DNA from: Agathobacter sp.
GTDB taxonomy: Bacteria; Bacillota; Clostridia; Lachnospirales; Lachnospiraceae
Assembly: GCA_017409825.1 (NCBI GenBank)
Contig: JAFQRZ010000003.1
Coordinates: forward strand, 62,001 to 126,000
DNA length: 64,000 nt
Direction of reading: 5' to 3'
The first letter of the stretch is position 1, and each line of letters opens with the position of its first letter. This document shows, in pieces, positions 1 to 64,000 of this stretch. The translations under genes and the position numbers were made by a program. The notes beneath the pieces were generated by a model. That model was not told where the DNA came from, made no database searches, and was given only the letters and a program-made list of their open reading frames with translations.

Positions 1-531
1 TTGAAAGATATCGTGGATTTCGTACATCGTATTGATAATGTGGGATTCTTGCAGCAGGAAGATTTCGACCGTGTACAGGAAATCGCCACCATGTACTATG
101 AAAAAGAAGATGGCGAAAAAATATATTATATCACGGAACGAGAAAATGTTTGTTTAAGTGTTCGTAAGGGAACTTTAACGGAAGATGATAGAAAGATTAT
201 GGAAAGTCATGTGGTTATGACTGCGAAGATTCTCAGTAAGGTTCGTTTTAATAAAAACTATGCAAATGTACCACGATGGGCAGCAGAACATCATGAATAT
301 CTCGATGGTAGCGGTTATCCAAATCATATCAGTGGTAATCAGCTTGATACAGAGACCAGAATTCTTGCGATTGCAGATATTTATGATGCATTGACAGCAA
401 ATGACCGACCATATAAACCACCAATGCCAAAGGCAAAGGCTTGTGCCATCCTTCATAGTATGGCGAATGAAGGCAAATTGGAGGAGCGTTTCGTAGGCTG
501 GTTAGAAGAAGCTGTAATGGCCGACGAGTAG
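1..531 (+). CDS. HD-GYP-type phosphohydrolase, C-terminal part (5' truncated by window edge)
   Basis: This is the C-terminal half of an HD-GYP-like domain, the fold of cyclic-di-GMP phosphodiesterases. Visible are ESHVVMTAKIL (about residues 68-78), HHEYLDGSGYP (about 96-106) and RILAIADIYDALTANDRPYK (about 120-139), which match the later HD-GYP motifs. The first HD pair and any sensor domain would lie upstream. The frame is open at base 1, so the apparent TTG start is only the window edge. Between the missing HD motif and the LTEDDRKI motif there is an insertion of about 50 residues. I recall such a spacer from clostridial multidomain HD proteins with Cache or GAF sensors. The retained HHE and GYP residues argue for an active metal-dependent hydrolase. 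The substrate is inferred from the family, not shown. Confidence 0.8.
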   Translation: MKDIVDFVHRIDNVGFLQQEDFDRVQEIATMYYEKEDGEKIYYITERENVCLSVRKGTLTEDDRKIMESHVVMTAKILSKVRFNKNYANVPRWAAEHHEYLDGSGYPNHISGNQLDTETRILAIADIYDALTANDRPYKPPMPKAKACAILHSMANEGKLEERFVGWLEEAVMADE

Positions 532-578
532 CGAATAAAAACACAACGACAGGATGTTTTGTGTGAGGAGGAAAAGAT

Positions 579-3500
579 ATGGAAAATAGAAAAGAGGAAA
601 TGCAGGGATTAAAAAGACTGTTAGTTGGAGTAATCGTAAGTGCTCTTTTAATTACCATGCTTCCATTTGAGAATATGGGAGCACTTGTGGCTTGGGCAGC
701 AACCTCTAATTTGCAAACAGGTGAGCTCGAAAAGGCGACACCAATAAATATAACAGATACTACAAAAGATGATGGACAGGGAAATCTAATAGAATATACT
801 GCAGAAGAGCAGATTTTGGATTACTTGGCTGAGTTTAGTACGGAAATATATCCGGATGGTCTGATATTAATAAATGGGACTTCGGAACCATTAGATTTTT
901 CACAGGAGGCGCTATATTTTCCAAATGGAAAAGTGGGTCTTGATTTAGGTGGTGAAGATTTGTACACCTCTTATATCAATGTTTCTGCAATGGGAACTGA
1001 GGAAGGGGCAGTGGAGCCTTATGCAGCGATTTATGGGGACGAAGGAAGTTCCATTTATTGCAATGATGCAACTGCAAATTCGCAGGAAACCAGTGTATCC
1101 ATCGGAAACAATGCACAAATGGTATTTGACGGTGCAATGAATATAGAAAATGTAGTATTCGAAGTTGCCTATAGTCAGGGGTTGATTGTTGGAGGAGAAG
1201 ATTTTTCTGTAGCAGGCGAAAATGACATTCGCTATTATCAGGCAAATAATTATAGAATTTTGTTAGAAAATGTTTGGTCAGATATTGGAATAATAGCACA
1301 TCATGAAGAGATAAATGAGGCCAACTTTCAGGAATCTGAGGACACAGGTGAAAGATATTTTGATATAGAGGCATATATTAGTAAGTGTCCTGTGACAGCG
1401 GCGATGGATGCGATGCAGAATATCTTTGAAGCGGGAGCAGTTCCTACGGATGTAAAGATTCTCTATCGTGACAATTTTTACACCAATCCAGGTACTTCGT
1501 TTATGGTAAACGATATGTATGGGGTATATAACCAGACGGGAACAGAAATTACCATTTATGAGATGAATTTACAGGGAGAGACTACCATTGGTTATATTAG
1601 TTTGACAGGAGAAACCACTGCTTCTTTTATTGTAAATGGCTATTTCAAATTGATGGATGAAACTGGTAGCTGGGTTCCATGTACAAAGGTAACGTTTGCA
1701 GAAGGTGCGATTCCAAGTACTTATATGACAGAAGACCGAATTTCGTATACGATTGATAAGATTTGTAACGAGACTTCTACACCGGTGAGTGCGACATTAC
1801 CAATTTATGTACCATATACAGATCTTTCAGATGGGGATGGACAATATACTCATACATATAGTGACGAGACTGCAATTATCATTGAAAATGATATGACATA
1901 TATCCAAGCAGGTACCACTCTTACCTTAACTCCAGTAGGGAATAATACGATTTATAATATTATGGGCGGAAGTACAATGACTGCGGATTCTTCTAATATT
2001 GTTTATTGTCCAAATGGAGAAAGAGTTATAACGATTCCATCGTACTCTTTAGCAGATGGAATATATTTTGAAATAGGTACATTGGAGACTGTTGTAGCCA
2101 CAAATCCATCTTCTGATGATATGGTATATGTTTTTGGAGAAGAGCCATTTAAAACAGTTGCAGACGTGGATTATTATTCAGGAGCATTTACTATCTTCGG
2201 GTATGAAGATGAAGACTATGTTGTTAATGCTGATACAAATGTTTCAAGTAAGGTGATGTATGGTATCGCACTAGAAGGAGATACTGACTGGTCGACGAAC
2301 GGCGTAACTGTATCATCGGAAGGCACATCCGTAACAGCTACATTCATTTTAATTGATAAAACTTTGGAAAAAATGGTGAGCGAGGATATGGGAACAGAGA
2401 TTATCTCGCCTAGTGCAACTTATGGTAAGCAAACGAAACTCACCTATGTTTATACCTTGGATAAGGCATCACCAGTGATTCAGAGTGTCACAGCAACAGA
2501 TGGGGATGGAAACACAACCGAATTAGAAGGCGAATGGGTGCCAACGGGAGAGAGTATACCAGATGTTGAAACGCTTTGGTTTAACAAGCTACCAATCACA
2601 TTTACTGTTGAATCGGATGATCCAGATAATACCATTGGTTACACTTACAATTATGGTGTGGTGCCAAGTGAAGATGATTGGCAGGAATCGAATACATTTA
2701 TTGCAGAAGAAGAGAGAGAAGGTATCTGGTGGTTCTATGTCCGTGATGCGTTTGATGCAGCAACAGGGCGTGATGAAGGATCTTGGTATACGAGTTTAGG
2801 GATTGATGTAACAGCACCAAATCTCTATTATACAGATGCAAATTATGCACCAGATGGTTCAGAAGTATCTGATTTTCTAGCTAGTGACAGTGAAAATTAC
2901 AAAGACTATGAAGGAAATTTGTATTTAGAAGTGAACGAATATGGCTCTGGCTATGGCCCACTTACTTTATACAAAATTACGGAGAATGGTGAGGAAGAAT
3001 GTAGTTCCGAGTTAATACAGGATCCGGATTTTTCATATATGTATCTGATTCGCCCAACAACCCAGGATGTCACTTACAAATTGGTTGCCTCGGATGCAGT
3101 AGGAAATACCAAGACATATGATTCTTTTACATTGAAAGGATACGTACAGGACATTGCTGTAGAAGTAATTAATAATACGGGAATGTATAATCAGGATTTG
3201 ACGGTAGATATACGAATTACCAATACCAACACCACAAATTCTGTGGATAATCTTACATATACGATAAGGGAAAGCGACACCGTATTTACTCCAGTGAGTG
3301 GAACGATTGATACACTTGGAGCAGGAGCTTTTCATGATATTACACTGAATATTCCTGCTGGAACAGATGCGGGAGAATATCTATCTACTTTGGATATTCA
3401 GTATACTTCGACGGGGACAATTCTGGAGAATACGATAGAGAAAACCTATAGCTACGAATTAACAGCAAGCATTGATAAGATAGATGGTAGTGGTACTATT

Positions 3501-5369
3501 GCGGTAGAAGATTATTATTTCGGTGAAGATTTTGATTATACTGCAACTTCAGATACACATCAGACGGATGCCATAACACTTTATTTTAAGGATGAAGCAG
3601 ATGCAAATGCACAATATACCACAGAAGTTCCTACTGCAGTTGGATCTTACAGAGTAAAAGCGGTATTTGCAGAAGGAACAAATTACAAGGAATTGGCAGT
3701 AGAAGATACATTTACGATTAGCCGTATGCAGGCATCTGCTGATATGTATATTGTGGAGGCGCCTACACGTGACGATGGTTGGTATGAAGGTATAATGAAT
3801 GTGAAAGGAGTGAATGGAAATACCATTTCTATAGCGGAAAATGGAACGTTCCAGGAAACCTTGTCTATTAGTGAAGAAATGGCATCTGTTACTTTCTACA
3901 TTAAAACCTCAACAGGGGCAATTACTGACGCTGTCACATTAACGGATATTAGGATTGATAAGACAGCGCCGGTTATTTCGGTTATAGATGGAGCTACCAG
4001 TGCAGCATTGACATCAGGTAGTACATATGATGGGACTCTGCATTTAACAGTGAGTGATGCAGGGGTAGGTATTGCAAGAATTACGTTAAAAGAAAATCCG
4101 GATGCTTTGATACAGGCAGAGGATGGAAGTTATTATATTTTGCAGACAGAAGCAGATAGGACTTATACTATTGTAGGAACGGATGATTTAGGAAATTCTG
4201 TGACCTATAATATGGTTACGGTGAAAGCATATAAGCAGGATGTAGAAGTAACCATTAGCAAGAATGAAGGTGTTTATGGAAGTGAAATCGCGGTTACTAT
4301 AAGTATCAAAAATACAAGCAATGCACCAATTACAAATGTGACCTATGCGCTTTCCGAGGCAGAAACGACAAATGCATTTGATGCTTTGAATGGTACAATT
4401 GAGAAGATTGCAGCAGGAGCAACTGAGACAATTACAGTTTTGATACAAGACGGAACACATCCGGGAGAATATATATCATCTCTCGAACTTAGTTATGTTT
4501 TAGCAGGTGAAGTAGAAGAAGCGAATATAGAAAAGTATTCTACGACTGAGGTTTTAGCAATTGTTCTTAGTCCAGATGCATCAAAGGAGATGTATACGCT
4601 TTCGACACCAACGGGTGCAAAGGAATGGTATGTGGCAGATTTGACAATTTCTGGTGCAGAAGGTTATACGCTTTCTTTTGCAGAAGAAGGTGAATTTGTA
4701 GATACTCTAACAATTAGCAAAGCGGCTGATTCGTATACGATTTATGTGAAAACTCCAGAAGGAGTAATTACAAATCCAGTTGTTTTAACAGGAATCAAGA
4801 TGGATAAGACGGCTCCTGAGGTTGCAGAGGGTGAAGGCATCTATGCAGTAGAAAAATGGTGGCAGACATTTTTAGAAGTAATTACATTTAATGTATATGA
4901 GGCAGAAGTGGATCAAGTAGAAATTAAAGCGCATGACTATGAGAGTGATATGGCAGGAATTAGCTATTACATCAGTACGGAAGCAATTGGCAAGGATGCG
5001 ATAGCAGAGATTACGGATTGGGTAGCTGGAGATACGGTTACGATAAACAAGTCTGACTATGAGCAGTATGTGGTATATGCCCGACTTGAAAACAATGCCG
5101 GATTAGTAAGTTATATTTCTTCGGATGGCATTATACTTGCAGAGTCAGAAACTCCAGTAGAGCCAGAAACTCCAGTGGAGCCAGAGATTCCGGCAGAACC
5201 AGAAGAAACAGTTGTTACGCTTGGTGCTGGTAAGGTTAGCCTCCAAAAAGGTACTGCATATAAGCTGGAAGAAGGAACATGGAATGTAATCGGTGATACT
5301 ACTGATTATGTGGGTGGCATGGTATTCTACGTAGATGAAGATGGCGAATATGAATTTACAAAAAAGTAA
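579..5369 (+). CDS. Large secreted repeat-containing surface protein, 1,596 aa
   Basis: The protein begins with a signal peptide (basic start, hydrophobic stretch about residues 14-28, likely cleavage near AWA at about 39-41). It is followed by a long, Thr/Asp/Glu-rich, Cys-poor beta-type extracellular region. Internal duplication is visible: a unit with VTYKLVASDAVGNTKTYDSF (about residue 830) recurs with YTIVGTDDLGNSVTYNMV (about 1190). A second unit ending in ITDAVTLTDIRIDKTAPVI (about 1120) recurs with ITNPVVLTGIKMDKTAPEV (about 1400). The DKTAP motif is typical of bacterial Ig-like repeats. Near the end, residues about 1523-1545 form a Pro/Glu-rich spacer of PVEPE repeats, followed by a short globular tail. 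I see no LPxTG motif or C-terminal membrane anchor. AGGAGG lies 8 bases before the ATG. The FecR-domain gene follows after 15 bases, so the two are probably co-transcribed. Function is unknown; adhesion or substrate binding is possible. Confidence 0.8.
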   Translation: MENRKEEMQGLKRLLVGVIVSALLITMLPFENMGALVAWAATSNLQTGELEKATPINITDTTKDDGQGNLIEYTAEEQILDYLAEFSTEIYPDGLILINGTSEPLDFSQEALYFPNGKVGLDLGGEDLYTSYINVSAMGTEEGAVEPYAAIYGDEGSSIYCNDATANSQETSVSIGNNAQMVFDGAMNIENVVFEVAYSQGLIVGGEDFSVAGENDIRYYQANNYRILLENVWSDIGIIAHHEEINEANFQESEDTGERYFDIEAYISKCPVTAAMDAMQNIFEAGAVPTDVKILYRDNFYTNPGTSFMVNDMYGVYNQTGTEITIYEMNLQGETTIGYISLTGETTASFIVNGYFKLMDETGSWVPCTKVTFAEGAIPSTYMTEDRISYTIDKICNETSTPVSATLPIYVPYTDLSDGDGQYTHTYSDETAIIIENDMTYIQAGTTLTLTPVGNNTIYNIMGGSTMTADSSNIVYCPNGERVITIPSYSLADGIYFEIGTLETVVATNPSSDDMVYVFGEEPFKTVADVDYYSGAFTIFGYEDEDYVVNADTNVSSKVMYGIALEGDTDWSTNGVTVSSEGTSVTATFILIDKTLEKMVSEDMGTEIISPSATYGKQTKLTYVYTLDKASPVIQSVTATDGDGNTTELEGEWVPTGESIPDVETLWFNKLPITFTVESDDPDNTIGYTYNYGVVPSEDDWQESNTFIAEEEREGIWWFYVRDAFDAATGRDEGSWYTSLGIDVTAPNLYYTDANYAPDGSEVSDFLASDSENYKDYEGNLYLEVNEYGSGYGPLTLYKITENGEEECSSELIQDPDFSYMYLIRPTTQDVTYKLVASDAVGNTKTYDSFTLKGYVQDIAVEVINNTGMYNQDLTVDIRITNTNTTNSVDNLTYTIRESDTVFTPVSGTIDTLGAGAFHDITLNIPAGTDAGEYLSTLDIQYTSTGTILENTIEKTYSYELTASIDKIDGSGTIAVEDYYFGEDFDYTATSDTHQTDAITLYFKDEADANAQYTTEVPTAVGSYRVKAVFAEGTNYKELAVEDTFTISRMQASADMYIVEAPTRDDGWYEGIMNVKGVNGNTISIAENGTFQETLSISEEMASVTFYIKTSTGAITDAVTLTDIRIDKTAPVISVIDGATSAALTSGSTYDGTLHLTVSDAGVGIARITLKENPDALIQAEDGSYYILQTEADRTYTIVGTDDLGNSVTYNMVTVKAYKQDVEVTISKNEGVYGSEIAVTISIKNTSNAPITNVTYALSEAETTNAFDALNGTIEKIAAGATETITVLIQDGTHPGEYISSLELSYVLAGEVEEANIEKYSTTEVLAIVLSPDASKEMYTLSTPTGAKEWYVADLTISGAEGYTLSFAEEGEFVDTLTISKAADSYTIYVKTPEGVITNPVVLTGIKMDKTAPEVAEGEGIYAVEKWWQTFLEVITFNVYEAEVDQVEIKAHDYESDMAGISYYISTEAIGKDAIAEITDWVAGDTVTINKSDYEQYVVYARLENNAGLVSYISSDGIILAESETPVEPETPVEPEIPAEPEETVVTLGAGKVSLQKGTAYKLEEGTWNVIGDTTDYVGGMVFYVDEDGEYEFTKK

Positions 5370-5384
5370 GGGGGTCAAAATCAA

Positions 5385-6329
5385 ATGGATGAAAAGAAAA
5401 AGATGAATATAAACCTGAAGATTGTGATTCCTGTTATCGTGGTTGTAATCGTAGGAATCATAGTAGCGGTTCTCTTTTTAGGAAAAGAAGAGGGCTACCG
5501 TTCCATTCAGGTTTATCAAGTAAATGGTGAAGTGACTTTAGAGCGTGAAAATGTCGGTGTAATGGATGCCTACGAAAATTTAAATCTGATTTCAGGGGAT
5601 GCATTAGAAACCTTTGTGGAAAGTTTCTCTCGCCTGAAATTAGATGATGATAAATATGTTTTGGTGGAGCAGGATAGTAAAATCGAAATTTTTGCTACGG
5701 GTGATCAAGCAAATTCCAAGACGGATATTCGCTTAGATAAAGGTGCGATTACAGTTGAGGTGGAGAATAAACTTAACGATGATTCTTCCTTTGAGGTAAC
5801 GACACCGAACTCTGTAATGGCGGTTCGCGGCACGGTATTTCGTATTAGTGCGGCTACCGATGAAAATGGCGAACCAATCACAAGAATTACGATTTTTGAG
5901 GGAGCTGTAACCGTCCAAAAGAAAGTAGAAGACGGAACTCTGTCTGAAGAATCACGAATCGAAAGCGGTAAAGAAGCCATTATCTATCAGGAAAATGAAG
6001 AAGAGGTTTTAGTGATTTTAGATGAAATTGATGAAACATTGCTTCCAAAAGAAGTGTTGGAATTTTTACAGGAAGAAGTTGTAAGAGATGATCATGAAAT
6101 CATATATTCGGATGAAAAGATTGTAGAATTACTTGAAAAATTAGAAGACACTGACGACACGATATATACGGTAACATTTATGTATGAGGGAAATATATTC
6201 GGAACGCAGGAAGTAAAAAATGGTGACTTGGTAAGTAAGCCGAAATTGAAACCGGCACTATCTGGGGATTGGAATTATGATTTCAGCAAACCGATTACAG
6301 AGGATACAACAATTGAATTTGTAGAGTAA
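5385..6329 (+). CDS. Membrane-anchored FecR-domain protein with C-terminal InlB-like repeat
   Basis: The protein has a short cytoplasmic N-terminus, one membrane segment (about residues 10-30), then an extracellular FecR-type domain (about 40-190). That domain includes the VEQDSKIEI and NSVMAVRGTVFRI elements, the latter being the family's characteristic VRGT motif. A Glu-rich linker follows. The last 55 residues (YTVTFMYEGNIF to ITEDTTIEFVE) resemble an InlB B-type beta repeat, with a Trp followed by the P-I-T-E-D-T-T-I ending. In Proteobacteria FecR links an outer-membrane receptor to a sigma factor, but no sigma factor or receptor is present here. In Firmicutes, FecR domains occur in surface proteins of unknown role. 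The gene sits 15 bases after the giant surface protein and is followed by a terminator, so I infer a two-gene unit. Confidence 0.8.
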   Translation: MDEKKKMNINLKIVIPVIVVVIVGIIVAVLFLGKEEGYRSIQVYQVNGEVTLERENVGVMDAYENLNLISGDALETFVESFSRLKLDDDKYVLVEQDSKIEIFATGDQANSKTDIRLDKGAITVEVENKLNDDSSFEVTTPNSVMAVRGTVFRISAATDENGEPITRITIFEGAVTVQKKVEDGTLSEESRIESGKEAIIYQENEEEVLVILDEIDETLLPKEVLEFLQEEVVRDDHEIIYSDEKIVELLEKLEDTDDTIYTVTFMYEGNIFGTQEVKNGDLVSKPKLKPALSGDWNYDFSKPITEDTTIEFVE

Positions 6330-6331
6330 TT

Positions 6332-6359
6332 AAGAGGGTGCTTATGCACCCTCTTTTTT
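6332..6359. terminator. Rho-independent terminator after FecR-domain gene
   Basis: A 10-bp perfect stem with a TTAT loop is followed by TTTTTT on the plus strand. It lies between the stop of the FecR-domain gene and the convergent stop at 6358, so it may also slow transcription from the minus-strand gene. Confidence 0.85.
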
Positions 6360-7551
6360 ATGATTTCTCTTCTTTTATTTTCGTCTCTAACCAAGCATCA
6401 TAAGCTCCCATACTGCTTGGATTTTCCACAGGTACACCTGTCCAGCCAGAAAGCTGGATACTGTTTGCCAGTTGAACTTCACGGAGACCATCCTCTATGG
6501 TTGCGAAAAGCGGTTCACCTACGAGAATATGATTTGCAAAGTTTTCAAAGATATCGACGTACTCCGTTCCATAGGTAGGATTTACCTTGATTTCTTCAGT
6601 CGAATATAGATTATCAGGATTTTGTCGCATCATCATAAGGTCTCGCATGGAAAGGCTTGCATTCCATTCCTGCTCGGTTTGATGAAAACGATAAACGATA
6701 GCCTGATTACTATTTTCTACGACGATTTTTCCTTTATCAAAATCGAGTTCCAATCGGTCTGTGCCAAGTGGATCATGTGTGCAGGCGATAAAGACACCCG
6801 TTGCACCATTTGGATATTCCAAAGATACAGTGACATCATTTTCAACCGTGATATCACGATGTGCACCATAGCGATTTACACTATATACGCGAGATGGAGT
6901 TCCGCAAAGCATATTGAGTAAATCTAGCTGGTGTGGTATCTGATTTACAGTGATGCCGCCACCTTCCCCAGTCCAGGTGCCACGCCAATTGTTGGATTTA
7001 TAGTAGCTGTCTGGTCGCCACCAGTTGTTGCAAATCCAATTAACACGTCGCAGTTCGCCGAGTTCCCCAGAAGCAATCAGCTCTTTTATACGACGAAACA
7101 GTGGATTGGTACGTTGATTGAAAAGTGTTGCAAGGGCAAGCGCTTTTTGTTTTCCAGATTCTGTAATAGCAGCATTTGCTTTATCTCTGGCAGATATCAT
7201 TTTTTCAACATCCGATGCACGTACGTCGGCTGGCTTTTCGCAAAGCACATGTTTTCCCGCATTCAGTGCATAAATTGCAACTTCATGATGGAGATAATGT
7301 GGCACAGTAATAACGATTGCATCACACAAATTAGAATCAATCATTTCCTTCCAATCAGAAAAATACGTTACACCCTCTAAGTGGGATGCAAATTCTTTGG
7401 CCTGCTCCGAGCGGCTGCTTACCGCAGTAAGTGCAAGTCCTTCTGGTTTTCGAATTGGTGGCATATATGGAATAGAGGTGCCCGTAAGAATATTAGCATA
7501 GAGGCTGCCTTGTACACCCATTCCTACGATACCGATACGAACTTCTGTCAT
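6358..7551 (-). CDS. Gfo/Idh/MocA family NAD(P)-dependent oxidoreductase
   Basis: A 397-residue protein with an N-terminal Rossmann fold (GIVGMGVQG, about residues 8-16) and the family's EKP motif in HVLCEKPADV (about 100-109), which holds the lysine that lines the cofactor-substrate pocket. The C-terminal part is the alpha/beta domain typical of sugar and inositol dehydrogenases, with a GGGITVNQIPHQLDLL element (about 213-228) that carries the usual metal- or substrate-side histidine. Such enzymes oxidise or reduce sugars, inositols or sugar acids; the substrate cannot be read from the sequence. It is monocistronic, divergent from the EAL gene and convergent with the FecR gene. GGAGGGA precedes the ATG. 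Confidence 0.85.
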   Translation of the reverse strand: MTEVRIGIVGMGVQGSLYANILTGTSIPYMPPIRKPEGLALTAVSSRSEQAKEFASHLEGVTYFSDWKEMIDSNLCDAIVITVPHYLHHEVAIYALNAGKHVLCEKPADVRASDVEKMISARDKANAAITESGKQKALALATLFNQRTNPLFRRIKELIASGELGELRRVNWICNNWWRPDSYYKSNNWRGTWTGEGGGITVNQIPHQLDLLNMLCGTPSRVYSVNRYGAHRDITVENDVTVSLEYPNGATGVFIACTHDPLGTDRLELDFDKGKIVVENSNQAIVYRFHQTEQEWNASLSMRDLMMMRQNPDNLYSTEEIKVNPTYGTEYVDIFENFANHILVGEPLFATIEDGLREVQLANSIQLSGWTGVPVENPSSMGAYDAWLETKIKEEKS

Positions 7552-7643
7552 GTTAAATCCCTCCTATCATTTCTATATTTATATTTTATACAATTCCTAC
7601 TATATATGCAAACAAATCCTTGTAATTACACTTATTTAGTGGA

Positions 7644-7672
7644 TTGTCAGGATTTGACAAAAGAGGTAAAAT
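7644..7672 (+). promoter_or_regulatory. Predicted sigma-A promoter of the EAL gene with overlapping inverted repeat
   Basis: TTGTCA (7644-7649), a 17-base spacer and TAAAAT (7667-7672) form a good sigma-A promoter. A 6-bp inverted repeat, TTGTCA and TGACAA separated by five bases (7644-7660), overlaps the -35 box and could be an operator. No expression evidence. Confidence 0.45.
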
Positions 7673-7722
7673 ATTACCATTAGTAGGAGTGTGTTTTTTC
7701 GTAAAAATGAATGGAGAAAACT

Positions 7723-9621
7723 ATGGCGGATGTATTATTTGATTATAAATATGTAGTGCATGGAGATATTATCGCGATATTGTTGTGTATTGTGGTACAT
7801 TTTCTTTTGAAATCTACTTATATGGCGAAAAAAGCGAATTTGGGAATTTTCAAGGTGGCGAACCGTGTACTTGGAGTTGCAGCAGGTGCAAGCATTGTTT
7901 ACCATTATATGATTTTTTTGCTTCGACCAGAAAACGTAATACGTATTTATATCTTACGAGGCTTATGTTACAGTGCGTTAATTTTTGTGTATATCTGTTT
8001 TTGTGTCTATACCAAAAACCTCGTGGAGCTAGAGAAAAAATATCAGATGTATTTTAACATCTTGGTATATGGTGGAGGTATTGTATTTGCTTTAGTGGAG
8101 TTTATTGGTCCATTTTTCCAAATTGGTACCTATGTGGACGAAAATGTCGTATTGCACCAGAATTATTACACAGATGTGTTTCGCATGGCGTATTTGTTTT
8201 ATTCCATTATTGTAGCGATTCTGTTAATTGCATTTCGTAAGCGTTTCCTACCAAAGATGTATCGCTGTATTTGGTCGGTTATAATTGTTGCTGTTGGTAT
8301 TATGGTGTATCAGGCATTTTTCCTGCAAACAGCATACACGGTAGTCAGCTTTACCTTCCCAATTATCATGGTACTGTTTTTGTTCCACTACAACTCGTAT
8401 GATGTAAAGACGGGAACCTTGGATAATTATGCATTCGAAGAATATATTTCGGAAAACAAAGGAAAAGTCTTCTCTATGATTTTTCTGTCACTCCCATACG
8501 TGGAAAAGGAGCAGATGCAGCAGTTTTCCGTTGATTTCCTAAGAAGAAATGACAACTTCTTTGAAAGCTCTTGCTGTTTCCGTCTTCCAGAAAATCGCAT
8601 GGTATTAGCGTATGAACGAACAAAAAACAAAGACGAAATGCAGGTTTTAGATAAATTATATGGTGAATTTAAAAAAGCCTGTGGCAATATGGAATATCAG
8701 ATTGTTTTGATGGAAAGCAATGGTATGTTTCTAAGTGCGAGTGAGTATATTTCCTATTGCAAATATACAGAAGTTCGTATGCCGATGAATGCACTGAGAA
8801 AATGTGATGCGGATAGCCTTTCCGATTTCATGAAGTTGAAATTTATTTATCTGAATTTGAAGAGTATTCATGAAAAAGGAAATTTAGAAGATGGCAGAGT
8901 AAAGGTATATTGTCAGCCAGTTCTGAATATCAATACAAATACGTTTACGACGGCAGAAGCATTGATGCGTCTAGAGCTTCCAGAAATAGGAATGGTATTT
9001 CCAGACCAGTTTATTGGAATTGCAGAGGAGTTTGAGTTTATTCACACCTTGAGTAAAATTATTCTAAATAAAACTTGTCAGAATATCAAGCAAATGGAAG
9101 AGGCTGGATACCAAATTGACCGAGTATCGGTTAACTTTTCGGTGCAGGAGCTTCATCTAGAATCATTCTGTGATGATGTAATAGAAATTATCAAGAAGAA
9201 TGATGTGGCTTACGATAAGATAGCGATTGAATTGACAGAGACGAAAAACGAGAAAGATTTCCTTTCTATGAAACGAGTGATTGATCGTTTGCAGGTACTT
9301 GGAATCAAGTTTTATTTAGATGATTTTGGAACAGGATATTCGAATTTCGAGCGTTTGATTGGTCTGCCAATTGATATTATTAAATTTGATCGTTCACTTA
9401 CGATTTTGGCGAGCAAAAATGATGAGTCGAAGTTCATGGTAGGTAGTTTCTCTGAAATTTTCAAAAAGGCGGATTATCAAATCCTTTTTGAAGGTGTGGA
9501 AGATGAGCACGATGAAACACAGTGCATTAATATGAACGCACAGTATTTACAGGGATACAAATATTCGAAACCAATTCCAATAGAAAATTTAAAAACATTT
9601 TTAGAAAAGCCAGCTGTGTAA
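7723..9621 (+). CDS. Integral membrane EAL-domain protein (cyclic-di-GMP phosphodiesterase)
   Basis: The N-terminal about 220 residues form some seven membrane helices. A region (about 235-380) has the size and position of a degenerate GGDEF domain without a GGDEF motif. The C-terminal EAL domain (about 385-632) has EALMRL, SVNFSVQELH, IELTETKN, LDDFGTGYSNF, DIIKFDRSL and FEGVED. The E of EAL, the DDFGTGYS loop and the late Glu are intact, so phosphodiesterase activity that lowers cyclic-di-GMP is expected. This would favour motility, in keeping with the flagellar cluster downstream. I chose the ATG at 7723 because GGAG lies 6 bases before it. The in-frame ATG at 7711 has no ribosome site. 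The 3' end converges on the dehydrogenase gene with abutting stop codons. Confidence 0.85.
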   Translation: MADVLFDYKYVVHGDIIAILLCIVVHFLLKSTYMAKKANLGIFKVANRVLGVAAGASIVYHYMIFLLRPENVIRIYILRGLCYSALIFVYICFCVYTKNLVELEKKYQMYFNILVYGGGIVFALVEFIGPFFQIGTYVDENVVLHQNYYTDVFRMAYLFYSIIVAILLIAFRKRFLPKMYRCIWSVIIVAVGIMVYQAFFLQTAYTVVSFTFPIIMVLFLFHYNSYDVKTGTLDNYAFEEYISENKGKVFSMIFLSLPYVEKEQMQQFSVDFLRRNDNFFESSCCFRLPENRMVLAYERTKNKDEMQVLDKLYGEFKKACGNMEYQIVLMESNGMFLSASEYISYCKYTEVRMPMNALRKCDADSLSDFMKLKFIYLNLKSIHEKGNLEDGRVKVYCQPVLNINTNTFTTAEALMRLELPEIGMVFPDQFIGIAEEFEFIHTLSKIILNKTCQNIKQMEEAGYQIDRVSVNFSVQELHLESFCDDVIEIIKKNDVAYDKIAIELTETKNEKDFLSMKRVIDRLQVLGIKFYLDDFGTGYSNFERLIGLPIDIIKFDRSLTILASKNDESKFMVGSFSEIFKKADYQILFEGVEDEHDETQCINMNAQYLQGYKYSKPIPIENLKTFLEKPAV

Positions 9622-9636
9622 TTACAGCTGGCTTTT
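9605..9636. terminator. Bidirectional terminator built from two abutting stop codons
   Basis: Perfect 13-bp arms (9605-9617 and 9624-9636) surround a 6-base centre that contains both convergent stop codons (TAA at 9619-9621 on plus, TAA at 9624-9622 on minus). Each strand reads A-rich, stem, TTTT, so both genes end inside the same terminator. Confidence 0.85.
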
Positions 9637-10821
9637 GTAATAGATTTTCTCTAATTCTTTTGCATCCATAAGCATTGGCACTGGATAGAGTGGATTGGCT
9701 TCTGTATCTGCGTGTTCCGCCATCATCAGGATATCTGCATTTATGATATTTGTAAATCCAGTTGGGATATTCATGCGTGCATTCATATCACGGATTTCTT
9801 GAATGAATTTCTTTGCACTTTGCTCGGTATCATCCGTTTCCTTGGAAATTCCTCCAGCGACGGCAAGCTGGTGCAATTTTGTATAAACACTTTCTCCGTA
9901 TTCTTCTAACACGATAGGCATAAGTACTGCATTTGCCAGGCCGTGAGGTACATTGTATTGTCCGCCAAGTGTATGAGCGACTGCGTGGATATATCCAACA
10001 TAGGATTTCGAAAAAGCGATGCCAGCGATATATGCGGCGCGAAGCATATTGCGACGTGCAACTTCATTTTGACCATCTGCATAAGCGGTTTCTAAATTTT
10101 CGAAAATCAGTTTCACAGCTTCTAAAGCATACGCACGGGTTTCCTTTGTGGTAGAGCCTCCGATGTAGGCTTCTACGGCATGGGTTAGTGCATCCATACC
10201 TGTTGTTGCGGTCAAATGCGGTGGAAGTGTAAGTGTTACTTCAGGGTCCAAAACTGCATAGGATGGAATGAGAGGGAAGCTGTTCATGGTATACTTGTGC
10301 TTGATTTCACTATTTGTAATAACGGATGTAACAGTTACTTCACTACCAGTTCCGGCAGTAGTTGGAACTGCGATTAGTGTAGGGATTTTTCTTAATACCT
10401 TAAGAAGCCCTTTCATTTGATTTACGGTTTTGTTTGGGTATGCAATTCTTGCTCCCACTGCTTTGGCACAGTCCATAGAGGAACCGCCGCCGAAGGCAAT
10501 TAATGCTTCGCAGTGTTCTGTTACATAGAGCTCGCGAGCTGCTTCGACATTGTTTACGGTTGGGTTTGGACATGTTTCGTCATAAACCACGCATTTGATA
10601 TTCGCATTTGCCAAAAGTGCTTCAAGCTTCGCTGTTGCGCCAAATTTGCGAAGCATAGTATCCGTTACCAAAAGAACGGACGTTACGCGTTGCTTCTTTA
10701 AAAGGGGCTCGATTTCAGCGACACTATTTAAAATTTCAGGCTCGCGATATGGCATAAAGGGCATCGCCAAACGGAAGGCGGCCTGAAAGGTTCTACAATA
10801 AATTTTCTTTAACGTATGCAT
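9622..10821 (-). CDS. Iron-containing (group III) alcohol dehydrogenase
   Basis: A 399-residue protein. It has the NAD-binding GGGSSMDCAKAVG motif (about residues 111-123) and AVPTTAGTGSEVT (about 152-164). The metal-binding Asp/His set typical of the family is present, including HAVEAYIGGST and a downstream HAVAHTLGGQYNVPHGLANA block. Members reduce aldehydes and ketones or oxidise alcohols with NAD(P)H. In fermentative clostridia they often dispose of reducing power as ethanol, butanol or propanediol. The specific substrate is not evident. Transcription starts upstream at about 10.85 kb, where an inverted repeat is visible. The gene is divergent from the pyruvate kinase-like operon. Confidence 0.88.
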   Translation of the reverse strand: MHTLKKIYCRTFQAAFRLAMPFMPYREPEILNSVAEIEPLLKKQRVTSVLLVTDTMLRKFGATAKLEALLANANIKCVVYDETCPNPTVNNVEAARELYVTEHCEALIAFGGGSSMDCAKAVGARIAYPNKTVNQMKGLLKVLRKIPTLIAVPTTAGTGSEVTVTSVITNSEIKHKYTMNSFPLIPSYAVLDPEVTLTLPPHLTATTGMDALTHAVEAYIGGSTTKETRAYALEAVKLIFENLETAYADGQNEVARRNMLRAAYIAGIAFSKSYVGYIHAVAHTLGGQYNVPHGLANAVLMPIVLEEYGESVYTKLHQLAVAGGISKETDDTEQSAKKFIQEIRDMNARMNIPTGFTNIINADILMMAEHADTEANPLYPVPMLMDAKELEKIYYKSQL

Positions 10822-10843
10822 AATAATTTCTCCTCATTTCCAG

Positions 10844-10861
10844 TTTAAACTCCTGTTTAAA
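10844..10861. promoter_or_regulatory. Inverted repeat in the alcohol dehydrogenase upstream region
   Basis: Perfect 7-bp arms TTTAAAC and GTTTAAA are separated by TCCT, 22 bases before the dehydrogenase start. Position and symmetry fit a repressor operator. The binding protein is unknown. Confidence 0.35.
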
Positions 10862-10900
10862 TTATACGTCGAATAATAAAAAACTGCAAGAAAACATAGA

Positions 10901-10929
10901 TTGGAATTGTGCTGTATTTTTGGTAGAAT
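10901..10929 (+). promoter_or_regulatory. Predicted sigma-A promoter of the pyruvate kinase-like/GH13/GH3 operon
   Basis: TTGGAA (10901-10906), a 17-base spacer and TAGAAT (10924-10929) lie 18 bases before the first start codon. Assigned from consensus only. Confidence 0.5.
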
Positions 10930-10946
10930 AGAGCCAGAGGTGCAAA

Positions 10947-11966
10947 ATGATGAGAACAGAAATCTTTGGAACCTTCGGACCAGCATGTGCATCCGAGGAA
11001 ACGCTAAGAAAAATGATAGATGCAGGAGTGACAGGGATGCGACTCAATCTCTCGCACACGACGTTACCTGCTAGTGAAAACTATATTCGAAATTTTCAAA
11101 ATGCTGCCATGCAAGCAAATGTGAAACCACAGATTTTGATAGATATGCAAGGACCAGAGCTGCGAGTTGGTAGACTAGAAAGACCGATGGAGTTGCAGGA
11201 AGGGGAGCAAGTGTTTCTTTTTGATACAGACACTTGCAAAAAGAAAAGAGCAGTTCCAGTTCCAACAGAAGTTGTGAAAGCAGTCAAAGCGGGAGAGGAA
11301 ATTCTGTTGGATGACGGAAAAATTTTGATGCAAGTAGAAGATGAAATTTCCCCAGGTGGTAATGTGGTGGCCGCCCGAGTGCGCCGAGCTGGAATCTTGC
11401 AGAGCCATAAGAGTGTGAAAATTATTGGGAAAAATATAAAACTTCCTCCATTAACAGAGCATGATATCGAGAATATCATGGTTGCAAAAGAATATGGAGT
11501 AACCGCACTTATGCAGCCATTTGTATGTGGTGGAGCCGATTTAAAATATGTTCGTAAAGTGTTGAAGGAACATGGTGCAGAAGATGTCAAAGTCTTTGGC
11601 AAGATAGAAAATCTTCTTGGTGTAGAAAATATAGAAGATATTTTGCCAGAAGCAGATGTGATTATTATCGCCCGTGGTGATTTGGGAAATGATATGCCAC
11701 TTTGGGAATTGCCAGGGGTACAGAAGGAGATAGAAGCAGCTTGCAAAAAGGCGAAGAAACCATATATCGTTGTAACACAAATGCTGGCATCCATGGAAAG
11801 GCATCCGGTACCGACCCGAGCAGAGGTTTCCGATATTTTCCACGCGGTTTACCATGGTGCGTGGGGCGTGATGCTGACAGGAGAAACTGCAGTTGGAGAT
11901 TATCCTGTGGAGGCAGTTCAGTACTTAGCGAATACTGCAAAAGAAGCAGAAAAGTATATTGAGTGA
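10947..11966 (+). CDS. Short pyruvate kinase-like protein lacking the C-terminal domain
   Basis: The 339 residues cover the TIM-barrel A domain and the small B domain (about residues 68-155) of pyruvate kinase. Active-site motifs are present: RLNLSH near residue 33, MQGPELRVG (about 71-79), the catalytic Lys in FGKIEN (about 214), ARGDLG (about 234) and QMLASM (about 267-272). The chain ends at the GETAVGDYPVEAV helix, so the roughly 130-residue allosteric C domain of normal bacterial enzymes (about 470 residues or more) is missing. The frame is intact and leads straight into the next gene after 10 bases, so this is a compact form and not an obvious pseudogene. It may be an unregulated pyruvate kinase or a related phosphotransferase. 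ATG at 10950 is an alternative start. Confidence 0.8.
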   Translation: MMRTEIFGTFGPACASEETLRKMIDAGVTGMRLNLSHTTLPASENYIRNFQNAAMQANVKPQILIDMQGPELRVGRLERPMELQEGEQVFLFDTDTCKKKRAVPVPTEVVKAVKAGEEILLDDGKILMQVEDEISPGGNVVAARVRRAGILQSHKSVKIIGKNIKLPPLTEHDIENIMVAKEYGVTALMQPFVCGGADLKYVRKVLKEHGAEDVKVFGKIENLLGVENIEDILPEADVIIIARGDLGNDMPLWELPGVQKEIEAACKKAKKPYIVVTQMLASMERHPVPTRAEVSDIFHAVYHGAWGVMLTGETAVGDYPVEAVQYLANTAKEAEKYIE

Positions 11967-11976
11967 GGAGTAGAAA

Positions 11977-13716
11977 ATGGAGTTTTCGGCAATCTTTCAT
12001 GACACAACAAAAAAATATTGTTATGCTCTGGAAAAAGGTTATTTTGTCATTCGGTTGAAAACAAAGAGGAATGATATTAAGAGGGTGACATTGCTTTATC
12101 AGGATAAATATATTCCAATTAATTTTCATGATACGAGAGCTTCTAAAGAAATGCACAAAATTGCGAGCGATAACTATTGTGATTACTATGAAGTGCGACT
12201 GGAAATGGATATGGTATGTCTGCGGTATCAGTTTGAGTTAGAAGATTATGAGGGGCAGATTTATTATTATGCAAACCATGAGTTTTATAAAGAGCCTCGC
12301 ACGCATATTGATTATATGTATGACTGTCCACAGAATCTTCGAGAAGAGGAAATGGTGGTAACACCAGAATGGGCGAAGAATAAAGTCGTGTATCAGATTT
12401 TTCCATCACGTTTTGCTACCAGTCAGGATGTGAGAGAGGAAGATTGGTATCAAGCACCAATTGGACATCAGGCAGATTTGAAAGGTGACTTAAGAGGAAT
12501 TATCAATCACCTAGAGCATTTGGTAGAATTAGGTGTGGATATTATTTATATGACTCCGATTTTTCAGTCACCATCCAGCCACAAATATAATACAGTGGAT
12601 TATTACAAAATTGATCCATCGTTTGGAACAGAAGAAGATATTAAAGAGCTAGTGGACAAAGCACATGCACTTGAGATGTATGTGATTATGGATGCCGTGT
12701 TCAATCATACAGGAACCGATTTCTTTGCATTTCAGGATGTATTGGAGAAACAAGCGGATTCCAGATATGTGGACTGGTATTATATTGACTGTTTTCCATT
12801 GGATATGCAGTGGGGAAAGAAACCGAATTTCAAAACCTTTTCATATTTCCCAGGTATGCCGAAGCTCAATCTGCAAAATGATGAGGTTGCAGAATATTGT
12901 ATTGGTGTAGGCCGATACTGGATGGAAAAATGTCATATCGATGGCTGGCGTTTAGACGTTGGAGATGAAGTGAGTCATAAGTTTTGGCGTCGTTTTCGTA
13001 AAGCAATAAAAGAGGTGAATCCAGAGGCGCTTATCATCGGAGAGGTTTGGCATCATGCGGAAGATTTTCTGGATGGTGAGGAATGGGATACCGTCATGAA
13101 TTATCCATTCTGTTTTGCGATGGAAAATCTAGTTGCAAACGAAAGCATTACGGCTTCTCAGTTCTTAGGACAAATGGGATATCTGGAAGGGAATTTACAT
13201 AGCAGGATTTATCCGCTTTTGTGGAATCTCATAGATAGTCATGATTTTTCTCGTTTCATGTATCGATGCGGAGAAGATGTAGAGCGTTTTAAACTTGGCG
13301 TAGGATTGCAGCTACTTTGGCCAGGGATGCCGTTTGTTTATTATGGTGATGAATATGGCATGACTGGAGGTGCAGACCCAGATTGTCGCAGAGGCATGGT
13401 TTGGGATGAGAAGTATCAGAATCAAGAGATATATGAGTGGTATCGCAAGCTGATACGAATCCGAAAGGAATATCCCGTTTTAACAGAGGGAAGAACCACG
13501 AATGTATTTTGCGATGATGAGCAGGGGGTTTTTGCAATTACAAAAGAGAAGGATGGACAAGAGATGATTCTTTTGGCACATGTGAAAGCAGGGGCAGCGA
13601 TTATTGCAGATGAAACAATTTCATCGAAGCTTGAAGGTACATATAATCTTTTGTCAAAAACAGCTTTTTCTAAAAATTTAGCTGACTTTGAACTTGCAGT
13701 TTTGATAAAAAAATAA
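11977..13716 (+). CDS. GH13 alpha-glycosidase (cyclomaltodextrinase/neopullulanase type)
   Basis: A 579-residue enzyme. The N-terminal beta domain (about residues 1-120) resembles the CBM34-type domain of the GH13_20 group, and the (beta/alpha)8 barrel follows from about 125. Catalytic motifs are clear: MDAVFNHTG (about 238-246), GWRLDVGDEV with the nucleophile Asp (about 325), IIGEVWHHA with the acid/base Glu (about 360), and LIDSHDFSRF with the transition-state Asp (about 423). The enzyme should hydrolyse alpha-1,4 bonds of cyclodextrins, pullulan or maltooligosaccharides. There is no signal peptide, so it acts in the cytoplasm. It follows the pyruvate kinase-like gene by 10 bases and precedes GH3, suggesting an intracellular glycan-use operon. 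Confidence 0.88.
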   Translation: MEFSAIFHDTTKKYCYALEKGYFVIRLKTKRNDIKRVTLLYQDKYIPINFHDTRASKEMHKIASDNYCDYYEVRLEMDMVCLRYQFELEDYEGQIYYYANHEFYKEPRTHIDYMYDCPQNLREEEMVVTPEWAKNKVVYQIFPSRFATSQDVREEDWYQAPIGHQADLKGDLRGIINHLEHLVELGVDIIYMTPIFQSPSSHKYNTVDYYKIDPSFGTEEDIKELVDKAHALEMYVIMDAVFNHTGTDFFAFQDVLEKQADSRYVDWYYIDCFPLDMQWGKKPNFKTFSYFPGMPKLNLQNDEVAEYCIGVGRYWMEKCHIDGWRLDVGDEVSHKFWRRFRKAIKEVNPEALIIGEVWHHAEDFLDGEEWDTVMNYPFCFAMENLVANESITASQFLGQMGYLEGNLHSRIYPLLWNLIDSHDFSRFMYRCGEDVERFKLGVGLQLLWPGMPFVYYGDEYGMTGGADPDCRRGMVWDEKYQNQEIYEWYRKLIRIRKEYPVLTEGRTTNVFCDDEQGVFAITKEKDGQEMILLAHVKAGAAIIADETISSKLEGTYNLLSKTAFSKNLADFELAVLIKK

Positions 13717-13779
13717 GATAATAAAAGGTAAGAGGTGGGAGATGCCCACAATAGTAATGAGGAAAAAGGAGAGGAAACC

Positions 13780-16035
13780 ATGGCAGTAAAAGCGAGTGAT
13801 AATTTTAAGGTCTATGAAAATCCAAAGGGACCTAAAATCAGTACCGTATCACGTAATGTGATCCAGAAGGGTAAATTATACTTCAAGGATATCGACGGAT
13901 CTGGCAAGGTGAGTAAGGTAAACGACTGGAGACTCCCAGCCGTAGAACGTGCAGAGGCCTATGTGAAAAAACTTACTTTAGAAGAGAAAATCGGACAGCT
14001 CTTTATTTCTGACTGGCGTATGGGTAAATATGTTCCAGAATTAGAAGCAAACGACAAAGGTGAAAAATCGGAACCAAAATTAGACGAATCGGGAATCCTG
14101 GATGAAGCGCCATTCATCGGTAAAACTATTTTCGGAGAACAGAATTTACCAGGAACTTCTACACTTTTGAAGGAATGGTTTGCACGCCACCTTATTTTAA
14201 GAAACAATGTTAGTACAGAAGATATTACAGATTATTTGAATCAGTTGCAGGCAGTAGCAGAAGAATGCGACCACTTTGTACCAGTGAGTGTGGCTTCTAA
14301 TTCTCGTAATGAAAATGGTGAAGTTGTATTCGGGATGAATGATGCAGGCGGCGTGTTCCCTACATGGCCAGGTACACTTGGTATCGCAGCTGCAGCAAGA
14401 GGCGACAGCCTCAAAGTGGTAGACCAGTTTTCAGATGCAGTACGTCGTTCTTGGAATGCAGTAGGTCTTCGTAAAGGCTATATGTATATGGCAGACGTTA
14501 TGTCAGATCCACGTTGGCAGCGTTCTTATGGTACATTTGGTGAAGACCCTAAATTCGTAAAGAAGGCATTTGAACACATGATTCCACGTATTCAGGGAAG
14601 CAAGACAGGTGTGACAGCAGATGGTGTTGCGATGACAGTAAAACACTTCCCAGGTGGTGGAGCACGTGAAAATGGTTTTGACCCACATTATGCAGCAGGA
14701 CAGTGGAATGTATATCAGACGAAGGGAAGCTTACAGAAGTATCATATCCCAGCATTCCAGACCGCAGTAGATTTGAAGGCGGCTTCTATTATGCCTTATT
14801 ATGCGAAACCAGCATTGGAAAAGAGTGCTGCGCAAAAGGACAAAGAAGGTAAGAAGATGGAAATGCAGCCTTATGGATTTGCATTTAATAAACCATTTAT
14901 TGACGGTCTTCTTCGTAAGCAGATGGGCTTCCAGGGGTATGTAAACTCTGATACTGGTATCGTTCACAATATGAAGTGGGGCGTAGAAATGCTTGACGAA
15001 CCAGAACGTATCGGCTTTGCAATCAACAATGCAGGTGTAGACTTAATCAGTGGTTTGTTCGATAACGAATATGCAATGGAAGCATACAAACGTGCTACCA
15101 ACAAATATTATGAAAAGAATCCAGTTCCAGAAGGATTCCAGAAAGAAGAAATCGTTCTTACTGACGAAGCGATTGACCGTGCGGTAACTCGTACATTGAC
15201 AGAAATGTTCGAACTCGGTATGTTCGAAGATACCTATCGTGATGTAAAAGCAGCAGAGAAGGTAATTGCTACACAGAAAGACTGGGACAATGCGTATGCA
15301 GCACATCTTAAGAGTGTTACTGTTCTTAAGAATGACTGGGTACTTCCACTTACTCCAGAAGCAACTTGGCAGAAAAATGTATATGCCGAAGCCTTCCACA
15401 AAGATCCTCGCGTAGCAGAAAAACTGACTGCCGAACTTCGTGGTATGTTGACACAGATTAATGTAGTAGACAATCCAAAGGATGCAGATTACGCAATTCT
15501 AATGTTGTACCCATCTTCTGGTGAATACTTCAATGCGACTAAGGGTTATTTGGAATTAGATATCTGCGAAGGAAAGGTTGTTCATGACGTAGATGATAAG
15601 TGTCGTCCAGTGGAAGCAACTCATGAAGAAACGACTCTGACAGGTGTAGAACGTATTCAGTTTATTTCGGATACGGTTCGTGCTAATGAAGGTAAAGTAA
15701 TCATCAACGTAAACTTTACACTTGCTTGGATGCTTGGAAATATCGAACCTTATGCAGATGCATTAACAGCGGGCTTTGATACATATCCACAGGCAGTATT
15801 GGATGTTATCCGTGGACTCTATCCACCATCCGGTAAGCTTCCATTTACACTTCCTCGCGGAGATGAAGTTCTTGCCGTAGATGAAAACGGCGTATGTATC
15901 AGTCCAAATGATGTGCCAGGTTACGACAAAGACAAATATATGCCTGACCACTTAAAGGATGAAAATGGTAAAGCGTATGCTTACCGTGATGGTCATGGAA
16001 ATTATTATGAATTAGATTTCGGTTTAAGATGGTAA
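13780..16035 (+). CDS. Glycoside hydrolase family 3 protein
   Basis: The 751-residue protein has the N-terminal GH3 barrel (WRLPAVERAEAYVKKLTLEE at about 47-66 marks its start) and the KHFPGGG motif (about 285-291). GYVNSDTGIV (about 388-397) carries the probable nucleophile Asp. A C-terminal alpha/beta sandwich follows. Likely activity is beta-glucosidase or beta-xylosidase on oligosaccharides; the acid/base residue is not conserved enough in this family to call. No signal peptide is present, so it is cytoplasmic. I chose ATG at 13780 because AAGGAGAGG lies just before it. An in-frame ATG at 13735 lacks a spaced site and would add 15 residues rich in charged and polar amino acids. Codons here are more regular than in neighbours, hinting at high expression. 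Confidence 0.85.
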   Translation: MAVKASDNFKVYENPKGPKISTVSRNVIQKGKLYFKDIDGSGKVSKVNDWRLPAVERAEAYVKKLTLEEKIGQLFISDWRMGKYVPELEANDKGEKSEPKLDESGILDEAPFIGKTIFGEQNLPGTSTLLKEWFARHLILRNNVSTEDITDYLNQLQAVAEECDHFVPVSVASNSRNENGEVVFGMNDAGGVFPTWPGTLGIAAAARGDSLKVVDQFSDAVRRSWNAVGLRKGYMYMADVMSDPRWQRSYGTFGEDPKFVKKAFEHMIPRIQGSKTGVTADGVAMTVKHFPGGGARENGFDPHYAAGQWNVYQTKGSLQKYHIPAFQTAVDLKAASIMPYYAKPALEKSAAQKDKEGKKMEMQPYGFAFNKPFIDGLLRKQMGFQGYVNSDTGIVHNMKWGVEMLDEPERIGFAINNAGVDLISGLFDNEYAMEAYKRATNKYYEKNPVPEGFQKEEIVLTDEAIDRAVTRTLTEMFELGMFEDTYRDVKAAEKVIATQKDWDNAYAAHLKSVTVLKNDWVLPLTPEATWQKNVYAEAFHKDPRVAEKLTAELRGMLTQINVVDNPKDADYAILMLYPSSGEYFNATKGYLELDICEGKVVHDVDDKCRPVEATHEETTLTGVERIQFISDTVRANEGKVIINVNFTLAWMLGNIEPYADALTAGFDTYPQAVLDVIRGLYPPSGKLPFTLPRGDEVLAVDENGVCISPNDVPGYDKDKYMPDHLKDENGKAYAYRDGHGNYYELDFGLRW

Positions 16036-16046
16036 ATGAATTAGGG

Positions 16047-16072
16047 ACGCACCTCTTCGGAGGTGCGTTTTT
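16047..16072 (+). terminator. Rho-independent terminator after GH3
   Basis: A 9-bp perfect stem (16047-16055 with 16060-16068) is capped by a stable TTCG tetraloop and followed by TTTTT. Confidence 0.92.
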
Positions 16073-16139
16073 GATGTGAACGGGTTCATATAAAAGGATT
16101 GTGCACAATGCGAAACTTCGAGAAAAAGCAGTAGATTCC

Positions 16140-16201
16140 TTGACCTTATAAGAAAAAGGGAGTATGGTTATACATTAGGAAATAGTTTAATGTCTAAACT
16201 A
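16140..16201 (+). promoter_or_regulatory. Predicted promoter and operator of the OhrR-type gene
   Basis: TTGACC (16140-16145), a 17-base spacer and TATGGT (16163-16168) form a promoter. An inverted repeat TAGTTTA-N5-TAAACTA (16183-16201) lies just past the expected start of transcription, where a repressor would block initiation. Autoregulation by the MarR/OhrR product is a fair inference. Confidence 0.45.
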
Positions 16202-16229
16202 ATTGTGTTACTAATGGAGGTGATAGGGA

Positions 16230-16670
16230 ATGTCTCTAGAAGGATACGAACAGTTAAAACTTGAAAATCAATTATGTTTTCCACTTTATGCTGCTGCAAA
16301 AGAAGTGGTTCGTCAATACAAGCCAGTTTTGGATGAGTTGGATTTGACCTACACACAGTACATCACAATGATGGTACTTTGGGAAAAAGAAAGCTTGAAT
16401 GTAAAAGAATTAGGAAGTATGCTTTATTTAGATTCAGGCACACTCACTCCACTTCTTAAGAAATTGGAAGCAAAGGGCTATGTAACCCGTTCTCGTTGTA
16501 AAGAAGATGAAAGAAATCTTATCATTAGCATTACCGAAAAAGGCGATGCGTTAAAAGAAAGAGCAGCCAACATTCCAGGCGATATGACTTGCAAATTTGT
16601 CAATATTTCGAAAGACGAAATTAAGGTTATGTATCATGCTCTTTACAAATTGCTGAGCCAAGTGCAGTAA
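16230..16670 (+). CDS. ohrR: MarR-family organic peroxide sensor, OhrR type
   Basis: The 146-residue winged-helix protein has the OhrR hallmark: an N-terminal LENQLCFPLYAAAKE segment (about residues 11-25) with a single Cys at about residue 16, equivalent to the peroxide-sensing Cys15 of Bacillus subtilis OhrR. Next come YKPVLDELDLTYTQY, the recognition helix region (YLDSGTLTPLLKKLEAKGYV, about 70-89) and the wing with RCKEDERN. Oxidation of the Cys by organic hydroperoxides should release it from DNA. No ohr peroxidase gene is adjacent, so its target lies elsewhere or it controls itself and distant genes. GGAGGTGAT precedes the start, and a terminator follows. Confidence 0.85.
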   Translation: MSLEGYEQLKLENQLCFPLYAAAKEVVRQYKPVLDELDLTYTQYITMMVLWEKESLNVKELGSMLYLDSGTLTPLLKKLEAKGYVTRSRCKEDERNLIISITEKGDALKERAANIPGDMTCKFVNISKDEIKVMYHALYKLLSQVQ

Positions 16671-16677
16671 AAAATAT

Positions 16678-16704
16678 GCTCCTGTCGAAAGACGGGAGCT
16701 TTTT
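16678..16704 (+). terminator. Terminator after ohrR
   Basis: A 9-bp stem with one G-T pair and a GAAA tetraloop (arms 16678-16686 and 16691-16699) is followed by TTTTT. Confidence 0.88.
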
Positions 16705-16760
16705 GTGCCATGTGGGAGATGTTTCCAGCAAGAAAATTTGAAAAAATGAAATTTATAGGT

Positions 16761-16786
16761 TAAGAAAATCTAAAATCTTCCGATAG
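16761..16786 (+). promoter_or_regulatory. Predicted sigma-D (flagellar sigma-28) promoter of flgM operon
   Basis: TAAG (16761-16764), 15 bases, then CCGATAG (16780-16786) fits the flagellar sigma factor consensus TAAA-N15-GCCGATAT with small departures. The downstream leader has TTTC and GAAA flanking AAGGAA (16804-16817), a short possible CsrA hairpin next to the ribosome site. Confidence 0.55.
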
Positions 16787-16830
16787 ATAAGGTAAGAAAG
16801 TAATTTCAAGGAAGAAAGGAGATGCTGTTT

Positions 16831-17112
16831 ATGCGTATAGATGCATATAATCAGATTGCCCAAGCTTACGGGGTACAGAAAACTTACAACACACAGAAAG
16901 CAAACAAAACAGCTTCCATGGGTAGTGATCAGTTATCTATTTCTCAGGCCGGTTATAGCTACCAGACAGCGAAAACCGCAGTATCAGAAGCTTCTGACGT
17001 TAGAGAAGACAAGGTTGCAAAACTCAAAGCACAGATTCAGAATGGCACATATTCTGTAAATCCAGATGATTTTGCAAGCAAATTATTGGAGAAATATAAC
17101 GCATTCATGTAG
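16831..17112 (+). CDS. flgM: Anti-sigma-28 factor FlgM
   Basis: The 93-residue protein is of normal FlgM size. Its second half, from about residue 50 (ASDVREDKVAKLKAQIQNGT, then YSVNPDDFASKLLEKY), is the FlgM signature that binds and inhibits the flagellar sigma factor. The N-terminus is Gln/Thr/Ser-rich and likely disordered, as expected for a secreted anti-sigma factor. I chose ATG at 16831: AAAGGAG lies 9 bases before it, while the ATG at 16822 abuts the ribosome site. It heads the late flagellar operon, and sigma-D-type promoter elements upstream would create the usual feedback loop. Confidence 0.9.
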   Translation: MRIDAYNQIAQAYGVQKTYNTQKANKTASMGSDQLSISQAGYSYQTAKTAVSEASDVREDKVAKLKAQIQNGTYSVNPDDFASKLLEKYNAFM

Positions 17113-17130
17113 TAGAAATGAGGGAAAACG

Positions 17131-17643
17131 GTGGCTAGTTTAGTTGATGAGCTTGTAAGCGTCTTAACAGAAGAAGAAAAACTATATAGTGCATTATTAG
17201 AATGCGCGGAAAAGAAAACTCAGATTCTGATAGATGCAGACGTACCAGCTTTGGAGCAATTAACTGCCATAGAACAGGAAAAGAGTGACGAGCTGCTTTC
17301 ACTTGGAAATAAGCAGATACAGCTTTTGGCGGATATCAAAACGGTACTTGGCAAGGCTGAGGAAACACTTACCGTCACGACTTTAATTGGATATCTGAAT
17401 TCTCAACCAGAGGTTCAGGAAAAACTATCCACCGCTAGAAATAACCTTTTAGATACTGCTACGAAGGTTCAACAAAAGAACCAGCAAAATGAAATTCTTT
17501 TGAAACAGGCCATCGAATTGGCGGAGTTTGACATCACTTTATTTAAGAGTTTGAGACAGGCTCCAGAAACCGCCAACTATAATAGCAAAGCCTATAACAC
17601 TGGTGCATTACTTGGCGGTAGTGGCTTCGATGCAAAACAATAG
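17131..17643 (+). CDS. flgN: FlgN-family flagellar export chaperone
   Basis: A 170-residue, nearly all-helical protein of the FlgN family (LVDELVSVLTEEEKLYSALL at the start, coiled segments to about residue 145). FlgN binds the C-termini of the hook-filament junction proteins FlgK and FlgL and delivers them to the export gate. The start is GTG at 17131, with GAGGG 8 bases upstream. Position between flgM and flgK is canonical for Firmicutes. The C-terminal about 25 residues are Gly/Ala/Asn-rich and probably disordered. Confidence 0.85.
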   Translation: MASLVDELVSVLTEEEKLYSALLECAEKKTQILIDADVPALEQLTAIEQEKSDELLSLGNKQIQLLADIKTVLGKAEETLTVTTLIGYLNSQPEVQEKLSTARNNLLDTATKVQQKNQQNEILLKQAIELAEFDITLFKSLRQAPETANYNSKAYNTGALLGGSGFDAKQ

Positions 17644-17669
17644 AATAGGAATTTAGATGGAGGACGGAA

Positions 17670-19385
17670 ATGGCAAACGGATTTGGTAGTATGTATATAG
17701 GCGCGTCCGGTTTGCAGAGCGCCCAAAATGCACTAAATACGACAGCAAACAACCTGGCTAACGTCAATACCGAAGGGTATGTACGTCAACAGGTTGTTTT
17801 TTCGGATAGAAGATATGATATGCTGATTGACCCTACGCTGAAAACCAATGCGCAGCAGTCAGGTACTGGTGTAGGTATCGGTGACGTGGTACATGCAAGA
17901 GATGTATTTTTGGACAAAGCATATCGATTGGAATCAGGGAGAAACGCATTTTACGAATCTTGCTACGAAGTAACCACTTATGTAGAAGATTTGCTTCAGG
18001 AATTGGATGGAGAGGAATTCAAGGCGAGTGTAGAAGACCTTTGGGAATCCTTCCAGGAATTAGCGAAGACACCTGCAGACTCTGTAACCCAGAACTTGGT
18101 ATTGCAGAAGTCAGAGTTGCTCCTTAGCAGAGCGCAGACCTTATATGATGATTTAAAAGAGTATCAGGCCAATATTGACATGCAGATTAAAGAAGACGTA
18201 GCACGTGTCAATGAAATCGGTGAAGCGATCTACAAATTGAATCTTGAAATTCAGAAGGTAGAATCGAACCGAGTAGAAACGGCCATGACACTTCGCGATG
18301 AAAGAGATAAGCTTTTGGATGAGCTCGGAAGCTACGCAAATATCAATGTGCACGAAGATGAATTGGGATTCGTGTATGTAACGATGGAAGCAGTAGACTT
18401 TATTTTCGAAGCAGGATATCATTCCATTGAAATTAAAGAAGATAACTTAACGGGATTTTCTACACCATACTGGTCACACTTGTCAGAGCCAAGAAAAGAC
18501 CTCTATGTAGGTGTATTTAAAACAGATATTACCATCTCATCTGAGATGAATACGGACGTCGGAAGCATCAAAGCAAAGATGTTGATGCGAGGTAATGATT
18601 TCGGTGTTTATAGCGACCTTTTAACGGCTGACAAATATGCAGACGTGCAGGACGAAGTAGTCATGGAGACCGAAGCTCAGGTGGACCTTTTGGTACACGA
18701 AATCGTAACAGCAGTAAACAATGCCATGTGTCCAAATGTGGACTATGTTGCACAGAATAACATATACGATGCACAAGGCAATTTGATTTGTGGTGCAGGT
18801 GAGACGATTCAGATTCTCGACGTCGCAAACTGTGCGAGAGGGGAAGACGGACAGCTTCCACCACAGGAAGTATATGTAAGACAGGGTATGGACCGTTATA
18901 CCACATGTACGGTAAACGGTGAGACAATTTACGTTTACAATCCAGAAGACCCTGCAAATAGTGATAGTTTGTATCGTTTAGGAAATTTGGAAGTAAATGA
19001 TAATTTGAAAAAAGTTATCACAATGTTCCCAGCATATACAGCCAATAAAGCCGTTGACTTTAAAATGGCAGAACGATTGGTTGAAATTTGGAACGTACAG
19101 GGCATGCATATCAATCCAAGTGACAGATATCCATGTACCTTCCAGGACTTCTATGACAAGATGATTTCAAAATTGGGTACGGATGGTAACGTATACAAAT
19201 CATCCACCGATACCTTAAATACAACAACGGCATCTTTGGAAAACAGCCGCCAGCAGGTATTAGGCGTTTCCAGTGATGAAGAATTAGGAAAACTAATCAA
19301 ATATCAGTCCGCTTACAATGCATCCAGCCGTTATATGACGGTTATCTCACAGATGACAGAGCTTATCGTAACAGGACTTATTTAG
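17670..19385 (+). CDS. flgK: Flagellar hook-associated protein 1 FlgK (first copy)
   Basis: The 571-residue protein has the axial-protein N-terminus (GSMYIGASGLQSAQNALNTT, then ANNLANVNTEGYVRQQ) and the matching C-terminus (YQSAYNASSRYMTVISQM, then TELIVTGLI). These pair as coiled coils in the hook-filament junction. Central D2/D3 domains lie between about 200 and 500. The second FlgK copy follows after 14 bases; the two are clearly distinct in sequence. A GGAGG-type site precedes the ATG. Exported through the flagellar type III apparatus with FlgN as probable chaperone. Confidence 0.92.
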   Translation: MANGFGSMYIGASGLQSAQNALNTTANNLANVNTEGYVRQQVVFSDRRYDMLIDPTLKTNAQQSGTGVGIGDVVHARDVFLDKAYRLESGRNAFYESCYEVTTYVEDLLQELDGEEFKASVEDLWESFQELAKTPADSVTQNLVLQKSELLLSRAQTLYDDLKEYQANIDMQIKEDVARVNEIGEAIYKLNLEIQKVESNRVETAMTLRDERDKLLDELGSYANINVHEDELGFVYVTMEAVDFIFEAGYHSIEIKEDNLTGFSTPYWSHLSEPRKDLYVGVFKTDITISSEMNTDVGSIKAKMLMRGNDFGVYSDLLTADKYADVQDEVVMETEAQVDLLVHEIVTAVNNAMCPNVDYVAQNNIYDAQGNLICGAGETIQILDVANCARGEDGQLPPQEVYVRQGMDRYTTCTVNGETIYVYNPEDPANSDSLYRLGNLEVNDNLKKVITMFPAYTANKAVDFKMAERLVEIWNVQGMHINPSDRYPCTFQDFYDKMISKLGTDGNVYKSSTDTLNTTTASLENSRQQVLGVSSDEELGKLIKYQSAYNASSRYMTVISQMTELIVTGLI

Positions 19386-19399
19386 AAAGGAGTGCGTAG

Positions 19400-21268
19400 A
19401 TGCCTTCACAGTTTTTTGGACTAAATATTGCTGGTAGTGGTTTATCTGCATATCAGGCAGCAATTAATACAACTGCAAACAACGTATCCAATGTTCAAAA
19501 AGAAGGATACTCTCGCCAGGAGACGACTCTCGAAGCAAGTGCAGCACTTCGTGTATATGCGGCTTATGGTAGTACAGGTACAGGTATCGTAGCGACGGAA
19601 ATCAAGCAGCAGAGAGACCTCTACTATGACTCCAAATATTGGGAAAACAATGCCAAATTAGGCTATTTCGACCAGAAGCTTTACTACTTGAATCAGGTAG
19701 AGGGCTATTTCGAAGACAATGGTGTGGACATGGGATTCTCTACCATCTTCTCAGCGATGTTCAATGGTTTGGATACATTAAATGGTGGTAATGCCAGCGA
19801 CTCTAGTGTTCGTAACCAGTTTATTTATCGTGCAGACAACCTTTGTACCTACTTCAACTCCGTAGCAAACTCCTTGCAGTCTTTGCAGAAGGACTTGAAT
19901 GAAGAAATTTACAGTAGTGTATCCAATATCAATGCTATTGGCGAAAAAATTGCACTTTTGAACAAGGAAATCAACCAGATTGAAGTACGTGGTGGATATG
20001 CCAATGAACTTCGTGACGAGCGAGCACTTCTTTTGGATGAATTATCTGGAATGGTAGCGGTTACCACACAGGAATATGATGTGCCGAACAGCTATGGTGC
20101 AGATTTGGGTGGAACGAATTTTACGGTATTTATCAATGGACAGATTCTCGTAGATGGAAACGATTACAGAACCTTAGAATGTATTTCGGATAAATACAAA
20201 AACAACCAGACTGACGCAGAAGGTATGTACGAAATCAAATGGGGCGATACAGGTACGGATTTTGCCGCGACTACAGGCACGGCAGGCGGAACTTTAAAAG
20301 CGCTGTTTGACCTCCGTGACGGAAATAATACAGAAGCCTTAAAAGGAACTGTAACCGCGGTTACAGCAAATGCGAATGGTGTATATGACAAGGTGACGAT
20401 GTCACAGTTGTCGAATGTTCGTATCAATGCACTTAATATCCCAGAACGAGGAACGATTAGTGTAGGAAATAAAACCTACGAATACTCGAGCTGGGAAGCA
20501 CAATTAGATGCAGAAGGAAATTTAGTAGATATTACATTTAACCTCGATAAACCAGTAGAAGCGGATGAACTTCACTTGGTGGAAAACAAAGACGCGGTCG
20601 TTGGTAAGAGTGTAGATGCCATGGGTATTCCTTATTACTTGGCACAGTTTGACGAATTCTTGCGAAACTTCACAGAATTGTTCAATGGCATCCAGAAACA
20701 GGGCGTGACTCTGGATGGAGAAAAAATGGGCGCTTTCTTTATCGGTGAAACGGAAACCGGAACCATTTATGATTTTGATGGCTGGGGTGAAGTGGATGAA
20801 AATGGAAATCCAGTTGCGAAACCAACCACGATAACATCACGTGGGGAAGGCTATCATCAGTTGACCGCATTTAATGCGACGGTAAATCAGCGTTCTATTT
20901 CAGAGCCAGGTTATTTTGCAACGACAAAAGATATCACGAATGGTAAGGATGCATACGACCTCGTAACCGAAATGATGAAGCTCCAGGACGATACGGTAAT
21001 CTATCGTGGTGACAATGCGAGTGCATTTTTGGAGCGAATTGTATCAGATATCTCCGTAGATACCGAAAAAAATACAGTTTATTATGAAAATTATTTTAAT
21101 ATGAGCGGTGTAATTACAACCCAGCGAGCATCAGTATCTGGTGTAGATGAAGATGAAGAAGCACTAAACCTTGTGAAATTCCAGAATGCGTATGGTCTTT
21201 CCTCTAAGGTAATACAGGTACTGACTGAAATTTATGATAAATTAATTAATCAAACAGGGGTTACGTAA
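19400..21268 (+). CDS. flgK: Second FlgK-family hook-associated protein
   Basis: A 622-residue FlgK homologue with its own rod/hook N-terminus (NIAGSGLSAYQAAINTTANN, VSNVQKEGYSRQETT) and C-terminus (LVKFQNAYGLSSKVIQVLTE, then IYDKLINQTGV). Conserved internal elements are shared with the first copy, such as INAIGEKIALLNKEINQIEV. The centre has diverged strongly and is about 50 residues longer. AAAGGAG precedes the ATG. Its stop is followed by a terminator, separating it from flgL. Either both copies contribute to the junction zone or they serve alternative filaments. Nothing suggests decay: the frame is intact and both ends are conserved. Confidence 0.88.
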   Translation: MPSQFFGLNIAGSGLSAYQAAINTTANNVSNVQKEGYSRQETTLEASAALRVYAAYGSTGTGIVATEIKQQRDLYYDSKYWENNAKLGYFDQKLYYLNQVEGYFEDNGVDMGFSTIFSAMFNGLDTLNGGNASDSSVRNQFIYRADNLCTYFNSVANSLQSLQKDLNEEIYSSVSNINAIGEKIALLNKEINQIEVRGGYANELRDERALLLDELSGMVAVTTQEYDVPNSYGADLGGTNFTVFINGQILVDGNDYRTLECISDKYKNNQTDAEGMYEIKWGDTGTDFAATTGTAGGTLKALFDLRDGNNTEALKGTVTAVTANANGVYDKVTMSQLSNVRINALNIPERGTISVGNKTYEYSSWEAQLDAEGNLVDITFNLDKPVEADELHLVENKDAVVGKSVDAMGIPYYLAQFDEFLRNFTELFNGIQKQGVTLDGEKMGAFFIGETETGTIYDFDGWGEVDENGNPVAKPTTITSRGEGYHQLTAFNATVNQRSISEPGYFATTKDITNGKDAYDLVTEMMKLQDDTVIYRGDNASAFLERIVSDISVDTEKNTVYYENYFNMSGVITTQRASVSGVDEDEEALNLVKFQNAYGLSSKVIQVLTEIYDKLINQTGVT

Positions 21269-21279
21269 ATAGAATAATT

Positions 21280-21326
21280 GCCGATATATATGCTAGGAGA
21301 GACTCTATCTTTCCTAGCATATTTTA
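21280..21326 (+). terminator. Terminator overlapping a sigma-D-like -10 element between flgK and flgL
   Basis: An 11-bp perfect stem (21288-21298 with 21312-21322) is followed by a short T-rich tract. GCCGATAT (21280-21287), the perfect flagellar -10 motif, ends directly at the hairpin. The -35 match 15 bases upstream (TTAC) is poor, so promoter activity is uncertain. Confidence 0.6.
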
Positions 21327-21336
21327 TGTGCAGCTC

Positions 21337-21441
21337 ACGGAAAGGAAATTAGTTGCTTCGCAACTCCGTTCGCGCACACGAGATGCAAGGATGCATCTCG
21401 TATCATCACACTTAGTGACAGGGAAGTCGTTAGGAGGATAC
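21337..21441 (+). promoter_or_regulatory. Structured flgL leader with CsrA-type hairpin
   Basis: The leader holds a stem at 21351-21356/21360-21365 (AGTTGC, TTC, GCAACT) extended by ACGGA/TCCGT. It then has a perfect 10-bp stem at 21378-21387/21392-21401 with the loop AGGA. The apex reads GCAAGGATGC, close to the CsrA consensus ACAAGGATGT displayed in a loop. A second AGGA lies in the ribosome site TAGGAGG before the ATG at 21442. This two-site design is the one known for CsrA repression of B. subtilis hag. Binding is inferred. Confidence 0.6.
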
Positions 21442-22944
21442 ATGCGTATTACAAATAATATGATCTTGAGCAACACGAAGGGAAACATCAATTCCAACAA
21501 ATTGCTCGTAGATAAATATAACACCCAGATGACAACCCAGAAGAAAATTTCAAAGGCATCCGAGAATCCGGTAATCGCCATTCGTTCGCTTCGACTCTCT
21601 ACCACAATGTGTCAGATTAACCAGTTCGCGGACAACAATATTCCGGATGCAGTGGCATGGATGAACGTAACAGAGAATGCACTTACTAACATGAAAGACA
21701 TTCTGACTGATATCCGTACCCAGTGTGTCAATGGTTCGACCGATACTTTGACAAGTGATGACCGTCAGACCATCCTTGACAACTTAAAGGCACTTTCCGA
21801 GCAGGTGTATTCCGAAGGAAATGCAGAGTATGCGGGCAAGAGCGTATTTACAGGATACAGAACCTCCGATACACTTACCTTCCAGAAGGATGAACCAGAA
21901 ACCACCTTCGAAATCACACAGGAATTTGATTACCGAGCATTGGAAGAAAAGAGATATTATACCGGTGATGTGGTGATTCCAGAAGCGATTACAGATACGA
22001 CAGTTGCATGCAATACGAAAATTTCAGAAAACTCTTTCGAAAGAGTGAGATTGGCGTATAATGGAGATATAACCGTAGATAACTTCACCGTAAGCTACAA
22101 GACGGACAACGGCGGTACAGTAAACGTACCAACGACACTTACCACTTATGAAACCGAAAAAGCTTGGGAAGCAGATAAGCAGGAAAGAGTGGTTGGAGAT
22201 AACGAAGTTATCTTCATCGAAGAAACTGGCGAATTCATCTTTGGTAAAAACGTTGCCAATACGATTTCCGATAATAGAGCAGACATCCACGTAGAATATA
22301 CCAAGAAGGGCTTTGCAAACGGCGAAGCAAAACCTTATTACTACTACGACTGCAGAGATATTTCAGATGATGATGCAAGACATCACGTGTCTTACACCAA
22401 GGAAGACCAGGACATCAACTATACGACCGCTTCCAATACGGTAACCACTATCAATACACAGGCAGACATGATCTTTGATACAGAGATTCAAAGAGATGTC
22501 AATGAATTGGTAAATGTGGTACAGCGTTCACTAGACGCAAATGCGAAGGTAGATAAGCTCAAAGTCATGATGAACGAGGCACAGTATCAGGACGAAGAAT
22601 CACAGAAAATGCTTCAAGGATACTTGGATGCAGCACAGAAGGAAGCAGACTTTGCAGATGATAATATGCAGAAGACGTACGAGCATTACATCACACGTTT
22701 CGATGGTTACATGGAAAGCGTAAACATCGCTATCATCGATGTAGGTAGTAAACAGAACAGTTTATCACTGACCAAGGTTCGTGTAGAGAATCAGCAGACC
22801 ACGATAGAAGAGCTCAAGTCCAATAATGAAGACAGAGATATCTCTGATATCATCATTGACTATTATGCATCTTACAACGCATATACATCATCACTTACCG
22901 CAGCAGGTAAGCTCAATGAAAGCAACTTACTCAAATACATTTAA
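21442..22944 (+). CDS. flgL: Flagellar hook-associated protein 3 FlgL
   Basis: The 500-residue protein begins MRITNNMILSNTKGNINSNK, the flagellin-like N-terminus of FlgL. It continues with KKISKASENPVIAIRSLRL and ends with a flagellin-like C-terminal helix (DIIIDYYASYNAYTSSLTAA, then GKLNESNLLKYI). It caps the hook-filament junction outside FlgK. At 500 residues it is long for FlgL because of an insert of about 170 residues after about residue 140. TTAGGAGG precedes ATG at 21442. An upstream in-frame ATG at 21328 would translate the structured leader and is rejected. Confidence 0.9.
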   Translation: MRITNNMILSNTKGNINSNKLLVDKYNTQMTTQKKISKASENPVIAIRSLRLSTTMCQINQFADNNIPDAVAWMNVTENALTNMKDILTDIRTQCVNGSTDTLTSDDRQTILDNLKALSEQVYSEGNAEYAGKSVFTGYRTSDTLTFQKDEPETTFEITQEFDYRALEEKRYYTGDVVIPEAITDTTVACNTKISENSFERVRLAYNGDITVDNFTVSYKTDNGGTVNVPTTLTTYETEKAWEADKQERVVGDNEVIFIEETGEFIFGKNVANTISDNRADIHVEYTKKGFANGEAKPYYYYDCRDISDDDARHHVSYTKEDQDINYTTASNTVTTINTQADMIFDTEIQRDVNELVNVVQRSLDANAKVDKLKVMMNEAQYQDEESQKMLQGYLDAAQKEADFADDNMQKTYEHYITRFDGYMESVNIAIIDVGSKQNSLSLTKVRVENQQTTIEELKSNNEDRDISDIIIDYYASYNAYTSSLTAAGKLNESNLLKYI

Positions 22945-22949
22945 GATTA

Positions 22950-22967
22950 TTAAGAGAACGCTCTTAA
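22950..22967 (+). promoter_or_regulatory. Hairpin between flgL and fliW
   Basis: A 7-bp stem TTAAGAG/CTCTTAA with an AACG loop is not followed by a T-run, so it is more likely a processing or stability element than a terminator. Just before the fliW ribosome site a second small stem shows GGA in its loop (TCGTC, GGA, GACGA, about 22981-22993). Confidence 0.4.
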
Positions 22968-23006
22968 CAATAAATATTACATCGTCGGAGACGAAGGAGG
23001 AAAACC

Positions 23007-23471
23007 ATGAAGGCAGTAACAAGATTATTTGGTACGATTGACGTTGCAGATGAGAAAATCATCACAATGGAAAGAGGGATGATTGGATTCCCTAATTTAA
23101 CACATTTTGCACTTATTTTCGATGAAGAAAAGAAAGACAAAAAATTCAAAATTATGTGGCTTCAGTCTATGGATGACGGAGATATCGCATTCCCAGTAGC
23201 TGACCCAATCCAGTTGAAAGAAGACTACAAACCATTAGTAAACGAAGAAATCATCGCTCCATTAGGAGAAATGACAGAAGACAATACATATATTTTGGTA
23301 ACAGTAACGGTTCCAAAGAAAGTAGAAGACTTCTCTGTAAACTTAAAAGCTCCTATTGTAATCAATATGGACAGCAATAAGGGAGCACAGATTATCACAG
23401 AAGATGATTATCCAGTAAAATTCAGAGTATATGACCTGCTCAAGGGCAACACAGAAAAGGCAGGTGAATAA
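23007..23471 (+). CDS. fliW: Flagellar assembly factor FliW
   Basis: The 154-residue protein has FliW features (MERGMIGFPNLTHFALI at about 20-36, then WLQSMDDGDIAFPVADP). FliW binds flagellin in the cytoplasm and, when free, binds CsrA and relieves its repression of flagellin translation. It lies one base from csrA, the standard Firmicutes arrangement, so the partner-switch regulator pair is complete here. AAGGAGGA precedes the ATG. Confidence 0.93.
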   Translation: MKAVTRLFGTIDVADEKIITMERGMIGFPNLTHFALIFDEEKKDKKFKIMWLQSMDDGDIAFPVADPIQLKEDYKPLVNEEIIAPLGEMTEDNTYILVTVTVPKKVEDFSVNLKAPIVINMDSNKGAQIITEDDYPVKFRVYDLLKGNTEKAGE

Positions 23472-23472
23472 G

Positions 23473-23688
23473 ATGTTAGCATTAACTAGAAAAAAAGGCG
23501 AAGCCTTAATGATTAATAACAACGTAGAAATCACCATCTTAGAAGTACGTGGTGACCAGGTAAAAATCGGTATTGACGCTCCAAAGGATGTGCCAATCTA
23601 CCGTAAAGAAGTATACTTACAGATTCAGGAAGAAAACAAAGCATCTTTCAGCCCAGAAGGCTTAGAAGCATTAAAAGAACTTATGTAA
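23473..23688 (+). CDS. csrA: Carbon storage regulator CsrA (RNA-binding translational repressor)
   Basis: The 71-residue protein begins MLALTRKKGEALMINNNVEI, the CsrA N-terminus with its first RNA-binding strand (LTRKKGE). The second contact region follows (IGIDAPKDVPIYRKEVY, with the key basic residue near 44). The start is ATG at 23473 inside a longer open frame; the ribosome site lies at the end of fliW (AGGTGAATAAG). It binds ANGGA in hairpin loops. Matching hairpins lie in the leaders of all three flagellin genes and flgL in this window, making them the likely targets. Confidence 0.94.
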   Translation: MLALTRKKGEALMINNNVEITILEVRGDQVKIGIDAPKDVPIYRKEVYLQIQEENKASFSPEGLEALKELM

Positions 23689-23711
23689 AAAGACACATGG
23701 AGGTGTAAATT

Positions 23712-24137
23712 ATGGGAATTGAAGCAATCAAAGGTGCAGGCATGACCTATCAGGCAAGCGTATCCGCACCAGAAATCAAAGCAGAAGCAGCTCACAAAGT
23801 AGAAGTGGCAGAAGCTCCACAGGTATCGGAAAACATCGCCAAAGAAACGATGGCAATGAATACCAAAGAAACCAGTGGCGAAGGCGGTGGCAACGCACAG
23901 GCGGGCAACGCAGAAGCACAGCGTGCACAGATTAAGAGAGCGGTAGAAGAAATCAACAAGAAAGCCAACAATTCAGAAGCTGTTTGGGGTGTACACGAAG
24001 GCACCAATCGCGTAACGATTAAACTTGTTGACAAGCAGACCAAAGAAGTAATCAAGGAATTCCCACCTGACAAAACTCTCGACATGATTGCCAGAGTTTG
24101 GGAGATGGCAGGACTTATGGTTGACGAAAAACGTTAA
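23712..24137 (+). CDS. flaG: FlaG-family flagellar protein
   Basis: The 141-residue protein has an Ala/Glu-rich, probably disordered first half. The C-terminal FlaG domain (about 75-141) has VWGVHEGTNRVTIKLVDKQT, then KEVIKEFPPDKTLDMIARVW. FlaG proteins influence filament length in other bacteria; the mechanism is not settled. It sits between csrA and fliD, its usual place. GGAGGTG precedes the ATG. Confidence 0.85.
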   Translation: MGIEAIKGAGMTYQASVSAPEIKAEAAHKVEVAEAPQVSENIAKETMAMNTKETSGEGGGNAQAGNAEAQRAQIKRAVEEINKKANNSEAVWGVHEGTNRVTIKLVDKQTKEVIKEFPPDKTLDMIARVWEMAGLMVDEKR

Positions 24138-24155
24138 TCAGGAAAGGAGTATACT

Positions 24156-25874
24156 ATGCCAATTCGTTTATCAGGAATTAACTCAGGCTTAGATACCGAT
24201 GCAATCGTAAAGGAATTGGTATCGGCATACAGCCTTAAGACAGAAAAATACGAAAAACAGAAAACGACTTTGGAATGGAAGCAGGATGCATGGAAAAGTT
24301 TAAATACCAAGATTTATGGTTTTTATACCAATGTATCCAATATGCGTTATTCCTCTGCATACAGCTTGAAGAAGACTACCCTTTCTGACAATACCAAAGC
24401 AGTTGTAACAGCAGGAACAGATGCGGTAACAGGTACACAGAAGCTCAATATTTTGCAGATGGCACAGGCTTCTTATTTGACAGGAGCTTATATTGGTGAA
24501 GATGCTACGGCAAAGTCTACCTTAAAAGATTTGGGATATAAAGGCGGAGCAACTACGATTAAAGTAAAAGTAGCTGGTAAGCCAGTGCCAGAAGGCGAAA
24601 AAGTAGATGAAAAAGCAGAAAAAGGTAAGTATGTAGAAATTAAAATTGGCGCAGATACCAAAATCAGCGACCTTATGAATCAATTTGGTGAAGCTGGCTT
24701 AAATGCAAACTTCGATGCGAATAATGGACGTATTTTCCTCAGTGCCAAAGAAAGTGGTGCGGCAGCAGACTTCGACCTTGTAGCAGAGAATGAAAATGCA
24801 TACCAAGCTTTGAGGGCTTTAGGATTAGCAGATGCAGAAGATGAGGCTGCAAATATTAAACGTCAGGCAGATGCATATAACAAGCTCTATGCAGAATATA
24901 TGAATGCTGCAGATGATCAGAAAGCAGAACTTGTAAAGAAATTGAATGAATATAGTGCAGAAGTAAAGCAGGTGGCAGCAGGCCAGAAAAAAGCAGAAGA
25001 AGTCGTGGATACAGACAATGTTGCAACCAAGATTGCAGGTCAGGATGCGATTATTACTTTAAATGGCGTACAATATACCAGCACATCCAATACCTTTACC
25101 ATCAATGGGCTTACCATTGAAGCAACAGGTGTAACTGGCGAAGGCGACAAGAATGCAATCACGATTGCAACGAATACCGATACACAGGCGATTTATGATA
25201 AGGTGAAGGATTTCCTCACGGAATACAATAACTTAATCAACGAAATCACCAAGCTCTATAATGCAGAATCTGCAAAAGACTTCGAACCTCTTACCGATGA
25301 GGAAAGAGAAGCGATGTCCGATGAGCAGATTGAGAAATGGGAAGGCAAGATTAAGAGTGCATTGCTTCGCCGTGACAATTCATTGGGCAATATCATGAAT
25401 GCAATGATTAATTCTATGTCACAGACTTACGAAGTAAATGGGGAGAAGCTCAGCCTTAGCAGCTTCGGTATCTCTACGCTCGGTTTCCTCAATGCTGCAG
25501 AAAATGAGCAGAATGCATATCATATCGCTGGAGATGAGGATGATGAAAATACATCCGACAAGAAAGACAAATTAATGGCAGCGATTCAGGAAAATCCAGA
25601 CCAGGTAATGGATTTCATGAAACAGCTGGCAAGCAACTTATATACATCGATTGATGAAAAGATGAAATCGACGGAGCTTAGTTCCGCGTACAAGATTTAC
25701 AACGACAAGGAACTTGACCGTGAGATGACAGACATCGAAAAACTGCTTGCGAAATGGGAAGACAAGATTGCAGAGCAGGAAGAATACTACTATGACAAGT
25801 TTTCACAGATGGAAGTGGCATTGTCGAAATTACAAAGCCAGACGAACTCATTGAGTGGTTTATTAGGTCAGTAA
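24156..25874 (+). CDS. fliD: Flagellar filament cap protein FliD (HAP2)
   Basis: The 572-residue protein begins MPIRLSGINSGLDTDAIVKE, the FliD N-terminus. It has the WKQDAWKSLNTKIYGFYTNV segment and ends in a coiled C-terminus (LAKWEDKIAEQEEYYYDKFS, then QMEVALSKLQSQTNSLSGLL). FliD caps the filament tip and folds incoming flagellin. An Ala/Glu/Lys-rich coiled stretch (about residues 235-290) interrupts the central domain. The gene precedes fliS and lies 18 bases after flaG. AAAGGAG precedes the start. Confidence 0.93.
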   Translation: MPIRLSGINSGLDTDAIVKELVSAYSLKTEKYEKQKTTLEWKQDAWKSLNTKIYGFYTNVSNMRYSSAYSLKKTTLSDNTKAVVTAGTDAVTGTQKLNILQMAQASYLTGAYIGEDATAKSTLKDLGYKGGATTIKVKVAGKPVPEGEKVDEKAEKGKYVEIKIGADTKISDLMNQFGEAGLNANFDANNGRIFLSAKESGAAADFDLVAENENAYQALRALGLADAEDEAANIKRQADAYNKLYAEYMNAADDQKAELVKKLNEYSAEVKQVAAGQKKAEEVVDTDNVATKIAGQDAIITLNGVQYTSTSNTFTINGLTIEATGVTGEGDKNAITIATNTDTQAIYDKVKDFLTEYNNLINEITKLYNAESAKDFEPLTDEEREAMSDEQIEKWEGKIKSALLRRDNSLGNIMNAMINSMSQTYEVNGEKLSLSSFGISTLGFLNAAENEQNAYHIAGDEDDENTSDKKDKLMAAIQENPDQVMDFMKQLASNLYTSIDEKMKSTELSSAYKIYNDKELDREMTDIEKLLAKWEDKIAEQEEYYYDKFSQMEVALSKLQSQTNSLSGLLGQ

Positions 25875-25889
25875 GAGAGGTAAAAAGAT

Positions 25890-26285
25890 ATGGCAGTGAA
25901 AAACCCGTATGCAGCTTATGCCCAGAGTAAAATTATGACTGCATCACCAGCGGAGCTGACACTCATGCTTTATGATGGTGCCATCAAATTCTGTAACATT
26001 GCAATTATGGGCGTACAGGAAAAGGATATTGAAAAAGCACATGTCAATATTATCAAGGTAGAACGCATCCTGCAGGAGTTTTTGAATACCCTGGATTATA
26101 AATATCCAGTAGCCAAAGACTTCGAAAACGTGTATAATTATCTTATCCGAAGACTTCATGAAGCAAATATGCGAAAAGATGAAGAAATCTTGCAGGAAGT
26201 ATTAAAACACTTAAGAACCATGCGCGACACATGGAAGGAAGTTATGAGACTCAACACTCCAGCAGGTCAGACGCAGGTTTCATAG
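25890..26285 (+). CDS. fliS: Flagellin export chaperone FliS
   Basis: The 131-residue helical protein has FliS hallmarks: NPYAAYAQSKIMTASPAELT at the start, LMLYDGAIKFCNIAIMG, then NVYNYLIRRLHEANMRKDEE. It binds the disordered C-terminus of flagellin and keeps it from assembling in the cytoplasm. In Firmicutes it also joins the FliW/flagellin balance. Position after fliD is canonical. The next gene begins 8 bases downstream. Confidence 0.93.
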   Translation: MAVKNPYAAYAQSKIMTASPAELTLMLYDGAIKFCNIAIMGVQEKDIEKAHVNIIKVERILQEFLNTLDYKYPVAKDFENVYNYLIRRLHEANMRKDEEILQEVLKHLRTMRDTWKEVMRLNTPAGQTQVS

Positions 26286-26293
26286 GAGACGAT

Positions 26294-26770
26294 ATGCAGG
26301 AAACCTATGTAGACATCATGATACAGAGCCTGAACAAGAAGCTTCAGGTGCTGGACCAGATCATAGAAATCAACCAGACGCAGAAAGCATCCTTAGAAGA
26401 TGCGAAGGCAGAGATTGAGCAGTTCGATAAGACCGTCGAAGCAAAGGCACAGCTCATTGAGCAGATGCAGCAGCTCGACAGTGGATTCGAGAAACTCTAT
26501 GACCGTGTCAAAGAAGAGCTTCAGTCGAACCGAGAAGGCTATGCACAGCAGATTCAGACCATGCAAAGCTGTATCCGACGCATTACAGACAAGAGCATGG
26601 AAATCCAGGCACAGGAAGCGAGAAATCACGACCTTATGGTACGTAAATTTGCTTATGTGAAGGAAACTGCAAAAAATGTTCGTACCAACTCCAAAATCGC
26701 AAGTCAGTATTACAAAAACATGATGAAGCTCAATTATGTAGACCCCCAGTTTATGGACAATAAGAAATGA
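26294..26770 (+). CDS. FliT/FlgN-like flagellar coiled-coil protein
   Basis: A 158-residue, almost wholly helical protein, rich in Gln, Glu and Lys, in the position of fliT after fliS. I see no motif that proves FliT function. A role as chaperone for FliD or other export substrates is inferred from place and fold only. I chose ATG at 26294 because AGGAGA lies 6 bases before it. An earlier in-frame ATG at 26231 lies inside fliS. It is the last gene before the flagellins. Confidence 0.6.
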   Translation: MQETYVDIMIQSLNKKLQVLDQIIEINQTQKASLEDAKAEIEQFDKTVEAKAQLIEQMQQLDSGFEKLYDRVKEELQSNREGYAQQIQTMQSCIRRITDKSMEIQAQEARNHDLMVRKFAYVKETAKNVRTNSKIASQYYKNMMKLNYVDPQFMDNKK

Positions 26771-26843
26771 GTCTACCAAACCACAAGATAGTGTAGGTGA
26801 GAAATTCTTAAGATACTAGTTTTAAAATTTTTCACATAAGCTA

Positions 26844-26870
26844 TAAATTATCGGAGAAATTCTCCGATAT
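26844..26870 (+). promoter_or_regulatory. Sigma-D promoter of flagellin gene 1, with palindrome over the -10
   Basis: TAAA (26844-26847), 16 bases, CCGATAT (26864-26870). A perfect 8-bp inverted repeat with a one-base centre (26851-26867, arms TCGGAGAA and TTCTCCGA) covers the -10 box. Confidence 0.75.
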
Positions 26871-26880
26871 AGAAAGCAAA

Positions 26881-26983
26881 TAAACAAAGCAATTTGTTTA
26901 TGGGGGTGACAAAAATCCCGAAAGCGTACGGTCGGGATGAGTAGTCACAAATCAACTATCAAAAAACGCAGCAAGGATGCTGC
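26881..26983 (+). promoter_or_regulatory. Structured leader of flagellin gene 1, three hairpins including a CsrA site
   Basis: Hairpin 1: TAAACAAA/TTTGTTTA with loop GCAA (26881-26900). Hairpin 2: ATCCCGA/TCGGGAT (26915-26921, 26932-26938), with palindromic CGTACG in the loop. Hairpin 3: GCAGCA/TGCTGC with AGGA loop (26968-26983), apex GCAAGGATGC, a near-consensus CsrA site. The ribosome site at 26996-27003 (CAAGGAGG) gives a second AGGA. Flagellin gene 2 has the same three-hairpin order with compensating base changes, so the structure is likely real. Confidence 0.7.
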
Positions 26984-27008
26984 AGAGTTAAATTCAAGGA
27001 GGAATATT

Positions 27009-28397
27009 ATGGTAGTACAACACAATTTACAGGCTATGAATGCCAACAGAATGTTAGGAATGACACAGAGTGCACAGTCAAAATCTTCTGAAAAATTATC
27101 TTCAGGATATCAGATTAACCGTGCAGCAGATGATGCAGCTGGTTTAGCTATTTCTGAAAAGATGAGAAAACAGATCAATGGTCTTGACAGAGCTTCTACA
27201 AACGCACAGGACGGTGTATCTGCAGTACAGACAGCTGAAGGTGCTCTTACAGAAGTACATTCTATGTTACAGCGTATGAACGAATTAGCAGTTCAGGCTT
27301 CTAACGGAACAAACTCTAAAGAAGACCGTGATGCTATCCAGGCTGAAATCGATCAGTTATCAACAGAAATCGACCGTGTAGCTGAAACTACAAAGTTCAA
27401 CGAAACATACTTACTCAAAGGTAACAACGCTACTAAGACAGTTAACGTAAATGCTCATGATGCAGGTCTTAAGGGAACATTAGTACAGGGTGCTGGTTCT
27501 ACAGCTACATTTACAGCTAAAGTTACTATTGGTGAATCAGTATCTATCGCAGGTGCAGACTACAGAGTATTTGAAGATGGCACTAATGATTTAGCAACTG
27601 TTCAGGATGACGTTAAAGCTTTAGGTTCAGGTAAAGTTACTATTGATGGAACTACATATACTTGGTCTGACGATGCTTTAAATGCAAATGGCGGATTTGT
27701 AGATTCAAATGGTAATGAGTACAGTGCTGATACACTTTCTGATTTAGTAGGTGATGGTTCATCTGTTACTATTGCAGGTCAGGATACAGTTAATGTAGTG
27801 AAAGCAGATGCAGATGATGCAGTAGATGTTGATGATGTTATCGCTAAAATGAATGCAGCTCTTGCAGATGCAAGTAGTATTGGTGGAACAACACTTGCAA
27901 CTGTAACAGATCCTACAAACAAAACTGCTACTGATGGTGTTTACACATTAGAATTCAAGATTACAAAAGCTACTGTAGATGTACAGAAAGACTTAACATT
28001 CAGCTTACACGTAGGTGCTGACGCAGATATGACAAACAAGATTAACGTTAACGTATCTGCTATGGATTCTGCAAACCTTGGTATCAAAGGCCTCAACGTT
28101 GCTGACAACACAGGTACAGCAGCTACATACGCTATCGACGCAATTGCTGACGCTATCAACAAAGTATCTGAACAGAGATCCGCTCTCGGTGCAGTACAGA
28201 ACAGATTAGAGCACACAATTGATAACTTAGATAACGTAGTAGAAAACACAACAGCAGCTGAATCACGTATTCGTGATACAGATATGGCTGAAGAAATGGT
28301 TGAATTCTCTAAGAACAACATTCTTGCTCAGGCTGGTCAGTCTATGCTTGCACAGGCTAATACAGCTACACAGGGAGTTCTCTCATTACTTGGCTAA
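27009..28397 (+). CDS. fliC: Flagellin 1
   Basis: The 462-residue flagellin has a conserved D0/D1 N-terminus ([20 protein letters not shown], about residues 1-165) and C-terminus ([20 protein letters not shown], then [20 protein letters not shown]). The variable, surface-exposed centre (about 170-360) contains [14 protein letters not shown] and TTYTWSDDALNANGGFVD. The [10 protein letters not shown] segment (about 98-107) matches the region that TLR5 recognises in enteric flagellins. The centre has few Lys residues but many Ser and Thr residues that could be O-glycosylated. I chose ATG at 27009, with AAGGAGGAATATT before it; the upstream frame runs through the structured leader. Independent promoter and terminator. 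Confidence 0.94.
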   Translation: MVVQHNLQAMNANRMLGMTQSAQSKSSEKLSSGYQINRAADDAAGLAISEKMRKQINGLDRASTNAQDGVSAVQTAEGALTEVHSMLQRMNELAVQASNGTNSKEDRDAIQAEIDQLSTEIDRVAETTKFNETYLLKGNNATKTVNVNAHDAGLKGTLVQGAGSTATFTAKVTIGESVSIAGADYRVFEDGTNDLATVQDDVKALGSGKVTIDGTTYTWSDDALNANGGFVDSNGNEYSADTLSDLVGDGSSVTIAGQDTVNVVKADADDAVDVDDVIAKMNAALADASSIGGTTLATVTDPTNKTATDGVYTLEFKITKATVDVQKDLTFSLHVGADADMTNKINVNVSAMDSANLGIKGLNVADNTGTAATYAIDAIADAINKVSEQRSALGAVQNRLEHTIDNLDNVVENTTAAESRIRDTDMAEEMVEFSKNNILAQAGQSMLAQANTATQGVLSLLG

Positions 28398-28443
28398 TCA
28401 AATTCCTATCTAACAGGTTTTTGACAGACTTAAAAGTTCAGAT

Positions 28444-28482
28444 AAAACCCCATCCGGTGCGTACGACCGGATGGGGTTTTTT
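28444..28482 (+). terminator. Terminator of flagellin gene 1 with CGTACG loop
   Basis: A 15-bp perfect stem (28444-28458 with 28466-28480), loop GCGTACG and T-run. The loop hexamer CGTACG also occurs in the loops of both flagellin leader hairpins. Confidence 0.95.
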
Positions 28483-28534
28483 GTTTGTAAACACAATATA
28501 TGGCAAATAATAATATTAAAAAACATTATAGGGG

Positions 28535-28561
28535 TAAACTATCTGAGAATTCTTCCGATAT
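28535..28561 (+). promoter_or_regulatory. Sigma-D promoter of flagellin gene 2
   Basis: TAAA (28535-28538), 16 bases, CCGATAT (28555-28561). Spacing is identical to flagellin gene 1. The palindrome seen in gene 1 is degraded here. Confidence 0.75.
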
Positions 28562-28571
28562 AAAAGTTAGG

Positions 28572-28676
28572 TAAACAAAGTTATTTGTTTATACGGAGAC
28601 GTTCATCTTGAGAGCGTACGCTTGGGATGAAGTGCTCACAGACAACTTAATAAAAATAACGCAGCATGGATGCTGC
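28572..28676 (+). promoter_or_regulatory. Structured leader of flagellin gene 2, covarying with gene 1 leader
   Basis: The 304-base gap between flagellins 1 and 2 holds a terminator, a promoter and this leader. Hairpin 1: TAAACAAA/TTTGTTTA, loop GTTA (28572-28591). Hairpin 2: 11 bp with three G-T pairs (28602-28612 with 28621-28631), loop AGCGTACG. Hairpin 3: GCAGCA/TGCTGC with TGGA loop (28661-28676), giving ATGGA, a CsrA ANGGA match. The ribosome site CAAGGAGG again carries AGGA. Confidence 0.7.
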
Positions 28677-28701
28677 TGAGCTATATTCAAGGAGGAATAT
28701 T

Positions 28702-30120
28702 ATGGTAGTACAACACAATTTACAGGCTATGAATGCCAACAGAATGTTAGGAATCACACAGAATGCACAGTCAAAATCTTCTGAAAAATTATCTTCAGGA
28801 TATCAGATTAACCGTGCAGCAGACGATGCAGCAGGTTTAGCTATTTCTGAAAAGATGAGAAAGCAGATGAAAGGTCTTGACAGAGCTTCTACAAATGCAC
28901 AGGATGGTGTATCTGCAGTACAGACAGCTGAAGGTGCTCTTACAGAAGTACATTCAATGCTTCAGCGTATGAACGAATTAGCAGTTCAGGCAGCGAACGG
29001 AACAAACTCCAAAGAAGACCGTGACGCTATCCAGGCGGAAATGGATCAGTTAACAACAGAAATCGACCGTGTAGCTGAGACGACTAAGTTCAACGAAACC
29101 TACTTGCTGAAAGGCAACAACGCTACTAAGACCGTTAACGTAAATGCTCACGATGCAGGTCTTAAAGGAACGCTGGTACAGGGTGCAGGTTCACAAGCTA
29201 CATTTACAACTACTGTTGAAGTAGGTGGTTCTGTATCTATCGCAGGTGCGGACTATAGACTTTACGAAGATGGTGTAAACGACTTGGATACGGTTCAGGC
29301 AGCCGTTGCAACTGGTTCGTTTAGTGCAGATGAAAAGGTTGTTATTGATGGAACTACATATACTTGGTCTGACGATGCTTTAAATGCAAGTGGTGGATTT
29401 GTAGATACGCTTGGTAACGAATATAGTCAGGAAACACTTTCTGACTTAGTAGGTGATGGTTCTTCTGTTACAATCAACGATGATCCTACTCTTAACGTTG
29501 TTAAGATGACTGCAGATGATGCAGTTAATATCACCGATGTAAAAGCTAAGATGCAAAGTGCACTTACGGATGCAAGTAGTGTTGGAGGAACGGTATTGGC
29601 ACAGATTGAAGATGCTGACATTACAGACACAGCAATCACAGACAATGCTGGCAAAACTACGGCTTATGATTTGGAATTCAAGATTCATAAAGCTACTGTA
29701 GATGTACAGAAAGACTTAACATTCAGTTTACATGTAGGTGCAGACGCAGATATGACAAACAAGATTAACGTTAACATTTCTGCTATGGACTCATCAAATC
29801 TTGGTATAAAAGGCCTAAATGTATCTGATAACACAGGTACAGCAGCTACATACGCTATCGATGCAATTGCTGATGCTATTAACAAAGTATCTACACAGAG
29901 ATCTGCTCTCGGTGCAGTACAGAACAGATTAGAGCACACAATTGACAACTTAGATAACGTAGTAGAAAACACAACAGCAGCTGAATCACGTATTCGTGAT
30001 ACAGATATGGCTGAAGAAATGGTGGAATACTCTAAGAATAACATTCTTGCACAGGCAGGTCAGTCAATGCTTGCACAGGCAAATACAGCGACTCAGGGCG
30101 TTCTCTCATTACTTGGTTAA
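28702..30120 (+). CDS. fliC: Flagellin 2
   Basis: A 472-residue flagellin nearly identical to flagellin 1 over about the first 165 residues and the last 110. The centre differs moderately; the VSIAGADYR and TTYTWSDDALNASGGFVD blocks are kept and there are about 10 extra residues. The [10 protein letters not shown] segment is present. I chose ATG at 28702 from the AAGGAGGAATATT site shared with gene 1. It was most likely produced by duplication of gene 1 together with its leader, promoter and terminator. All three flagellin genes are intact, so either they are co-assembled or one is favoured under given conditions. Confidence 0.94.
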   Translation: MVVQHNLQAMNANRMLGITQNAQSKSSEKLSSGYQINRAADDAAGLAISEKMRKQMKGLDRASTNAQDGVSAVQTAEGALTEVHSMLQRMNELAVQAANGTNSKEDRDAIQAEMDQLTTEIDRVAETTKFNETYLLKGNNATKTVNVNAHDAGLKGTLVQGAGSQATFTTTVEVGGSVSIAGADYRLYEDGVNDLDTVQAAVATGSFSADEKVVIDGTTYTWSDDALNASGGFVDTLGNEYSQETLSDLVGDGSSVTINDDPTLNVVKMTADDAVNITDVKAKMQSALTDASSVGGTVLAQIEDADITDTAITDNAGKTTAYDLEFKIHKATVDVQKDLTFSLHVGADADMTNKINVNISAMDSSNLGIKGLNVSDNTGTAATYAIDAIADAINKVSTQRSALGAVQNRLEHTIDNLDNVVENTTAAESRIRDTDMAEEMVEYSKNNILAQAGQSMLAQANTATQGVLSLLG

Positions 30121-30134
30121 TCAAAACAATAGAC

Positions 30135-30172
30135 AAAACCCCATCCGAATGTACGCATCGGATGGGGTTTTT
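30135..30172 (+). terminator. Terminator of flagellin gene 2
   Basis: A 14-bp perfect stem (30135-30148 with 30158-30171), loop containing GTACGC and a T-rich tail. Homologous to the flagellin 1 terminator. Confidence 0.95.
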
Positions 30173-30211
30173 CTTTTTCAAAAAAATTCAAAATTTTTTT
30201 GAAAAAGGGGT

Positions 30212-30237
30212 TAAGTATTCGAAATGAGCTCCGATAT
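30212..30237 (+). promoter_or_regulatory. Sigma-D promoter of flagellin gene 3
   Basis: TAAG (30212-30215), 15 bases, CCGATAT (30231-30237). The -35 is one base off the consensus. Confidence 0.65.
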
Positions 30238-30254
30238 ATAAGGTAACTAAATAA

Positions 30255-30333
30255 AAGTACTGCACGGACGCGGTACTTCCAATTAATCTTCAAGGACGAA
30301 GGATGTTAAAGGAATAACAGGCATAAAAAGGAG
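30255..30333 (+). promoter_or_regulatory. Flagellin gene 3 leader with two CsrA-type hairpins
   Basis: Stem 1: 9 bp with one G-T pair (30255-30263 with 30270-30278), loop ACGGAC. Stem 2: CTTC/GAAG (30288-30301), loop AAGGAC, followed at once by AAGGATGT. The ribosome site AAAAGGAGAG adds another AGGA. The sequence is otherwise unrelated to the first two leaders, yet the ANGGA-in-loop design is kept. Confidence 0.6.
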
Positions 30334-30341
30334 AGAAAATT

Positions 30342-31847
30342 ATGGTAGTACAGCACAACATGCAGGCGATGAACGCAAACAGAATGTTAGGAATCACTTC
30401 TAACAAACAGTCAAAATCTTCAGAAAAATTATCTTCTGGTTACAGAATCAACAGAGCAGCTGATGATGCAGCAGGCTTAGCAATTTCTGAAAAGATGAGA
30501 AAACAGATTAATGGTCTTGATCAGGCATCAACAAATGCACAGGACGGTGTATCTGCAGTACAGACAGCAGAAGGTGCTCTTACAGAAGTACACGCTATGT
30601 TACAGCGTATGAACGAATTAGCAGTACAGGCTGCGAACGGAACAAACTCAAAAGACGATCGTGATGCAATTCAATTAGAAATTAGTCAGTTATCAGAAGA
30701 AATCGATCGTGTAGCAGAAACAACAAAGTTCAATGAAACTTTCTTATTAAAAGGTAATAGTGGTACAAAAATCGTAAACGTAAATGCACATGACGCAGGT
30801 TTGAAAGGAACTATGGTTCAGGGTTCTGGCTCAAATGCAACATTTACAGCTTCATTAAATATCGGTGGTAATGTTTCTATCGCAGGTGCAGATTATAGAA
30901 TCGTACAAGAAACTACAGGAGCTACAGTGGAAGGTTTAGGTACAGATCCTGATAAAACAAGACATAATGCCTTAGAAGATGTACAGGCAATGATTTACGA
31001 TAAGACAGCAAATCCTCCAACAACAGCAGCAGATGCACAGGGTAAGGATGTTATCATTGATGGTACAACATATACCTATGGTACAAATATTATAACCGGT
31101 GAAGATGAATGGATTGACTCTAACGGAAATGCTTATACAGCAGCTCAGCTTGCTGACGTAGTAGGAGACGGCACAAGTGTTAAGGTTGGCGATAATGATG
31201 TAATTAACGTAGTAGATCCTAAAGCAGATGATGCTCTTACTTTAGAAGAAGCAGTTAAGAAAATGGCTACAGCTCTTGTAGATGCAAGTAATATCGGTGG
31301 TTCTATCTCTCTTGCAGAATGTGATGGACAAGATACATACGATAATTATATTGAAGCAGTAAAAGATGCGGCTGGTAACTATACAGGTGAATACAAATTC
31401 ACATTTGATATCACAAAAGCTACAGTAGAAAATAACACAGACTTAACATTCAGCTTACATGTAGGTGCAGATGCTGACTTAACAAATAAGATTGCAGTAA
31501 ATATCGCAGCAATGAACGCAGCGGCACTTCACATTGAAGGTCTTAACGTATCAGACAGTACAGGTACAGCAGCTACATACGCTATCGATGCTATCACAGA
31601 TGCGATTAACAAAGTATCCGCTCAGAGATCTAACCTTGGTGCTATCCAGAACAGATTAGAGCACACAATCGACAACTTAGATAACGTAGTAGAAAATACA
31701 ACAGCAGCTGAATCACGTATCCGTGATACAGACATGGCTGAAGAAATGGTTGAATACTCAAAGAACAACATTCTTGCACAGGCAGGTCAGTCAATGCTTG
31801 CACAGGCAAACCAGTCAACACAGGGTGTTCTCTCATTATTACAGTAA
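30342..31847 (+). CDS. fliC: Flagellin 3
   Basis: A 501-residue flagellin. The ends match flagellins 1 and 2 ([21 protein letters not shown]-terminal [20 protein letters not shown]). The centre (about 175-390) is more diverged and about 30-40 residues longer, although [13 protein letters not shown] and the TTYTYG block remain recognisable. It ends LLQ where the others end [13 protein letters not shown] is present. Its leader differs from that of genes 1 and 2, so regulation may differ. The GT2 gene starts directly after its terminator. Confidence 0.94.
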
Positions 31848-31866
31848 TCACAGATTTAAAAAATTC

Positions 31867-31897
31867 AAACGGAGCAGAGCGATCTGCTCCGTTTTTT
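31867..31897 (+). terminator. Terminator of flagellin gene 3
   Basis: A 12-bp perfect stem (31867-31878 with 31883-31894), loop GCGA and T-run. The next gene starts 15 bases later, so some read-through into the glycosyltransferase gene is likely. Confidence 0.92.
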
Positions 31898-31911
31898 AGT
31901 AGGAGAAACGT

Positions 31912-33990
31912 ATGGAAATCCAATCCCCAATACTTACAATTTCATTATTGATATCTAATCGCCCAGATACGATTCGCAGGTGTCTGAATTCTTTGCGTCC
32001 ACTTATGGAGGCAGTTCCATGTGAGTTGATTTTGACGGATACAAGTAAGAATCCAGAGATAAACGCAATCTGTTATGAGTATACGGACCAAGTATATGAG
32101 TTTGATTGGTGTCATGATTTTGCAAAGGCAAGAAATTTTGGTTTAGAAAAAGCAAACGGTGAATGGTTTTTCTTTCTAGATGATGATGAGTGGCTGGTAG
32201 ATGTAGAAGAGCTTATAGAGTTTTTCTGTTCTGGTGAGTATCAGGAATATGGACGTGCCACCTATTTGGTACGCAATTTTTATGATCCAGATTATGTGCA
32301 GTATGCAGATTGTTGGGTGTCTCGAATGAATCGCATTGATACAGACTCACATTTTGTTGGAAGAGTTCATGAGTATATGGAACCATGTAGAGGAAAGGAA
32401 AAGCATATTCATGCGATAGCATATCATAGTGGATATGTATTCTCTACAGAGGAAGAACGAAGTAAACATGCGAAGAGAAATATCGTGTTACTTCTAGAAG
32501 CACTGAATGAGGAACCAGATAATATCCGTTGGCAGACCCAGTTGGCACAGGAATATCGTTCAGCAATGGATTGGGAGCAGTTGGTGTCATACTGTAAAGA
32601 GTGTATTACAAAGGACATGTCGAATGAGAGTAAACTTGCGGTACATTTTCCGGAAGATGATTTAGTGCGACTTCAGAAAGGCACATTCTATGCTGGGCTA
32701 GCAGAAGGATTATGTCATCTTGAGCAGTATCAGGAAGTGATTGTATGCTGTGAAGAGACATTGGCGGATCAGCAGGTAAATCCGCTTTTAAAAGCACATG
32801 CATATATTTGTATGGCAGAGGCTTATTTTGGGTTGAGTGATTGGAAAAAAGCTTGCGAATATGCACTGGCATATTTGAGAGAAGAAGAGATATTAAATGT
32901 GAATGATACAGAGGGAAGAAGTCCTTTGTCACATGAACAAAAGATGGTTATCATTGTTCAGCACACCTTTGATCCTTCTAATTTGAAGAAGGCATATAGC
33001 ATTCTGATTTGTGAGGACCTAAAGAAAGGAAGTACGAAAGCGTTACATGAGTTTTATGATAAGTTAGAGTGGAATGAAACGGTCAATTATGTATTTGAAA
33101 GGCTTCCGAATTTTTTGATAGAAAGTATGCCAAATTTGCCGTATGAACCGATTTTCAGCCAGATTGTTACAGATACATTTAAACGAGAAGACTTTAAAAT
33201 TTTTATGTGCAGAGAGGTGTTAAAATGCAATCAGATGGTGCAGGACCAGACATCTACCCCAAAGGCATTTGAGAAACTGGCGTACATCTTTGCACAGGCA
33301 GAATCGGATTTTTGGTTCATCTGGTATATGAAAGTGTGGGATGCCTTTTATAGAGGAGATGTAGCGGCATTAGAAGTATATACACAGGACGCGTGGGAAA
33401 GTAATGTACGTAGCTTCATTTATCAGGGGACAAAGCAGCAAATAGATAGTCTTTATGTAAATTTACAAAATTTAAAAGAAAACTGTGGTCTAAAAGCATG
33501 GAAATTAGTATGTTTTGAGAATATAGTCATAGAAAAACAAGTGATGGATGGCCCAAAAGATTTGGGAAATTTACAGAGCTATTTTGATGTTCTGGTGGAT
33601 TATGCACAGATGTCTTTTATGCTTGATAGCACTGCAAAAGCAGTAGAAAAGATCCGTATGTATATTGAACTGGAAAAGCAAGATAAGTTGGAAGCTATGA
33701 AGCAGCTAAAGAAAGCAGTAGATATTTGCCCTGACTTTGCGGAAGGAATTGGAAGGTTTCTCGGTCATTATGGAGATTTGGAGAAACAAAGAGTTGGGAA
33801 ACAACAGGTAGAAATGAAGAAGCTACGTGGTCAGGTGCTTGAGCAGGTGCGTGAAATGATGGCAAATGGACAGGAACAAGCTACATTACAGATACTCGGG
33901 CAGTTGAAGAAAATGTTTCCAAATGATTTGGATGTTGCGACAATAGCGTTGGAAATCCAGTTGAGCGATAGAGGTTATAGTTATGAGTAA
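31912..33990 (+). CDS. GT2 glycosyltransferase with TPR-like C-terminal region
   Basis: The 692-residue protein has a family 2 GT-A domain in its first about 230 residues. It shows DFAKARNFGLEKANGEW and a DDD motif in FFFLDDDEWL (about 84-93), which binds the metal-nucleotide sugar, and WVSRMNRID followed by the RVHEYMEP element. The rest is helical, with Leu/Ala-rich pairs typical of TPR repeats. GT2-TPR fusions next to flagellin genes are often flagellin glycosyltransferases, and this gene begins 15 bases after the flagellin 3 terminator. That role is inferred. No signal peptide or membrane helix, so it would act on unexported flagellin in the cytoplasm. The next gene overlaps by 8 bases. 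Confidence 0.82.
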   Translation: MEIQSPILTISLLISNRPDTIRRCLNSLRPLMEAVPCELILTDTSKNPEINAICYEYTDQVYEFDWCHDFAKARNFGLEKANGEWFFFLDDDEWLVDVEELIEFFCSGEYQEYGRATYLVRNFYDPDYVQYADCWVSRMNRIDTDSHFVGRVHEYMEPCRGKEKHIHAIAYHSGYVFSTEEERSKHAKRNIVLLLEALNEEPDNIRWQTQLAQEYRSAMDWEQLVSYCKECITKDMSNESKLAVHFPEDDLVRLQKGTFYAGLAEGLCHLEQYQEVIVCCEETLADQQVNPLLKAHAYICMAEAYFGLSDWKKACEYALAYLREEEILNVNDTEGRSPLSHEQKMVIIVQHTFDPSNLKKAYSILICEDLKKGSTKALHEFYDKLEWNETVNYVFERLPNFLIESMPNLPYEPIFSQIVTDTFKREDFKIFMCREVLKCNQMVQDQTSTPKAFEKLAYIFAQAESDFWFIWYMKVWDAFYRGDVAALEVYTQDAWESNVRSFIYQGTKQQIDSLYVNLQNLKENCGLKAWKLVCFENIVIEKQVMDGPKDLGNLQSYFDVLVDYAQMSFMLDSTAKAVEKIRMYIELEKQDKLEAMKQLKKAVDICPDFAEGIGRFLGHYGDLEKQRVGKQQVEMKKLRGQVLEQVREMMANGQEQATLQILGQLKKMFPNDLDVATIALEIQLSDRGYSYE

Positions 33991-35341
33991 ACAAAATCGT
34001 AAAAAGCATATAAAGATGATAAATCTTATGATACAGGCTGTTGCAGTGATACAGGGGCATCTTAGTAGTGGAAACTTCCAAAAAGCATTACTGCTCCTTG
34101 CAGAGTGTCAGGATAGTGCGATAGCTTTGGGGAGTCATGTTGAAAAATTATATGGATTTCAAACCAAGACGGTGGCTGCATTAGAACAGTATTGCAATGC
34201 ATTGTATCAAGTAAGTGTGGCAATGGAAGAGACACCAAAGCAGCTAGGAATGGCATTACAAGGCCTTGCAGAGGCGATAGACGATGTTTATTCCGTTTAT
34301 GGGGATGAGTTTCCAGAAAGAAAGGAAATCGTTTTCTTGCCATATAATGCTTCCATGTGGGACTCTTTGGAAAGTGTGTGGAAAGCAGCGGAAGAAGACC
34401 CTGAGTGTGATGTATATGTGGTTCCTATTCCATATTATGATTTGGATGAAAATCGAAATTTCATAGAGAAGCATTATGAAGGAGACATGTATCCAGATTA
34501 TGTTCCGATTTCGCATTATGAAGCATTTGATTTGGAAGAGCATCATCCAGATGTGATATTTATTCACAATCCATATGATGAAGCAAATCGGGTGACAAGT
34601 ATTGCACCAGAGTTTTATAGTTCGCGTATTAAGGATTTTACGGATAAGTTAGTTTACATACCATATTTTATGTTAAACGAAATCAATCCTGCAAATCAGG
34701 CAGTAATTGATAATATGAAACATTTTTGTTATTTGCCTGGAACAATTTATGCGAATCAGGTTATCGTGCAGTCAGAGGCGATGCGACAGATTTATATCAA
34801 TGAGTATTTGAAAGCAGCACAGCAAAATGGGGAACTGATTACGAGAGAAATACTTGAAAAAAAGATTCTTGGAATTGGCTCACCAAAGCTAGATAAGGTA
34901 GCAAGTGTCCGAAAAGAGGATTTGGATATACCGAAGGAGTGGCAAAACATTATTCAAAAGCCAGATGGAAGTTGGAAAAAGGTGGTGTTTTACAATACTA
35001 GTATTGCAGCCTTTTTGCAGGATAGTGAGAGAATGATAGGAAAGATGAAAGATGTGCTTCGTATTTTTAAGGCACAAAAGGATGAAATTGCCCTTTTATG
35101 GCGTCCACATCCTCTCATGCTACAAACAATAGAGTCTATGCGTCCAACGCTGTTACAGACTTATCTGGAGCTTGTAGATGCCTATCGAGAAGAAGGCTGG
35201 GGAATTTATGACGATACTGCAGATATGCAAAGAGCAGTGATATTGAGTGATGCTTATTATGGCGACCCTAGTTCGGTTGTACAGGTCTATAAAGAAACAG
35301 GCAAACCAATTATGATACAAAATGTATTAGTACAAGAATAA
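33983..35341 (+). CDS. CDP-glycerol glycerophosphotransferase-like protein
   Basis: The 452-residue protein has an N-terminal helical stretch (about 1-105). A GT-B-like part follows, resembling the TagF/TagB family: IVFLPYNASMWDSLESVWKA (about 113-132), DVYVVPIPYYD, then LLWRPHPLM (about 370-378), which holds the His-Pro pair expected to bind the CDP-linked donor, and YGDPSSVVQVYKETGKPIM (about 424-442). Members move polyol-phosphate from CDP-glycerol or CDP-ribitol to a glycan or polymer. A gene set able to make a CDP-alditol lies at 56-60 kb. The 8-base overlap with the GT2 gene implies translational coupling, so an alditol-phosphate addition to a flagellin glycan is a reasonable guess. It is not shown. 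Confidence 0.75.
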   Translation: MSKQNRKKHIKMINLMIQAVAVIQGHLSSGNFQKALLLLAECQDSAIALGSHVEKLYGFQTKTVAALEQYCNALYQVSVAMEETPKQLGMALQGLAEAIDDVYSVYGDEFPERKEIVFLPYNASMWDSLESVWKAAEEDPECDVYVVPIPYYDLDENRNFIEKHYEGDMYPDYVPISHYEAFDLEEHHPDVIFIHNPYDEANRVTSIAPEFYSSRIKDFTDKLVYIPYFMLNEINPANQAVIDNMKHFCYLPGTIYANQVIVQSEAMRQIYINEYLKAAQQNGELITREILEKKILGIGSPKLDKVASVRKEDLDIPKEWQNIIQKPDGSWKKVVFYNTSIAAFLQDSERMIGKMKDVLRIFKAQKDEIALLWRPHPLMLQTIESMRPTLLQTYLELVDAYREEGWGIYDDTADMQRAVILSDAYYGDPSSVVQVYKETGKPIMIQNVLVQE

Positions 35342-35343
35342 AG

Positions 35344-35386
35344 AAAAGCTTATCTTCCAAGAAATAAGTGGAAGATAAGCTTTTTT
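35344..35386. terminator. Bidirectional terminator between convergent genes
   Basis: A 16-bp perfect stem (35344-35359 with 35369-35384), T-run on plus and T-rich on minus. Serves the gene ending at 35341 and the minus-strand gene ending at 35394. Confidence 0.93.
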
Positions 35387-35393
35387 AATACAA

Positions 35394-37688
35394 CTAGTTT
35401 AAAATGTTTATTACGATTGTAATTTGGGCCGTAGCAACTTCACTATTATTCTTATCTAATAGATGGTAGGTTACGGTTGCATGATAAGTACCTGCGGAAA
35501 GTTCTTTCTCTAACACTATATTATCGATACGTCCGCCGATTGGAATCACGGAAGAAGTATATATCGTTTCGCCAGAATCTAAAACAACATCAAACGAAAT
35601 AGGTCGCGCATTTTCTTCTTTATTTGCGACAAAAGCATTTTCTGAAGCAGAAGTTCCATTTGCAAAATTCCATTCGGTTGTCATGGAAGCTTGGAAAGGA
35701 ATGGTCTGCTCTGAATTATCAGAAATTCCATTGTAATGGATGGCGTCGGTTTTAAATATGGTACGTCCATCCACAGGTTTTTCAATAAAAGCGTCTGTTA
35801 TGCAATAACCTGCTACAGAAACGGTACAAACAACGAGTAAGCTGATAAGTACATATCCAGTAGAAAATTTCTTTTTCCATACAATACTATCTTCTGGTAA
35901 GTGTTCGGCTTCTTTTACCATGCGATTGCAGACGTAACCAAGTGCTATCAGTACCCAAAATACGATGGAGACACCGATTGTAGAGTCGTGGAGTAATCCA
36001 GCAAACATATAACAGAAGGAACCAATAAAAATACCTGCACCACATCGTTCTGGAAACGTATTTAATTTTCGGTTTAAATAAAGCTTAACACAATCAACAA
36101 AATATAAAATATAAAATGCAAGATATGCTACTAAAGAGATGACACCTGTCTGGATACCGATTTGTAGGTAAGTATTATGTGGCTTTGTAACAAGGGTACG
36201 GTCGAATCCATTCTGTGCTGCGGCTATATAATCATACTGCGGGAACATAAATGCGTAGGTATCCGGACCGCTTCCTAGAAAGATAGTTTGTTTTAAGATA
36301 GGAACAGAGCGTTGCCATATATAGTCACGACCAGAGAACCCACCCATCAAATGGAATAGTGGGAAGTCAAATATCTCAGCCTTGTATAGTTTCGTATATT
36401 TTCCATAGTTGTTTAGATAATAATAAGTTTTATCTGTATTAGAATAACAGATGTTGAACTTATCACCTTCACAATGAACAACATATCCTATTTGTTTATT
36501 GTTGGCGGTAAGTGCTTGAAAAGATAACTCTTTATAGAAGGAATCTTCAAGAAGATATCCTTGTGCCTCTTCATTATAAGAAACAGGTATTGTAGTGTTG
36601 TTTTCTTTAATAATAAGGGCGTAATCGTCTACATTGATTTCATAAGAAATGGTAAGCTCTTTGTCTTTGTATTTTAGAATATAGTTTTCATCATTTAGTG
36701 TAATATCTTCTAGGGCGAAGGTCTTATCTGGTGTGTATCCCATACTAATTCGGCTGATAACAGTAGCTATTAGAGAATTATCGCCTTGATAAAGAGTTAG
36801 CGCAAGTACAAAAATGATAATGGCTGCAAAAACAGGTATTATTTTTTTACCAATCTGTCTTCCAAAGTAAAAGATTAGGAATACCAAACATGGAGCTAAG
36901 GTAAGAATAGCGGTTTTTGAACCAGAACCAATAAGAGCACAGGTAGTAAGTGCTAATAAAATGGTATATAACAGTAAATGTATTTTTTTCTTTGCAGTAA
37001 ATCCTAATGTAAGAAAGATTGGGATAATCATACATGTATAGATACCGACATAGTTCGGATTAAATAAGGTCGAGCTGACAAGTCCAGCCATTTTTTGAAC
37101 CATACTATCTTTGTAAGATTCATACTCAGCAGGAAATAAAAAGAATTTACCAATGTCACTTACAAAAATATCACAGCCAAACATCTGTGTTAGTCCTAAT
37201 ATACAGAGAATTGAAACACTGATGAATAAAGCAAACATAACAATCTTTAAATGCTTTTCTGATTTTATTACACCATATGTATAATAACAGATTCCACAGT
37301 ATCCCAACAAAACAGCGGTAGATTCCATCATGCCATCAAATCCATTCCACGAGTGGTAAGAGCTTACGGACACAAATGTTGACAAGAGAATCATAAGTGC
37401 ATAGACTGCTAGTAATAAAAAGACTTTAAGCTTAGGGAGTTCCTTTTTAAGTGCAAGCTGCAAGATACCTAAGATAAGAAGTGCGTCTAAGAAAAACATA
37501 GCCCCTTGTTTGCTATTCATAAAGATATCCCCTTCTTGGGTACTGGTAGAAAACCAGGAATACTCGGAAAGTGTTGGATTAAATATTGCAAATCGAACGA
37601 AAAGTGGAATTACGGCGATTGCAAAGAGAACGGGAAACATCATAATACCGTCTTCCACTGTCTTTGAATTTCTTAATTTTGAAAACAT
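35394..37688 (-). CDS. O-antigen ligase/polymerase-like membrane protein with extracellular C-terminal domain
   Basis: A 764-residue protein with about 12 membrane helices. The Wzy_C/WaaL-type motif HNTYLQIGIQTG (about 505-516) lies in the large loop, which is enlarged by an insert of about 130 residues (about 320-450). The last about 100 residues form a separate beta-type domain (starting near EWNFANGTSASENAF) that is also found alone in the gene at 49135. Family members polymerise lipid-linked glycan repeat units or ligate glycans to an acceptor. I chose ATG at 37688, preceded by GGAGG; the longer frame upstream would read through the promoter region. Monocistronic and divergent from cysD. 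Confidence 0.8.
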   Translation of the reverse strand: MFSKLRNSKTVEDGIMMFPVLFAIAVIPLFVRFAIFNPTLSEYSWFSTSTQEGDIFMNSKQGAMFFLDALLILGILQLALKKELPKLKVFLLLAVYALMILLSTFVSVSSYHSWNGFDGMMESTAVLLGYCGICYYTYGVIKSEKHLKIVMFALFISVSILCILGLTQMFGCDIFVSDIGKFFLFPAEYESYKDSMVQKMAGLVSSTLFNPNYVGIYTCMIIPIFLTLGFTAKKKIHLLLYTILLALTTCALIGSGSKTAILTLAPCLVFLIFYFGRQIGKKIIPVFAAIIIFVLALTLYQGDNSLIATVISRISMGYTPDKTFALEDITLNDENYILKYKDKELTISYEINVDDYALIIKENNTTIPVSYNEEAQGYLLEDSFYKELSFQALTANNKQIGYVVHCEGDKFNICYSNTDKTYYYLNNYGKYTKLYKAEIFDFPLFHLMGGFSGRDYIWQRSVPILKQTIFLGSGPDTYAFMFPQYDYIAAAQNGFDRTLVTKPHNTYLQIGIQTGVISLVAYLAFYILYFVDCVKLYLNRKLNTFPERCGAGIFIGSFCYMFAGLLHDSTIGVSIVFWVLIALGYVCNRMVKEAEHLPEDSIVWKKKFSTGYVLISLLVVCTVSVAGYCITDAFIEKPVDGRTIFKTDAIHYNGISDNSEQTIPFQASMTTEWNFANGTSASENAFVANKEENARPISFDVVLDSGETIYTSSVIPIGGRIDNIVLEKELSAGTYHATVTYHLLDKNNSEVATAQITIVINILN

Positions 37689-37717
37689 AATTAATTTCCT
37701 CCGTTTTATACTTTCAC

Positions 37718-37748
37718 TATAGTATTTCGGCAGAAATGCCGATATAAT
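37718..37748 (+). promoter_or_regulatory. Candidate promoter of the cysD operon with sigma-D-like -10 and palindrome
   Basis: GCCGATAT (37738-37745) merges with TATAAT (37743-37748). A 6-bp inverted repeat TCGGCA-GAAA-TGCCGA (37727-37742) covers the -10, echoing the flagellin 1 promoter palindrome. The -35 (TATA, 37718-37721) is weak, so sigma-A or sigma-D use is open. Confidence 0.4.
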
Positions 37749-37792
37749 ATAGAGGATTATAGATAATTTTAAAAAATAATAGGAGGTTCCTA

Positions 37793-38701
37793 ATGGACAA
37801 TACCATGGTGACAACCCATTTGGATGCCTTAGAGGCAGAAGCAATATATATTATGAGAGAAGTAGCAGCGGAATGTGAAAAACCTGTTATGTTATATTCG
37901 ATTGGAAAGGATAGTTCTGTGATGCTGCATCTTGCCTTAAAAGCATTCTATCCGGAGAAACCACCATTTCCCTTTATGCATATTGATACAACATGGAAAT
38001 TCCACGAGATGATAGAATTTCGTGACCGTATCGCAAAAGAAAAAGGAATCGAAATGTTGGTATATACCAATGAAGAAGGTGTGGAGCAGGGAATCAATCC
38101 GTTTGATCATGGTTCTGCATATACTGATATTATGAAGACACAAGCACTTAAGCAGGCGCTGGACAAGTATGGTTTTACCGCGGCGTTTGGTGGTGGTCGC
38201 CGTGATGAGGAAAAATCCCGTGCGAAGGAAAGAATTTTTTCGTTCCGCAATGGGGAGCATGCTTGGGACCCCAAAAATCAGAGACCAGAGCTTTGGAAGC
38301 GATATAATACACAGATTCACAAAGGGGAAAGTATACGAGTGTTTCCGTTATCCAATTGGACGGAAAAAGACATTTGGCAATATATTGAGCGAGAAAAAAT
38401 AGATATTGTACCATTGTATTTTGCGAAGGAAAGACCAGTGGTATATCGTGATGGAAATATTATTATGGTAGATGATGAACGTATGCGTATTTTACCAGGA
38501 GAGGAAATTGTACATAAAAGCGTACGATTTCGCACCCTTGGATGTTATCCGTTAACTGGTGGAGTTGAATCTACAGCAACTACTTTAGAAGAAATTGTAG
38601 AGGAGACATTAGGAGCAGTAAATTCAGAACGCACCAGTCGAGTTATCGACCATGAGGCAGTAGGCAGTATGGAAAGAAGAAAACGAGAGGGGTATTTCTA
38701 G
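37793..38701 (+). CDS. cysD: Sulfate adenylyltransferase subunit 2 CysD
   Basis: A 302-residue PAPS-reductase-fold protein with the [21 protein letters not shown]-loop (about 37-56, ATP-binding), [15 protein letters not shown] (about 133-147) and a C-terminal RRKREGYF. With CysN it makes adenosine 5'-phosphosulfate from sulfate and ATP. Directly followed by cysNC (one base gap). GGAGG lies 8 bases before the ATG. No cysH, cysI or cysJ is nearby, so the product is more likely used for sulfation than for sulfide formation. Confidence 0.93.
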
Positions 38702-38702
38702 G

Positions 38703-40532
38703 ATGAACGGATTATTAAAGTTTATTACGTGTGGAAGTGTAGATGACGGAAAATCCACCTTAATCGGTCATATGCTTTATGATGCCAAGCTCTTGTTTAC
38801 AGATCAGGAAAAAGCCTTGGAGTTGGATAGTAAAGTCGGTAGTCGTGAAGGGATGATAGATTATTCCCTTTTACTGGACGGCTTGATGGCAGAACGTGAG
38901 CAAGGAATTACAATTGATGTTGCATATCGTTATTTTACGACAGAACACCGCAGCTTTATCGTAGCAGATACACCAGGTCATGAAGAATATACCCGCAATA
39001 TGGCGGTAGGTGCTTCGTTTGCAGATTTGGCTGTTATCTTGATTGATGCTTCACAAGGTATTTTGTTACAGACGAAACGTCATGCAAGAATCTGTGCGTT
39101 GATGGGAATCCGCTATTTTGTATTTGCTGTAAACAAGATGGATTTGATTCATTATGAGGAGTTGCAGTTTCGAAAAATCGAAAAAGAGATTAAAAAGTTA
39201 GCCATTGATTTGGATTTGCAGAATGTAGAAGTAATACCAGTTTCCGCTACTGAAGGGGATAATGTCACTCTCAAATCACCAAATATGCCTTGGTATACAA
39301 AGGCTTCATTATTAGAATATCTTGAAAATATTAATGTGGAAGAGAACGAACCAGAAAGAGGTTTCGTAATGCCTGTACAAAGAGTATGTCGCCCAAACCA
39401 TATGTTTCGTGGTTTTCAAGGAGAAATTGCATCTGGAGCTGTTTCTGTAGGTGACGTGATTACCGTTTTACCGAGTCGTGAGACGGCAGAAGTGCAGAAA
39501 ATTCTTTATACAGACAAGTCTGTGCAAGATGCACATAAAGGGCAACCAGTTACGATTCAGTTGAATCGTGAAATCGATGTCTCTAGAGGCTCAGTATTGG
39601 TAAAGAATAGCACACTTATTGTCAGCAATATGTTCACTGTATCGCTTCTATGGATGGATGATAGCGAATTGATTCAAGGGAAAAACTTTTTGTTGAAAGT
39701 AGGAACTAAGACGATTCCTGCGACTGTAATGTCCATCAAATACAAAGTAGATGTACATTCTGGCGAGCACCTTGCGGTAAAGAAACTGGCAAAAAATGAG
39801 ATTGCAGTTTGTGATATCGCTTTGGCAGACCAGGTTGTATATGATACTTTCCAAAAAAATAAAGAGATGGGCAATTTTGTTCTCATTGACCGTGTAACAA
39901 ATATGACATCTGCATGTGGCGTGATTGAGCATTCGTTGAGACGTTCCGAGAATCTTACTTGGCAGAAATTAGACATTACACGTGAAGTACGTGCTCAGAA
40001 GCTAGGACAGAAACCGGTTACCATTTGGTTTACAGGACTTTCTGGTTCTGGCAAGTCAACCCTTGCAAATGAATTAGAAAAAGTACTTACACTTCAGGGT
40101 AAGCACACTATGCTTTTAGATGGAGATAACATTCGTATGGGACTTAATCAGGATTTAGGTTTTGATGAAAAAGGTCGTATTGAAAATATCCGTCGTATTG
40201 CAGAGGTAGCGAAGCTTATGAATGATGCGGGACTTATAGTGTTGACTGCATTTATTTCCCCTTATGAGAGTGATAGAGAAAAGGCAAGAGAAATCATTGG
40301 AACAGAAAACTTCATGGAGGTATATGTATGTACTCCGCTTGAAGTGTGCGAGAAGCGAGATGTTAAAGGGTTGTATAAGAAAGCGAGGGATGGTAAAATA
40401 CCAAACTTTACAGGAGTTAGTAGTCCATACGAAGTGCCTCGGAATCCGAGTCTTGTAGTAGATACAAGTGAGGTATCTATAGAGCAGGCGGTAGAGGCTG
40501 TTATGCATAAACTTGACGAATTTATGGTATAA
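38703..40532 (+). CDS. cysNC: Bifunctional CysN-CysC: sulfate adenylyltransferase GTPase subunit fused to APS kinase
   Basis: The 609-residue protein has a CysN GTPase in the first about 415 residues: GSVDDGKSTLIGHMLYD (P-loop, about 10-26), DTPGHEEY (about 87-94), NKMD (about 141). A C-terminal APS kinase follows: WFTGLSGSGKSTLANELE (about 441-458), DGDNIRMGLNQDLGF, then GLYKKARDGKIPNFTGVSSP. The fused kinase makes PAPS, the universal sulfuryl donor. Two sulfotransferase-like genes lie 3-5 kb downstream on the same strand, so this operon seems built for glycan sulfation. Both catalytic halves look intact. Confidence 0.94.
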   Translation: MNGLLKFITCGSVDDGKSTLIGHMLYDAKLLFTDQEKALELDSKVGSREGMIDYSLLLDGLMAEREQGITIDVAYRYFTTEHRSFIVADTPGHEEYTRNMAVGASFADLAVILIDASQGILLQTKRHARICALMGIRYFVFAVNKMDLIHYEELQFRKIEKEIKKLAIDLDLQNVEVIPVSATEGDNVTLKSPNMPWYTKASLLEYLENINVEENEPERGFVMPVQRVCRPNHMFRGFQGEIASGAVSVGDVITVLPSRETAEVQKILYTDKSVQDAHKGQPVTIQLNREIDVSRGSVLVKNSTLIVSNMFTVSLLWMDDSELIQGKNFLLKVGTKTIPATVMSIKYKVDVHSGEHLAVKKLAKNEIAVCDIALADQVVYDTFQKNKEMGNFVLIDRVTNMTSACGVIEHSLRRSENLTWQKLDITREVRAQKLGQKPVTIWFTGLSGSGKSTLANELEKVLTLQGKHTMLLDGDNIRMGLNQDLGFDEKGRIENIRRIAEVAKLMNDAGLIVLTAFISPYESDREKAREIIGTENFMEVYVCTPLEVCEKRDVKGLYKKARDGKIPNFTGVSSPYEVPRNPSLVVDTSEVSIEQAVEAVMHKLDEFMV

Positions 40533-40607
40533 ATAGCAGATGTGCAAGAATTGTGAAGATGGGAATTGCTTTTCGTGGAAAAGAAGCTGTGGTGAGGAAA
40601 AACGGAA

Positions 40608-41741
40608 ATGTATTATGCAAAAGACTTTATAGATAAACTGCAAAAAGAAGAAACTCTTGTGATATATGGGGCCAGAATTGTTGCAAAAGAAGTGGCGACT
40701 TGCTTAATGGGAGCACCATATCATATGGATATCTCTGCGTTCATGGTTAGTACTTTAGAAGGAAATCCAAAGGAGCTTTGTGGACTTCCTGTAGTAGATA
40801 TATCCTCATGTGAGCAGAAATATAAGGATTCCTGTATCATAGTAGCAGTATTGGAACGGTATCAAGACGAGATAAAGGCGACTCTAGAAGAAAAAAGATT
40901 TCATAATGTAGTATATCTTACCTTTGAAAGCGACTTGTGGAGTGAAGTGCGTGGAAATTATTTCAAGCATATGATAGAGCAATGCGGAAAATCGTTTTTG
41001 ACGTTGGAAGAGGAGTTGGAAAAAATACAGGTAGATACTTCGATAGATTCGAAAGAAGAAGTGCATGTCTACTGTGCGAAATGTATCGTAGACCGAGTGC
41101 TTAAAACAGATGTATTTCAATATGATTGGGAGCTTCCAATTCAAGTAGGAGCAGCACTGACAGAGAAAAGAATTGCAGATATTATAGATAATCATGGAGA
41201 AAATATATCTGAAAAAAATAAAACCCACTGTGAGTTAACGGCTCTTTACTGGATATGGAAAAATGACAAAGCAAAATACGCTGGACTTTGTCATTACAGA
41301 AGACATTTTGCAATGGATAGAGAGATGCTAGATAAACTAGCAATATCCGACATTGATGTAGTTGTGACCATACCAATTTTGAATTTTCCGAATGTGCAGG
41401 CGATGTATGAGAATGACCATTGTCAGGAAGATTGGGAAATTATGATGCAGGCAATTCAAAATCTATATCCGGACTATGAAAAGACTGCAAAGCAAGTAGC
41501 AAATGATGTCTTTTATTATGCTTATAATATGTTCATTGCTCGCAAAGAAGTATTAGATGATTATTGCGAGTGGCTGTTTTCGATTTTGGATTATTGTGAA
41601 ATTCATTGCCAGCGGAAAGAAAATAGTTATCAAAATCGATTTATAGGATTTCTTTCAGAGCGATTGCTTACGATTTACTTATTGCACAATGTAGAAAAGT
41701 TAAAAATTGTACATGGAAAGAAGAAGTTTGTTTTGGAATAG
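40608..41741 (+). CDS. DUF4422 glycan transferase with N-terminal Rossmann-like module
   Basis: The 377-residue protein has an N-terminal GxG-type module (ETLVIYGARIVAKEVATCL, about 16-34, to about 110). A DUF4422 domain follows: IQVGAALTEKRI, GENISEKNKTHCELTALYWI (about 205-224), GLCHYRRHFA, then NMFIARKEVLDDYCEWLF near 305-322. DUF4422 is found in capsule and LPS clusters and is regarded as a glycosyltransferase domain; the sugar is unknown. A closely related architecture recurs at 55025. The gene follows cysNC after 75 bases and lies 2 bases from the next frame. Confidence 0.78.
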   Translation: MYYAKDFIDKLQKEETLVIYGARIVAKEVATCLMGAPYHMDISAFMVSTLEGNPKELCGLPVVDISSCEQKYKDSCIIVAVLERYQDEIKATLEEKRFHNVVYLTFESDLWSEVRGNYFKHMIEQCGKSFLTLEEELEKIQVDTSIDSKEEVHVYCAKCIVDRVLKTDVFQYDWELPIQVGAALTEKRIADIIDNHGENISEKNKTHCELTALYWIWKNDKAKYAGLCHYRRHFAMDREMLDKLAISDIDVVVTIPILNFPNVQAMYENDHCQEDWEIMMQAIQNLYPDYEKTAKQVANDVFYYAYNMFIARKEVLDDYCEWLFSILDYCEIHCQRKENSYQNRFIGFLSERLLTIYLLHNVEKLKIVHGKKKFVLE

Positions 41742-41767
41742 AGATGCATTCTAAAGGAGAAGGGAAA

Positions 41768-42976
41768 TTGAGAGAGGCACTTTTATACGCAAGCACATTT
41801 ATCATAGAAGAAGACCTTATGTGGTTCGTACCAGTACGATATAACTATCTGTGCTGCTATAATCTGCAGACAGAGGAGGTTGTGAAGAAATACCGTTTGC
41901 CAGAGGGGAACCTATATCCTCGTATGTATGATAATATCTTGAGTTATGAGGGGAAGTTGTATTTAATTCCATTTAATGGTAGTAACGTGCTTGTATTTGA
42001 TAAGGGAAAAGAGGTATTTGAGAGAATATCGATGGCACCATATGATACCATAAAGTACAGATTTTGTGCTGCTACGATTTATCAAGATACCTTATATATG
42101 TTTTCGGAGCAGGTCGCAGCTGAAATAGAGAATCCATATATCGTTGTGCGAGTGAATTTATCTTCAAAAGAAATTACACAGATAGTAGAGTTAGATGTGG
42201 AAGTCGTCTCAGCAAGAAAGCCATACTATGAAGTATTTGCGAGACAGTCTTTTGTTATAGAAAGACAGCTGTATATTTTATTGCAGAGAACGAATCAAGT
42301 GCTAGGATATGATCTCGAAAGAAATATTACTCAGGTTTATGTGGTGGGTAGTAGTGAAAATAGGTATACTGCAATGTGCGTGGATAAAGATAAGTTTTAT
42401 TTTATTGACCAAGAAGGTGATGTAACAGTATGGGACAAGGCGAAGAATATCAATTCGAAATATAAAAATACGATATCAGGATATCAGGTAGAAAAGAAAG
42501 ATATATTTGCCGCATTTTCTTCAAGTTTTAAATATGAAGACATGATATATTTTGTTCCAAGATATGCGAATAAGGTATTAGCATTTAATAGTGAGAATAT
42601 TATAGAAGCTCCTTTTAGTGAGGTGCTCCAATCGTGTAAAAAAAGGTTCGAGACTAACTGGGTGGGTAAATTTTTATCGTGTGTACAAAGAAATCATATC
42701 CTATATTTATCAGATGGATATAGTTATAAGTTTCATATGGTAAATTTAGTCACTAATAGGTACATTGGTAGAGAGATAGCTACTATATTCAAAAAAGATG
42801 AATTAGACGAAATGTATCTTGAAGCTTTAATTGAAAAAAGAGAATGGTATTATGAAGATTCTTCAGAGTATTTTAATCTAGAATTCTTTTTAAAAAATTT
42901 GAGGGCAGAAAAAGATGTGAAAGAATTAGACAAAAATGCCCCAATTGGAAAAGAGATTTTGCAGAGAATAATTTAG
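41768..42976 (+). CDS. Predicted beta-propeller-like protein of unknown function in glycan cluster
   Basis: I do not recognise this protein by function. Its roughly 402 residues consist of repeated beta-strand units, for example YNLQTEEVVKKYRLPEGN, LSYEGKLYLIPFNGSNVLVF and YEDMIYFVPRYANKVLAFNS. Each has the pattern of a hydrophobic strand, a turn and an aromatic strand, which suggests a beta-propeller. No signal peptide is visible. I prefer the TTG at 41768, with AAAGGAG 6 bases upstream, over the ATG at 41744, which has no ribosome site. Position between a DUF4422 gene and a sulfotransferase gene suggests a glycan-related role. Confidence 0.55.
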   Translation: MREALLYASTFIIEEDLMWFVPVRYNYLCCYNLQTEEVVKKYRLPEGNLYPRMYDNILSYEGKLYLIPFNGSNVLVFDKGKEVFERISMAPYDTIKYRFCAATIYQDTLYMFSEQVAAEIENPYIVVRVNLSSKEITQIVELDVEVVSARKPYYEVFARQSFVIERQLYILLQRTNQVLGYDLERNITQVYVVGSSENRYTAMCVDKDKFYFIDQEGDVTVWDKAKNINSKYKNTISGYQVEKKDIFAAFSSSFKYEDMIYFVPRYANKVLAFNSENIIEAPFSEVLQSCKKRFETNWVGKFLSCVQRNHILYLSDGYSYKFHMVNLVTNRYIGREIATIFKKDELDEMYLEALIEKREWYYEDSSEYFNLEFFLKNLRAEKDVKELDKNAPIGKEILQRII

Positions 42977-43046
42977 AGGATATTTAACGTTGGAGGGAGA
43001 AATTGTTTACTGCATTAAAAAGAAATGAAAGAAGAGGAAGATTACG

Positions 43047-44204
43047 GTGGAATATCAAAGAAAGTTGGCGGTTGATGAACTAATCCATTTGGGTGCCATG
43101 AGAAAATGTGCGATATTTGGTGCAGGTCAAGTTGGAGAACACTTATTTCTGGCTTTGAGGCATAAAAAAATTATAGTGGATGCATGGGTGGATTCAAATC
43201 ATAAAGAAAAGGGAGTTGTATATGGATATAAAATAGGTAACCCTAGTATTTTGAATAATAATTACGATTGTATATTTATAGCGGTAGAATCAGAAATCTT
43301 GAAGAATGAGATTAAGGACACACTTGAGAAAATGAATATTGATTCTGAGCGGATTATATGGTCGGAGGATTTGAGACGCAGAAGTAATGCGAATATTATT
43401 CTAAAGGGATTTGTAGCGTCACCCTTTGTAAGAAAGATAGTTTGGGATGCAATCGTACATCGCCGTTTAGGAACGGATGTTGGTTACAAAGGGTTTGTTA
43501 GACAACTAGAAAAAATTATATTGTGGGATGAAAAATTAGATACAATTTCTTGGTTTACAGATGATCAAAAAAGAATTGCTTATTTTAGAAATGCGAAGGT
43601 AGCATGTAGCTCCCTAATTGCAGCAACAAAAAAATGGAGCGGTAACGCGGAGGCAGATATTCATAAAGATATGGAGAGGGAAGAGATTCGAGGGGAGCTT
43701 CCAGAGTCGGAAACATATTATAAATTTACATTTGTGAGAAATCCATTTTCTAGGTTATATTCATGTTATATGAATAAGGTATATAATAAAGAAAAAACAA
43801 TGTTCTCACATTACTGCCTAGGTTATTTAGGGAAAGATGAAGGATTCAAAATGTTTGTTAAAAAAGTATGTTCTATACCAGATGAATGGGCAGATAGACA
43901 TTTTTCTTCACAGTATTTTCAAGTATATTTAGATGGAAGGTGTAGATGCGATTATGTTGGAAAGATAGAAAATCTTTCGACAGAATGGAGAGCGATTAAA
44001 GAGGAATATAATTTGATGGATTTGCCTAAAATGAACACATCCAATACTAGTAAATGGAAAGATAGTTATGATTTAGAAATGGTAGAACTTGTATATAAAC
44101 GTTATCAAAAAGATTTTGAGTGTTTTGATTATATGAAAGAATATGAAGAGCTTAGGAAATATATAAAGGAAAAAATTAGAAAGGAGAGCATTGAAGATTT
44201 ATGA
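43047..44204 (+). CDS. Carbohydrate sulfotransferase (Sulfotransfer_2-like) with N-terminal Rossmann-like module
   Basis: The 385-residue protein has an N-terminal module with KCAIFGAGQVGEHLF (about 20-34). The sulfotransferase domain starts near 170: RIAYFRNAKVACSSLI (about 179-194) matches the 5'-phosphosulfate loop (PKVACTSL in the HNK-1/chondroitin sulfotransferase family). FTFVRNPFSRLYSCYMNKVY (about 231-250) matches the 3'-phosphate binding motif (FVRdPfeRLvSaY). It should transfer sulfate from PAPS to a sugar hydroxyl. The PAPS-making cysD-cysNC pair lies about 3 kb upstream. It overlaps the next gene by 4 bases. Base composition is AT-richer than in the flagellar cluster. Confidence 0.78.
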   Translation: MEYQRKLAVDELIHLGAMRKCAIFGAGQVGEHLFLALRHKKIIVDAWVDSNHKEKGVVYGYKIGNPSILNNNYDCIFIAVESEILKNEIKDTLEKMNIDSERIIWSEDLRRRSNANIILKGFVASPFVRKIVWDAIVHRRLGTDVGYKGFVRQLEKIILWDEKLDTISWFTDDQKRIAYFRNAKVACSSLIAATKKWSGNAEADIHKDMEREEIRGELPESETYYKFTFVRNPFSRLYSCYMNKVYNKEKTMFSHYCLGYLGKDEGFKMFVKKVCSIPDEWADRHFSSQYFQVYLDGRCRCDYVGKIENLSTEWRAIKEEYNLMDLPKMNTSNTSKWKDSYDLEMVELVYKRYQKDFECFDYMKEYEELRKYIKEKIRKESIEDL

Positions 44205-45400
44205 ATAGGCTAAACGAAATAAGAGATTTTGAATTAATTCAGAATGTAGATATATTATTTGAGAAACCTGCTATTATTATAGGTGCAGGACATCTAGGAA
44301 CCAAAATATGTGCATTACTACAAGGAGCTTTAATAAAGATAGAGTATATTTATGACAAGAAATTAATGGAAGATAGCTATATGGGGATTCCAACTATTTC
44401 GTTTGAGGGGATCAAGAAAGTAACAGATTGTAAAGACTATATATTGATTATAGGTACAGAGACCCATCGTGAAGAAATGCTAACAAGGTTAGAAGAACAT
44501 AATATACGAGGTTATATTTGTACATGGCATGGTGTACAGACTGCAATTGAGCTAAATATAGAGAATGAAAAATTTTTAGAAGAATTTAGGATTGAGTTCA
44601 TTCAGCGGAAAAAAGTTGCTACAAAATTTTTTTCCTTATCAGATTACTTTGCAAATGTTAGAAAAATATATGAATATCCACAAGCTGTATGGGTATGGCA
44701 ACCTAAAAAAGTAGGATCCAAAACAGTGGTAAAAACGCTTGAAAACAGTGGGATTAATACAGTTCATTTGCATTCAGTAATGAAAAAAACGGAATTGCAA
44801 GAAAAAGTTTCTAATGTGGCTGATGAACATATAAATTATTTAAAAACATATTATAGTAAAGGCGACCATACTTTAAAAATAATCACACTTGTTAGAGAAC
44901 CAATTGCAAGAGCATTATCGGGGTATATGAATGCTTTTAGTCAGTTAGCATTACTTCGAGATGTAGATAAGGATCTTGTGAAGGGGGCGGAAGCTCATAT
45001 CATTGAAAGTTTAGAAAACGATTATGAGTTCCAGTGGTTCAATGAAGAAATAAGAGAACTCACGAATATTGATATTTATAGATATCCATTTGACAAAGAA
45101 CTTGGTTATGCATGGATAAAAGAAAATAAAATTGAAATTTTAATACTAAAAACGGAGACTTTAAATCAAAATGCACGGATAATAGGTGAATTTGTTGGTT
45201 GTCCTAATATAGAAATTAGTAACGAAAATGTGGGTGCTGAAAAGCACTATGTGTATCTTTATGATGAAATCAAAAAGAGAATAAAATTACCACGAAAGGT
45301 TCTTAAAGAACAGTATGAAAGTTCGGAATTTACACATTTTTATTCGGAGAAAGAAATACAAGCTTTTTGGCAAAAATGGGAAGGCAGACTGACGGATTAG
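44201..45400 (+). CDS. Putative second sulfotransferase with N-terminal Rossmann-like module
   Basis: The 399-residue protein has an N-terminal module (PAIIIGAGHLGTKICALLQG, about 24-43) and a C-terminal domain with WQPKKVGSKTVVKTLENSG (about 167-185), VHLHSV, then ITLVREPIARALSGYMNAFS (about 228-247). The VGS(K/S)T and VREP-R-LSGY motifs follow the PAPS-binding pattern of sulfotransferases. The overall look fits the capsular polysaccharide synthesis proteins of the NKWYS type. Its start overlaps the previous sulfotransferase by 4 bases. Sulfate transfer is inferred from motifs and neighbours. Confidence 0.62.
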   Translation: MNRLNEIRDFELIQNVDILFEKPAIIIGAGHLGTKICALLQGALIKIEYIYDKKLMEDSYMGIPTISFEGIKKVTDCKDYILIIGTETHREEMLTRLEEHNIRGYICTWHGVQTAIELNIENEKFLEEFRIEFIQRKKVATKFFSLSDYFANVRKIYEYPQAVWVWQPKKVGSKTVVKTLENSGINTVHLHSVMKKTELQEKVSNVADEHINYLKTYYSKGDHTLKIITLVREPIARALSGYMNAFSQLALLRDVDKDLVKGAEAHIIESLENDYEFQWFNEEIRELTNIDIYRYPFDKELGYAWIKENKIEILILKTETLNQNARIIGEFVGCPNIEISNENVGAEKHYVYLYDEIKKRIKLPRKVLKEQYESSEFTHFYSEKEIQAFWQKWEGRLTD

Positions 45401-45412
45401 AGTGGAGGAAAA

Positions 45413-46726
45413 ATGAATAAAATACCACAAATATCAATAATCGTTCCAATATATAATGTAGAGCTATATTTAGAAGAGTGTTTAAAGAGTGTATTGCGTC
45501 AATCATTTCAAAATTATGAGGTGATATGCATTGATGATGGTTCTACAGATGGATCTTATGAAGTGTTAAAAAAATATGCACATATAGATACAAGGATACG
45601 AGTTTTTCGGCAGGAAAATAGGGGGTTGAGTGCTACAAGAAATAGAGGAATTAGGTTGGCGTGTGGAGAATATATTTGTTTTTTAGATGGTGATGATATG
45701 TTAACTGCAGACGCATTGGAAACGATGTGGAATGCCGTTCAGCAAGGATGGCCAGAGGTACTTACTTATGAAACTTCTACACTTTTATACGAGAACGAAA
45801 ACTTAAAAAAATATTCAAATAAGGATGTTTATTATCGCATATCCAATGATTATACAGGAATAAAACAAGGAAGAATATTTTTGGTCGAGATGATGGAAAA
45901 TGATGATTTTGTGGAATCTGCTTGCCTTTTATTGATAAAAAGGGAGTGGTTAATGGATTCAAAACTCTTTTTTGTAGATGGAATGTTATTTGAAGATGCA
46001 GGTTTTTCTATCGAAGTATATTTTCAATGCCAAAGGATGAAGCATATTAAGTCGCACCTCTATATTTATCGCGTGCGAGATAGTTCAATTATGACACAAG
46101 AATTTACAAGTTTACATCAGGAATCTAGGATATGGCAATTTAGTGAATGTTTAAGAATGATATATACTTATGCTCAAAGTGAAAGAGAACGTAAAGCGAT
46201 AGCGAAGTATGCACAAAAGTGTATTGACAGTATATTTTTCATCGACAATCATTTATGCAAAGATGAAAAGAAAAAAATCCGAGAATTAAAAACACCATGT
46301 GATTTGCTCTTTAAAAGTATGAGGTTAGCAGGTGTTGAAACAGAATTTAATCAAGAGCTTGTTTTAAAAGGTATGCAGCAAGAAGTAAAAGATGTAGAAC
46401 AAATCATCATTTATGGTGCAGGTGTAATAGGTAATAAATTAAAAGTCTTTTTGGAGTACAGCCATTTGGAAAATCGGATATTAGGATTTGCGGTAACTCA
46501 TAAAATAGAGAGACAGTATATAGATAATTATGTAGTTCAATCTATTGCGGAGTACGAAGTAAAAGATGAAACTTTGGTAGTTATTGCGACAAAACCGGAG
46601 TATCATAGGGAAATGGCAGATGAAGCAATAAAAAATGGATTTAAAAAGATAATCGTAATAGGTTATGAGATTGAAGCGGCAATGGATAAAAAAATACTAG
46701 AGTGGGGCGAGGTGTATGAAGGCTAA
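45413..46726 (+). CDS. GT2 glycosyltransferase with C-terminal Rossmann-like module
   Basis: The 437-residue protein has a GT-A domain typical of family 2: PQISIIVPIYNVELYLEECL (about 5-24), VICIDDGSTDGSYEVL, NRGLSATRNRGIRLA, and CFLDGDDMLT with the DxD motif (about 91-93). From about residue 330 it carries the same GxG module found at the N-terminus of its neighbours (IIIYGAGVIGNKLKVFLEYS). GGAGGAAA precedes the ATG. It overlaps the next gene by 11 bases. The acceptor is unknown. Confidence 0.83.
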   Translation: MNKIPQISIIVPIYNVELYLEECLKSVLRQSFQNYEVICIDDGSTDGSYEVLKKYAHIDTRIRVFRQENRGLSATRNRGIRLACGEYICFLDGDDMLTADALETMWNAVQQGWPEVLTYETSTLLYENENLKKYSNKDVYYRISNDYTGIKQGRIFLVEMMENDDFVESACLLLIKREWLMDSKLFFVDGMLFEDAGFSIEVYFQCQRMKHIKSHLYIYRVRDSSIMTQEFTSLHQESRIWQFSECLRMIYTYAQSERERKAIAKYAQKCIDSIFFIDNHLCKDEKKKIRELKTPCDLLFKSMRLAGVETEFNQELVLKGMQQEVKDVEQIIIYGAGVIGNKLKVFLEYSHLENRILGFAVTHKIERQYIDNYVVQSIAEYEVKDETLVVIATKPEYHREMADEAIKNGFKKIIVIGYEIEAAMDKKILEWGEVYEG

Positions 46727-47921
46727 GAAAAAAGTAATTTTATATGGTGCGGGGGATTATGCAAAAAGTTTTTTGGATAAATATATAAATTATTTAATAG
46801 AATATTTTGAAATAATCGCTATAGTAGATAGAAATTATGAACATTGTGAATCACTAGGTGGATATATTGTAGAGCACCCTGATGTGATTAGGTCGAAAAT
46901 GTTTGACAATGTTTGTATTTTAAGTATGTATTGCATAGACGAAATAAGAGAAAAATTAATCACAGAATATGATGTAGAAGAGGACAGAGTTGAGTTAACC
47001 GATTTTCTGTTGGCTCCAGTTGTTGAGAAAAGATTCGGCATTAGGAAGAAGGGGGTAAACTGGAACGATAAACAAATTCTATGGGATTATATGATTCCAA
47101 ATAATAAGTATCCGAAGGGTAACGTTTTACTATGGGAATCTTATAATATGTTAAAGGAAAAATACGGAGATTATTTAAAAGAGAAGGCTGATGAGGTATT
47201 TGAAGACGAGAGTAAAGGGATTCACAATAAGACAATATGGATTTGCTGGTTGCAAGGAATGGAGAAAGCACCAGATATTGTTAGGGCATGTTATAATTCT
47301 GTTAAGAAGCAGATGTATGATTATGACATTAAATTAGTTACGGAAAAGAATCTTTGTGATTATATTAGTGTTCCAGATGTAATAGAAGAAAAATATAAAA
47401 AGGGCTTGATAGGAAAAGCTCATTATTCGGATTATATTAGATGTGAATTGTTGATAAAATATGGTGGAATATGGATAGATGCTACCGTTCTTTTAACTCA
47501 AAGAATTCCAGATGTGATTTTGAATAGTAAAATATTTATGTTCGATTTAAGTAATGTTAGGGAGTTAAGTCGGAATCAGTCATCTAACTGGTTTATTGTA
47601 TCAGTTCCTCAAAATAAGATATTAGTTTTGGTTAGAGATTTGCTAATAAAGTATTGGGAAGAAAATGACGAAGCAATAAATTATTTTATTATGCATATTT
47701 TTATGAGAATGGTGTTTGAACATAGTAGAGATAGATGGAATAGTATGAAGCATATGGCAGTAAATGCATATTATATGTGTAATTTACTTAATGCATCATT
47801 TGATGCAAAGGAATATGAGTATATTAAGAATATTTCATTTATTCATAAATTGACATATAAAAAGAAAATAGATTATGAAAAAGAAAATTTTTATAATCAT
47901 ATATTAGGGGAGTGGTTATAG
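46716..47921 (+). CDS. Capsular polysaccharide-type glycosyltransferase (GT32-like) with N-terminal Rossmann-like module
   Basis: The 401-residue protein has an N-terminal module (KKVILYGAGDYAKSFLDKYI, about 4-23). The GT part contains TIWICWLQGMEKAPDIVRAC (about 172-191), AHYSDYIRCELLIKYGGIWI (about 229-248) and a D-A-T that follows. The SDYIR..LL..YGG.W.D signature with its acidic pair is that of GT32/OCH1-like and capsular transferases. It is the last gene of the cluster before a strong bidirectional terminator. The coding region is AT-rich, with many ATA and AGA codons. Confidence 0.78.
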   Translation: MKAKKKVILYGAGDYAKSFLDKYINYLIEYFEIIAIVDRNYEHCESLGGYIVEHPDVIRSKMFDNVCILSMYCIDEIREKLITEYDVEEDRVELTDFLLAPVVEKRFGIRKKGVNWNDKQILWDYMIPNNKYPKGNVLLWESYNMLKEKYGDYLKEKADEVFEDESKGIHNKTIWICWLQGMEKAPDIVRACYNSVKKQMYDYDIKLVTEKNLCDYISVPDVIEEKYKKGLIGKAHYSDYIRCELLIKYGGIWIDATVLLTQRIPDVILNSKIFMFDLSNVRELSRNQSSNWFIVSVPQNKILVLVRDLLIKYWEENDEAINYFIMHIFMRMVFEHSRDRWNSMKHMAVNAYYMCNLLNASFDAKEYEYIKNISFIHKLTYKKKIDYEKENFYNHILGEWL

Positions 47922-47930
47922 AACAAAAAT

Positions 47931-47968
47931 AGTCGCTTGGACCATTAAGGTCCAAGCGACTGTTTTTT
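47931..47968. terminator. Strong bidirectional terminator
   Basis: A 13-bp perfect stem (47931-47943 with 47949-47961) with loop ATTAA. T-runs lie on both strands: GTTTTTT on plus and ATTTTTG on minus. It ends the glycan operon and the minus-strand gene at 47980. Confidence 0.94.
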
Positions 47969-47979
47969 AATAGCGTTAA

Positions 47980-49089
47980 TTAATTAAGATCAAAAGTAAT
48001 TTTTAATACGAAAGTTGTTCTAGCAGTATCATTAAAGATTACTTGAACATATCTTACAGCGCCATCTTCTGCACCACCAAAGAGAGTACTCATTGGAAGA
48101 GTAAGTTTGCCATTAGCAGTATCTACAGTACATTTTGTTAAGTGATTAGTAGTTGCAAAGCTTGTTTGTGATGAACCAGTTTTAATTGATGTAATACCAG
48201 TTGCAGCTGTAGAATCTAAACCTAACTCAAAGTCTACTACAAGGTCTGTTTTGTCAGAGGTGTATTCGAGTGTTGAGATGAGTGGAGTTGCAGAAGGTTC
48301 AGCTTCTTCAACTTCAGCACCTTCCATTTCTACTGTCCAAACAACACTAATAGTTGGGTTGCCAGTGTTGTCGTAATCAGACCAATCTGCATTTGAGTTA
48401 CATGCACCAGTAACACAGAATGAGTATGTTGCAGGCGTTGCTTCAACATCTTCATCAATTACATAATCATATGTTTCTGTAGTTGCGTTATAAACTACCT
48501 TATAAGCACTGAATGAAGCTAATTCAGCTTCTACGTTTCCAGTATACTTATTATCACTCTTTGTAGCGATTGCTGATTCAGTAGCGATTTCGTCATCTTC
48601 AACAGTTGCTACAGCAAGGTAGATTTCAAGAGCATCATCTGTTGCAGCCCAGTTAGCATCTTCAGAAAGAGCGATAGATGCGTTTGTAGCAGGAACAGTT
48701 ACGGTTGCGTTTAATGTGATATTTACATCTACAGAACTCTTGTTAGTAACTGTTAAAGCCTGGCTCTTTACGTCGTATGTGTCTTCTGTTACTTTGAAGT
48801 ACATGCTTCCATATGTAGCGAACTCAACAGAACCATCTGTAGAGTATGCGTTACCAGATGTAATTTCGATTAATCCTTCTGGGTCTAAGATAAAGTCAAA
48901 GACTTTGTCTGTAGCAGAAACAGTTGGAGCTACTACGTTGAATACTTCTGTGTTAACAGAACCTTCGAAATCTGCTTCACCGCCAAGTGTTCCTTCTTTT
49001 GATGTTTCAGCACCGAAAAATACAGTAGTAGATCCCAGTACTAATGTTGCTGCCATTACGCAAGCAATAAGTTTTTTGAATTGTTTCAT
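47980..49089 (-). CDS. Secreted beta-rich surface protein of unknown family
   Basis: The 369-residue protein has a clear signal peptide (MKQFKKLIACVMAATLVLGS, cleavage near FGA at about 25-28). The mature chain is acidic, rich in Thr, Ser, Ala and Val, with strand-like segments and only two Cys residues (FCVTGAC, about 218-224), which could form a disulfide. I see no LPxTG, SLH or membrane anchor. It lies 45 bases downstream of the membrane-anchored small protein at 49135, so the two are probably co-transcribed. Strong GGAGG before the start suggests good expression. Role unknown; a secreted matrix or pilus-like subunit is possible but unproven. Confidence 0.7.
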   Translation of the reverse strand: MKQFKKLIACVMAATLVLGSTTVFFGAETSKEGTLGGEADFEGSVNTEVFNVVAPTVSATDKVFDFILDPEGLIEITSGNAYSTDGSVEFATYGSMYFKVTEDTYDVKSQALTVTNKSSVDVNITLNATVTVPATNASIALSEDANWAATDDALEIYLAVATVEDDEIATESAIATKSDNKYTGNVEAELASFSAYKVVYNATTETYDYVIDEDVEATPATYSFCVTGACNSNADWSDYDNTGNPTISVVWTVEMEGAEVEEAEPSATPLISTLEYTSDKTDLVVDFELGLDSTAATGITSIKTGSSQTSFATTNHLTKCTVDTANGKLTLPMSTLFGGAEDGAVRYVQVIFNDTARTTFVLKITFDLN

Positions 49090-49134
49090 AATACTTTTCC
49101 TCCTTGAAAATATATTAATTATATACGCATTGAG

Positions 49135-49662
49135 CTAGTTTTGTACGATAATTGTGAGAGTAAAGCTTACTGTGCTTAGTGTATTTTGATCTTCATCCAC
49201 CAAATGATATTCAATTATGCAATCATAGGTGCCTGCTTCCAAGTCTTTATCCAGAGTAATGGCCTCTAGATGACTGCCGATTGGTAATACAGGGGATGCA
49301 TAGATGCGTTCTTTGGTGTCAGAAAGTAAAATGTCAAAATACACATCGTGGGTGTTAGCCACTACGTTTTCCACGTAAGCATTTTTAGAAGCGGATTTAC
49401 CGTCTGCAAATACCCAGTTGGAAGACATTTTAGTCTCGTAAGAACCTACTGGAACAAAATCATCTTCTGCCATATCTTTGAGAACCTCTTCCAGGTTATC
49501 TTTGGTGATGACAACGTTTCTTTTGTCTTCAGGTTCATTCTCTTGACCTAAAAATACTACTGCACCTACCAATACTACTGCACAGCAGATACCGACTAAT
49601 GGTATGATTCCTCCTCCTTTCTTTTTTGTAGCGTTGCCGCTTCGAATTGATTTACCACTCAC
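49135..49662 (-). CDS. Membrane-anchored protein with domain shared by the O-antigen-ligase-like protein
   Basis: The 175-residue protein has a basic N-terminus (residues 1-15), one membrane segment (about 17-37), a charged linker and an extracellular domain (about 75-175). That domain contains SNWVFADGKSASKNAYVEN, VLPIGSHLEAITLDKDLEAG and a YHLVDED element. It aligns by eye along its length with the last about 100 residues of the protein encoded at 35394-37688. The start is GTG at 49662, with CGGAGG 9 bases upstream. It precedes the secreted protein gene on the same strand. Function unknown. Confidence 0.68.
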   Translation of the reverse strand: MSGKSIRSGNATKKKGGGIIPLVGICCAVVLVGAVVFLGQENEPEDKRNVVITKDNLEEVLKDMAEDDFVPVGSYETKMSSNWVFADGKSASKNAYVENVVANTHDVYFDILLSDTKERIYASPVLPIGSHLEAITLDKDLEAGTYDCIIEYHLVDEDQNTLSTVSFTLTIIVQN

Positions 49663-49728
49663 TTATCAATACCTCCGATCTCAATGTAAATAGTGAAAGG
49701 CACTCATAGTGTCTCCCTATCACTATTG

Positions 49729-49756
49729 TTATCGGTTTCATTTTAACATAAGTTTA
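49729..49756 (-). promoter_or_regulatory. Candidate sigma-D promoter for the 49135/47980 pair
   Basis: On the minus strand TAAA (49756-49753) is followed after 17 bases by CCGATAA (49735-49729). This is one base longer than at the flagellin promoters but otherwise similar. Unconfirmed. Confidence 0.4.
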
Positions 49757-49828
49757 GTCCTTCTTCCATATTTTATAATTTTTTTTTTCAGAAGAATTGT
49801 CTTTGTAGAACCATAAGTCAATTTAAGG

Positions 49829-49871
49829 TTAGTCATTCATACTTGACTAAATCATGGGCGAGTATTATAGT
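49829..49871 (+). promoter_or_regulatory. Sigma-A promoter with operator-like inverted repeat upstream of the AAA ATPase operon
   Basis: TTGACT (49843-49848), 17 bases, TATAGT (49866-49871). An inverted repeat TTAGTCA/TGACTAA (49829-49835 and 49844-49850) overlaps the -35, so repression by an unknown dimeric regulator is likely. Confidence 0.6.
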
Positions 49872-49897
49872 GTAAATGCAGAAATGGAGGTAGTACA

Positions 49898-51301
49898 ATG
49901 TTCATAGGTAGAACAAAGGAACTAAATGCATTAGAAAAACTATACAAATCAGATAAGTTTGAATTTGCGGTAATATACGGCCGCCGCCGTGTTGGAAAAA
50001 CTACACTTATTAATCAATTTCTTAGTGACAAGAAGTCAATTTACTATATGGGTATAGAGAGTAATGAGAAACAGAATCTGGAAAACCTTAGTAAAAGTAT
50101 TATTGAATTCAGTAGTGGTATTCTTGTCGAAAATTCTTTTGCATCGTTTCAAGCTGCTTTCGAATATGTTTTTCAGATGGCTGAGAAGGAACGTATTGTT
50201 CTTACGATTGATGAATATCCATATGTAGCACACGCATCAAAGAGTTTGGCATCTACATTACAGTTTTTGATAGATAAGTATAAAGATAAATCCAAGTTGA
50301 TGCTTATACTATGTGGATCTTCCATGTCTTACATGGAAGAGCATGTACTTGCATATAAAGCTCCGCTTTATGGAAGAAGAACAGCACAGATGAAAATTTT
50401 ACCTTTTGATTTTGAAGAGAGCTGTTGCTACTCTCATAATCTGTCGGATGAAGATAAAGCACTAATATATGGTATTGTAGGTGGAACTCCACAATACCTG
50501 CTTCAAATGAGTGATAAACTAAGTGTGGAAGAGAACATTAAAAACACGTATTTAAATCCGATGTCATTCTTATATGAGGAGCCAAGTAATCTTTTGAAAC
50601 AGGAGGTCCGGGAGCCTGCAATCTATACTGCAATTATTACAGCAATTGCCACGGGCTATACACGTATGTCGGAGATTTCTTCCAAAGTAGGGGAGGATAC
50701 TAATGTATGTTCTAATTATATCAAGAATTTGATGAATCTTGGTATTGTTAAGAAAGAAACGCCATATGGAGAAAAGGTATCTAAGAGGTCGATTTATTCT
50801 ATTGAAGATAATATGTTTTATTTTTGGTATCGATTCGTATTAGAAAATAATTCTATTATCGCACAAGGTGCAACGGATTTAGTGTATAAACGAATTGAGC
50901 CTCAATTATCAGATTATATGGGAAGAGTATTTGAGGAAATTTGTATGCAGTATCTGTGGAAACAGCTTCTTACAGGTAAGGCTCCAATTAAATTTGTTTC
51001 TTTAGGCAGATGGTGGGGGACAGACCCAAGACAGAAAAGTCAAGCAGAAATAGATATTATGGGGGAACAGGATAGTGACTCTGCATTGTTTGCAGAATGC
51101 AAGTGGCGAATTGAAAAAATCGATTTAGATATTCTTGAAACATTGATTAATCGTAGCAAATTGTTTCACTACACAAAAGTACATTATTATTTATTTTCAA
51201 AATCTGGATTTACAAAGGCTTGCATCAAGCGTGCAGAAGAGATGGAGAACGTAACCTTGGTTTGCTATACGGATATTATTAGAGAGGTACAAAAATGCTA
51301 G
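49898..51301 (+). CDS. AAA ATPase with C-terminal DUF234/PD-(D/E)XK-like domain
   Basis: The 467-residue protein has a Walker A motif in YGRRRVGKTTLINQF (about 28-42), a Walker B with IVLTIDEYPY (about 108-117) and a sensor-like LILCGSSMSYME. These define the archaeal-type (MNS/STAND-like) ATPase family. A winged helix follows (about 240-290). The C-terminal part has YMGRVFEEICMQYLW, AEIDIMG and a downstream CKWR element, consistent with a PD-(D/E)XK-type fold in DUF234. The cellular role of this family is not established. The stop overlaps the next start by 7 bases. AT content is high. Confidence 0.75.
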   Translation: MFIGRTKELNALEKLYKSDKFEFAVIYGRRRVGKTTLINQFLSDKKSIYYMGIESNEKQNLENLSKSIIEFSSGILVENSFASFQAAFEYVFQMAEKERIVLTIDEYPYVAHASKSLASTLQFLIDKYKDKSKLMLILCGSSMSYMEEHVLAYKAPLYGRRTAQMKILPFDFEESCCYSHNLSDEDKALIYGIVGGTPQYLLQMSDKLSVEENIKNTYLNPMSFLYEEPSNLLKQEVREPAIYTAIITAIATGYTRMSEISSKVGEDTNVCSNYIKNLMNLGIVKKETPYGEKVSKRSIYSIEDNMFYFWYRFVLENNSIIAQGATDLVYKRIEPQLSDYMGRVFEEICMQYLWKQLLTGKAPIKFVSLGRWWGTDPRQKSQAEIDIMGEQDSDSALFAECKWRIEKIDLDILETLINRSKLFHYTKVHYYLFSKSGFTKACIKRAEEMENVTLVCYTDIIREVQKC

Positions 51302-52089
51302 AATACAAAGAAATCCAGAACCGCTTCACCGTGGTGTTTGGACCAGAACAAGAAGATAATACCTATTATATGGAGCAAATGTTTCAAAAATGTAGACAAG
51401 AAGTAGACAGGCTGGTACGCTATGTACCACATGGAGTTCTTTTGTTGGAACAATTAACGGGTAGAGAATACCTTGAGGAAGTGGCATATCAATATAAGAT
51501 AGAAGATACAGAGATTATTCAGGAATTAGCAGAACATTTTGAATTGCCATTGGATTTGCAACTTTTGGATATGACGTATGAACAAAATAAGTTTGTAGCA
51601 ATCCTTGGAGGGATAATCTCAGAACCTAAGGTGTTGCTATTGGACAGACCATTTGAATATTTTACACAAGAAGAGTCGTTGAAATTGTTGGAAATATTGA
51701 AATGGATTTATGGCAAGGGTGTTGCGATTGTGATTGCGACCGAGCACTATGAAGATGTGCATGATAATGCGACTTTTTATGTGTATTTGCGTGATGGAGA
51801 GATGATAGAGCAGGCAGAAGAGGATAAAGGTGCAAATTTTGTAAAGAAGTTAGTAATTAAAAAAGGCGATTTTGCAGAAGTGTCAAGGTATTTAGGGAAG
51901 CCTGTAGCACAAGGTGTTGAAGGTGTTACATATTATACAGATTTGGATTGGGTAAAGGTTGCGCTTATTTTGCGAGAGGGCAAGGTTGCAGATCGGGATG
52001 TTAATATTTTAATGGCGACGAAAGAAGAGCTATTGAATATGAAATATCCAGCCGAAATAAAAGAGGAAGAAGTAGATGATACGAAATAA
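51295..52089 (+). CDS. Degenerate ABC-type ATPase subunit lacking Walker A
   Basis: The 264-residue protein has an ABC ATPase second half: a signature-like region (LDMTYEQNKFVAILGG, about 97-112), Walker B in PKVLLLDRPFEYF (about 117-129) and an H-loop in IVIATEHYED (about 145-154). The N-terminal strand reaches only FGPEQEDNTYY (about 15-25) where a Walker A (GxxGxGKS) is expected, so nucleotide hydrolysis is doubtful. The Walker B Glu is replaced (DRP). The permease gene overlaps by 14 bases, and the pair forms an ABC-2-type unit. It may pair with another ATPase or act as a structural subunit. Confidence 0.6.
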   Translation: MLEYKEIQNRFTVVFGPEQEDNTYYMEQMFQKCRQEVDRLVRYVPHGVLLLEQLTGREYLEEVAYQYKIEDTEIIQELAEHFELPLDLQLLDMTYEQNKFVAILGGIISEPKVLLLDRPFEYFTQEESLKLLEILKWIYGKGVAIVIATEHYEDVHDNATFYVYLRDGEMIEQAEEDKGANFVKKLVIKKGDFAEVSRYLGKPVAQGVEGVTYYTDLDWVKVALILREGKVADRDVNILMATKEELLNMKYPAEIKEEEVDDTK

Positions 52090-52936
52090 TATAAGAGCAG
52101 AAGGAAGAGTAATTGTAAAAACGTGGATTTCACTTTCTATTATGTTAGCGGTAAGTTGTGCGTGTGCAATATTGTTGAGTGGACGATTGGGTGTAATGGT
52201 TGAGAAATTATCGCAGAGCCCAGTAGAAGTATTGGCATTACTTGGAATTTATAATATAGAACAAAAGCATATTAGTTTAATGATTTTTTATATGGTAGCA
52301 ATCCTTCTAAATATTGTTGCGATATCAAAAGCTGCTGGAGCAGCAGTTGAGGCGGTAAAGGAAGATGAGGAAAATGGTTCTATTCGTTTTTTCATGCATC
52401 AGACATATAGTTGTGACCAGATTTGGATTGGAAAAATGGGGGTTGCGATTGGTTCTGCGTTGATGCAATGGGTACTTTATGTAATTTCTATGATTTTAAT
52501 GGTTGGTTTGATTTGCTATCGTTATGATTTATTATTTGCGGTCGAGGTACAAAATGTCGTTATGATTGGGATTCGAGGTGGACTGTTTGTTGTATTAGCA
52601 GTTGGAATTTGCCTGTTGTATTCTTTGAAAGAAGATTTGGAAATGACATATGAATACTTCGTTTCAAGTGTATTCTGGGGCTGTTTTTTAGTTGGGAATT
52701 TGTACAAGGTTTTTGCAATGCTTTCCTGCTATACTGCAAGTGCAAGAATGGAAATGCAGCTACGAAAGTTGGAAGGAATTTTTGAGAATTTGAGAATTTT
52801 GTTTCCATTCACAGTGTTAAATGTTTTTCATGAAGGGAAGATGCCATTGCCTAATTTTACATATATTATATATGCGTTAATTACGGTTGTAATATTGTTG
52901 GTATACGGCTATGCATATCGAAGGGATAGAAAATGA
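52076..52936 (+). CDS. ABC-2-type membrane permease subunit
   Basis: The 286-residue protein has six predicted membrane segments (about 17-35, 68-88, 118-145, 159-182, 198-220, 258-278). A cytoplasmic loop (VKEDEENGSIRFFMHQTYS, about 94-112) has the E-x-G-T-R/L-like coupling signature of ABC-2 permeases. It overlaps the degenerate ATPase gene and, by 4 bases, the chromate-family transporter gene, so the genes are translationally coupled. Substrate unknown. Confidence 0.68.
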   Translation: MIRNNIRAEGRVIVKTWISLSIMLAVSCACAILLSGRLGVMVEKLSQSPVEVLALLGIYNIEQKHISLMIFYMVAILLNIVAISKAAGAAVEAVKEDEENGSIRFFMHQTYSCDQIWIGKMGVAIGSALMQWVLYVISMILMVGLICYRYDLLFAVEVQNVVMIGIRGGLFVVLAVGICLLYSLKEDLEMTYEYFVSSVFWGCFLVGNLYKVFAMLSCYTASARMEMQLRKLEGIFENLRILFPFTVLNVFHEGKMPLPNFTYIIYALITVVILLVYGYAYRRDRK

Positions 52937-54192
52937 AGGGTGTAAGTTTGTTTTGGAATATGTTGAAAATAGGCTGCATTGGTTTCGGTGGAGGAAGTGC
53001 ATTGATTCCCGTTATGCATAAAGTTTTTGTGGTAGAACAAGAGGCGGTTGGAGAAACAGAGTTTGAAGAAGCTGTTGTTGTTGCTAGTATTACACCTGGA
53101 GCTTTGACAATTAAGCTTGCAGGAGAAATCGGTCGACAGATTGCAGGTTGGAAAGGGATGCTGCTTAGTGCATCTGCGATGGCATTGCCAGGCGTTTTTT
53201 TGATGATTGTTTTATTGTCACTTACGACGAATTTAAGTCCAGCATTAGTGGGACAGATGGAGTTTCTGTCTATTGGAGTGATGGCTTATATTATTTGCAT
53301 GTTGACAGATTATGTGTTGAAAACCGTTGTGATGAGACCAAAGGGAATGCAAGGACATCTGTCTATTGGTATAATTATTTTGGTGTTTCTGCTTTCTTGT
53401 GGCAATAATATATGTCGATTGATGAGTGTGCAGGTAGTGGATGTGTTCCATTTAAGTAATTTAGAAATATTCCTTTTGACGTTTGTATTAATTTTCATAA
53501 AATGTTGTTTTTCGAAATCGAGGATGAGTCTTTCACATAATGCAGAGTTAAAATGGTCTGATACGATGAAGGAAGTGCTTGTTGCGTTGCTTGTTGTTTT
53601 ATTGGCGTTGCTTCCATCATTGTTTGTGACAAAGGAGGCTTTGCTGTATGCAGGAAATGGGATACTGTCTTCACTGATTTCTTTTGGTGGAGGTGATGCA
53701 TATCTTACAGTTGCAGATGGTTTGTTTGTCGGTACAGGATTGGTTGCAGAGGATATGTTTTACGGAGCAATTATTCCATTGGCAAATTTGCTTCCGGGCT
53801 CTATTTTATGTAAAGTTTTAAGTGGAATCGGATATGTCATGGGGGGATATGCGGTTGCACTTTTAGGATTTGCGTGCAGCTTTACTACATCTTGTGGAAT
53901 TGTTTCTGTAGTAGGAAGTTTGTATCGGGGTATGGGTGAGCTACCTGTTTTTCAGATTGTAAAGCAATGGATTCGTCCAGTTGTGTCAGGCCTTATGCTG
54001 AATGTCATATTGTCATTGGTTTGTCAGACGCATGAAATAGGAGAGCCCGTCTCTTTTCATGGGATGTATGTAGGGATTATGGGGTTGATTTATCTAGTAA
54101 ATTTATTTTTACATTATAAAAAGGTAAGTAACATAAAAATGGTAATCATATCAGTTGCAATGGCACTCATACTCTGTAATATGGTAGGATAG
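52933..54192 (+). CDS. chrA: Chromate transporter (CHR) family protein, two-domain form
   Basis: The 419-residue membrane protein has two homologous CHR halves. The first contains GCIGFGGGSALIPVMHKVFV (about 14-33), then ASITPGALTIKLAGEIG (about 51-67). The second contains ISFGGGDAYLTVADGLFVG (about 251-269), then IIPLANLLPGSILCKVLSGI. About ten membrane helices. CHR proteins move oxyanions, with chromate efflux the best known, and sulfate as chemical relative. Here it sits 4 bases before cysQ and in the same region as cysD-cysNC, so sulfate handling is a fair guess, stated as inference. Overlaps the permease gene. Confidence 0.85.
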   Translation: MKGVSLFWNMLKIGCIGFGGGSALIPVMHKVFVVEQEAVGETEFEEAVVVASITPGALTIKLAGEIGRQIAGWKGMLLSASAMALPGVFLMIVLLSLTTNLSPALVGQMEFLSIGVMAYIICMLTDYVLKTVVMRPKGMQGHLSIGIIILVFLLSCGNNICRLMSVQVVDVFHLSNLEIFLLTFVLIFIKCCFSKSRMSLSHNAELKWSDTMKEVLVALLVVLLALLPSLFVTKEALLYAGNGILSSLISFGGGDAYLTVADGLFVGTGLVAEDMFYGAIIPLANLLPGSILCKVLSGIGYVMGGYAVALLGFACSFTTSCGIVSVVGSLYRGMGELPVFQIVKQWIRPVVSGLMLNVILSLVCQTHEIGEPVSFHGMYVGIMGLIYLVNLFLHYKKVSNIKMVIISVAMALILCNMVG

Positions 54193-54196
54193 ATAT

Positions 54197-55015
54197 ATGT
54201 GGACAAAGGAACTAGAAATCGCAAAACTTGCAGCGATTTATGCGGGTGAAGCGATTATGAAAATATATAATACGGCAGATTTTCAGGTGGAGTATAAGAA
54301 AGATGACTCTCCGCTAACGGCAGCAGATAAAGCATCAAATGCAATTATTGTGAAATTGCTATCAGAAGCATTTCCAGAGTATGCGATTTTATCTGAGGAA
54401 GAAAAAGATAATTTATCACGTTTGAAAAAAGATTTTTGTTTTGTGGTAGATCCGTTGGATGGAACTAAAGAGTTTATCAAACGAAACGGACAGTTTACAG
54501 TGAATATAGCACTTTCTCATAAACATGAAGCTGTCGTGGGGGTTATTTATGTACCGGTAACAAGAGAGTTGTATTGGGCGAGCCAAGGAGATGGTGCATA
54601 CCGTGTAAGGGTGGATGTGGAACGAGATTTATGGTCAAGCACCATCATGGAGGGCAGCGGTGCTGAGAAGCTTCAAGTATCAAACAATATAGATACTTCA
54701 GCGCTTCGTGTGGTTATGAGTAGTTCACACGGATGTGCCCAGATGGATGATTTACTGGAGAAATATCATTTCACAAATTATGTAAAAAGAGGAAGTTCTC
54801 TAAAAGGATGTATGGTTGCGAGTGGTGAGGCAGATATTTATTATCGCTTTAATCCTACAATGGAGTGGGATACGGCTGCAATGCAGTGCATTGTAGAAGA
54901 GGCGGGAGGAATTTTCCGGCAGATGGACGGTTCTCTAATGCGATATAATCGAGAAAACAGTTTGAATGAGAAGGGATTTTATATAATAAATCAAATAGAG
55001 AATTTGTTAATTTGA
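54197..55015 (+). CDS. cysQ: 3'(2'),5'-bisphosphate nucleotidase CysQ
   Basis: The 272-residue inositol monophosphatase-fold protein has metal-binding motifs: SEEEKDN (about 62-68), VDPLDGTKEFI (about 84-94) and EWDTAAMQCIVEEAGG (about 223-238). The signature DPLDGTKEFI marks the CysQ/BPNT1 subgroup. It hydrolyses 3'-phosphoadenosine 5'-phosphate (PAP), the by-product of sulfotransferases, to AMP and phosphate. Presence here closes the PAPS cycle with cysD-cysNC and the two sulfotransferase-like genes. Confidence 0.9.
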   Translation: MWTKELEIAKLAAIYAGEAIMKIYNTADFQVEYKKDDSPLTAADKASNAIIVKLLSEAFPEYAILSEEEKDNLSRLKKDFCFVVDPLDGTKEFIKRNGQFTVNIALSHKHEAVVGVIYVPVTRELYWASQGDGAYRVRVDVERDLWSSTIMEGSGAEKLQVSNNIDTSALRVVMSSSHGCAQMDDLLEKYHFTNYVKRGSSLKGCMVASGEADIYYRFNPTMEWDTAAMQCIVEEAGGIFRQMDGSLMRYNRENSLNEKGFYIINQIENLLI

Positions 55016-55024
55016 GGTTAAATA

Positions 55025-56122
55025 ATGAAAAAAGAGGGCATCTATATATTTGGAGCTCATTCCCGTGGAAAAACAGTGGCACACTATTTGACATATCTGT
55101 ATCCAGAGATTTTTGTTGAAGCATATTTGGTGGATAATGATGAAATTAACGAGAAAAGTGTGGATGGAATACCTGTAATTCGTGTGAATGAGGATACAAA
55201 ATTATATAAAAAATATCCGGTCTATATTGGGACGAGAGGTGTTTTTCATTCAGCCATAATAAAACATTTAGAGCAGATTGGGATGGAGGATATTCGACCG
55301 GTTACAGTGGAACTTGATTTGTGGCTTCGAAATGAATATTTAAAACTGCACTACGAAAGGTTAGGGCGCGCTTTTATAAAAATCAATGATTTGCAAGTCC
55401 TAGTTGGTGAGGAGGGTTTGCAAGCAAAGAGCGATACAGTTGGTATATATGTGGCAAAATCAATACAGGATAAAATACTTGCAGAATCATATATACTACA
55501 GTCTTATGAAAAAGAAATTCAAGTAGGTGCCGCCCTTACAAAGTCTAGGCTTTCCAATGATATGGTTACTGATGATACGGGGGAAAATATTTCGACTAGA
55601 AATAAGCAATTCTGCGAATTGACGGCGTTGTATTGGATTTGGAAAAATGCCAAAGAGGATATTGTAGGATTAGTGCATTATCGCAGACATTTTATGATGC
55701 CTGGAAATTGGTTGTTAAGAATGAAAGACAATGATGTAGACGCTATCTTACCCGTTCCGCTTTATGTAGTGCCCAATTTAGAGGAGAATTATAGAAGTCG
55801 ACATGATGAGAGTGATTTAGATTATATGTTCGCATATATGAAAAAATATTATTCTGAGGATTATGAAGAGTTAAAGGAATTTTGGCAGACTGGTTTATAT
55901 TCGCCATGTAACATGCTGGTTGCTCGAAAAGATGTTTTGGGTGATTTGTGCGAATGGTTATTTCCAATTTTGTTTGAAGTGGCACAGCATGGTGGACAGA
56001 AAGAAGATTTATACTTGAATCGCTATCCAGGATTTCTTTCCGAAAGATTGATTTCGTATTTCTTTGAGAAAAATAGAAATAAGTATAAAGTCGTTTTTGC
56101 AGATAAGAATTTTTTGCAATAG
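55025..56122 (+). CDS. DUF4422 glycan transferase with N-terminal Rossmann-like module (second copy of this architecture)
   Basis: The 365-residue protein has the same layout as the gene at 40608. The N-terminal module starts GIYIFGAHSRGKTVAHYL (about 4-21). The DUF4422 domain has IQVGAALTKSRL (about 160-171), then GENISTRNKQFCELTALYWI, GLVHYRRHFM, NMLVARKDVLGDLCEWLF and a final LNRYPGFLSERLISYFFEKN. The similarity to the other copy is obvious by eye but far from identity, so the two are old paralogues. It follows cysQ after 9 bases, which ties the sulfation genes to this transferase type. Confidence 0.8.
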   Translation: MKKEGIYIFGAHSRGKTVAHYLTYLYPEIFVEAYLVDNDEINEKSVDGIPVIRVNEDTKLYKKYPVYIGTRGVFHSAIIKHLEQIGMEDIRPVTVELDLWLRNEYLKLHYERLGRAFIKINDLQVLVGEEGLQAKSDTVGIYVAKSIQDKILAESYILQSYEKEIQVGAALTKSRLSNDMVTDDTGENISTRNKQFCELTALYWIWKNAKEDIVGLVHYRRHFMMPGNWLLRMKDNDVDAILPVPLYVVPNLEENYRSRHDESDLDYMFAYMKKYYSEDYEELKEFWQTGLYSPCNMLVARKDVLGDLCEWLFPILFEVAQHGGQKEDLYLNRYPGFLSERLISYFFEKNRNKYKVVFADKNFLQ

Positions 56123-56144
56123 AGTACAATAAAAGGAGACGGGT

Positions 56145-56807
56145 ATGAATTTTCAACTTACTGCTTCCATGATGTGTGCAGATTTTGGACATTTGGAGCA
56201 AGAGATAAAAGCATTAGAACAGGCTGGAATTGACAGCTTTCATATTGATATCATGGATGGTCGTTATGTGCCAAATTTTGCGATGTCTTTAAATGATTTG
56301 CAGTATATTCGTTCGGTGGCGACAAAACCGATGGATGTGCATTTGATGATTGAGCATCCTCGCACACATATCGATTTGTTCCTGAAGAATTTACATAAAG
56401 GAGATACAGTTTATATTCATCCGGAAGCAGAGTATCATCCTTCTACGACCTTGCAGAAAATCATTGACGCCGGGATGATTCCTGGGATTGCAATTAATCC
56501 AGGAACCAGTGTGGAGACGGTGTACGAGATGCTTCGTATTGTGGACAAGGTATTGGTTATGTCGGTGAATCCTGGAAATGCCGGACAAATGTATCTGCCT
56601 TATGTTGGAGACAAAGTAAAGAGGTTGATTTCTCTTCGAGAAGAAATGGGATTTGAACTGATTTGGGATGGAGCCTGTACCGCAGACAAGGTGTTGGAGT
56701 TCGCTCCTATGGGCGTGGATGGTTTCGTGTTGGGCACCAATCTTTTGTTCGGCAAGAAGCGGTCTTATGGGGAAATTTTGAAGGATATAAGAGAACTTAA
56801 TTTATAA
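56145..56807 (+). CDS. Ribulose-phosphate 3-epimerase family protein
   Basis: The 220-residue TIM barrel has family motifs: SMMCADFGHLEQEI (about 8-21), FHIDIMDGRYVPNF (about 35-48), DVHLMIEHP (about 65-73), VMSVNPGNAGQMYLP (about 139-153) and the phosphate-binding GTNLLF. It is shorter and more diverged than the housekeeping Rpe. The catalytic Asp of DIMDG and the later Asp in WDGAC remain. It could interconvert ribulose-5-phosphate and xylulose-5-phosphate, or a related sugar phosphate, feeding the cytidylyltransferase/reductase pair downstream. Follows the DUF4422 gene after 22 bases; GGAGACGGG precedes the start. Confidence 0.75.
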   Translation: MNFQLTASMMCADFGHLEQEIKALEQAGIDSFHIDIMDGRYVPNFAMSLNDLQYIRSVATKPMDVHLMIEHPRTHIDLFLKNLHKGDTVYIHPEAEYHPSTTLQKIIDAGMIPGIAINPGTSVETVYEMLRIVDKVLVMSVNPGNAGQMYLPYVGDKVKRLISLREEMGFELIWDGACTADKVLEFAPMGVDGFVLGTNLLFGKKRSYGEILKDIRELNL

Positions 56808-56964
56808 CAAAATTTTTAAGTTTTTTTGTAGGATTCGTTCAATTTTAGATGTGTTATTTTTGACAACAGTTACAAAGATTTTTTCATTTTTTGTTATACT
56901 CTTGTAAAAATAAATTGTGTAGTGTTATCATTCCAAAAACAATGCATTTAGGGGGATACTAGAT

Positions 56965-57507
56965 ATGGTTTTTACAAATGAGAGCTGGAACGATACAAAT
57001 GAAATTGTTGTTTACAGTAACTATCATAAATATTGGTTAGATAAGGAACGCGGAATTAAAAATCCGCTATTTGATGTGTTTAGTGGAAAAATTCTCGATT
57101 TAAAAGAGGGGAAAATTGGAGCGATAAAATTTTTTTTCGAATTAATTAATCCAGAAATCTGCAATGACGTAACCATTTGTGTTGTTCCATCAAGCGACGA
57201 GGCTAAAAAGGAAACCGGTATGACAATGCTGGGAGAGATGTTAGCAAAAGAAGGAAGGCGTGTAAATAAAGTGTATTATTTACAGCGAGAGCATAGCATT
57301 AAAAAATTGGCAACAGGCGGGAAACGAGATAAAGAGGTCCACTTGAATTCTATCACAACATTAGATGAGATGAATATCCAAGGGGACGTAGTTCTTTTGA
57401 TGGATGATGTAACGACTACGGGCAATTCGTTATATGTTTGCAAAGAGATATTATTATCGAAAGGTGCAGATAAAGTTGAGATGCTAGCACTTGGAAGGGC
57501 AATTTAA
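56965..57507 (+). CDS. Phosphoribosyltransferase-fold protein paired with DprA-like gene
   Basis: The 180-residue protein has the PRPP-binding motif VVLLMDDVTTTGNSL (about 140-154) of type I phosphoribosyltransferases and a flexible-loop region before it. The rest is too diverged to name a base or substrate. It resembles ComF-type proteins in size. The DprA-like gene starts 3 bases downstream, so the pair is translationally linked. ComF and DprA both take part in DNA uptake, yet such pairs are also seen in nucleotide-based conflict systems; I cannot decide which here. Upstream DNA (56808-56964) has several T-rich stretches but no firm promoter. Confidence 0.65.
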   Translation: MVFTNESWNDTNEIVVYSNYHKYWLDKERGIKNPLFDVFSGKILDLKEGKIGAIKFFFELINPEICNDVTICVVPSSDEAKKETGMTMLGEMLAKEGRRVNKVYYLQREHSIKKLATGGKRDKEVHLNSITTLDEMNIQGDVVLLMDDVTTTGNSLYVCKEILLSKGADKVEMLALGRAI

Positions 57508-57510
57508 GAT

Positions 57511-58212
57511 ATGAGTAACATTTTGACCTGTGCATCAACGGATGCAAAGTTTCCTAAAAAATTGAATATGATAGCCGATCCACCTGAGAGAATTTATTAC
57601 AAAGGTGATATTGAGATTATAAATAGAAGTAAATGCGTGGCCATTGTGGGAAGTCGTAACTGTTCGCAAGAGGGATTGAAACTTGCATATCAGACTGCGG
57701 AGATTGCAGTAAATAAAGGGTTTGTTGTAGTAAATGGTTTGGCGTTAGGATGTGATGTGGAGGCATTGAAAGGTGCACTGGATCAAAAAGGAAAATGTGT
57801 AGCGGTGATGCCTTGTGGATTAGAGCAAATACAGCCGAAGTCGAATCAATATATTGCCGATGCCATATTAGAGAAAGGAGGCTGCATTATTAGTGAGTAT
57901 GCAGAAGAGACTCCGCTTCAGAAGTATAATTATGTAAAACGTGATCGTATACAAAGTGGCATTAGCGATAGTGTCATTATCATTGAAGCACAAGAAAAGA
58001 GTGGTACAATGCATACAGCAGATTTTGCTACCAGACAAGGGAAAAGATTGGCGTGTTATGCAGCGGCTTTGATGAAATATTCTTCTGGAAATAAGTATTT
58101 AGAAGAAGCGAAAAAAGTGCAAGCGCTGCAGAGTGTGAAGGATGCGGAAAAATTTTTGGACTATGTGATAATGGAGCCAGGTTTTGAGCAGATAAGTTTG
58201 AAGTTTGAATAA
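57511..58212 (+). CDS. DprA/SLOG-fold protein, short form
   Basis: The 233-residue protein has the DprA Rossmann core: PPERIYYKGDIE (about 25-36), CVAIVGSRNCSQEG (about 45-58), VVVNGLALGCDVEALKGAL (about 72-90), AVMPCGLEQIQPKSN and GTMHTADFATRQGK. The N-terminal SAM-like and C-terminal winged-helix domains of standard DprA are absent. Two hallmark positions are changed: the H of GiDxxAHxgAL is replaced by L, and the FPxRNR motif reads YNYVKRDRI. So this is a divergent DprA, not a plain competence protein. The upstream gene is a PRTase. Confidence 0.72.
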   Translation: MSNILTCASTDAKFPKKLNMIADPPERIYYKGDIEIINRSKCVAIVGSRNCSQEGLKLAYQTAEIAVNKGFVVVNGLALGCDVEALKGALDQKGKCVAVMPCGLEQIQPKSNQYIADAILEKGGCIISEYAEETPLQKYNYVKRDRIQSGISDSVIIIEAQEKSGTMHTADFATRQGKRLACYAAALMKYSSGNKYLEEAKKVQALQSVKDAEKFLDYVIMEPGFEQISLKFE

Positions 58213-58229
58213 TAAAGTTGGAGTAGTAG

Positions 58230-58931
58230 ATGAACTATGCAATCATTTTATCCGGCGGGACAGGCACTCGCCTGGGGCTCGAGATACCAAAACAGTATTA
58301 CGAAGTGAATAATAATCCAATTATCCGTTATGTAATTGAGACGATGGAGCAGAGTGACGTGGTGGATGGTATTGTGATGGTGACGGCGCAAGAGTGGCAG
58401 GAATATGTGCAGGCACAGATTTCTGTTCCAGAGAAGTTTTTGGGTTTTGCTTTGCCTGGCGAGAGTCGTCAGTTGTCTATCTATAATGGATTATGTTTTT
58501 TGCGAGATCATCTTGAACAGCAGTCGAGAGGAGACTATGATGATAACATTGTTCTTATTCAAGATGCAGCTCGTCCGAATACGTCGCTAGAATTAGTGGA
58601 ACGCTGTTTTGCCTTGGAGAAAGATGTGGATGGTGTGATGCCCGTGCTTCCAATGAAAGATACGGTATATCTAAGTGAGGACGGAAAACAGGTGAGCCAC
58701 TTGTTGGAACGTAAGCAGATTTTTGCAGGACAGGCACCGGAGAGTTTTCGTCTAGGTAAATATTTGAAGGCAAATGAAGCTTTGCTTCCAGATAAGATTT
58801 TGCAAATTAATGGTTCTACGGAACCTGCCATACTGTCAGGAATGCATATTCAGATGATTCCTGGAGATGAGCAGAATTATAAAATTACGACAGAAAATGA
58901 TTTGAAGAAATTTGTGGATGAAAAGAAATGA
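58230..58931 (+). CDS. IspD/TarI-family cytidylyltransferase, probably alditol-phosphate-specific
   Basis: The 233-residue protein has the nucleotidyltransferase motif LSGGTGTRLGLEIPKQY (about 7-23), the VLIQDAARPNTS element (about 108-119) and KITTENDLK near the end. Both IspD and TarI share these. The next gene encodes a TarJ-like zinc dehydrogenase that overlaps by 4 bases, and a Rpe-like gene lies upstream. I therefore favour a CDP-alditol (CDP-ribitol or CDP-arabinitol type) synthase over methylerythritol phosphate use. The GG-type ribosome site is weak. Confidence 0.7.
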   Translation: MNYAIILSGGTGTRLGLEIPKQYYEVNNNPIIRYVIETMEQSDVVDGIVMVTAQEWQEYVQAQISVPEKFLGFALPGESRQLSIYNGLCFLRDHLEQQSRGDYDDNIVLIQDAARPNTSLELVERCFALEKDVDGVMPVLPMKDTVYLSEDGKQVSHLLERKQIFAGQAPESFRLGKYLKANEALLPDKILQINGSTEPAILSGMHIQMIPGDEQNYKITTENDLKKFVDEKK

Positions 58932-59992
58932 AAGCATATGTTCTAGAAGGAATTAATCAGTTAGAATACAAAGAAATAGATGTTCCATCCTTGTCTGCAG
59001 GCTATGTGTTGGTGGAAGTACGTGCAGCAGGCATCTGTAATTCTGATATTGCACGGGTGTTTACGACTGGGACCTATCATTTCCCTACGATTCCGGGGCA
59101 TGAGTTCTCCGGTAAAGTCGTGGAGGCATTTGATGTATCAGGGACACCTTGGATTGGAAAGCGTGTAGGTGTTTTCCCATTAATCCCATGTCAGATATGT
59201 GCGTCTTGTCAGGAGCAGAGCTATGAAATGTGTAGCAATTATAATTATTTAGGTTCGCGTTGTGATGGTGGCTTTGCAGAATATGTTGCAGTGCCGGTTT
59301 GGAATTTGATAGAACTTCCTGAGGGTGTAAGTTATCAGGAGGCAGCGATGCTGGAGCCAGCATCAGTAGCATTGCATGCGGTACGTCGACTAGTGATGGA
59401 TGATGTGTCTTCAGTAGCATTGTTTGGTTTGGGAACGATAGGAATTATCATAGCACAATGGCTACATATCTATGGTGTTAAGACAGTGATTACAACTGGC
59501 CATAGTGACAAACATGGGGAGATAATGAAACAGGTAGCAAGTGACACTTATATCTATCTGGATGCATCGAGTGATGAGAAAAAATCGATTGTGGATGAAG
59601 TCTTGCATCTGACAAATGAGATAGGCGTTGATGCAGTTTTGGATTGTGTCGCAACGTCGGAATCGTTGATAGATGCACTGGCTTGCGTAAAGACTGGTGG
59701 ACAAATCGTTGTCGTTGGAAATCCAAAGGGTGATATCGAGATTGACAAAAACAGCTACTGGAAAATTTTACGTAAACAGATTCGCTTGACGGGAACATGG
59801 AATTCAAGTTTTACACATTCCGAGAAGGATGACTGGAATACTGTTTTGAAGGAAAATGCGAATGGGAATTTGCATTTGAAAGAGCTGATTACGCATGAAC
59901 TCGACTTTGAACAGCTACACCATGGATTAGCGATTATGAAAAACAAATCCGAATACCGAAACAAGGTTATGATTTGTAAGAAAGATGAATAA
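58928..59992 (+). CDS. Zinc-dependent medium-chain dehydrogenase, TarJ-like sugar-phosphate reductase
   Basis: The 354-residue protein has the catalytic zinc site (GICNSDIAR, about 36-44; GHEFSGKV, about 58-65), the structural zinc Cys cluster (CQICASCQEQSYEMC, about 88-102) and the Rossmann motif GLGTIG (about 166-171). The fold is that of galactitol-1-phosphate and ribulose-5-phosphate (TarJ) dehydrogenases. Overlap with the cytidylyltransferase gene (ATGA) fits the TarJ-TarI pair that makes CDP-ribitol from ribulose-5-phosphate. With the Rpe-like enzyme, xylulose-5-phosphate could also be the start, leading to an arabinitol or xylitol product. Substrate unproven. Confidence 0.78.
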   Translation: MKAYVLEGINQLEYKEIDVPSLSAGYVLVEVRAAGICNSDIARVFTTGTYHFPTIPGHEFSGKVVEAFDVSGTPWIGKRVGVFPLIPCQICASCQEQSYEMCSNYNYLGSRCDGGFAEYVAVPVWNLIELPEGVSYQEAAMLEPASVALHAVRRLVMDDVSSVALFGLGTIGIIIAQWLHIYGVKTVITTGHSDKHGEIMKQVASDTYIYLDASSDEKKSIVDEVLHLTNEIGVDAVLDCVATSESLIDALACVKTGGQIVVVGNPKGDIEIDKNSYWKILRKQIRLTGTWNSSFTHSEKDDWNTVLKENANGNLHLKELITHELDFEQLHHGLAIMKNKSEYRNKVMICKKDE

Positions 59993-59997
59993 AATAT

Positions 59998-60030
59998 GGG
60001 CAGGAAAATCGTATTGTGATTTCCCTACCC
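59998..60030 (-). terminator. Terminator for the methyltransferase gene (minus strand)
   Basis: 13-base arms (59998-60010 with 60018-60030) pair fully on the minus strand with two G-T pairs, followed by T-rich ATATTTTATT. On the plus strand two positions mismatch, so it works mainly for minus. Confidence 0.7.
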
Positions 60031-60040
60031 AATTTATGTT

Positions 60041-60937
60041 TTATAGTTCGACGTATTTAACAAGTAATTTTTCTTTTAGCTCCAAAGCTTTGCATTTCAC
60101 ATCGATAACCTGATTTGCAGTAGCGATATCCGCATGGTGGTTGAGCTGTTGAATCGAGTGGAAGAGCTCTTTTTTATTAGAAGTGCTTATGAGGAGAGCT
60201 TCTGCATGAGCAAAATCTTGCTGGAACTCTTTTTTCCATTCCGCTATTTCGTCAAGTTCTTCGATTACGTCAATAGCGGAGGCGAAGAGGATGATGGAGT
60301 TGTTGTCATCGTTGTATTCATCGACATGGGCAAAGATTTTTCTCATATAGTCTGCAAGTTCTGGCTGTTTGCATGCGTAGCAAATGAGTGCTCCATTGGT
60401 TTTGACCAGTTTAAGTGCTTCTTTTAGAACAGCAGCTATGTCAGCAAAAGCAACAGAGCCATTGATAATGACGATATCGAAGTGGTTGTTACAGAGATTG
60501 GTGTCATCATAATCACATGCATGCAGGGAAAGCTTTGGTGGGCGTTCTACCAGCGATATCATATCCAGCCAGAAGTTTCCGCTTTCATTTCCGATGGAAT
60601 CGCATACGCAACAGAGGCTTGATTCTAGATGAAATCGTCCTAGAACGGTAGCTAAATGATAGCTGAGACGCCCGTTGGTACTACCAAGTTCGACTACTTT
60701 CACGGGTTGACTGGTTTTGATTAATTCTCTCGCCAGCAAAGCATCAATATATGAATAGGCTTCTCCATCGCTAGGAGCGTGACCTTCGACAAAGAGGTCT
60801 GTGTATGCGAGATGAAGTCGGCTCAAAAAATCTGTGATTGAGAATCCTTCCATGGGTGTATGCATTGGTACACGACTTTTGTTTGCGAGATAGTCATTGC
60901 AATCCAAAAGGATTTTATCTAATTTATTATGTTCCAT
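60041..60937 (-). CDS. Class I SAM-dependent methyltransferase-like protein
   Basis: The 298-residue protein has a Rossmann-type methyltransferase domain (about 80-220). Motif I is VVELGSTNGRLSYHLA (about 82-97), an acidic position follows in CCVCDSIG, and then comes HFDIVIINGSVAFADI (about 153-168) as motif IV region. The N-terminus is helical and the C-terminal about 70 residues form a helical tail. Substrate could be a glycan or protein of the cluster. It begins one base from the end of the GT4 gene (TAATG), so the two are coupled. Confidence 0.7.
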   Translation of the reverse strand: MEHNKLDKILLDCNDYLANKSRVPMHTPMEGFSITDFLSRLHLAYTDLFVEGHAPSDGEAYSYIDALLARELIKTSQPVKVVELGSTNGRLSYHLATVLGRFHLESSLCCVCDSIGNESGNFWLDMISLVERPPKLSLHACDYDDTNLCNNHFDIVIINGSVAFADIAAVLKEALKLVKTNGALICYACKQPELADYMRKIFAHVDEYNDDNNSIILFASAIDVIEELDEIAEWKKEFQQDFAHAEALLISTSNKKELFHSIQQLNHHADIATANQVIDVKCKALELKEKLLVKYVEL

Positions 60938-62061
60938 TATTCTTCTCCAAATAACATTAAGTATAAGCGTGCAACGATTTTTTCCATGTTGAGCTGGTTT
61001 TGACTATGAAGATAGGCTTCGTTTGACTTTTCCTCTAGCTGAGTATCGTTGCATAACTGAAGCAGGATTTTTGCAAATCCAACTACATCATTCACCGGAC
61101 TAGCTAGTCCACATTTTCCGAAATTGATAGCTTCTTCCCATGCGTCAATTTTGGTAGTTGCGATGACGCAGCCATTACTAAGTGCTTCACCGATAACATT
61201 CGGAGTTCCTCCTTCAAAAACCGAAGAAAGAGCAAAAATTTTAGCGGATAGGTATATGTTTTTCAGTTCTGCTTTATCCTGAATCGGTCCGGTGAAGTGA
61301 ACGCGTTCTTTTAAATTAGGATAACGATAGAAATAGGTATCGATATATGGCTGAAATTCTTTTGCGATGTTACCTACTAAGTAAAAGTCCCAGTCTGGAA
61401 TATGATTTGCAATTAAAGCAAAGGCCTCTAACATAATGTGGTTCGCCTTCTGACTAGTTCCGATTCGACTGACGGTAAGAATCCGATTTTTCTTTTGTGA
61501 GAAAGAGGGAAACATTGTCTGTGATTCGAAATTGTAACATCCATTTGGAATGTGCTCGATTTTCCATGGCCATTTCTCATTCAAGAACATTTGCATGGCA
61601 GTGCAGGAGGTTGCAATTACATCACAAGTATTCATAAATGCAGAGAAATCGGGTTGATACCAAAGAATCCGATCCATCCAATGGCTGTTGGCATCTAAGC
61701 CGACATAGATTTTGCCCGTTGGATTTAATGCCTTGTAACGTATGGCAATTTCGAAGTTGGTATCGTATGGCCCTCTTAGAATTAGGCAGTCGATTTGCTG
61801 TGCATGTGCTTCGATGTACTGCATCTTTTCTTTTACAGTGCCAGGAGATAAAATTTCTGTGTGGACACCTTTTAGATACTGATCTAGGTAAGGCCAGTCT
61901 TCCTTTTGGGCACCTACAAATGTAACATTACAATTATGATTTTTGTATAAAAGATAGGGAATCAGTCCACAGTCTTTTAAAAATTCGACATTGCTCCAGC
62001 CACGGTCATAAGGAGCTAAAGCAACTATATTTTTGGGTGTGCTTAAATTTGTTTTTTTCAT
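60937..62061 (-). CDS. GT4 glycosyltransferase (GT-B fold)
   Basis: The 374-residue protein has the GT4 motifs ILTVSRIGTSQKANHIMLEA (about 190-209), then SVFEGGTPNVIGEALSNGC (about 279-297) with the E-x7-E-type donor-binding pair. The N-terminal half has GWSNVEFLKDCGLIPYLL and FVGAQKEDWPYLDQYLKG. It is likely a cytoplasmic glycosyltransferase of the surface-glycan region. First gene of a two-gene minus-strand operon with the methyltransferase; divergent from the small genes at 62.3 kb. Confidence 0.82.
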   Translation of the reverse strand: MKKTNLSTPKNIVALAPYDRGWSNVEFLKDCGLIPYLLYKNHNCNVTFVGAQKEDWPYLDQYLKGVHTEILSPGTVKEKMQYIEAHAQQIDCLILRGPYDTNFEIAIRYKALNPTGKIYVGLDANSHWMDRILWYQPDFSAFMNTCDVIATSCTAMQMFLNEKWPWKIEHIPNGCYNFESQTMFPSFSQKKNRILTVSRIGTSQKANHIMLEAFALIANHIPDWDFYLVGNIAKEFQPYIDTYFYRYPNLKERVHFTGPIQDKAELKNIYLSAKIFALSSVFEGGTPNVIGEALSNGCVIATTKIDAWEEAINFGKCGLASPVNDVVGFAKILLQLCNDTQLEEKSNEAYLHSQNQLNMEKIVARLYLMLFGEE

Positions 62062-62116
62062 AAAATTATAATATCGTATGATTTGTTATTTTGCAACAAG
62101 GAAGGGGTTCTGGATA

Positions 62117-62201
62117 AAATAAAACAAGCGAGGACATCCGCTTCCTCGCTTGCTTCATTATGGTTACAGCTATATTTCTTTCTGTTACACTATATATCGT
62201 A
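62117..62201 (+). repeat. Copy A of a hairpin-plus-promoter direct repeat
   Basis: An 85-base unit about 90% identical to copy B at 62775-62860. It holds a 10-bp stem (62125-62134 with 62143-62152) and a sigma-A-like promoter GTTACA-N17-TACACT (62163-62168, 62186-62191). The downstream gene starts at 62313. No plus-strand gene lies upstream, so the hairpin has no obvious terminator job here. Confidence 0.75.
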
Positions 62202-62312
62202 TTCAAAGGATGAAATCCTAATCCCTTTCTACAATATTTATGAAAGTTTTTTTATTGTATATTTTTTCAGCTTTTCCACATACTTACATCAAAAACCAAA
62301 GGAGTGACAAAC

Positions 62313-62762
62313 ATGGTAAAACGCGAGGATGTAAGTCAGGATACAGTGGAGTTACTAAAGGAATGTGATGCCGGTTGCAAGATGGCGATTGACAGCATGG
62401 AGCAGATTAGCAAGTATGTGACGGATGATAAATTGCAGACGATTATTCAAAAGTACAATGGGGCGCATATCAAAATGGAAGAGGATATTCACAGATTGCT
62501 GAACAATCTTGGAGAAGAGGACAAGGATCCGAACCTCATGGCAAAGGCTTCTTCTTGGCTTCAGTCAGAAGTAAAGATGATGATGAATTGCGATGCGAAG
62601 CAAGCGGCACATCTTTTGACGGATGGCTGCAATATGGGTATCAAATCTCTTTGCGAGTATAAAAACCAGTATAAGGCTGCGGATGACCAGAGCGTTCGTA
62701 TGTGCGAAAAACTCTGTGATTTGGAAACAAAGATGACGTATGATTTGCAGCCGTTTTTATAG
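62313..62762 (+). CDS. Ferritin-like-fold small helical protein (DUF2383/PA2169-like)
   Basis: The 149-residue all-helical protein looks like the four-helix PA2169-type family: KREDVSQDTVELLKECDAGC, then DKLQTIIQKYNGAHIKMEED, and a second half with CDAKQAAHLLTDGCNMGIKS. Such proteins resemble ferritin-like bundles but metal binding is not evident; two E/H positions remain in AHIKMEEDIH. It has five Cys residues, unusual for the size. I chose ATG at 62313 (AAAGGAG 8 bases upstream) over GTG at 62304. Flanked by the two copies of the promoter repeat. Confidence 0.6.
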   Translation: MVKREDVSQDTVELLKECDAGCKMAIDSMEQISKYVTDDKLQTIIQKYNGAHIKMEEDIHRLLNNLGEEDKDPNLMAKASSWLQSEVKMMMNCDAKQAAHLLTDGCNMGIKSLCEYKNQYKAADDQSVRMCEKLCDLETKMTYDLQPFL

Positions 62763-62774
62763 AAAATAATGAGT

Positions 62775-62860
62775 AAATAAAACAAGCGAGGACATCCGTT
62801 TCCTCGCTTGTTTCATTATGGTTTACAGCTATTATTTCATCTGTTATACTATATATCGTA
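62775..62860 (+). repeat. Copy B of a hairpin-plus-promoter direct repeat
   Basis: It holds a perfect 13-bp stem (62780-62792 with 62801-62813) with a TTT tail, acting as terminator of the previous gene. Then comes a strong promoter, TTTACA-N17-TATACT (62822-62827, 62845-62850), for the XRE gene starting at 62925. Confidence 0.8.
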
Positions 62861-62924
62861 GCAAATGTGGAAATGCTTAATAGATTTTGTTATATTTATA
62901 TCAAATTTTTTATGGGGTATAGAG

Positions 62925-63260
62925 ATGGTAATTAGCGAGAAGATTTTTGAACTTATCAAAGCAAGAGGAATGAATCAGAAGGAATTTGCACTAGCGACGG
63001 GGATTTCTCAGAGTACGATTAGTGACTGGAAGACGAAAGGCACCAATCCAGCCGCCGACAAAATTATGGTTATCTGTGATGTGCTCGGCGTGGCTCCAGT
63101 AGAACTTCTTACTAGCGGTGATCAGTTTAAGTCTTATGAGCCAGACAAAACGGTCATCATCGAACCAGGTACAGAGAAGTATGTACTGATTGAGTCGATT
63201 AAACAGATGGATGATGCACAGATTGAAAGACTAAGTGCATATATAAAGAGATTAAAATAG
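62925..63260 (+). CDS. XRE-family transcriptional regulator
   Basis: The 111-residue protein has an N-terminal helix-turn-helix: EKIFELIKARGMNQKEFALA (about 5-24), TGISQSTISDWKTKGTNP (recognition helix about 28-38) and a third part IMVICDVLGVAPVELLT. The C-terminal region (about 65-111) is unlike a known ligand domain and may dimerise; it includes IEPGTEKYVLIESIKQMDDA. I chose ATG at 62925 (GGGG upstream); the earlier ATG at 62865 would add a hydrophobic lead not seen in this family. Target unknown. Confidence 0.78.
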   Translation: MVISEKIFELIKARGMNQKEFALATGISQSTISDWKTKGTNPAADKIMVICDVLGVAPVELLTSGDQFKSYEPDKTVIIEPGTEKYVLIESIKQMDDAQIERLSAYIKRLK

Positions 63261-63315
63261 CAAGCCGTATTTTCATCTGTATATTTACTCATGATGCTAT
63301 ATAGAGCGAATTAGA

Positions 63316-63396
63316 AAGAGGAAGTTAATTTATATATCCATTTAGAAGCCTTACGCTAGTACAGCGATAAATGGATATATAAATTAACTTCCTCTT
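63316..63396. terminator. Very long AT-rich perfect hairpin
   Basis: 29-base arms (63316-63344 and 63368-63396) pair without mismatch around a 23-base loop. The hairpin ends one base from the stop codon of the minus-strand FliD-like gene, and lies 55 bases after the XRE gene. It could terminate both, yet 29 bp is much longer than the other terminators here (9-16 bp) and there is no strong T-run, so another role is possible. Confidence 0.5.
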
Positions 63397-63397
63397 C

Positions 63398-64000
63398 TTA
63401 AATATATCTGTCGAGCATTATGCCTGAATATACAGATGAGAAATATGGTGCCGTAAAGGTCTTGCCAGGATTCTTGTAGTTTACTACGACTTTATTTACA
63501 TAGTTCATCGGATTGATTGCCACGGCATCTGCTTTTGCGCCGATGGCATTTTTAAATTTTGCCAATCGCTTAAATGTTGTGTCTGCACGTTCCGGTTGAA
63601 TGGCATCTGCAAGTTTTTCCTTATTTAAAGTGATTGCACCATTTTCGCCAACTTCAAGTCCGATTTCTCCAAGGGATTCGCGACGACTGCGGGATACGGA
63701 GCTCATTTCGTTTAGGAGCTTGTTTGTGTCGCCAGTTGCTTCTGAGGATGAATTCTCTGCGATCTCCAGAATGTGATTAAATGCATTTACAAGAGACATT
63801 ACATTATCGGCAACGGCGTCAATATCAGTTTTGAAGCTGATCTCTGCTGGCTGTCCTTCTGGTGATACCGCATTCAGAGAAAGCTCAAAGGTGTCATTAA
63901 TTGTAAAGGTGTTAGCAAGGGATTCGAGTTCTTCGCCATCTACTAAAAACTTTGCATTTTCTGCCTGCTTGGAGATGTGTTCGATTCCTAACAAATCTAA
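63398..64000 (-). CDS. FliD-like flagellar protein, C-terminal part (5' truncated by window edge)
   Basis: The frame is open through the end of the window, so only the last about 200 residues are seen. They show FliD features: QAENAKFLVDGEELES (about 13-28), TFTINDTFELSLNAVS, IDAVADNVMSLVNAFNHILE, then NKLLNEMSSVSRSRRESLGE and IGLEVGENGAITLNKEKLAD. The chain ends with a Tyr-rich tail (APYFSSVYSGIMLDRYI) in place of the usual coiled C-terminus. It differs from the FliD encoded at 24156, so the genome has a second FliD-like protein. Role may be a filament-associated protein or a paralogue cap. Confidence 0.62.
   Translation of the reverse strand, partial: LDLLGIEHISKQAENAKFLVDGEELESLANTFTINDTFELSLNAVSPEGQPAEISFKTDIDAVADNVMSLVNAFNHILEIAENSSSEATGDTNKLLNEMSSVSRSRRESLGEIGLEVGENGAITLNKEKLADAIQPERADTTFKRLAKFKNAIGAKADAVAINPMNYVNKVVVNYKNPGKTFTAPYFSSVYSGIMLDRYI

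What the first reader, a model, noticed from the sequence alone, without database searches (positions are those of the whole stretch)
37793..56122. A complete PAPS-dependent sulfation cassette inside a flagellin-linked glycan region
Genes for PAPS synthesis (cysD, cysNC fused to APS kinase), two sulfotransferase-like proteins with PAPS-binding motifs (VACSS and FVRNPFSRL; VGSK and VREP-R-LSGY), and a PAP phosphatase (cysQ) lie within 18 kb. No sulfite-reduction genes lie beside them. The region starts right after three flagellin genes with a GT2 and a glycerophosphotransferase-like gene. I infer that this organism puts sulfate on a surface glycan, perhaps on flagellin. I do not know of a described sulfated flagellin glycan in Lachnospiraceae.
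Basis: partly seen in the sequence, partly recalled or inferred. Interest (0 to 1): 0.82.

Follow-up and report, generated by a model that had tools for sequence, protein, structure and literature searches.

The report
Flagellin-linked glycan sulfation gene cassette
A gut-type bacterium carries, near its flagellin genes, a full set of genes for attaching sulfate to a molecule, most likely a sugar chain, and several related bacteria keep the same genes beside flagellin, so their flagella may carry sulfated sugars, which we did not find described in bacteria.

Summary
cysD, a fused cysNC, two sulfotransferase-like genes and cysQ lie at 37793-56122, and no PAPS/APS reductase or sulfite reductase was detected in the genome (96.9% complete), so the PAPS made here has no visible assimilatory outlet. 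In 200 genomes, one per genus of the same family, fused CysNC occurs in 23; 16 of these 23 loci have a PAPS-type sulfotransferase candidate within 9 kb and none an APS reductase, whereas 16 of 19 unfused CysN loci have the APS reductase. The second sulfotransferase-like protein belongs to Pfam NKWYS, described only as putative capsule synthesis; I propose that NKWYS is a PAPS sulfotransferase family: invariant Lys and Arg, conserved Arg-x7-Ser, weak in-register similarity to Sulfotransfer_2, and PAPS-synthesis genes within 10 kb in 23 of 80 NKWYS loci, Bacilli and vibrio relatives included. The flagellin link recurs: flagellin, GT2, glycerophosphotransferase-like gene, NKWYS and cysDNC lie in one run in other Lachnospiraceae; all 29 NKWYS genomes checked have flagellin-family genes, 12 within 30 kb. 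That flagellin is the acceptor is inferred, not shown: no chemistry, and no structure model could be run. Main rival: the sulfated glycan goes on another surface protein or polysaccharide.

The parts
26937..31847 (+). three flagellin genes (26937-28397, 28666-30120, 30342-31847), the last genes of a flagellar block (flgM/flgN-flgK-flgL-fliW-flaG-fliD-fliS, named by eye) starting near 16822
   Evidence: PF00669 hits at these places in G000:C11; same block order by similarity in G236 and G022
31912..33990 (+). GT2 glycosyltransferase with long C-terminal region (named GT2-TPR here; the TPR label is by eye, not from a call)
   Evidence: PF00535 49.8 bits; similar genes beside flagellin in L149, L150, L156, L216, G236, G022
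33983..35341 (+). glycerophosphotransferase-like protein (GPT452)
   Evidence: PF04464 only 18.9 bits, below cut-off 22.1; homologs in 14 of 42 genomes, 7 of the 14 within 15 kb of a PF00669 match, one of the 7 (G083) a weak hit beside a FlgL-type match
35394..37844 (-). O-antigen-ligase-like membrane protein with a C-terminal domain homologous to the protein at 49135-49662; interrupts the co-directional run; possible alternative glycan route. The listed TTG start overlaps cysD; the true start is probably further in
   Evidence: PF04932 Wzy_C 53.8 bits; BLASTP 33% over 163 aa, E 6e-25
37793..38701 (+). cysD, sulfate adenylyltransferase small subunit
   Evidence: NF009214 516 bits, cut-off 413
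38703..40532 (+). cysNC, sulfate adenylyltransferase GTPase subunit fused to APS kinase (makes PAPS)
   Evidence: NF004035 848 bits over cut-off 715; PF01583 229 bits
40608..41741 (+). DUF4422 protein, candidate glycosyltransferase (role recalled), with N-terminal PglD_N-like domain
   Evidence: PF14393 191 bits; N-terminal domain hit 3e-9; 35% identical to 55025-56122
41744..42976 (+). protein of unknown function, perhaps beta-propeller-like
   Evidence: only sub-threshold Pfam hits
43047..44204 (+). ST1, Sulfotransfer_2 sulfotransferase with N-terminal PglD_N-like domain; KVACSS and R-x7-S motifs
   Evidence: PF03567 58.5 bits; sequence; N-terminal domain hit 6e-8
44201..45400 (+). ST2, NKWYS-family candidate sulfotransferase with N-terminal PglD_N-like domain
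   Evidence: PF10364 78.7 bits; K170 and R232 invariant, S240 and H191 nearly so in 54 sequences
45413..46726 (+). GT2 glycosyltransferase with C-terminal PglD_N-like domain
   Evidence: PF00535 128 bits; domain hit at residues 325-424
46716..47921 (+). Caps_synth protein, candidate glycosyltransferase, with N-terminal PglD_N-like domain
   Evidence: PF05704 241 bits
47980..49662 (-). two proteins (369 and 175 aa) with a hydrophobic N-terminal stretch; one or both recur beside NKWYS genes; possible alternative acceptor
   Evidence: no Pfam hit; hydropathy; both in L139, L196 and L206, the 175-aa one in L143
52933..54192 (+). ChrA-family transporter, candidate sulfate importer
   Evidence: PF02417 120 bits; homologs within 9 kb of cysN in 9 of 42 other loci scanned
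54197..55015 (+). cysQ, PAP phosphatase
   Evidence: TIGR01331 238 bits over cut-off 228.8
55025..56122 (+). second DUF4422 protein, candidate glycosyltransferase, with N-terminal PglD_N-like domain
   Evidence: PF14393 167 bits
56145..59992 (+). ribulose-phosphate epimerase-like (56145-56807, named by eye), ribitol-5-phosphate cytidylyltransferase/IspD-like (58230-58931) and zinc alcohol-dehydrogenase-like (58928-59992) genes: possible CDP-ribitol supply; two other genes between, not scanned
   Evidence: NF001183 118 bits, below cut-off 166, and TIGR00453 145 bits, below 181; PF08240; similar trio beside flagellin in G236

Best explanation
This is a cytosolic PAPS-dependent sulfation cassette built into a flagellin glycosylation island. 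CysD and CysNC turn sulfate (perhaps imported by the ChrA-like transporter) into PAPS. ST1 and the NKWYS protein ST2 transfer the sulfate to sugars that the neighbouring GT2, DUF4422 and Caps_synth proteins add, and CysQ removes the by-product PAP. These enzymes show no transmembrane-like stretch, so sulfation would occur in the cytoplasm, most simply on flagellin before export. Shown by sequence: the genes, their families, no detectable reductive branch, the association of fused cysNC with sulfotransferases, and a recurring position beside flagellin. Inferred: that NKWYS is a sulfotransferase (about 0.9), that the product is a sulfated glycan (about 0.85), that flagellin is the acceptor (about 0.55).
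For: Families over cut-off. No PAPS/APS or sulfite reductase detected in the genome. Sulfotransferase candidate within 9 kb in 16 of 23 fused loci versus 1 of 19 unfused loci (Fisher p 2e-5); AprA in 0 of 23 versus 16 of 19 (p 6e-9). NKWYS over cut-off in 5 of 23 fused genomes and 0 of 39 others in the panel (p 0.005). 23 of 80 NKWYS loci have cysD/cysN/cysC within 10 kb. Lys and R-x7-S conservation in 54 sequences; hhalign NKWYS versus three Sulfotransfer_2-type proteins, E 1.2e-4, probability 55%, PAPS motifs in register; a Grimontia NKWYS protein also hits PF00685 at 2e-4, just below cut-off. Flagellin near cysDNC/NKWYS in L149, L150, L156, L210, L171, G236, G022, G222. PF00669 in 29 of 29 NKWYS genomes versus 20 of 35 panel genomes without it (p 4e-5). 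No transmembrane-like stretch in ST1, ST2 or the GTs between 40608 and 47921. The Fisher tests treat loci as independent, which relatives are not.
Against: No chemistry and no structure model. In the window a divergent gene separates the flagellins from cysD. 17 of 29 NKWYS genomes have no flagellin within 30 kb of the gene (L151 at about 44 kb on the same contig, G195 at 91 kb or more, the rest on other contigs or over 80 kb away). 57 of 80 NKWYS loci have no PAPS-synthesis gene counted within 10 kb. 7 of 23 fused loci have no PAPS-type sulfotransferase nearby (2 of the 7 have an arylsulfotransferase), and 14 of 23 fused genomes carry a NIR_SIR protein somewhere. 8 of 23 fused genomes lack PF00669, so the cassette itself is not tied to flagella. 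The sulfotransferase queries were picked by eye mostly from fused loci, which favours finding them there. ST2 does not reach any Pfam sulfotransferase cut-off.
Confidence: 0.6

Rival explanations
1. The cassette sulfates a surface polysaccharide or a different exported protein (for example the 369-aa protein at 47980-49089, with the O-antigen-ligase-like protein at 35394-37844 as transferase), and its place beside flagellin is only a shared chromosomal site for glycan genes.
For: The ligase-like protein carries a C-terminal domain homologous to the 175-aa neighbour of the 369-aa protein; these two small genes recur beside NKWYS with no flagellin within 10 kb in L139, L196 and L206; in G184 and G060 the cassette sits near flippase-like genes (by eye); G111, G188 and G195 have NKWYS and flagellin on different contigs or over 90 kb apart.
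Against: No flippase or initiating sugar-phosphate transferase was seen among the 21 genes of 31912-59992 that were scanned (56145, 56965 and 57511 were not scanned, and the rest of the genome was not searched for such genes); the 29 NKWYS genomes checked all have PF00669 and flagellin-NKWYS-cysDNC runs recur.
Confidence: 0.3
2. CysDNC serves assimilatory sulfate reduction and the sulfotransferase-like genes are unrelated neighbours.
For: CysD and CysN are the usual first step of assimilation in other bacteria (recalled); 14 of 23 fused-CysNC genomes carry a NIR_SIR protein somewhere.
Against: Own genome: PF01077 0 hits, PF01507 only CysD, no AprA; AprA near 0 of 23 fused loci. The genome is 96.9% complete, so missed genes are possible but several would have to be missing.
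Confidence: 0.04
3. PAPS is used to sulfate a small molecule (steroid, phenol, lipid) rather than a glycan.
For: Arylsulfotransferases lie beside cysDNC in G192 and G082, so some members of the family may serve other acceptors.
Against: In the window both sulfotransferases lie inside a run of glycosyltransferase-type genes and share an accessory domain with them.
Confidence: 0.06

Closest known systems
Rhizobial Nod-factor sulfation, NodP-NodQ (CysD-CysNC type) with the sulfotransferase NodH (recalled, not looked up)
   Same: A dedicated CysD plus fused CysNC pair feeding a glycan sulfotransferase outside assimilation.
   Different: Acceptor is a secreted lipo-chitooligosaccharide; no flagellar linkage.
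Sulfated N-glycans of Halobacterium salinarum, archaellins included (PMC11980604, PMC6591318: starts of abstracts in search listings only; details partly recalled)
   Same: Sulfated sugars on the protein of a swimming filament.
   Different: Archaeal filament and N-linked pathway; here bacterial flagellin and, by inference, cytosolic assembly.
Clostridioides difficile type B flagellin with sulfonated peptidylamido-glycan (PMC5207245 and PMC5207246: passages read)
   Same: A sulfur-bearing acidic group on a Gram-positive flagellin glycan encoded beside fliC.
   Different: The group is taurine (a sulfonate); the authors state that none of the genes they studied there corresponds to a glycosulfotransferase. 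Here a PAPS system and sulfotransferase-type genes are present.
Sulfated bacterial polysaccharides, e.g. Cobetia marina CPS (PMC11766843) and cyanobacterial synechan (PMC13125312); titles and starts of abstracts in a search listing only
   Same: Sulfated bacterial glycans with biosynthesis gene clusters examined or transferred.
   Different: Polysaccharides, not flagellin-linked.
Pfam PF10364 NKWYS, 'Putative capsular polysaccharide synthesis protein'
   Same: ST2 is a member over the curated cut-off.
   Different: The Pfam description shown gives no catalytic role; the evidence here points to PAPS sulfotransferase.

Membership tests
CysD-CysNC PAPS synthesis complex | CysD plus GTPase subunit fused to APS kinase, over curated cut-offs | tested here: met
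   NF009214 516/413, NF004035 848/715 bits
CysQ PAP phosphatase | over TIGR01331 cut-off | tested here: met
   238 versus 228.8 bits; the second CysQ model, NF008182, is not reached (183 of 379)
Assimilatory sulfate reduction | PAPS/APS reductase and sulfite reductase in the genome | tested here: not met
   genome 96.9% complete
Sulfotransferase (ST1) | Sulfotransfer_2 profile and both PAPS-binding motifs | tested here: met
   PF03567 58.5/22 bits; KVACSS and RNPFSRLYS in the translation
Sulfotransferase (ST2, NKWYS) | a Pfam sulfotransferase profile over cut-off | tested here: not met
   PF03567 17.0 bits against 22
Sulfotransferase (ST2, NKWYS) | conserved 5'-phosphosulfate-loop Lys and 3'-phosphate-loop Arg-x7-Ser | tested here: met
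   K170 and R232 invariant, S240 in 90% or more of 54 sequences; role of these residues recalled
Sulfotransferase (ST2, NKWYS) | remote homology to an accepted sulfotransferase family | tested here: inconclusive
   hhalign E 1.2e-4, probability 55% to Sulfotransfer_2-type; profile hits to heparan sulfate 3-O-sulfotransferases at E 0.011
Sulfotransferase (ST2, NKWYS) | PAPS-binding sulfotransferase fold | not testable with these tools
   structure prediction switched off
Flagellin glycosylation island | glycan genes near flagellin, recurring across genomes | tested here: met
Flagellin glycosylation island | flagellin shown to carry the glycan | not testable with these tools
   needs mass spectrometry

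The most novel reading that the evidence does not exclude
NKWYS is an unrecognised, widespread family of PAPS-dependent glycan sulfotransferases, and in flagellated Lachnospiraceae it and CysDNC form a recurring island that sulfates the flagellin glycan in the cytoplasm: the first bacterial flagella predicted to carry sulfate esters.
Probability: 0.45. Interest if true: 0.82.

Novelty: new variant of a known kind. Interest (0 to 1): 0.68.

Why it matters
It gives a testable enzymatic function to Pfam NKWYS, suggests that fused CysNC in this family usually marks sulfation rather than assimilation, and predicts a sulfated flagellum in common gut bacteria, whose flagellins are major antigens (recalled). 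It also warns annotators not to read cysDNC alone as sulfate assimilation.

Tried and rejected
A viral-contig scan with ST1 found no relative. ST1 has no useful match in the PDB by sequence (the single hit, E 0.013 to FlhA, covers residues 46-104 of the N-terminal part and is taken as chance). Profile comparison of NKWYS with the 'HIG.PKTGT' proteins gave nothing in register, so I do not claim they are one family. A search of the own genome with PF13469 found no further sulfotransferase; PF00685 was not searched there. I considered calling 37793-59992 one operon and rejected it because of the minus-strand genes at 47980-49662. No promoter or terminator scan was made. The chance rates I had in mind (about 1% for a cysNC in a 21-kb stretch, about 5% for a flagellin within 30 kb) are rough estimates of mine from genome size, not from a call.
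Full report
What is there. The window is G000:C11:62001-126000 of a 2.80-Mb genome in 36 contigs, 96.9% complete. The five genes are confirmed with curated models: cysD, cysNC, ST1 (Sulfotransfer_2), ST2 (NKWYS) and cysQ. Between and beside them lie glycosyltransferase-type genes: two DUF4422 proteins, a GT2 and a Caps_synth protein. In the own genome PF03567 and PF10364 each match once and PF13469 not at all.

No reductive branch detected. PF01507 finds only CysD in the genome. PF01077, the sulfite/nitrite reductase family, finds nothing in G000, while it matches 36 of the 62 genomes searched and 11 of 14 controls. An AprA sequence from a relative finds only a 193-residue stretch at 28% identity, 38.6 bits, against 734-945 bits for AprA genes of other relatives. 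A gene in the missing 3% cannot be excluded.

The family-wide pattern. In 200 genomes, one per genus, of the same family, fused CysNC passes its cut-off in 23, the window's genome included. Two more, G029 (cut by a contig end) and G021 (full length but below the cut-off), were not counted as fused, and a 155-residue fragment in G097 was left out. I fetched neighbourhoods of the other 22 fused loci and of 19 of 21 unfused CysN loci; those of G147 and G020 were not fetched. Within 9 kb of cysN, a PAPS-type sulfotransferase candidate lies near 16 of 23 fused and 1 of 19 unfused genes; the exception, G091, has a separate APS kinase and a Sulfotransfer_1 gene. AprA lies near 0 of 23 fused and 16 of 19 unfused genes (Fisher 2e-5 and 6e-9, not corrected for kinship). 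The queries for one search were chosen by eye, sulfotransferases mostly from fused loci and AprA from an unfused one, so unlike types could be missed on either side; I had also looked at the neighbours of the unfused genes by eye. Of the 7 fused loci without such a gene, G192 and G082 have an arylsulfotransferase (PF05935) and G159, G103, G130, G168 and G109 have neither; the G168 stretch fetched was cut close to cysD. The sulfotransferase slot is filled by several kinds: Sulfotransfer_1/3 (G060 three copies, G106, G198, G028; Pfam run on one G060 copy, G106 and G198, the rest by similarity), Sulfotransfer_2 (window, G184), NKWYS (window, G111, G022), and a type with a GTPKTGT-like loop, and Arg-x7-Ser found in 10 of 11 members, that has no Pfam match over cut-off (G121, G135, G188, G143, G140, G152, G057, G195; one member of each scanned). 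Against a simple rule, 14 of 23 fused genomes carry a NIR_SIR protein somewhere; so do 15 of 17 other CysN genomes and 7 of 22 genomes without CysN, the 22 picked by me for completeness.

NKWYS as a sulfotransferase family. ST2 belongs to PF10364, which Pfam describes as a putative capsular polysaccharide synthesis protein. In the 62-genome panel NKWYS over cut-off occurs in 5 of 23 fused-CysNC genomes and 0 of 39 others; G083 has a broken sub-threshold trace. A scan of one genome per species with an 8-sequence NKWYS alignment gave 80 loci in several phyla by record title (86 confirmed, 80 kept). In 23 of the 80, cysD, cysN or an APS kinase lies within 10 kb, 10 of them outside Lachnospiraceae-type records (Bacillus, Salinibacillus, Vulcanibacillus, Thalassobacillus, Alkalicoccus, four Grimontia, Enterovibrio); L144 has a 72-bit hit that I did not count; the others have none. 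Some of the 80 share a genome or genus, so they are not independent. In 54 aligned sequences (53 of the 93 frames listed plus the window's own) K170 and R232 are invariant and S240 and H191 nearly so. Lys in the first loop and Arg-x7-Ser in the second are the PAPS-binding signatures of sulfotransferases as I recall them. Profile comparison aligns KVGS with KVACSS and VREPIAR..S with VRNPFSR..S of three Sulfotransfer_2-type proteins at E 1.2e-4, probability only 55%; hits to heparan sulfate 3-O-sulfotransferases in the PDB have E 0.011, weaker than the hit of the N-terminal domain to Rex. A stand-alone NKWYS protein from a Grimontia genome also hits Sulfotransfer_1 at 2e-4, just under cut-off, and in L149 and L150 NKWYS proteins carry a further N-terminal domain that in two of four hits Sulfotransfer_3 below cut-off. 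No paper in the library contains the word NKWYS.

The flagellin link. In the window the order is flagellar block, three flagellins, GT2-TPR, GPT452, divergent ligase-like gene, cassette, CDP-ribitol-type genes, and beyond the window what by eye are nusG, rplK and rpoB. In G236, same genus, cysD starts about 600 bp after a flagellin gene and is followed by cysNC, ABC-transporter-like genes, GPT452, NKWYS, the ligase-like gene, the epimerase/tarI/tarJ-like genes, a second flagellin and a nusG-like gene. G022, another genus, keeps flagellar block, flagellin, GT2-TPR, GPT452, cysQ-NKWYS-cysD-cysNC and nusG-like gene in that order between 53.6 and 108 kb of its contig; G222 has cysDNC about 5 kb before a small flagellin, then the nusG-like gene. 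L149, L150 and L156 show flagellin, GT2-TPR, GPT452, NKWYS, cysD, cysNC in that order within 14-16 kb; L210 has NKWYS, cysQ, cysD, cysNC, flagellin. L171 has flagellar block, flagellin, GT2s, tarI-like, GPT452, sulfate-type ABC genes (by eye), cysQ, cysD, cysNC, NKWYS. GPT452 homologs are in 14 of 42 genomes, 7 of 14 within 15 kb of a PF00669 match. All 22 further Lachnospiraceae-type NKWYS genomes have PF00669, which covers flagellin and FlgL (these are all such loci except L145, a 4.4-kb contig, and those already in the panel), as do the 7 NKWYS genomes: 29 of 29, against 20 of 35 others (Fisher 4e-5). In 12 of 29 a flagellin lies within 30 kb of NKWYS: window, G236, G022, G222, L149, L150, L156, L210, L171, L164, L161, L157 (contig identity by sequence for the last four, and by length for L149, L156 and L210). 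In 17 it does not: L151 is about 44 kb off on the same contig, and for the others positions and contig lengths put the flagellins on other contigs or over 80 kb away. Fused cysNC itself is not tied to flagella: 8 of 23 fused genomes have no PF00669 match. NKWYS is rare within the window's genus: full-length matches in 3 of 60 genomes, own included, and an N-terminal-domain match in one more; fused CysNC over cut-off in 10 of 34 searched.

How it probably works. Sulfate enters, perhaps by the ChrA-like transporter, whose homologs lie within 9 kb of 5 of 22 other fused and 4 of 19 unfused cysN genes (the window's own lies further off); some relatives have CysTWA- or TauABC-like genes (names by similarity and eye). 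CysDNC makes PAPS; ST1 and ST2 use it; CysQ clears PAP. ST1, ST2 and the glycosyltransferase-type proteins of 40608-47921 have no transmembrane-like stretch, and no flippase or initiating transferase was recognised among the 21 scanned genes of 31912-59992, which suits glycosylation of flagellin in the cytoplasm before export; the rest of the genome was not searched for such genes. The steps from PAPS onward are inference. The main rival is another acceptor: the exported-looking 369- and 175-aa proteins recur with NKWYS in places with no flagellin within 10 kb, and the ligase-like protein shares a domain with one of them.

What is known. Sulfated N-glycans on Halobacterium archaellins are known (listings with starts of abstracts; partly recalled). 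C. difficile type B flagellin carries a taurine-capped, sulfonated glycan, and the authors state that none of the genes they studied corresponds to a glycosulfotransferase (passages). Five searches for bacterial flagellin sulfation or Lachnospiraceae sulfotransferases listed no paper whose title or start of abstract describes it; the library holds open-access papers only. I therefore rate this a new variant of a known kind: PAPS-dependent glycan sulfation, in a new setting and with a sulfotransferase family not recognised as such in the sources I could search.

Noticed in passing
window 40608-41741, 43047-47921 and 55025-56122: Six glycan proteins of different families (two DUF4422, ST1, ST2, a GT2, a Caps_synth) share the same PglD_N/Rossmann-like accessory domain; 201 hits among all reading frames collected here (some loci counted twice), 181 of them near one end of the protein. 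It may be a docking domain.
   Followed up: partly
L041:643-1800, L042:9608-10765, L051:102-1325, L054:9092-10243, L055:17005-18183, L058:244-1395, L039:2883-4151, L067:13509-14660: A family of about 385-420-aa proteins beside fused cysNC in 8 panel genomes has sulfotransferase-like loops but no Pfam match over cut-off; its profile resembles Sulfotransfer_1/3 types (E 2e-6, probability 90%).
   Followed up: partly
window 52933-54192; G121, G140, G082, G028, G130, G185, G071, G091, G083 loci: ChrA-family 'chromate' transporter genes recur near both sulfation and APS-reduction loci, suggesting that they carry sulfate in this family.
   Followed up: partly
L032:16746-18671, L043:13620-15599, L089:11597-13633: Arylsulfotransferase (ASST) genes, usually thought PAPS-independent (recalled), lie near cysDNC or beside a cysD-cysN-cysC run.
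   Followed up: no
window 35394-37844 and 49135-49662: The O-antigen-ligase-like protein carries a C-terminal domain homologous to a separate 175-aa protein in the same island.
   Followed up: partly
L149:6908-10983, L150:7219-11218: NKWYS proteins of 620-700 aa with an extra N-terminal domain, sulfotransferase-like in two of four, two in tandem between flagellin glycan genes and cysDNC.
   Followed up: partly
G236:C11:50-54 kb (L107), G022:C54:82-85 kb (L049): The islands of these Gram-positive relatives contain what look by eye like KDO-type synthesis genes (KdsA-, KpsF- and CMP-sugar-synthetase-like).
   Followed up: no
   Followed up: no
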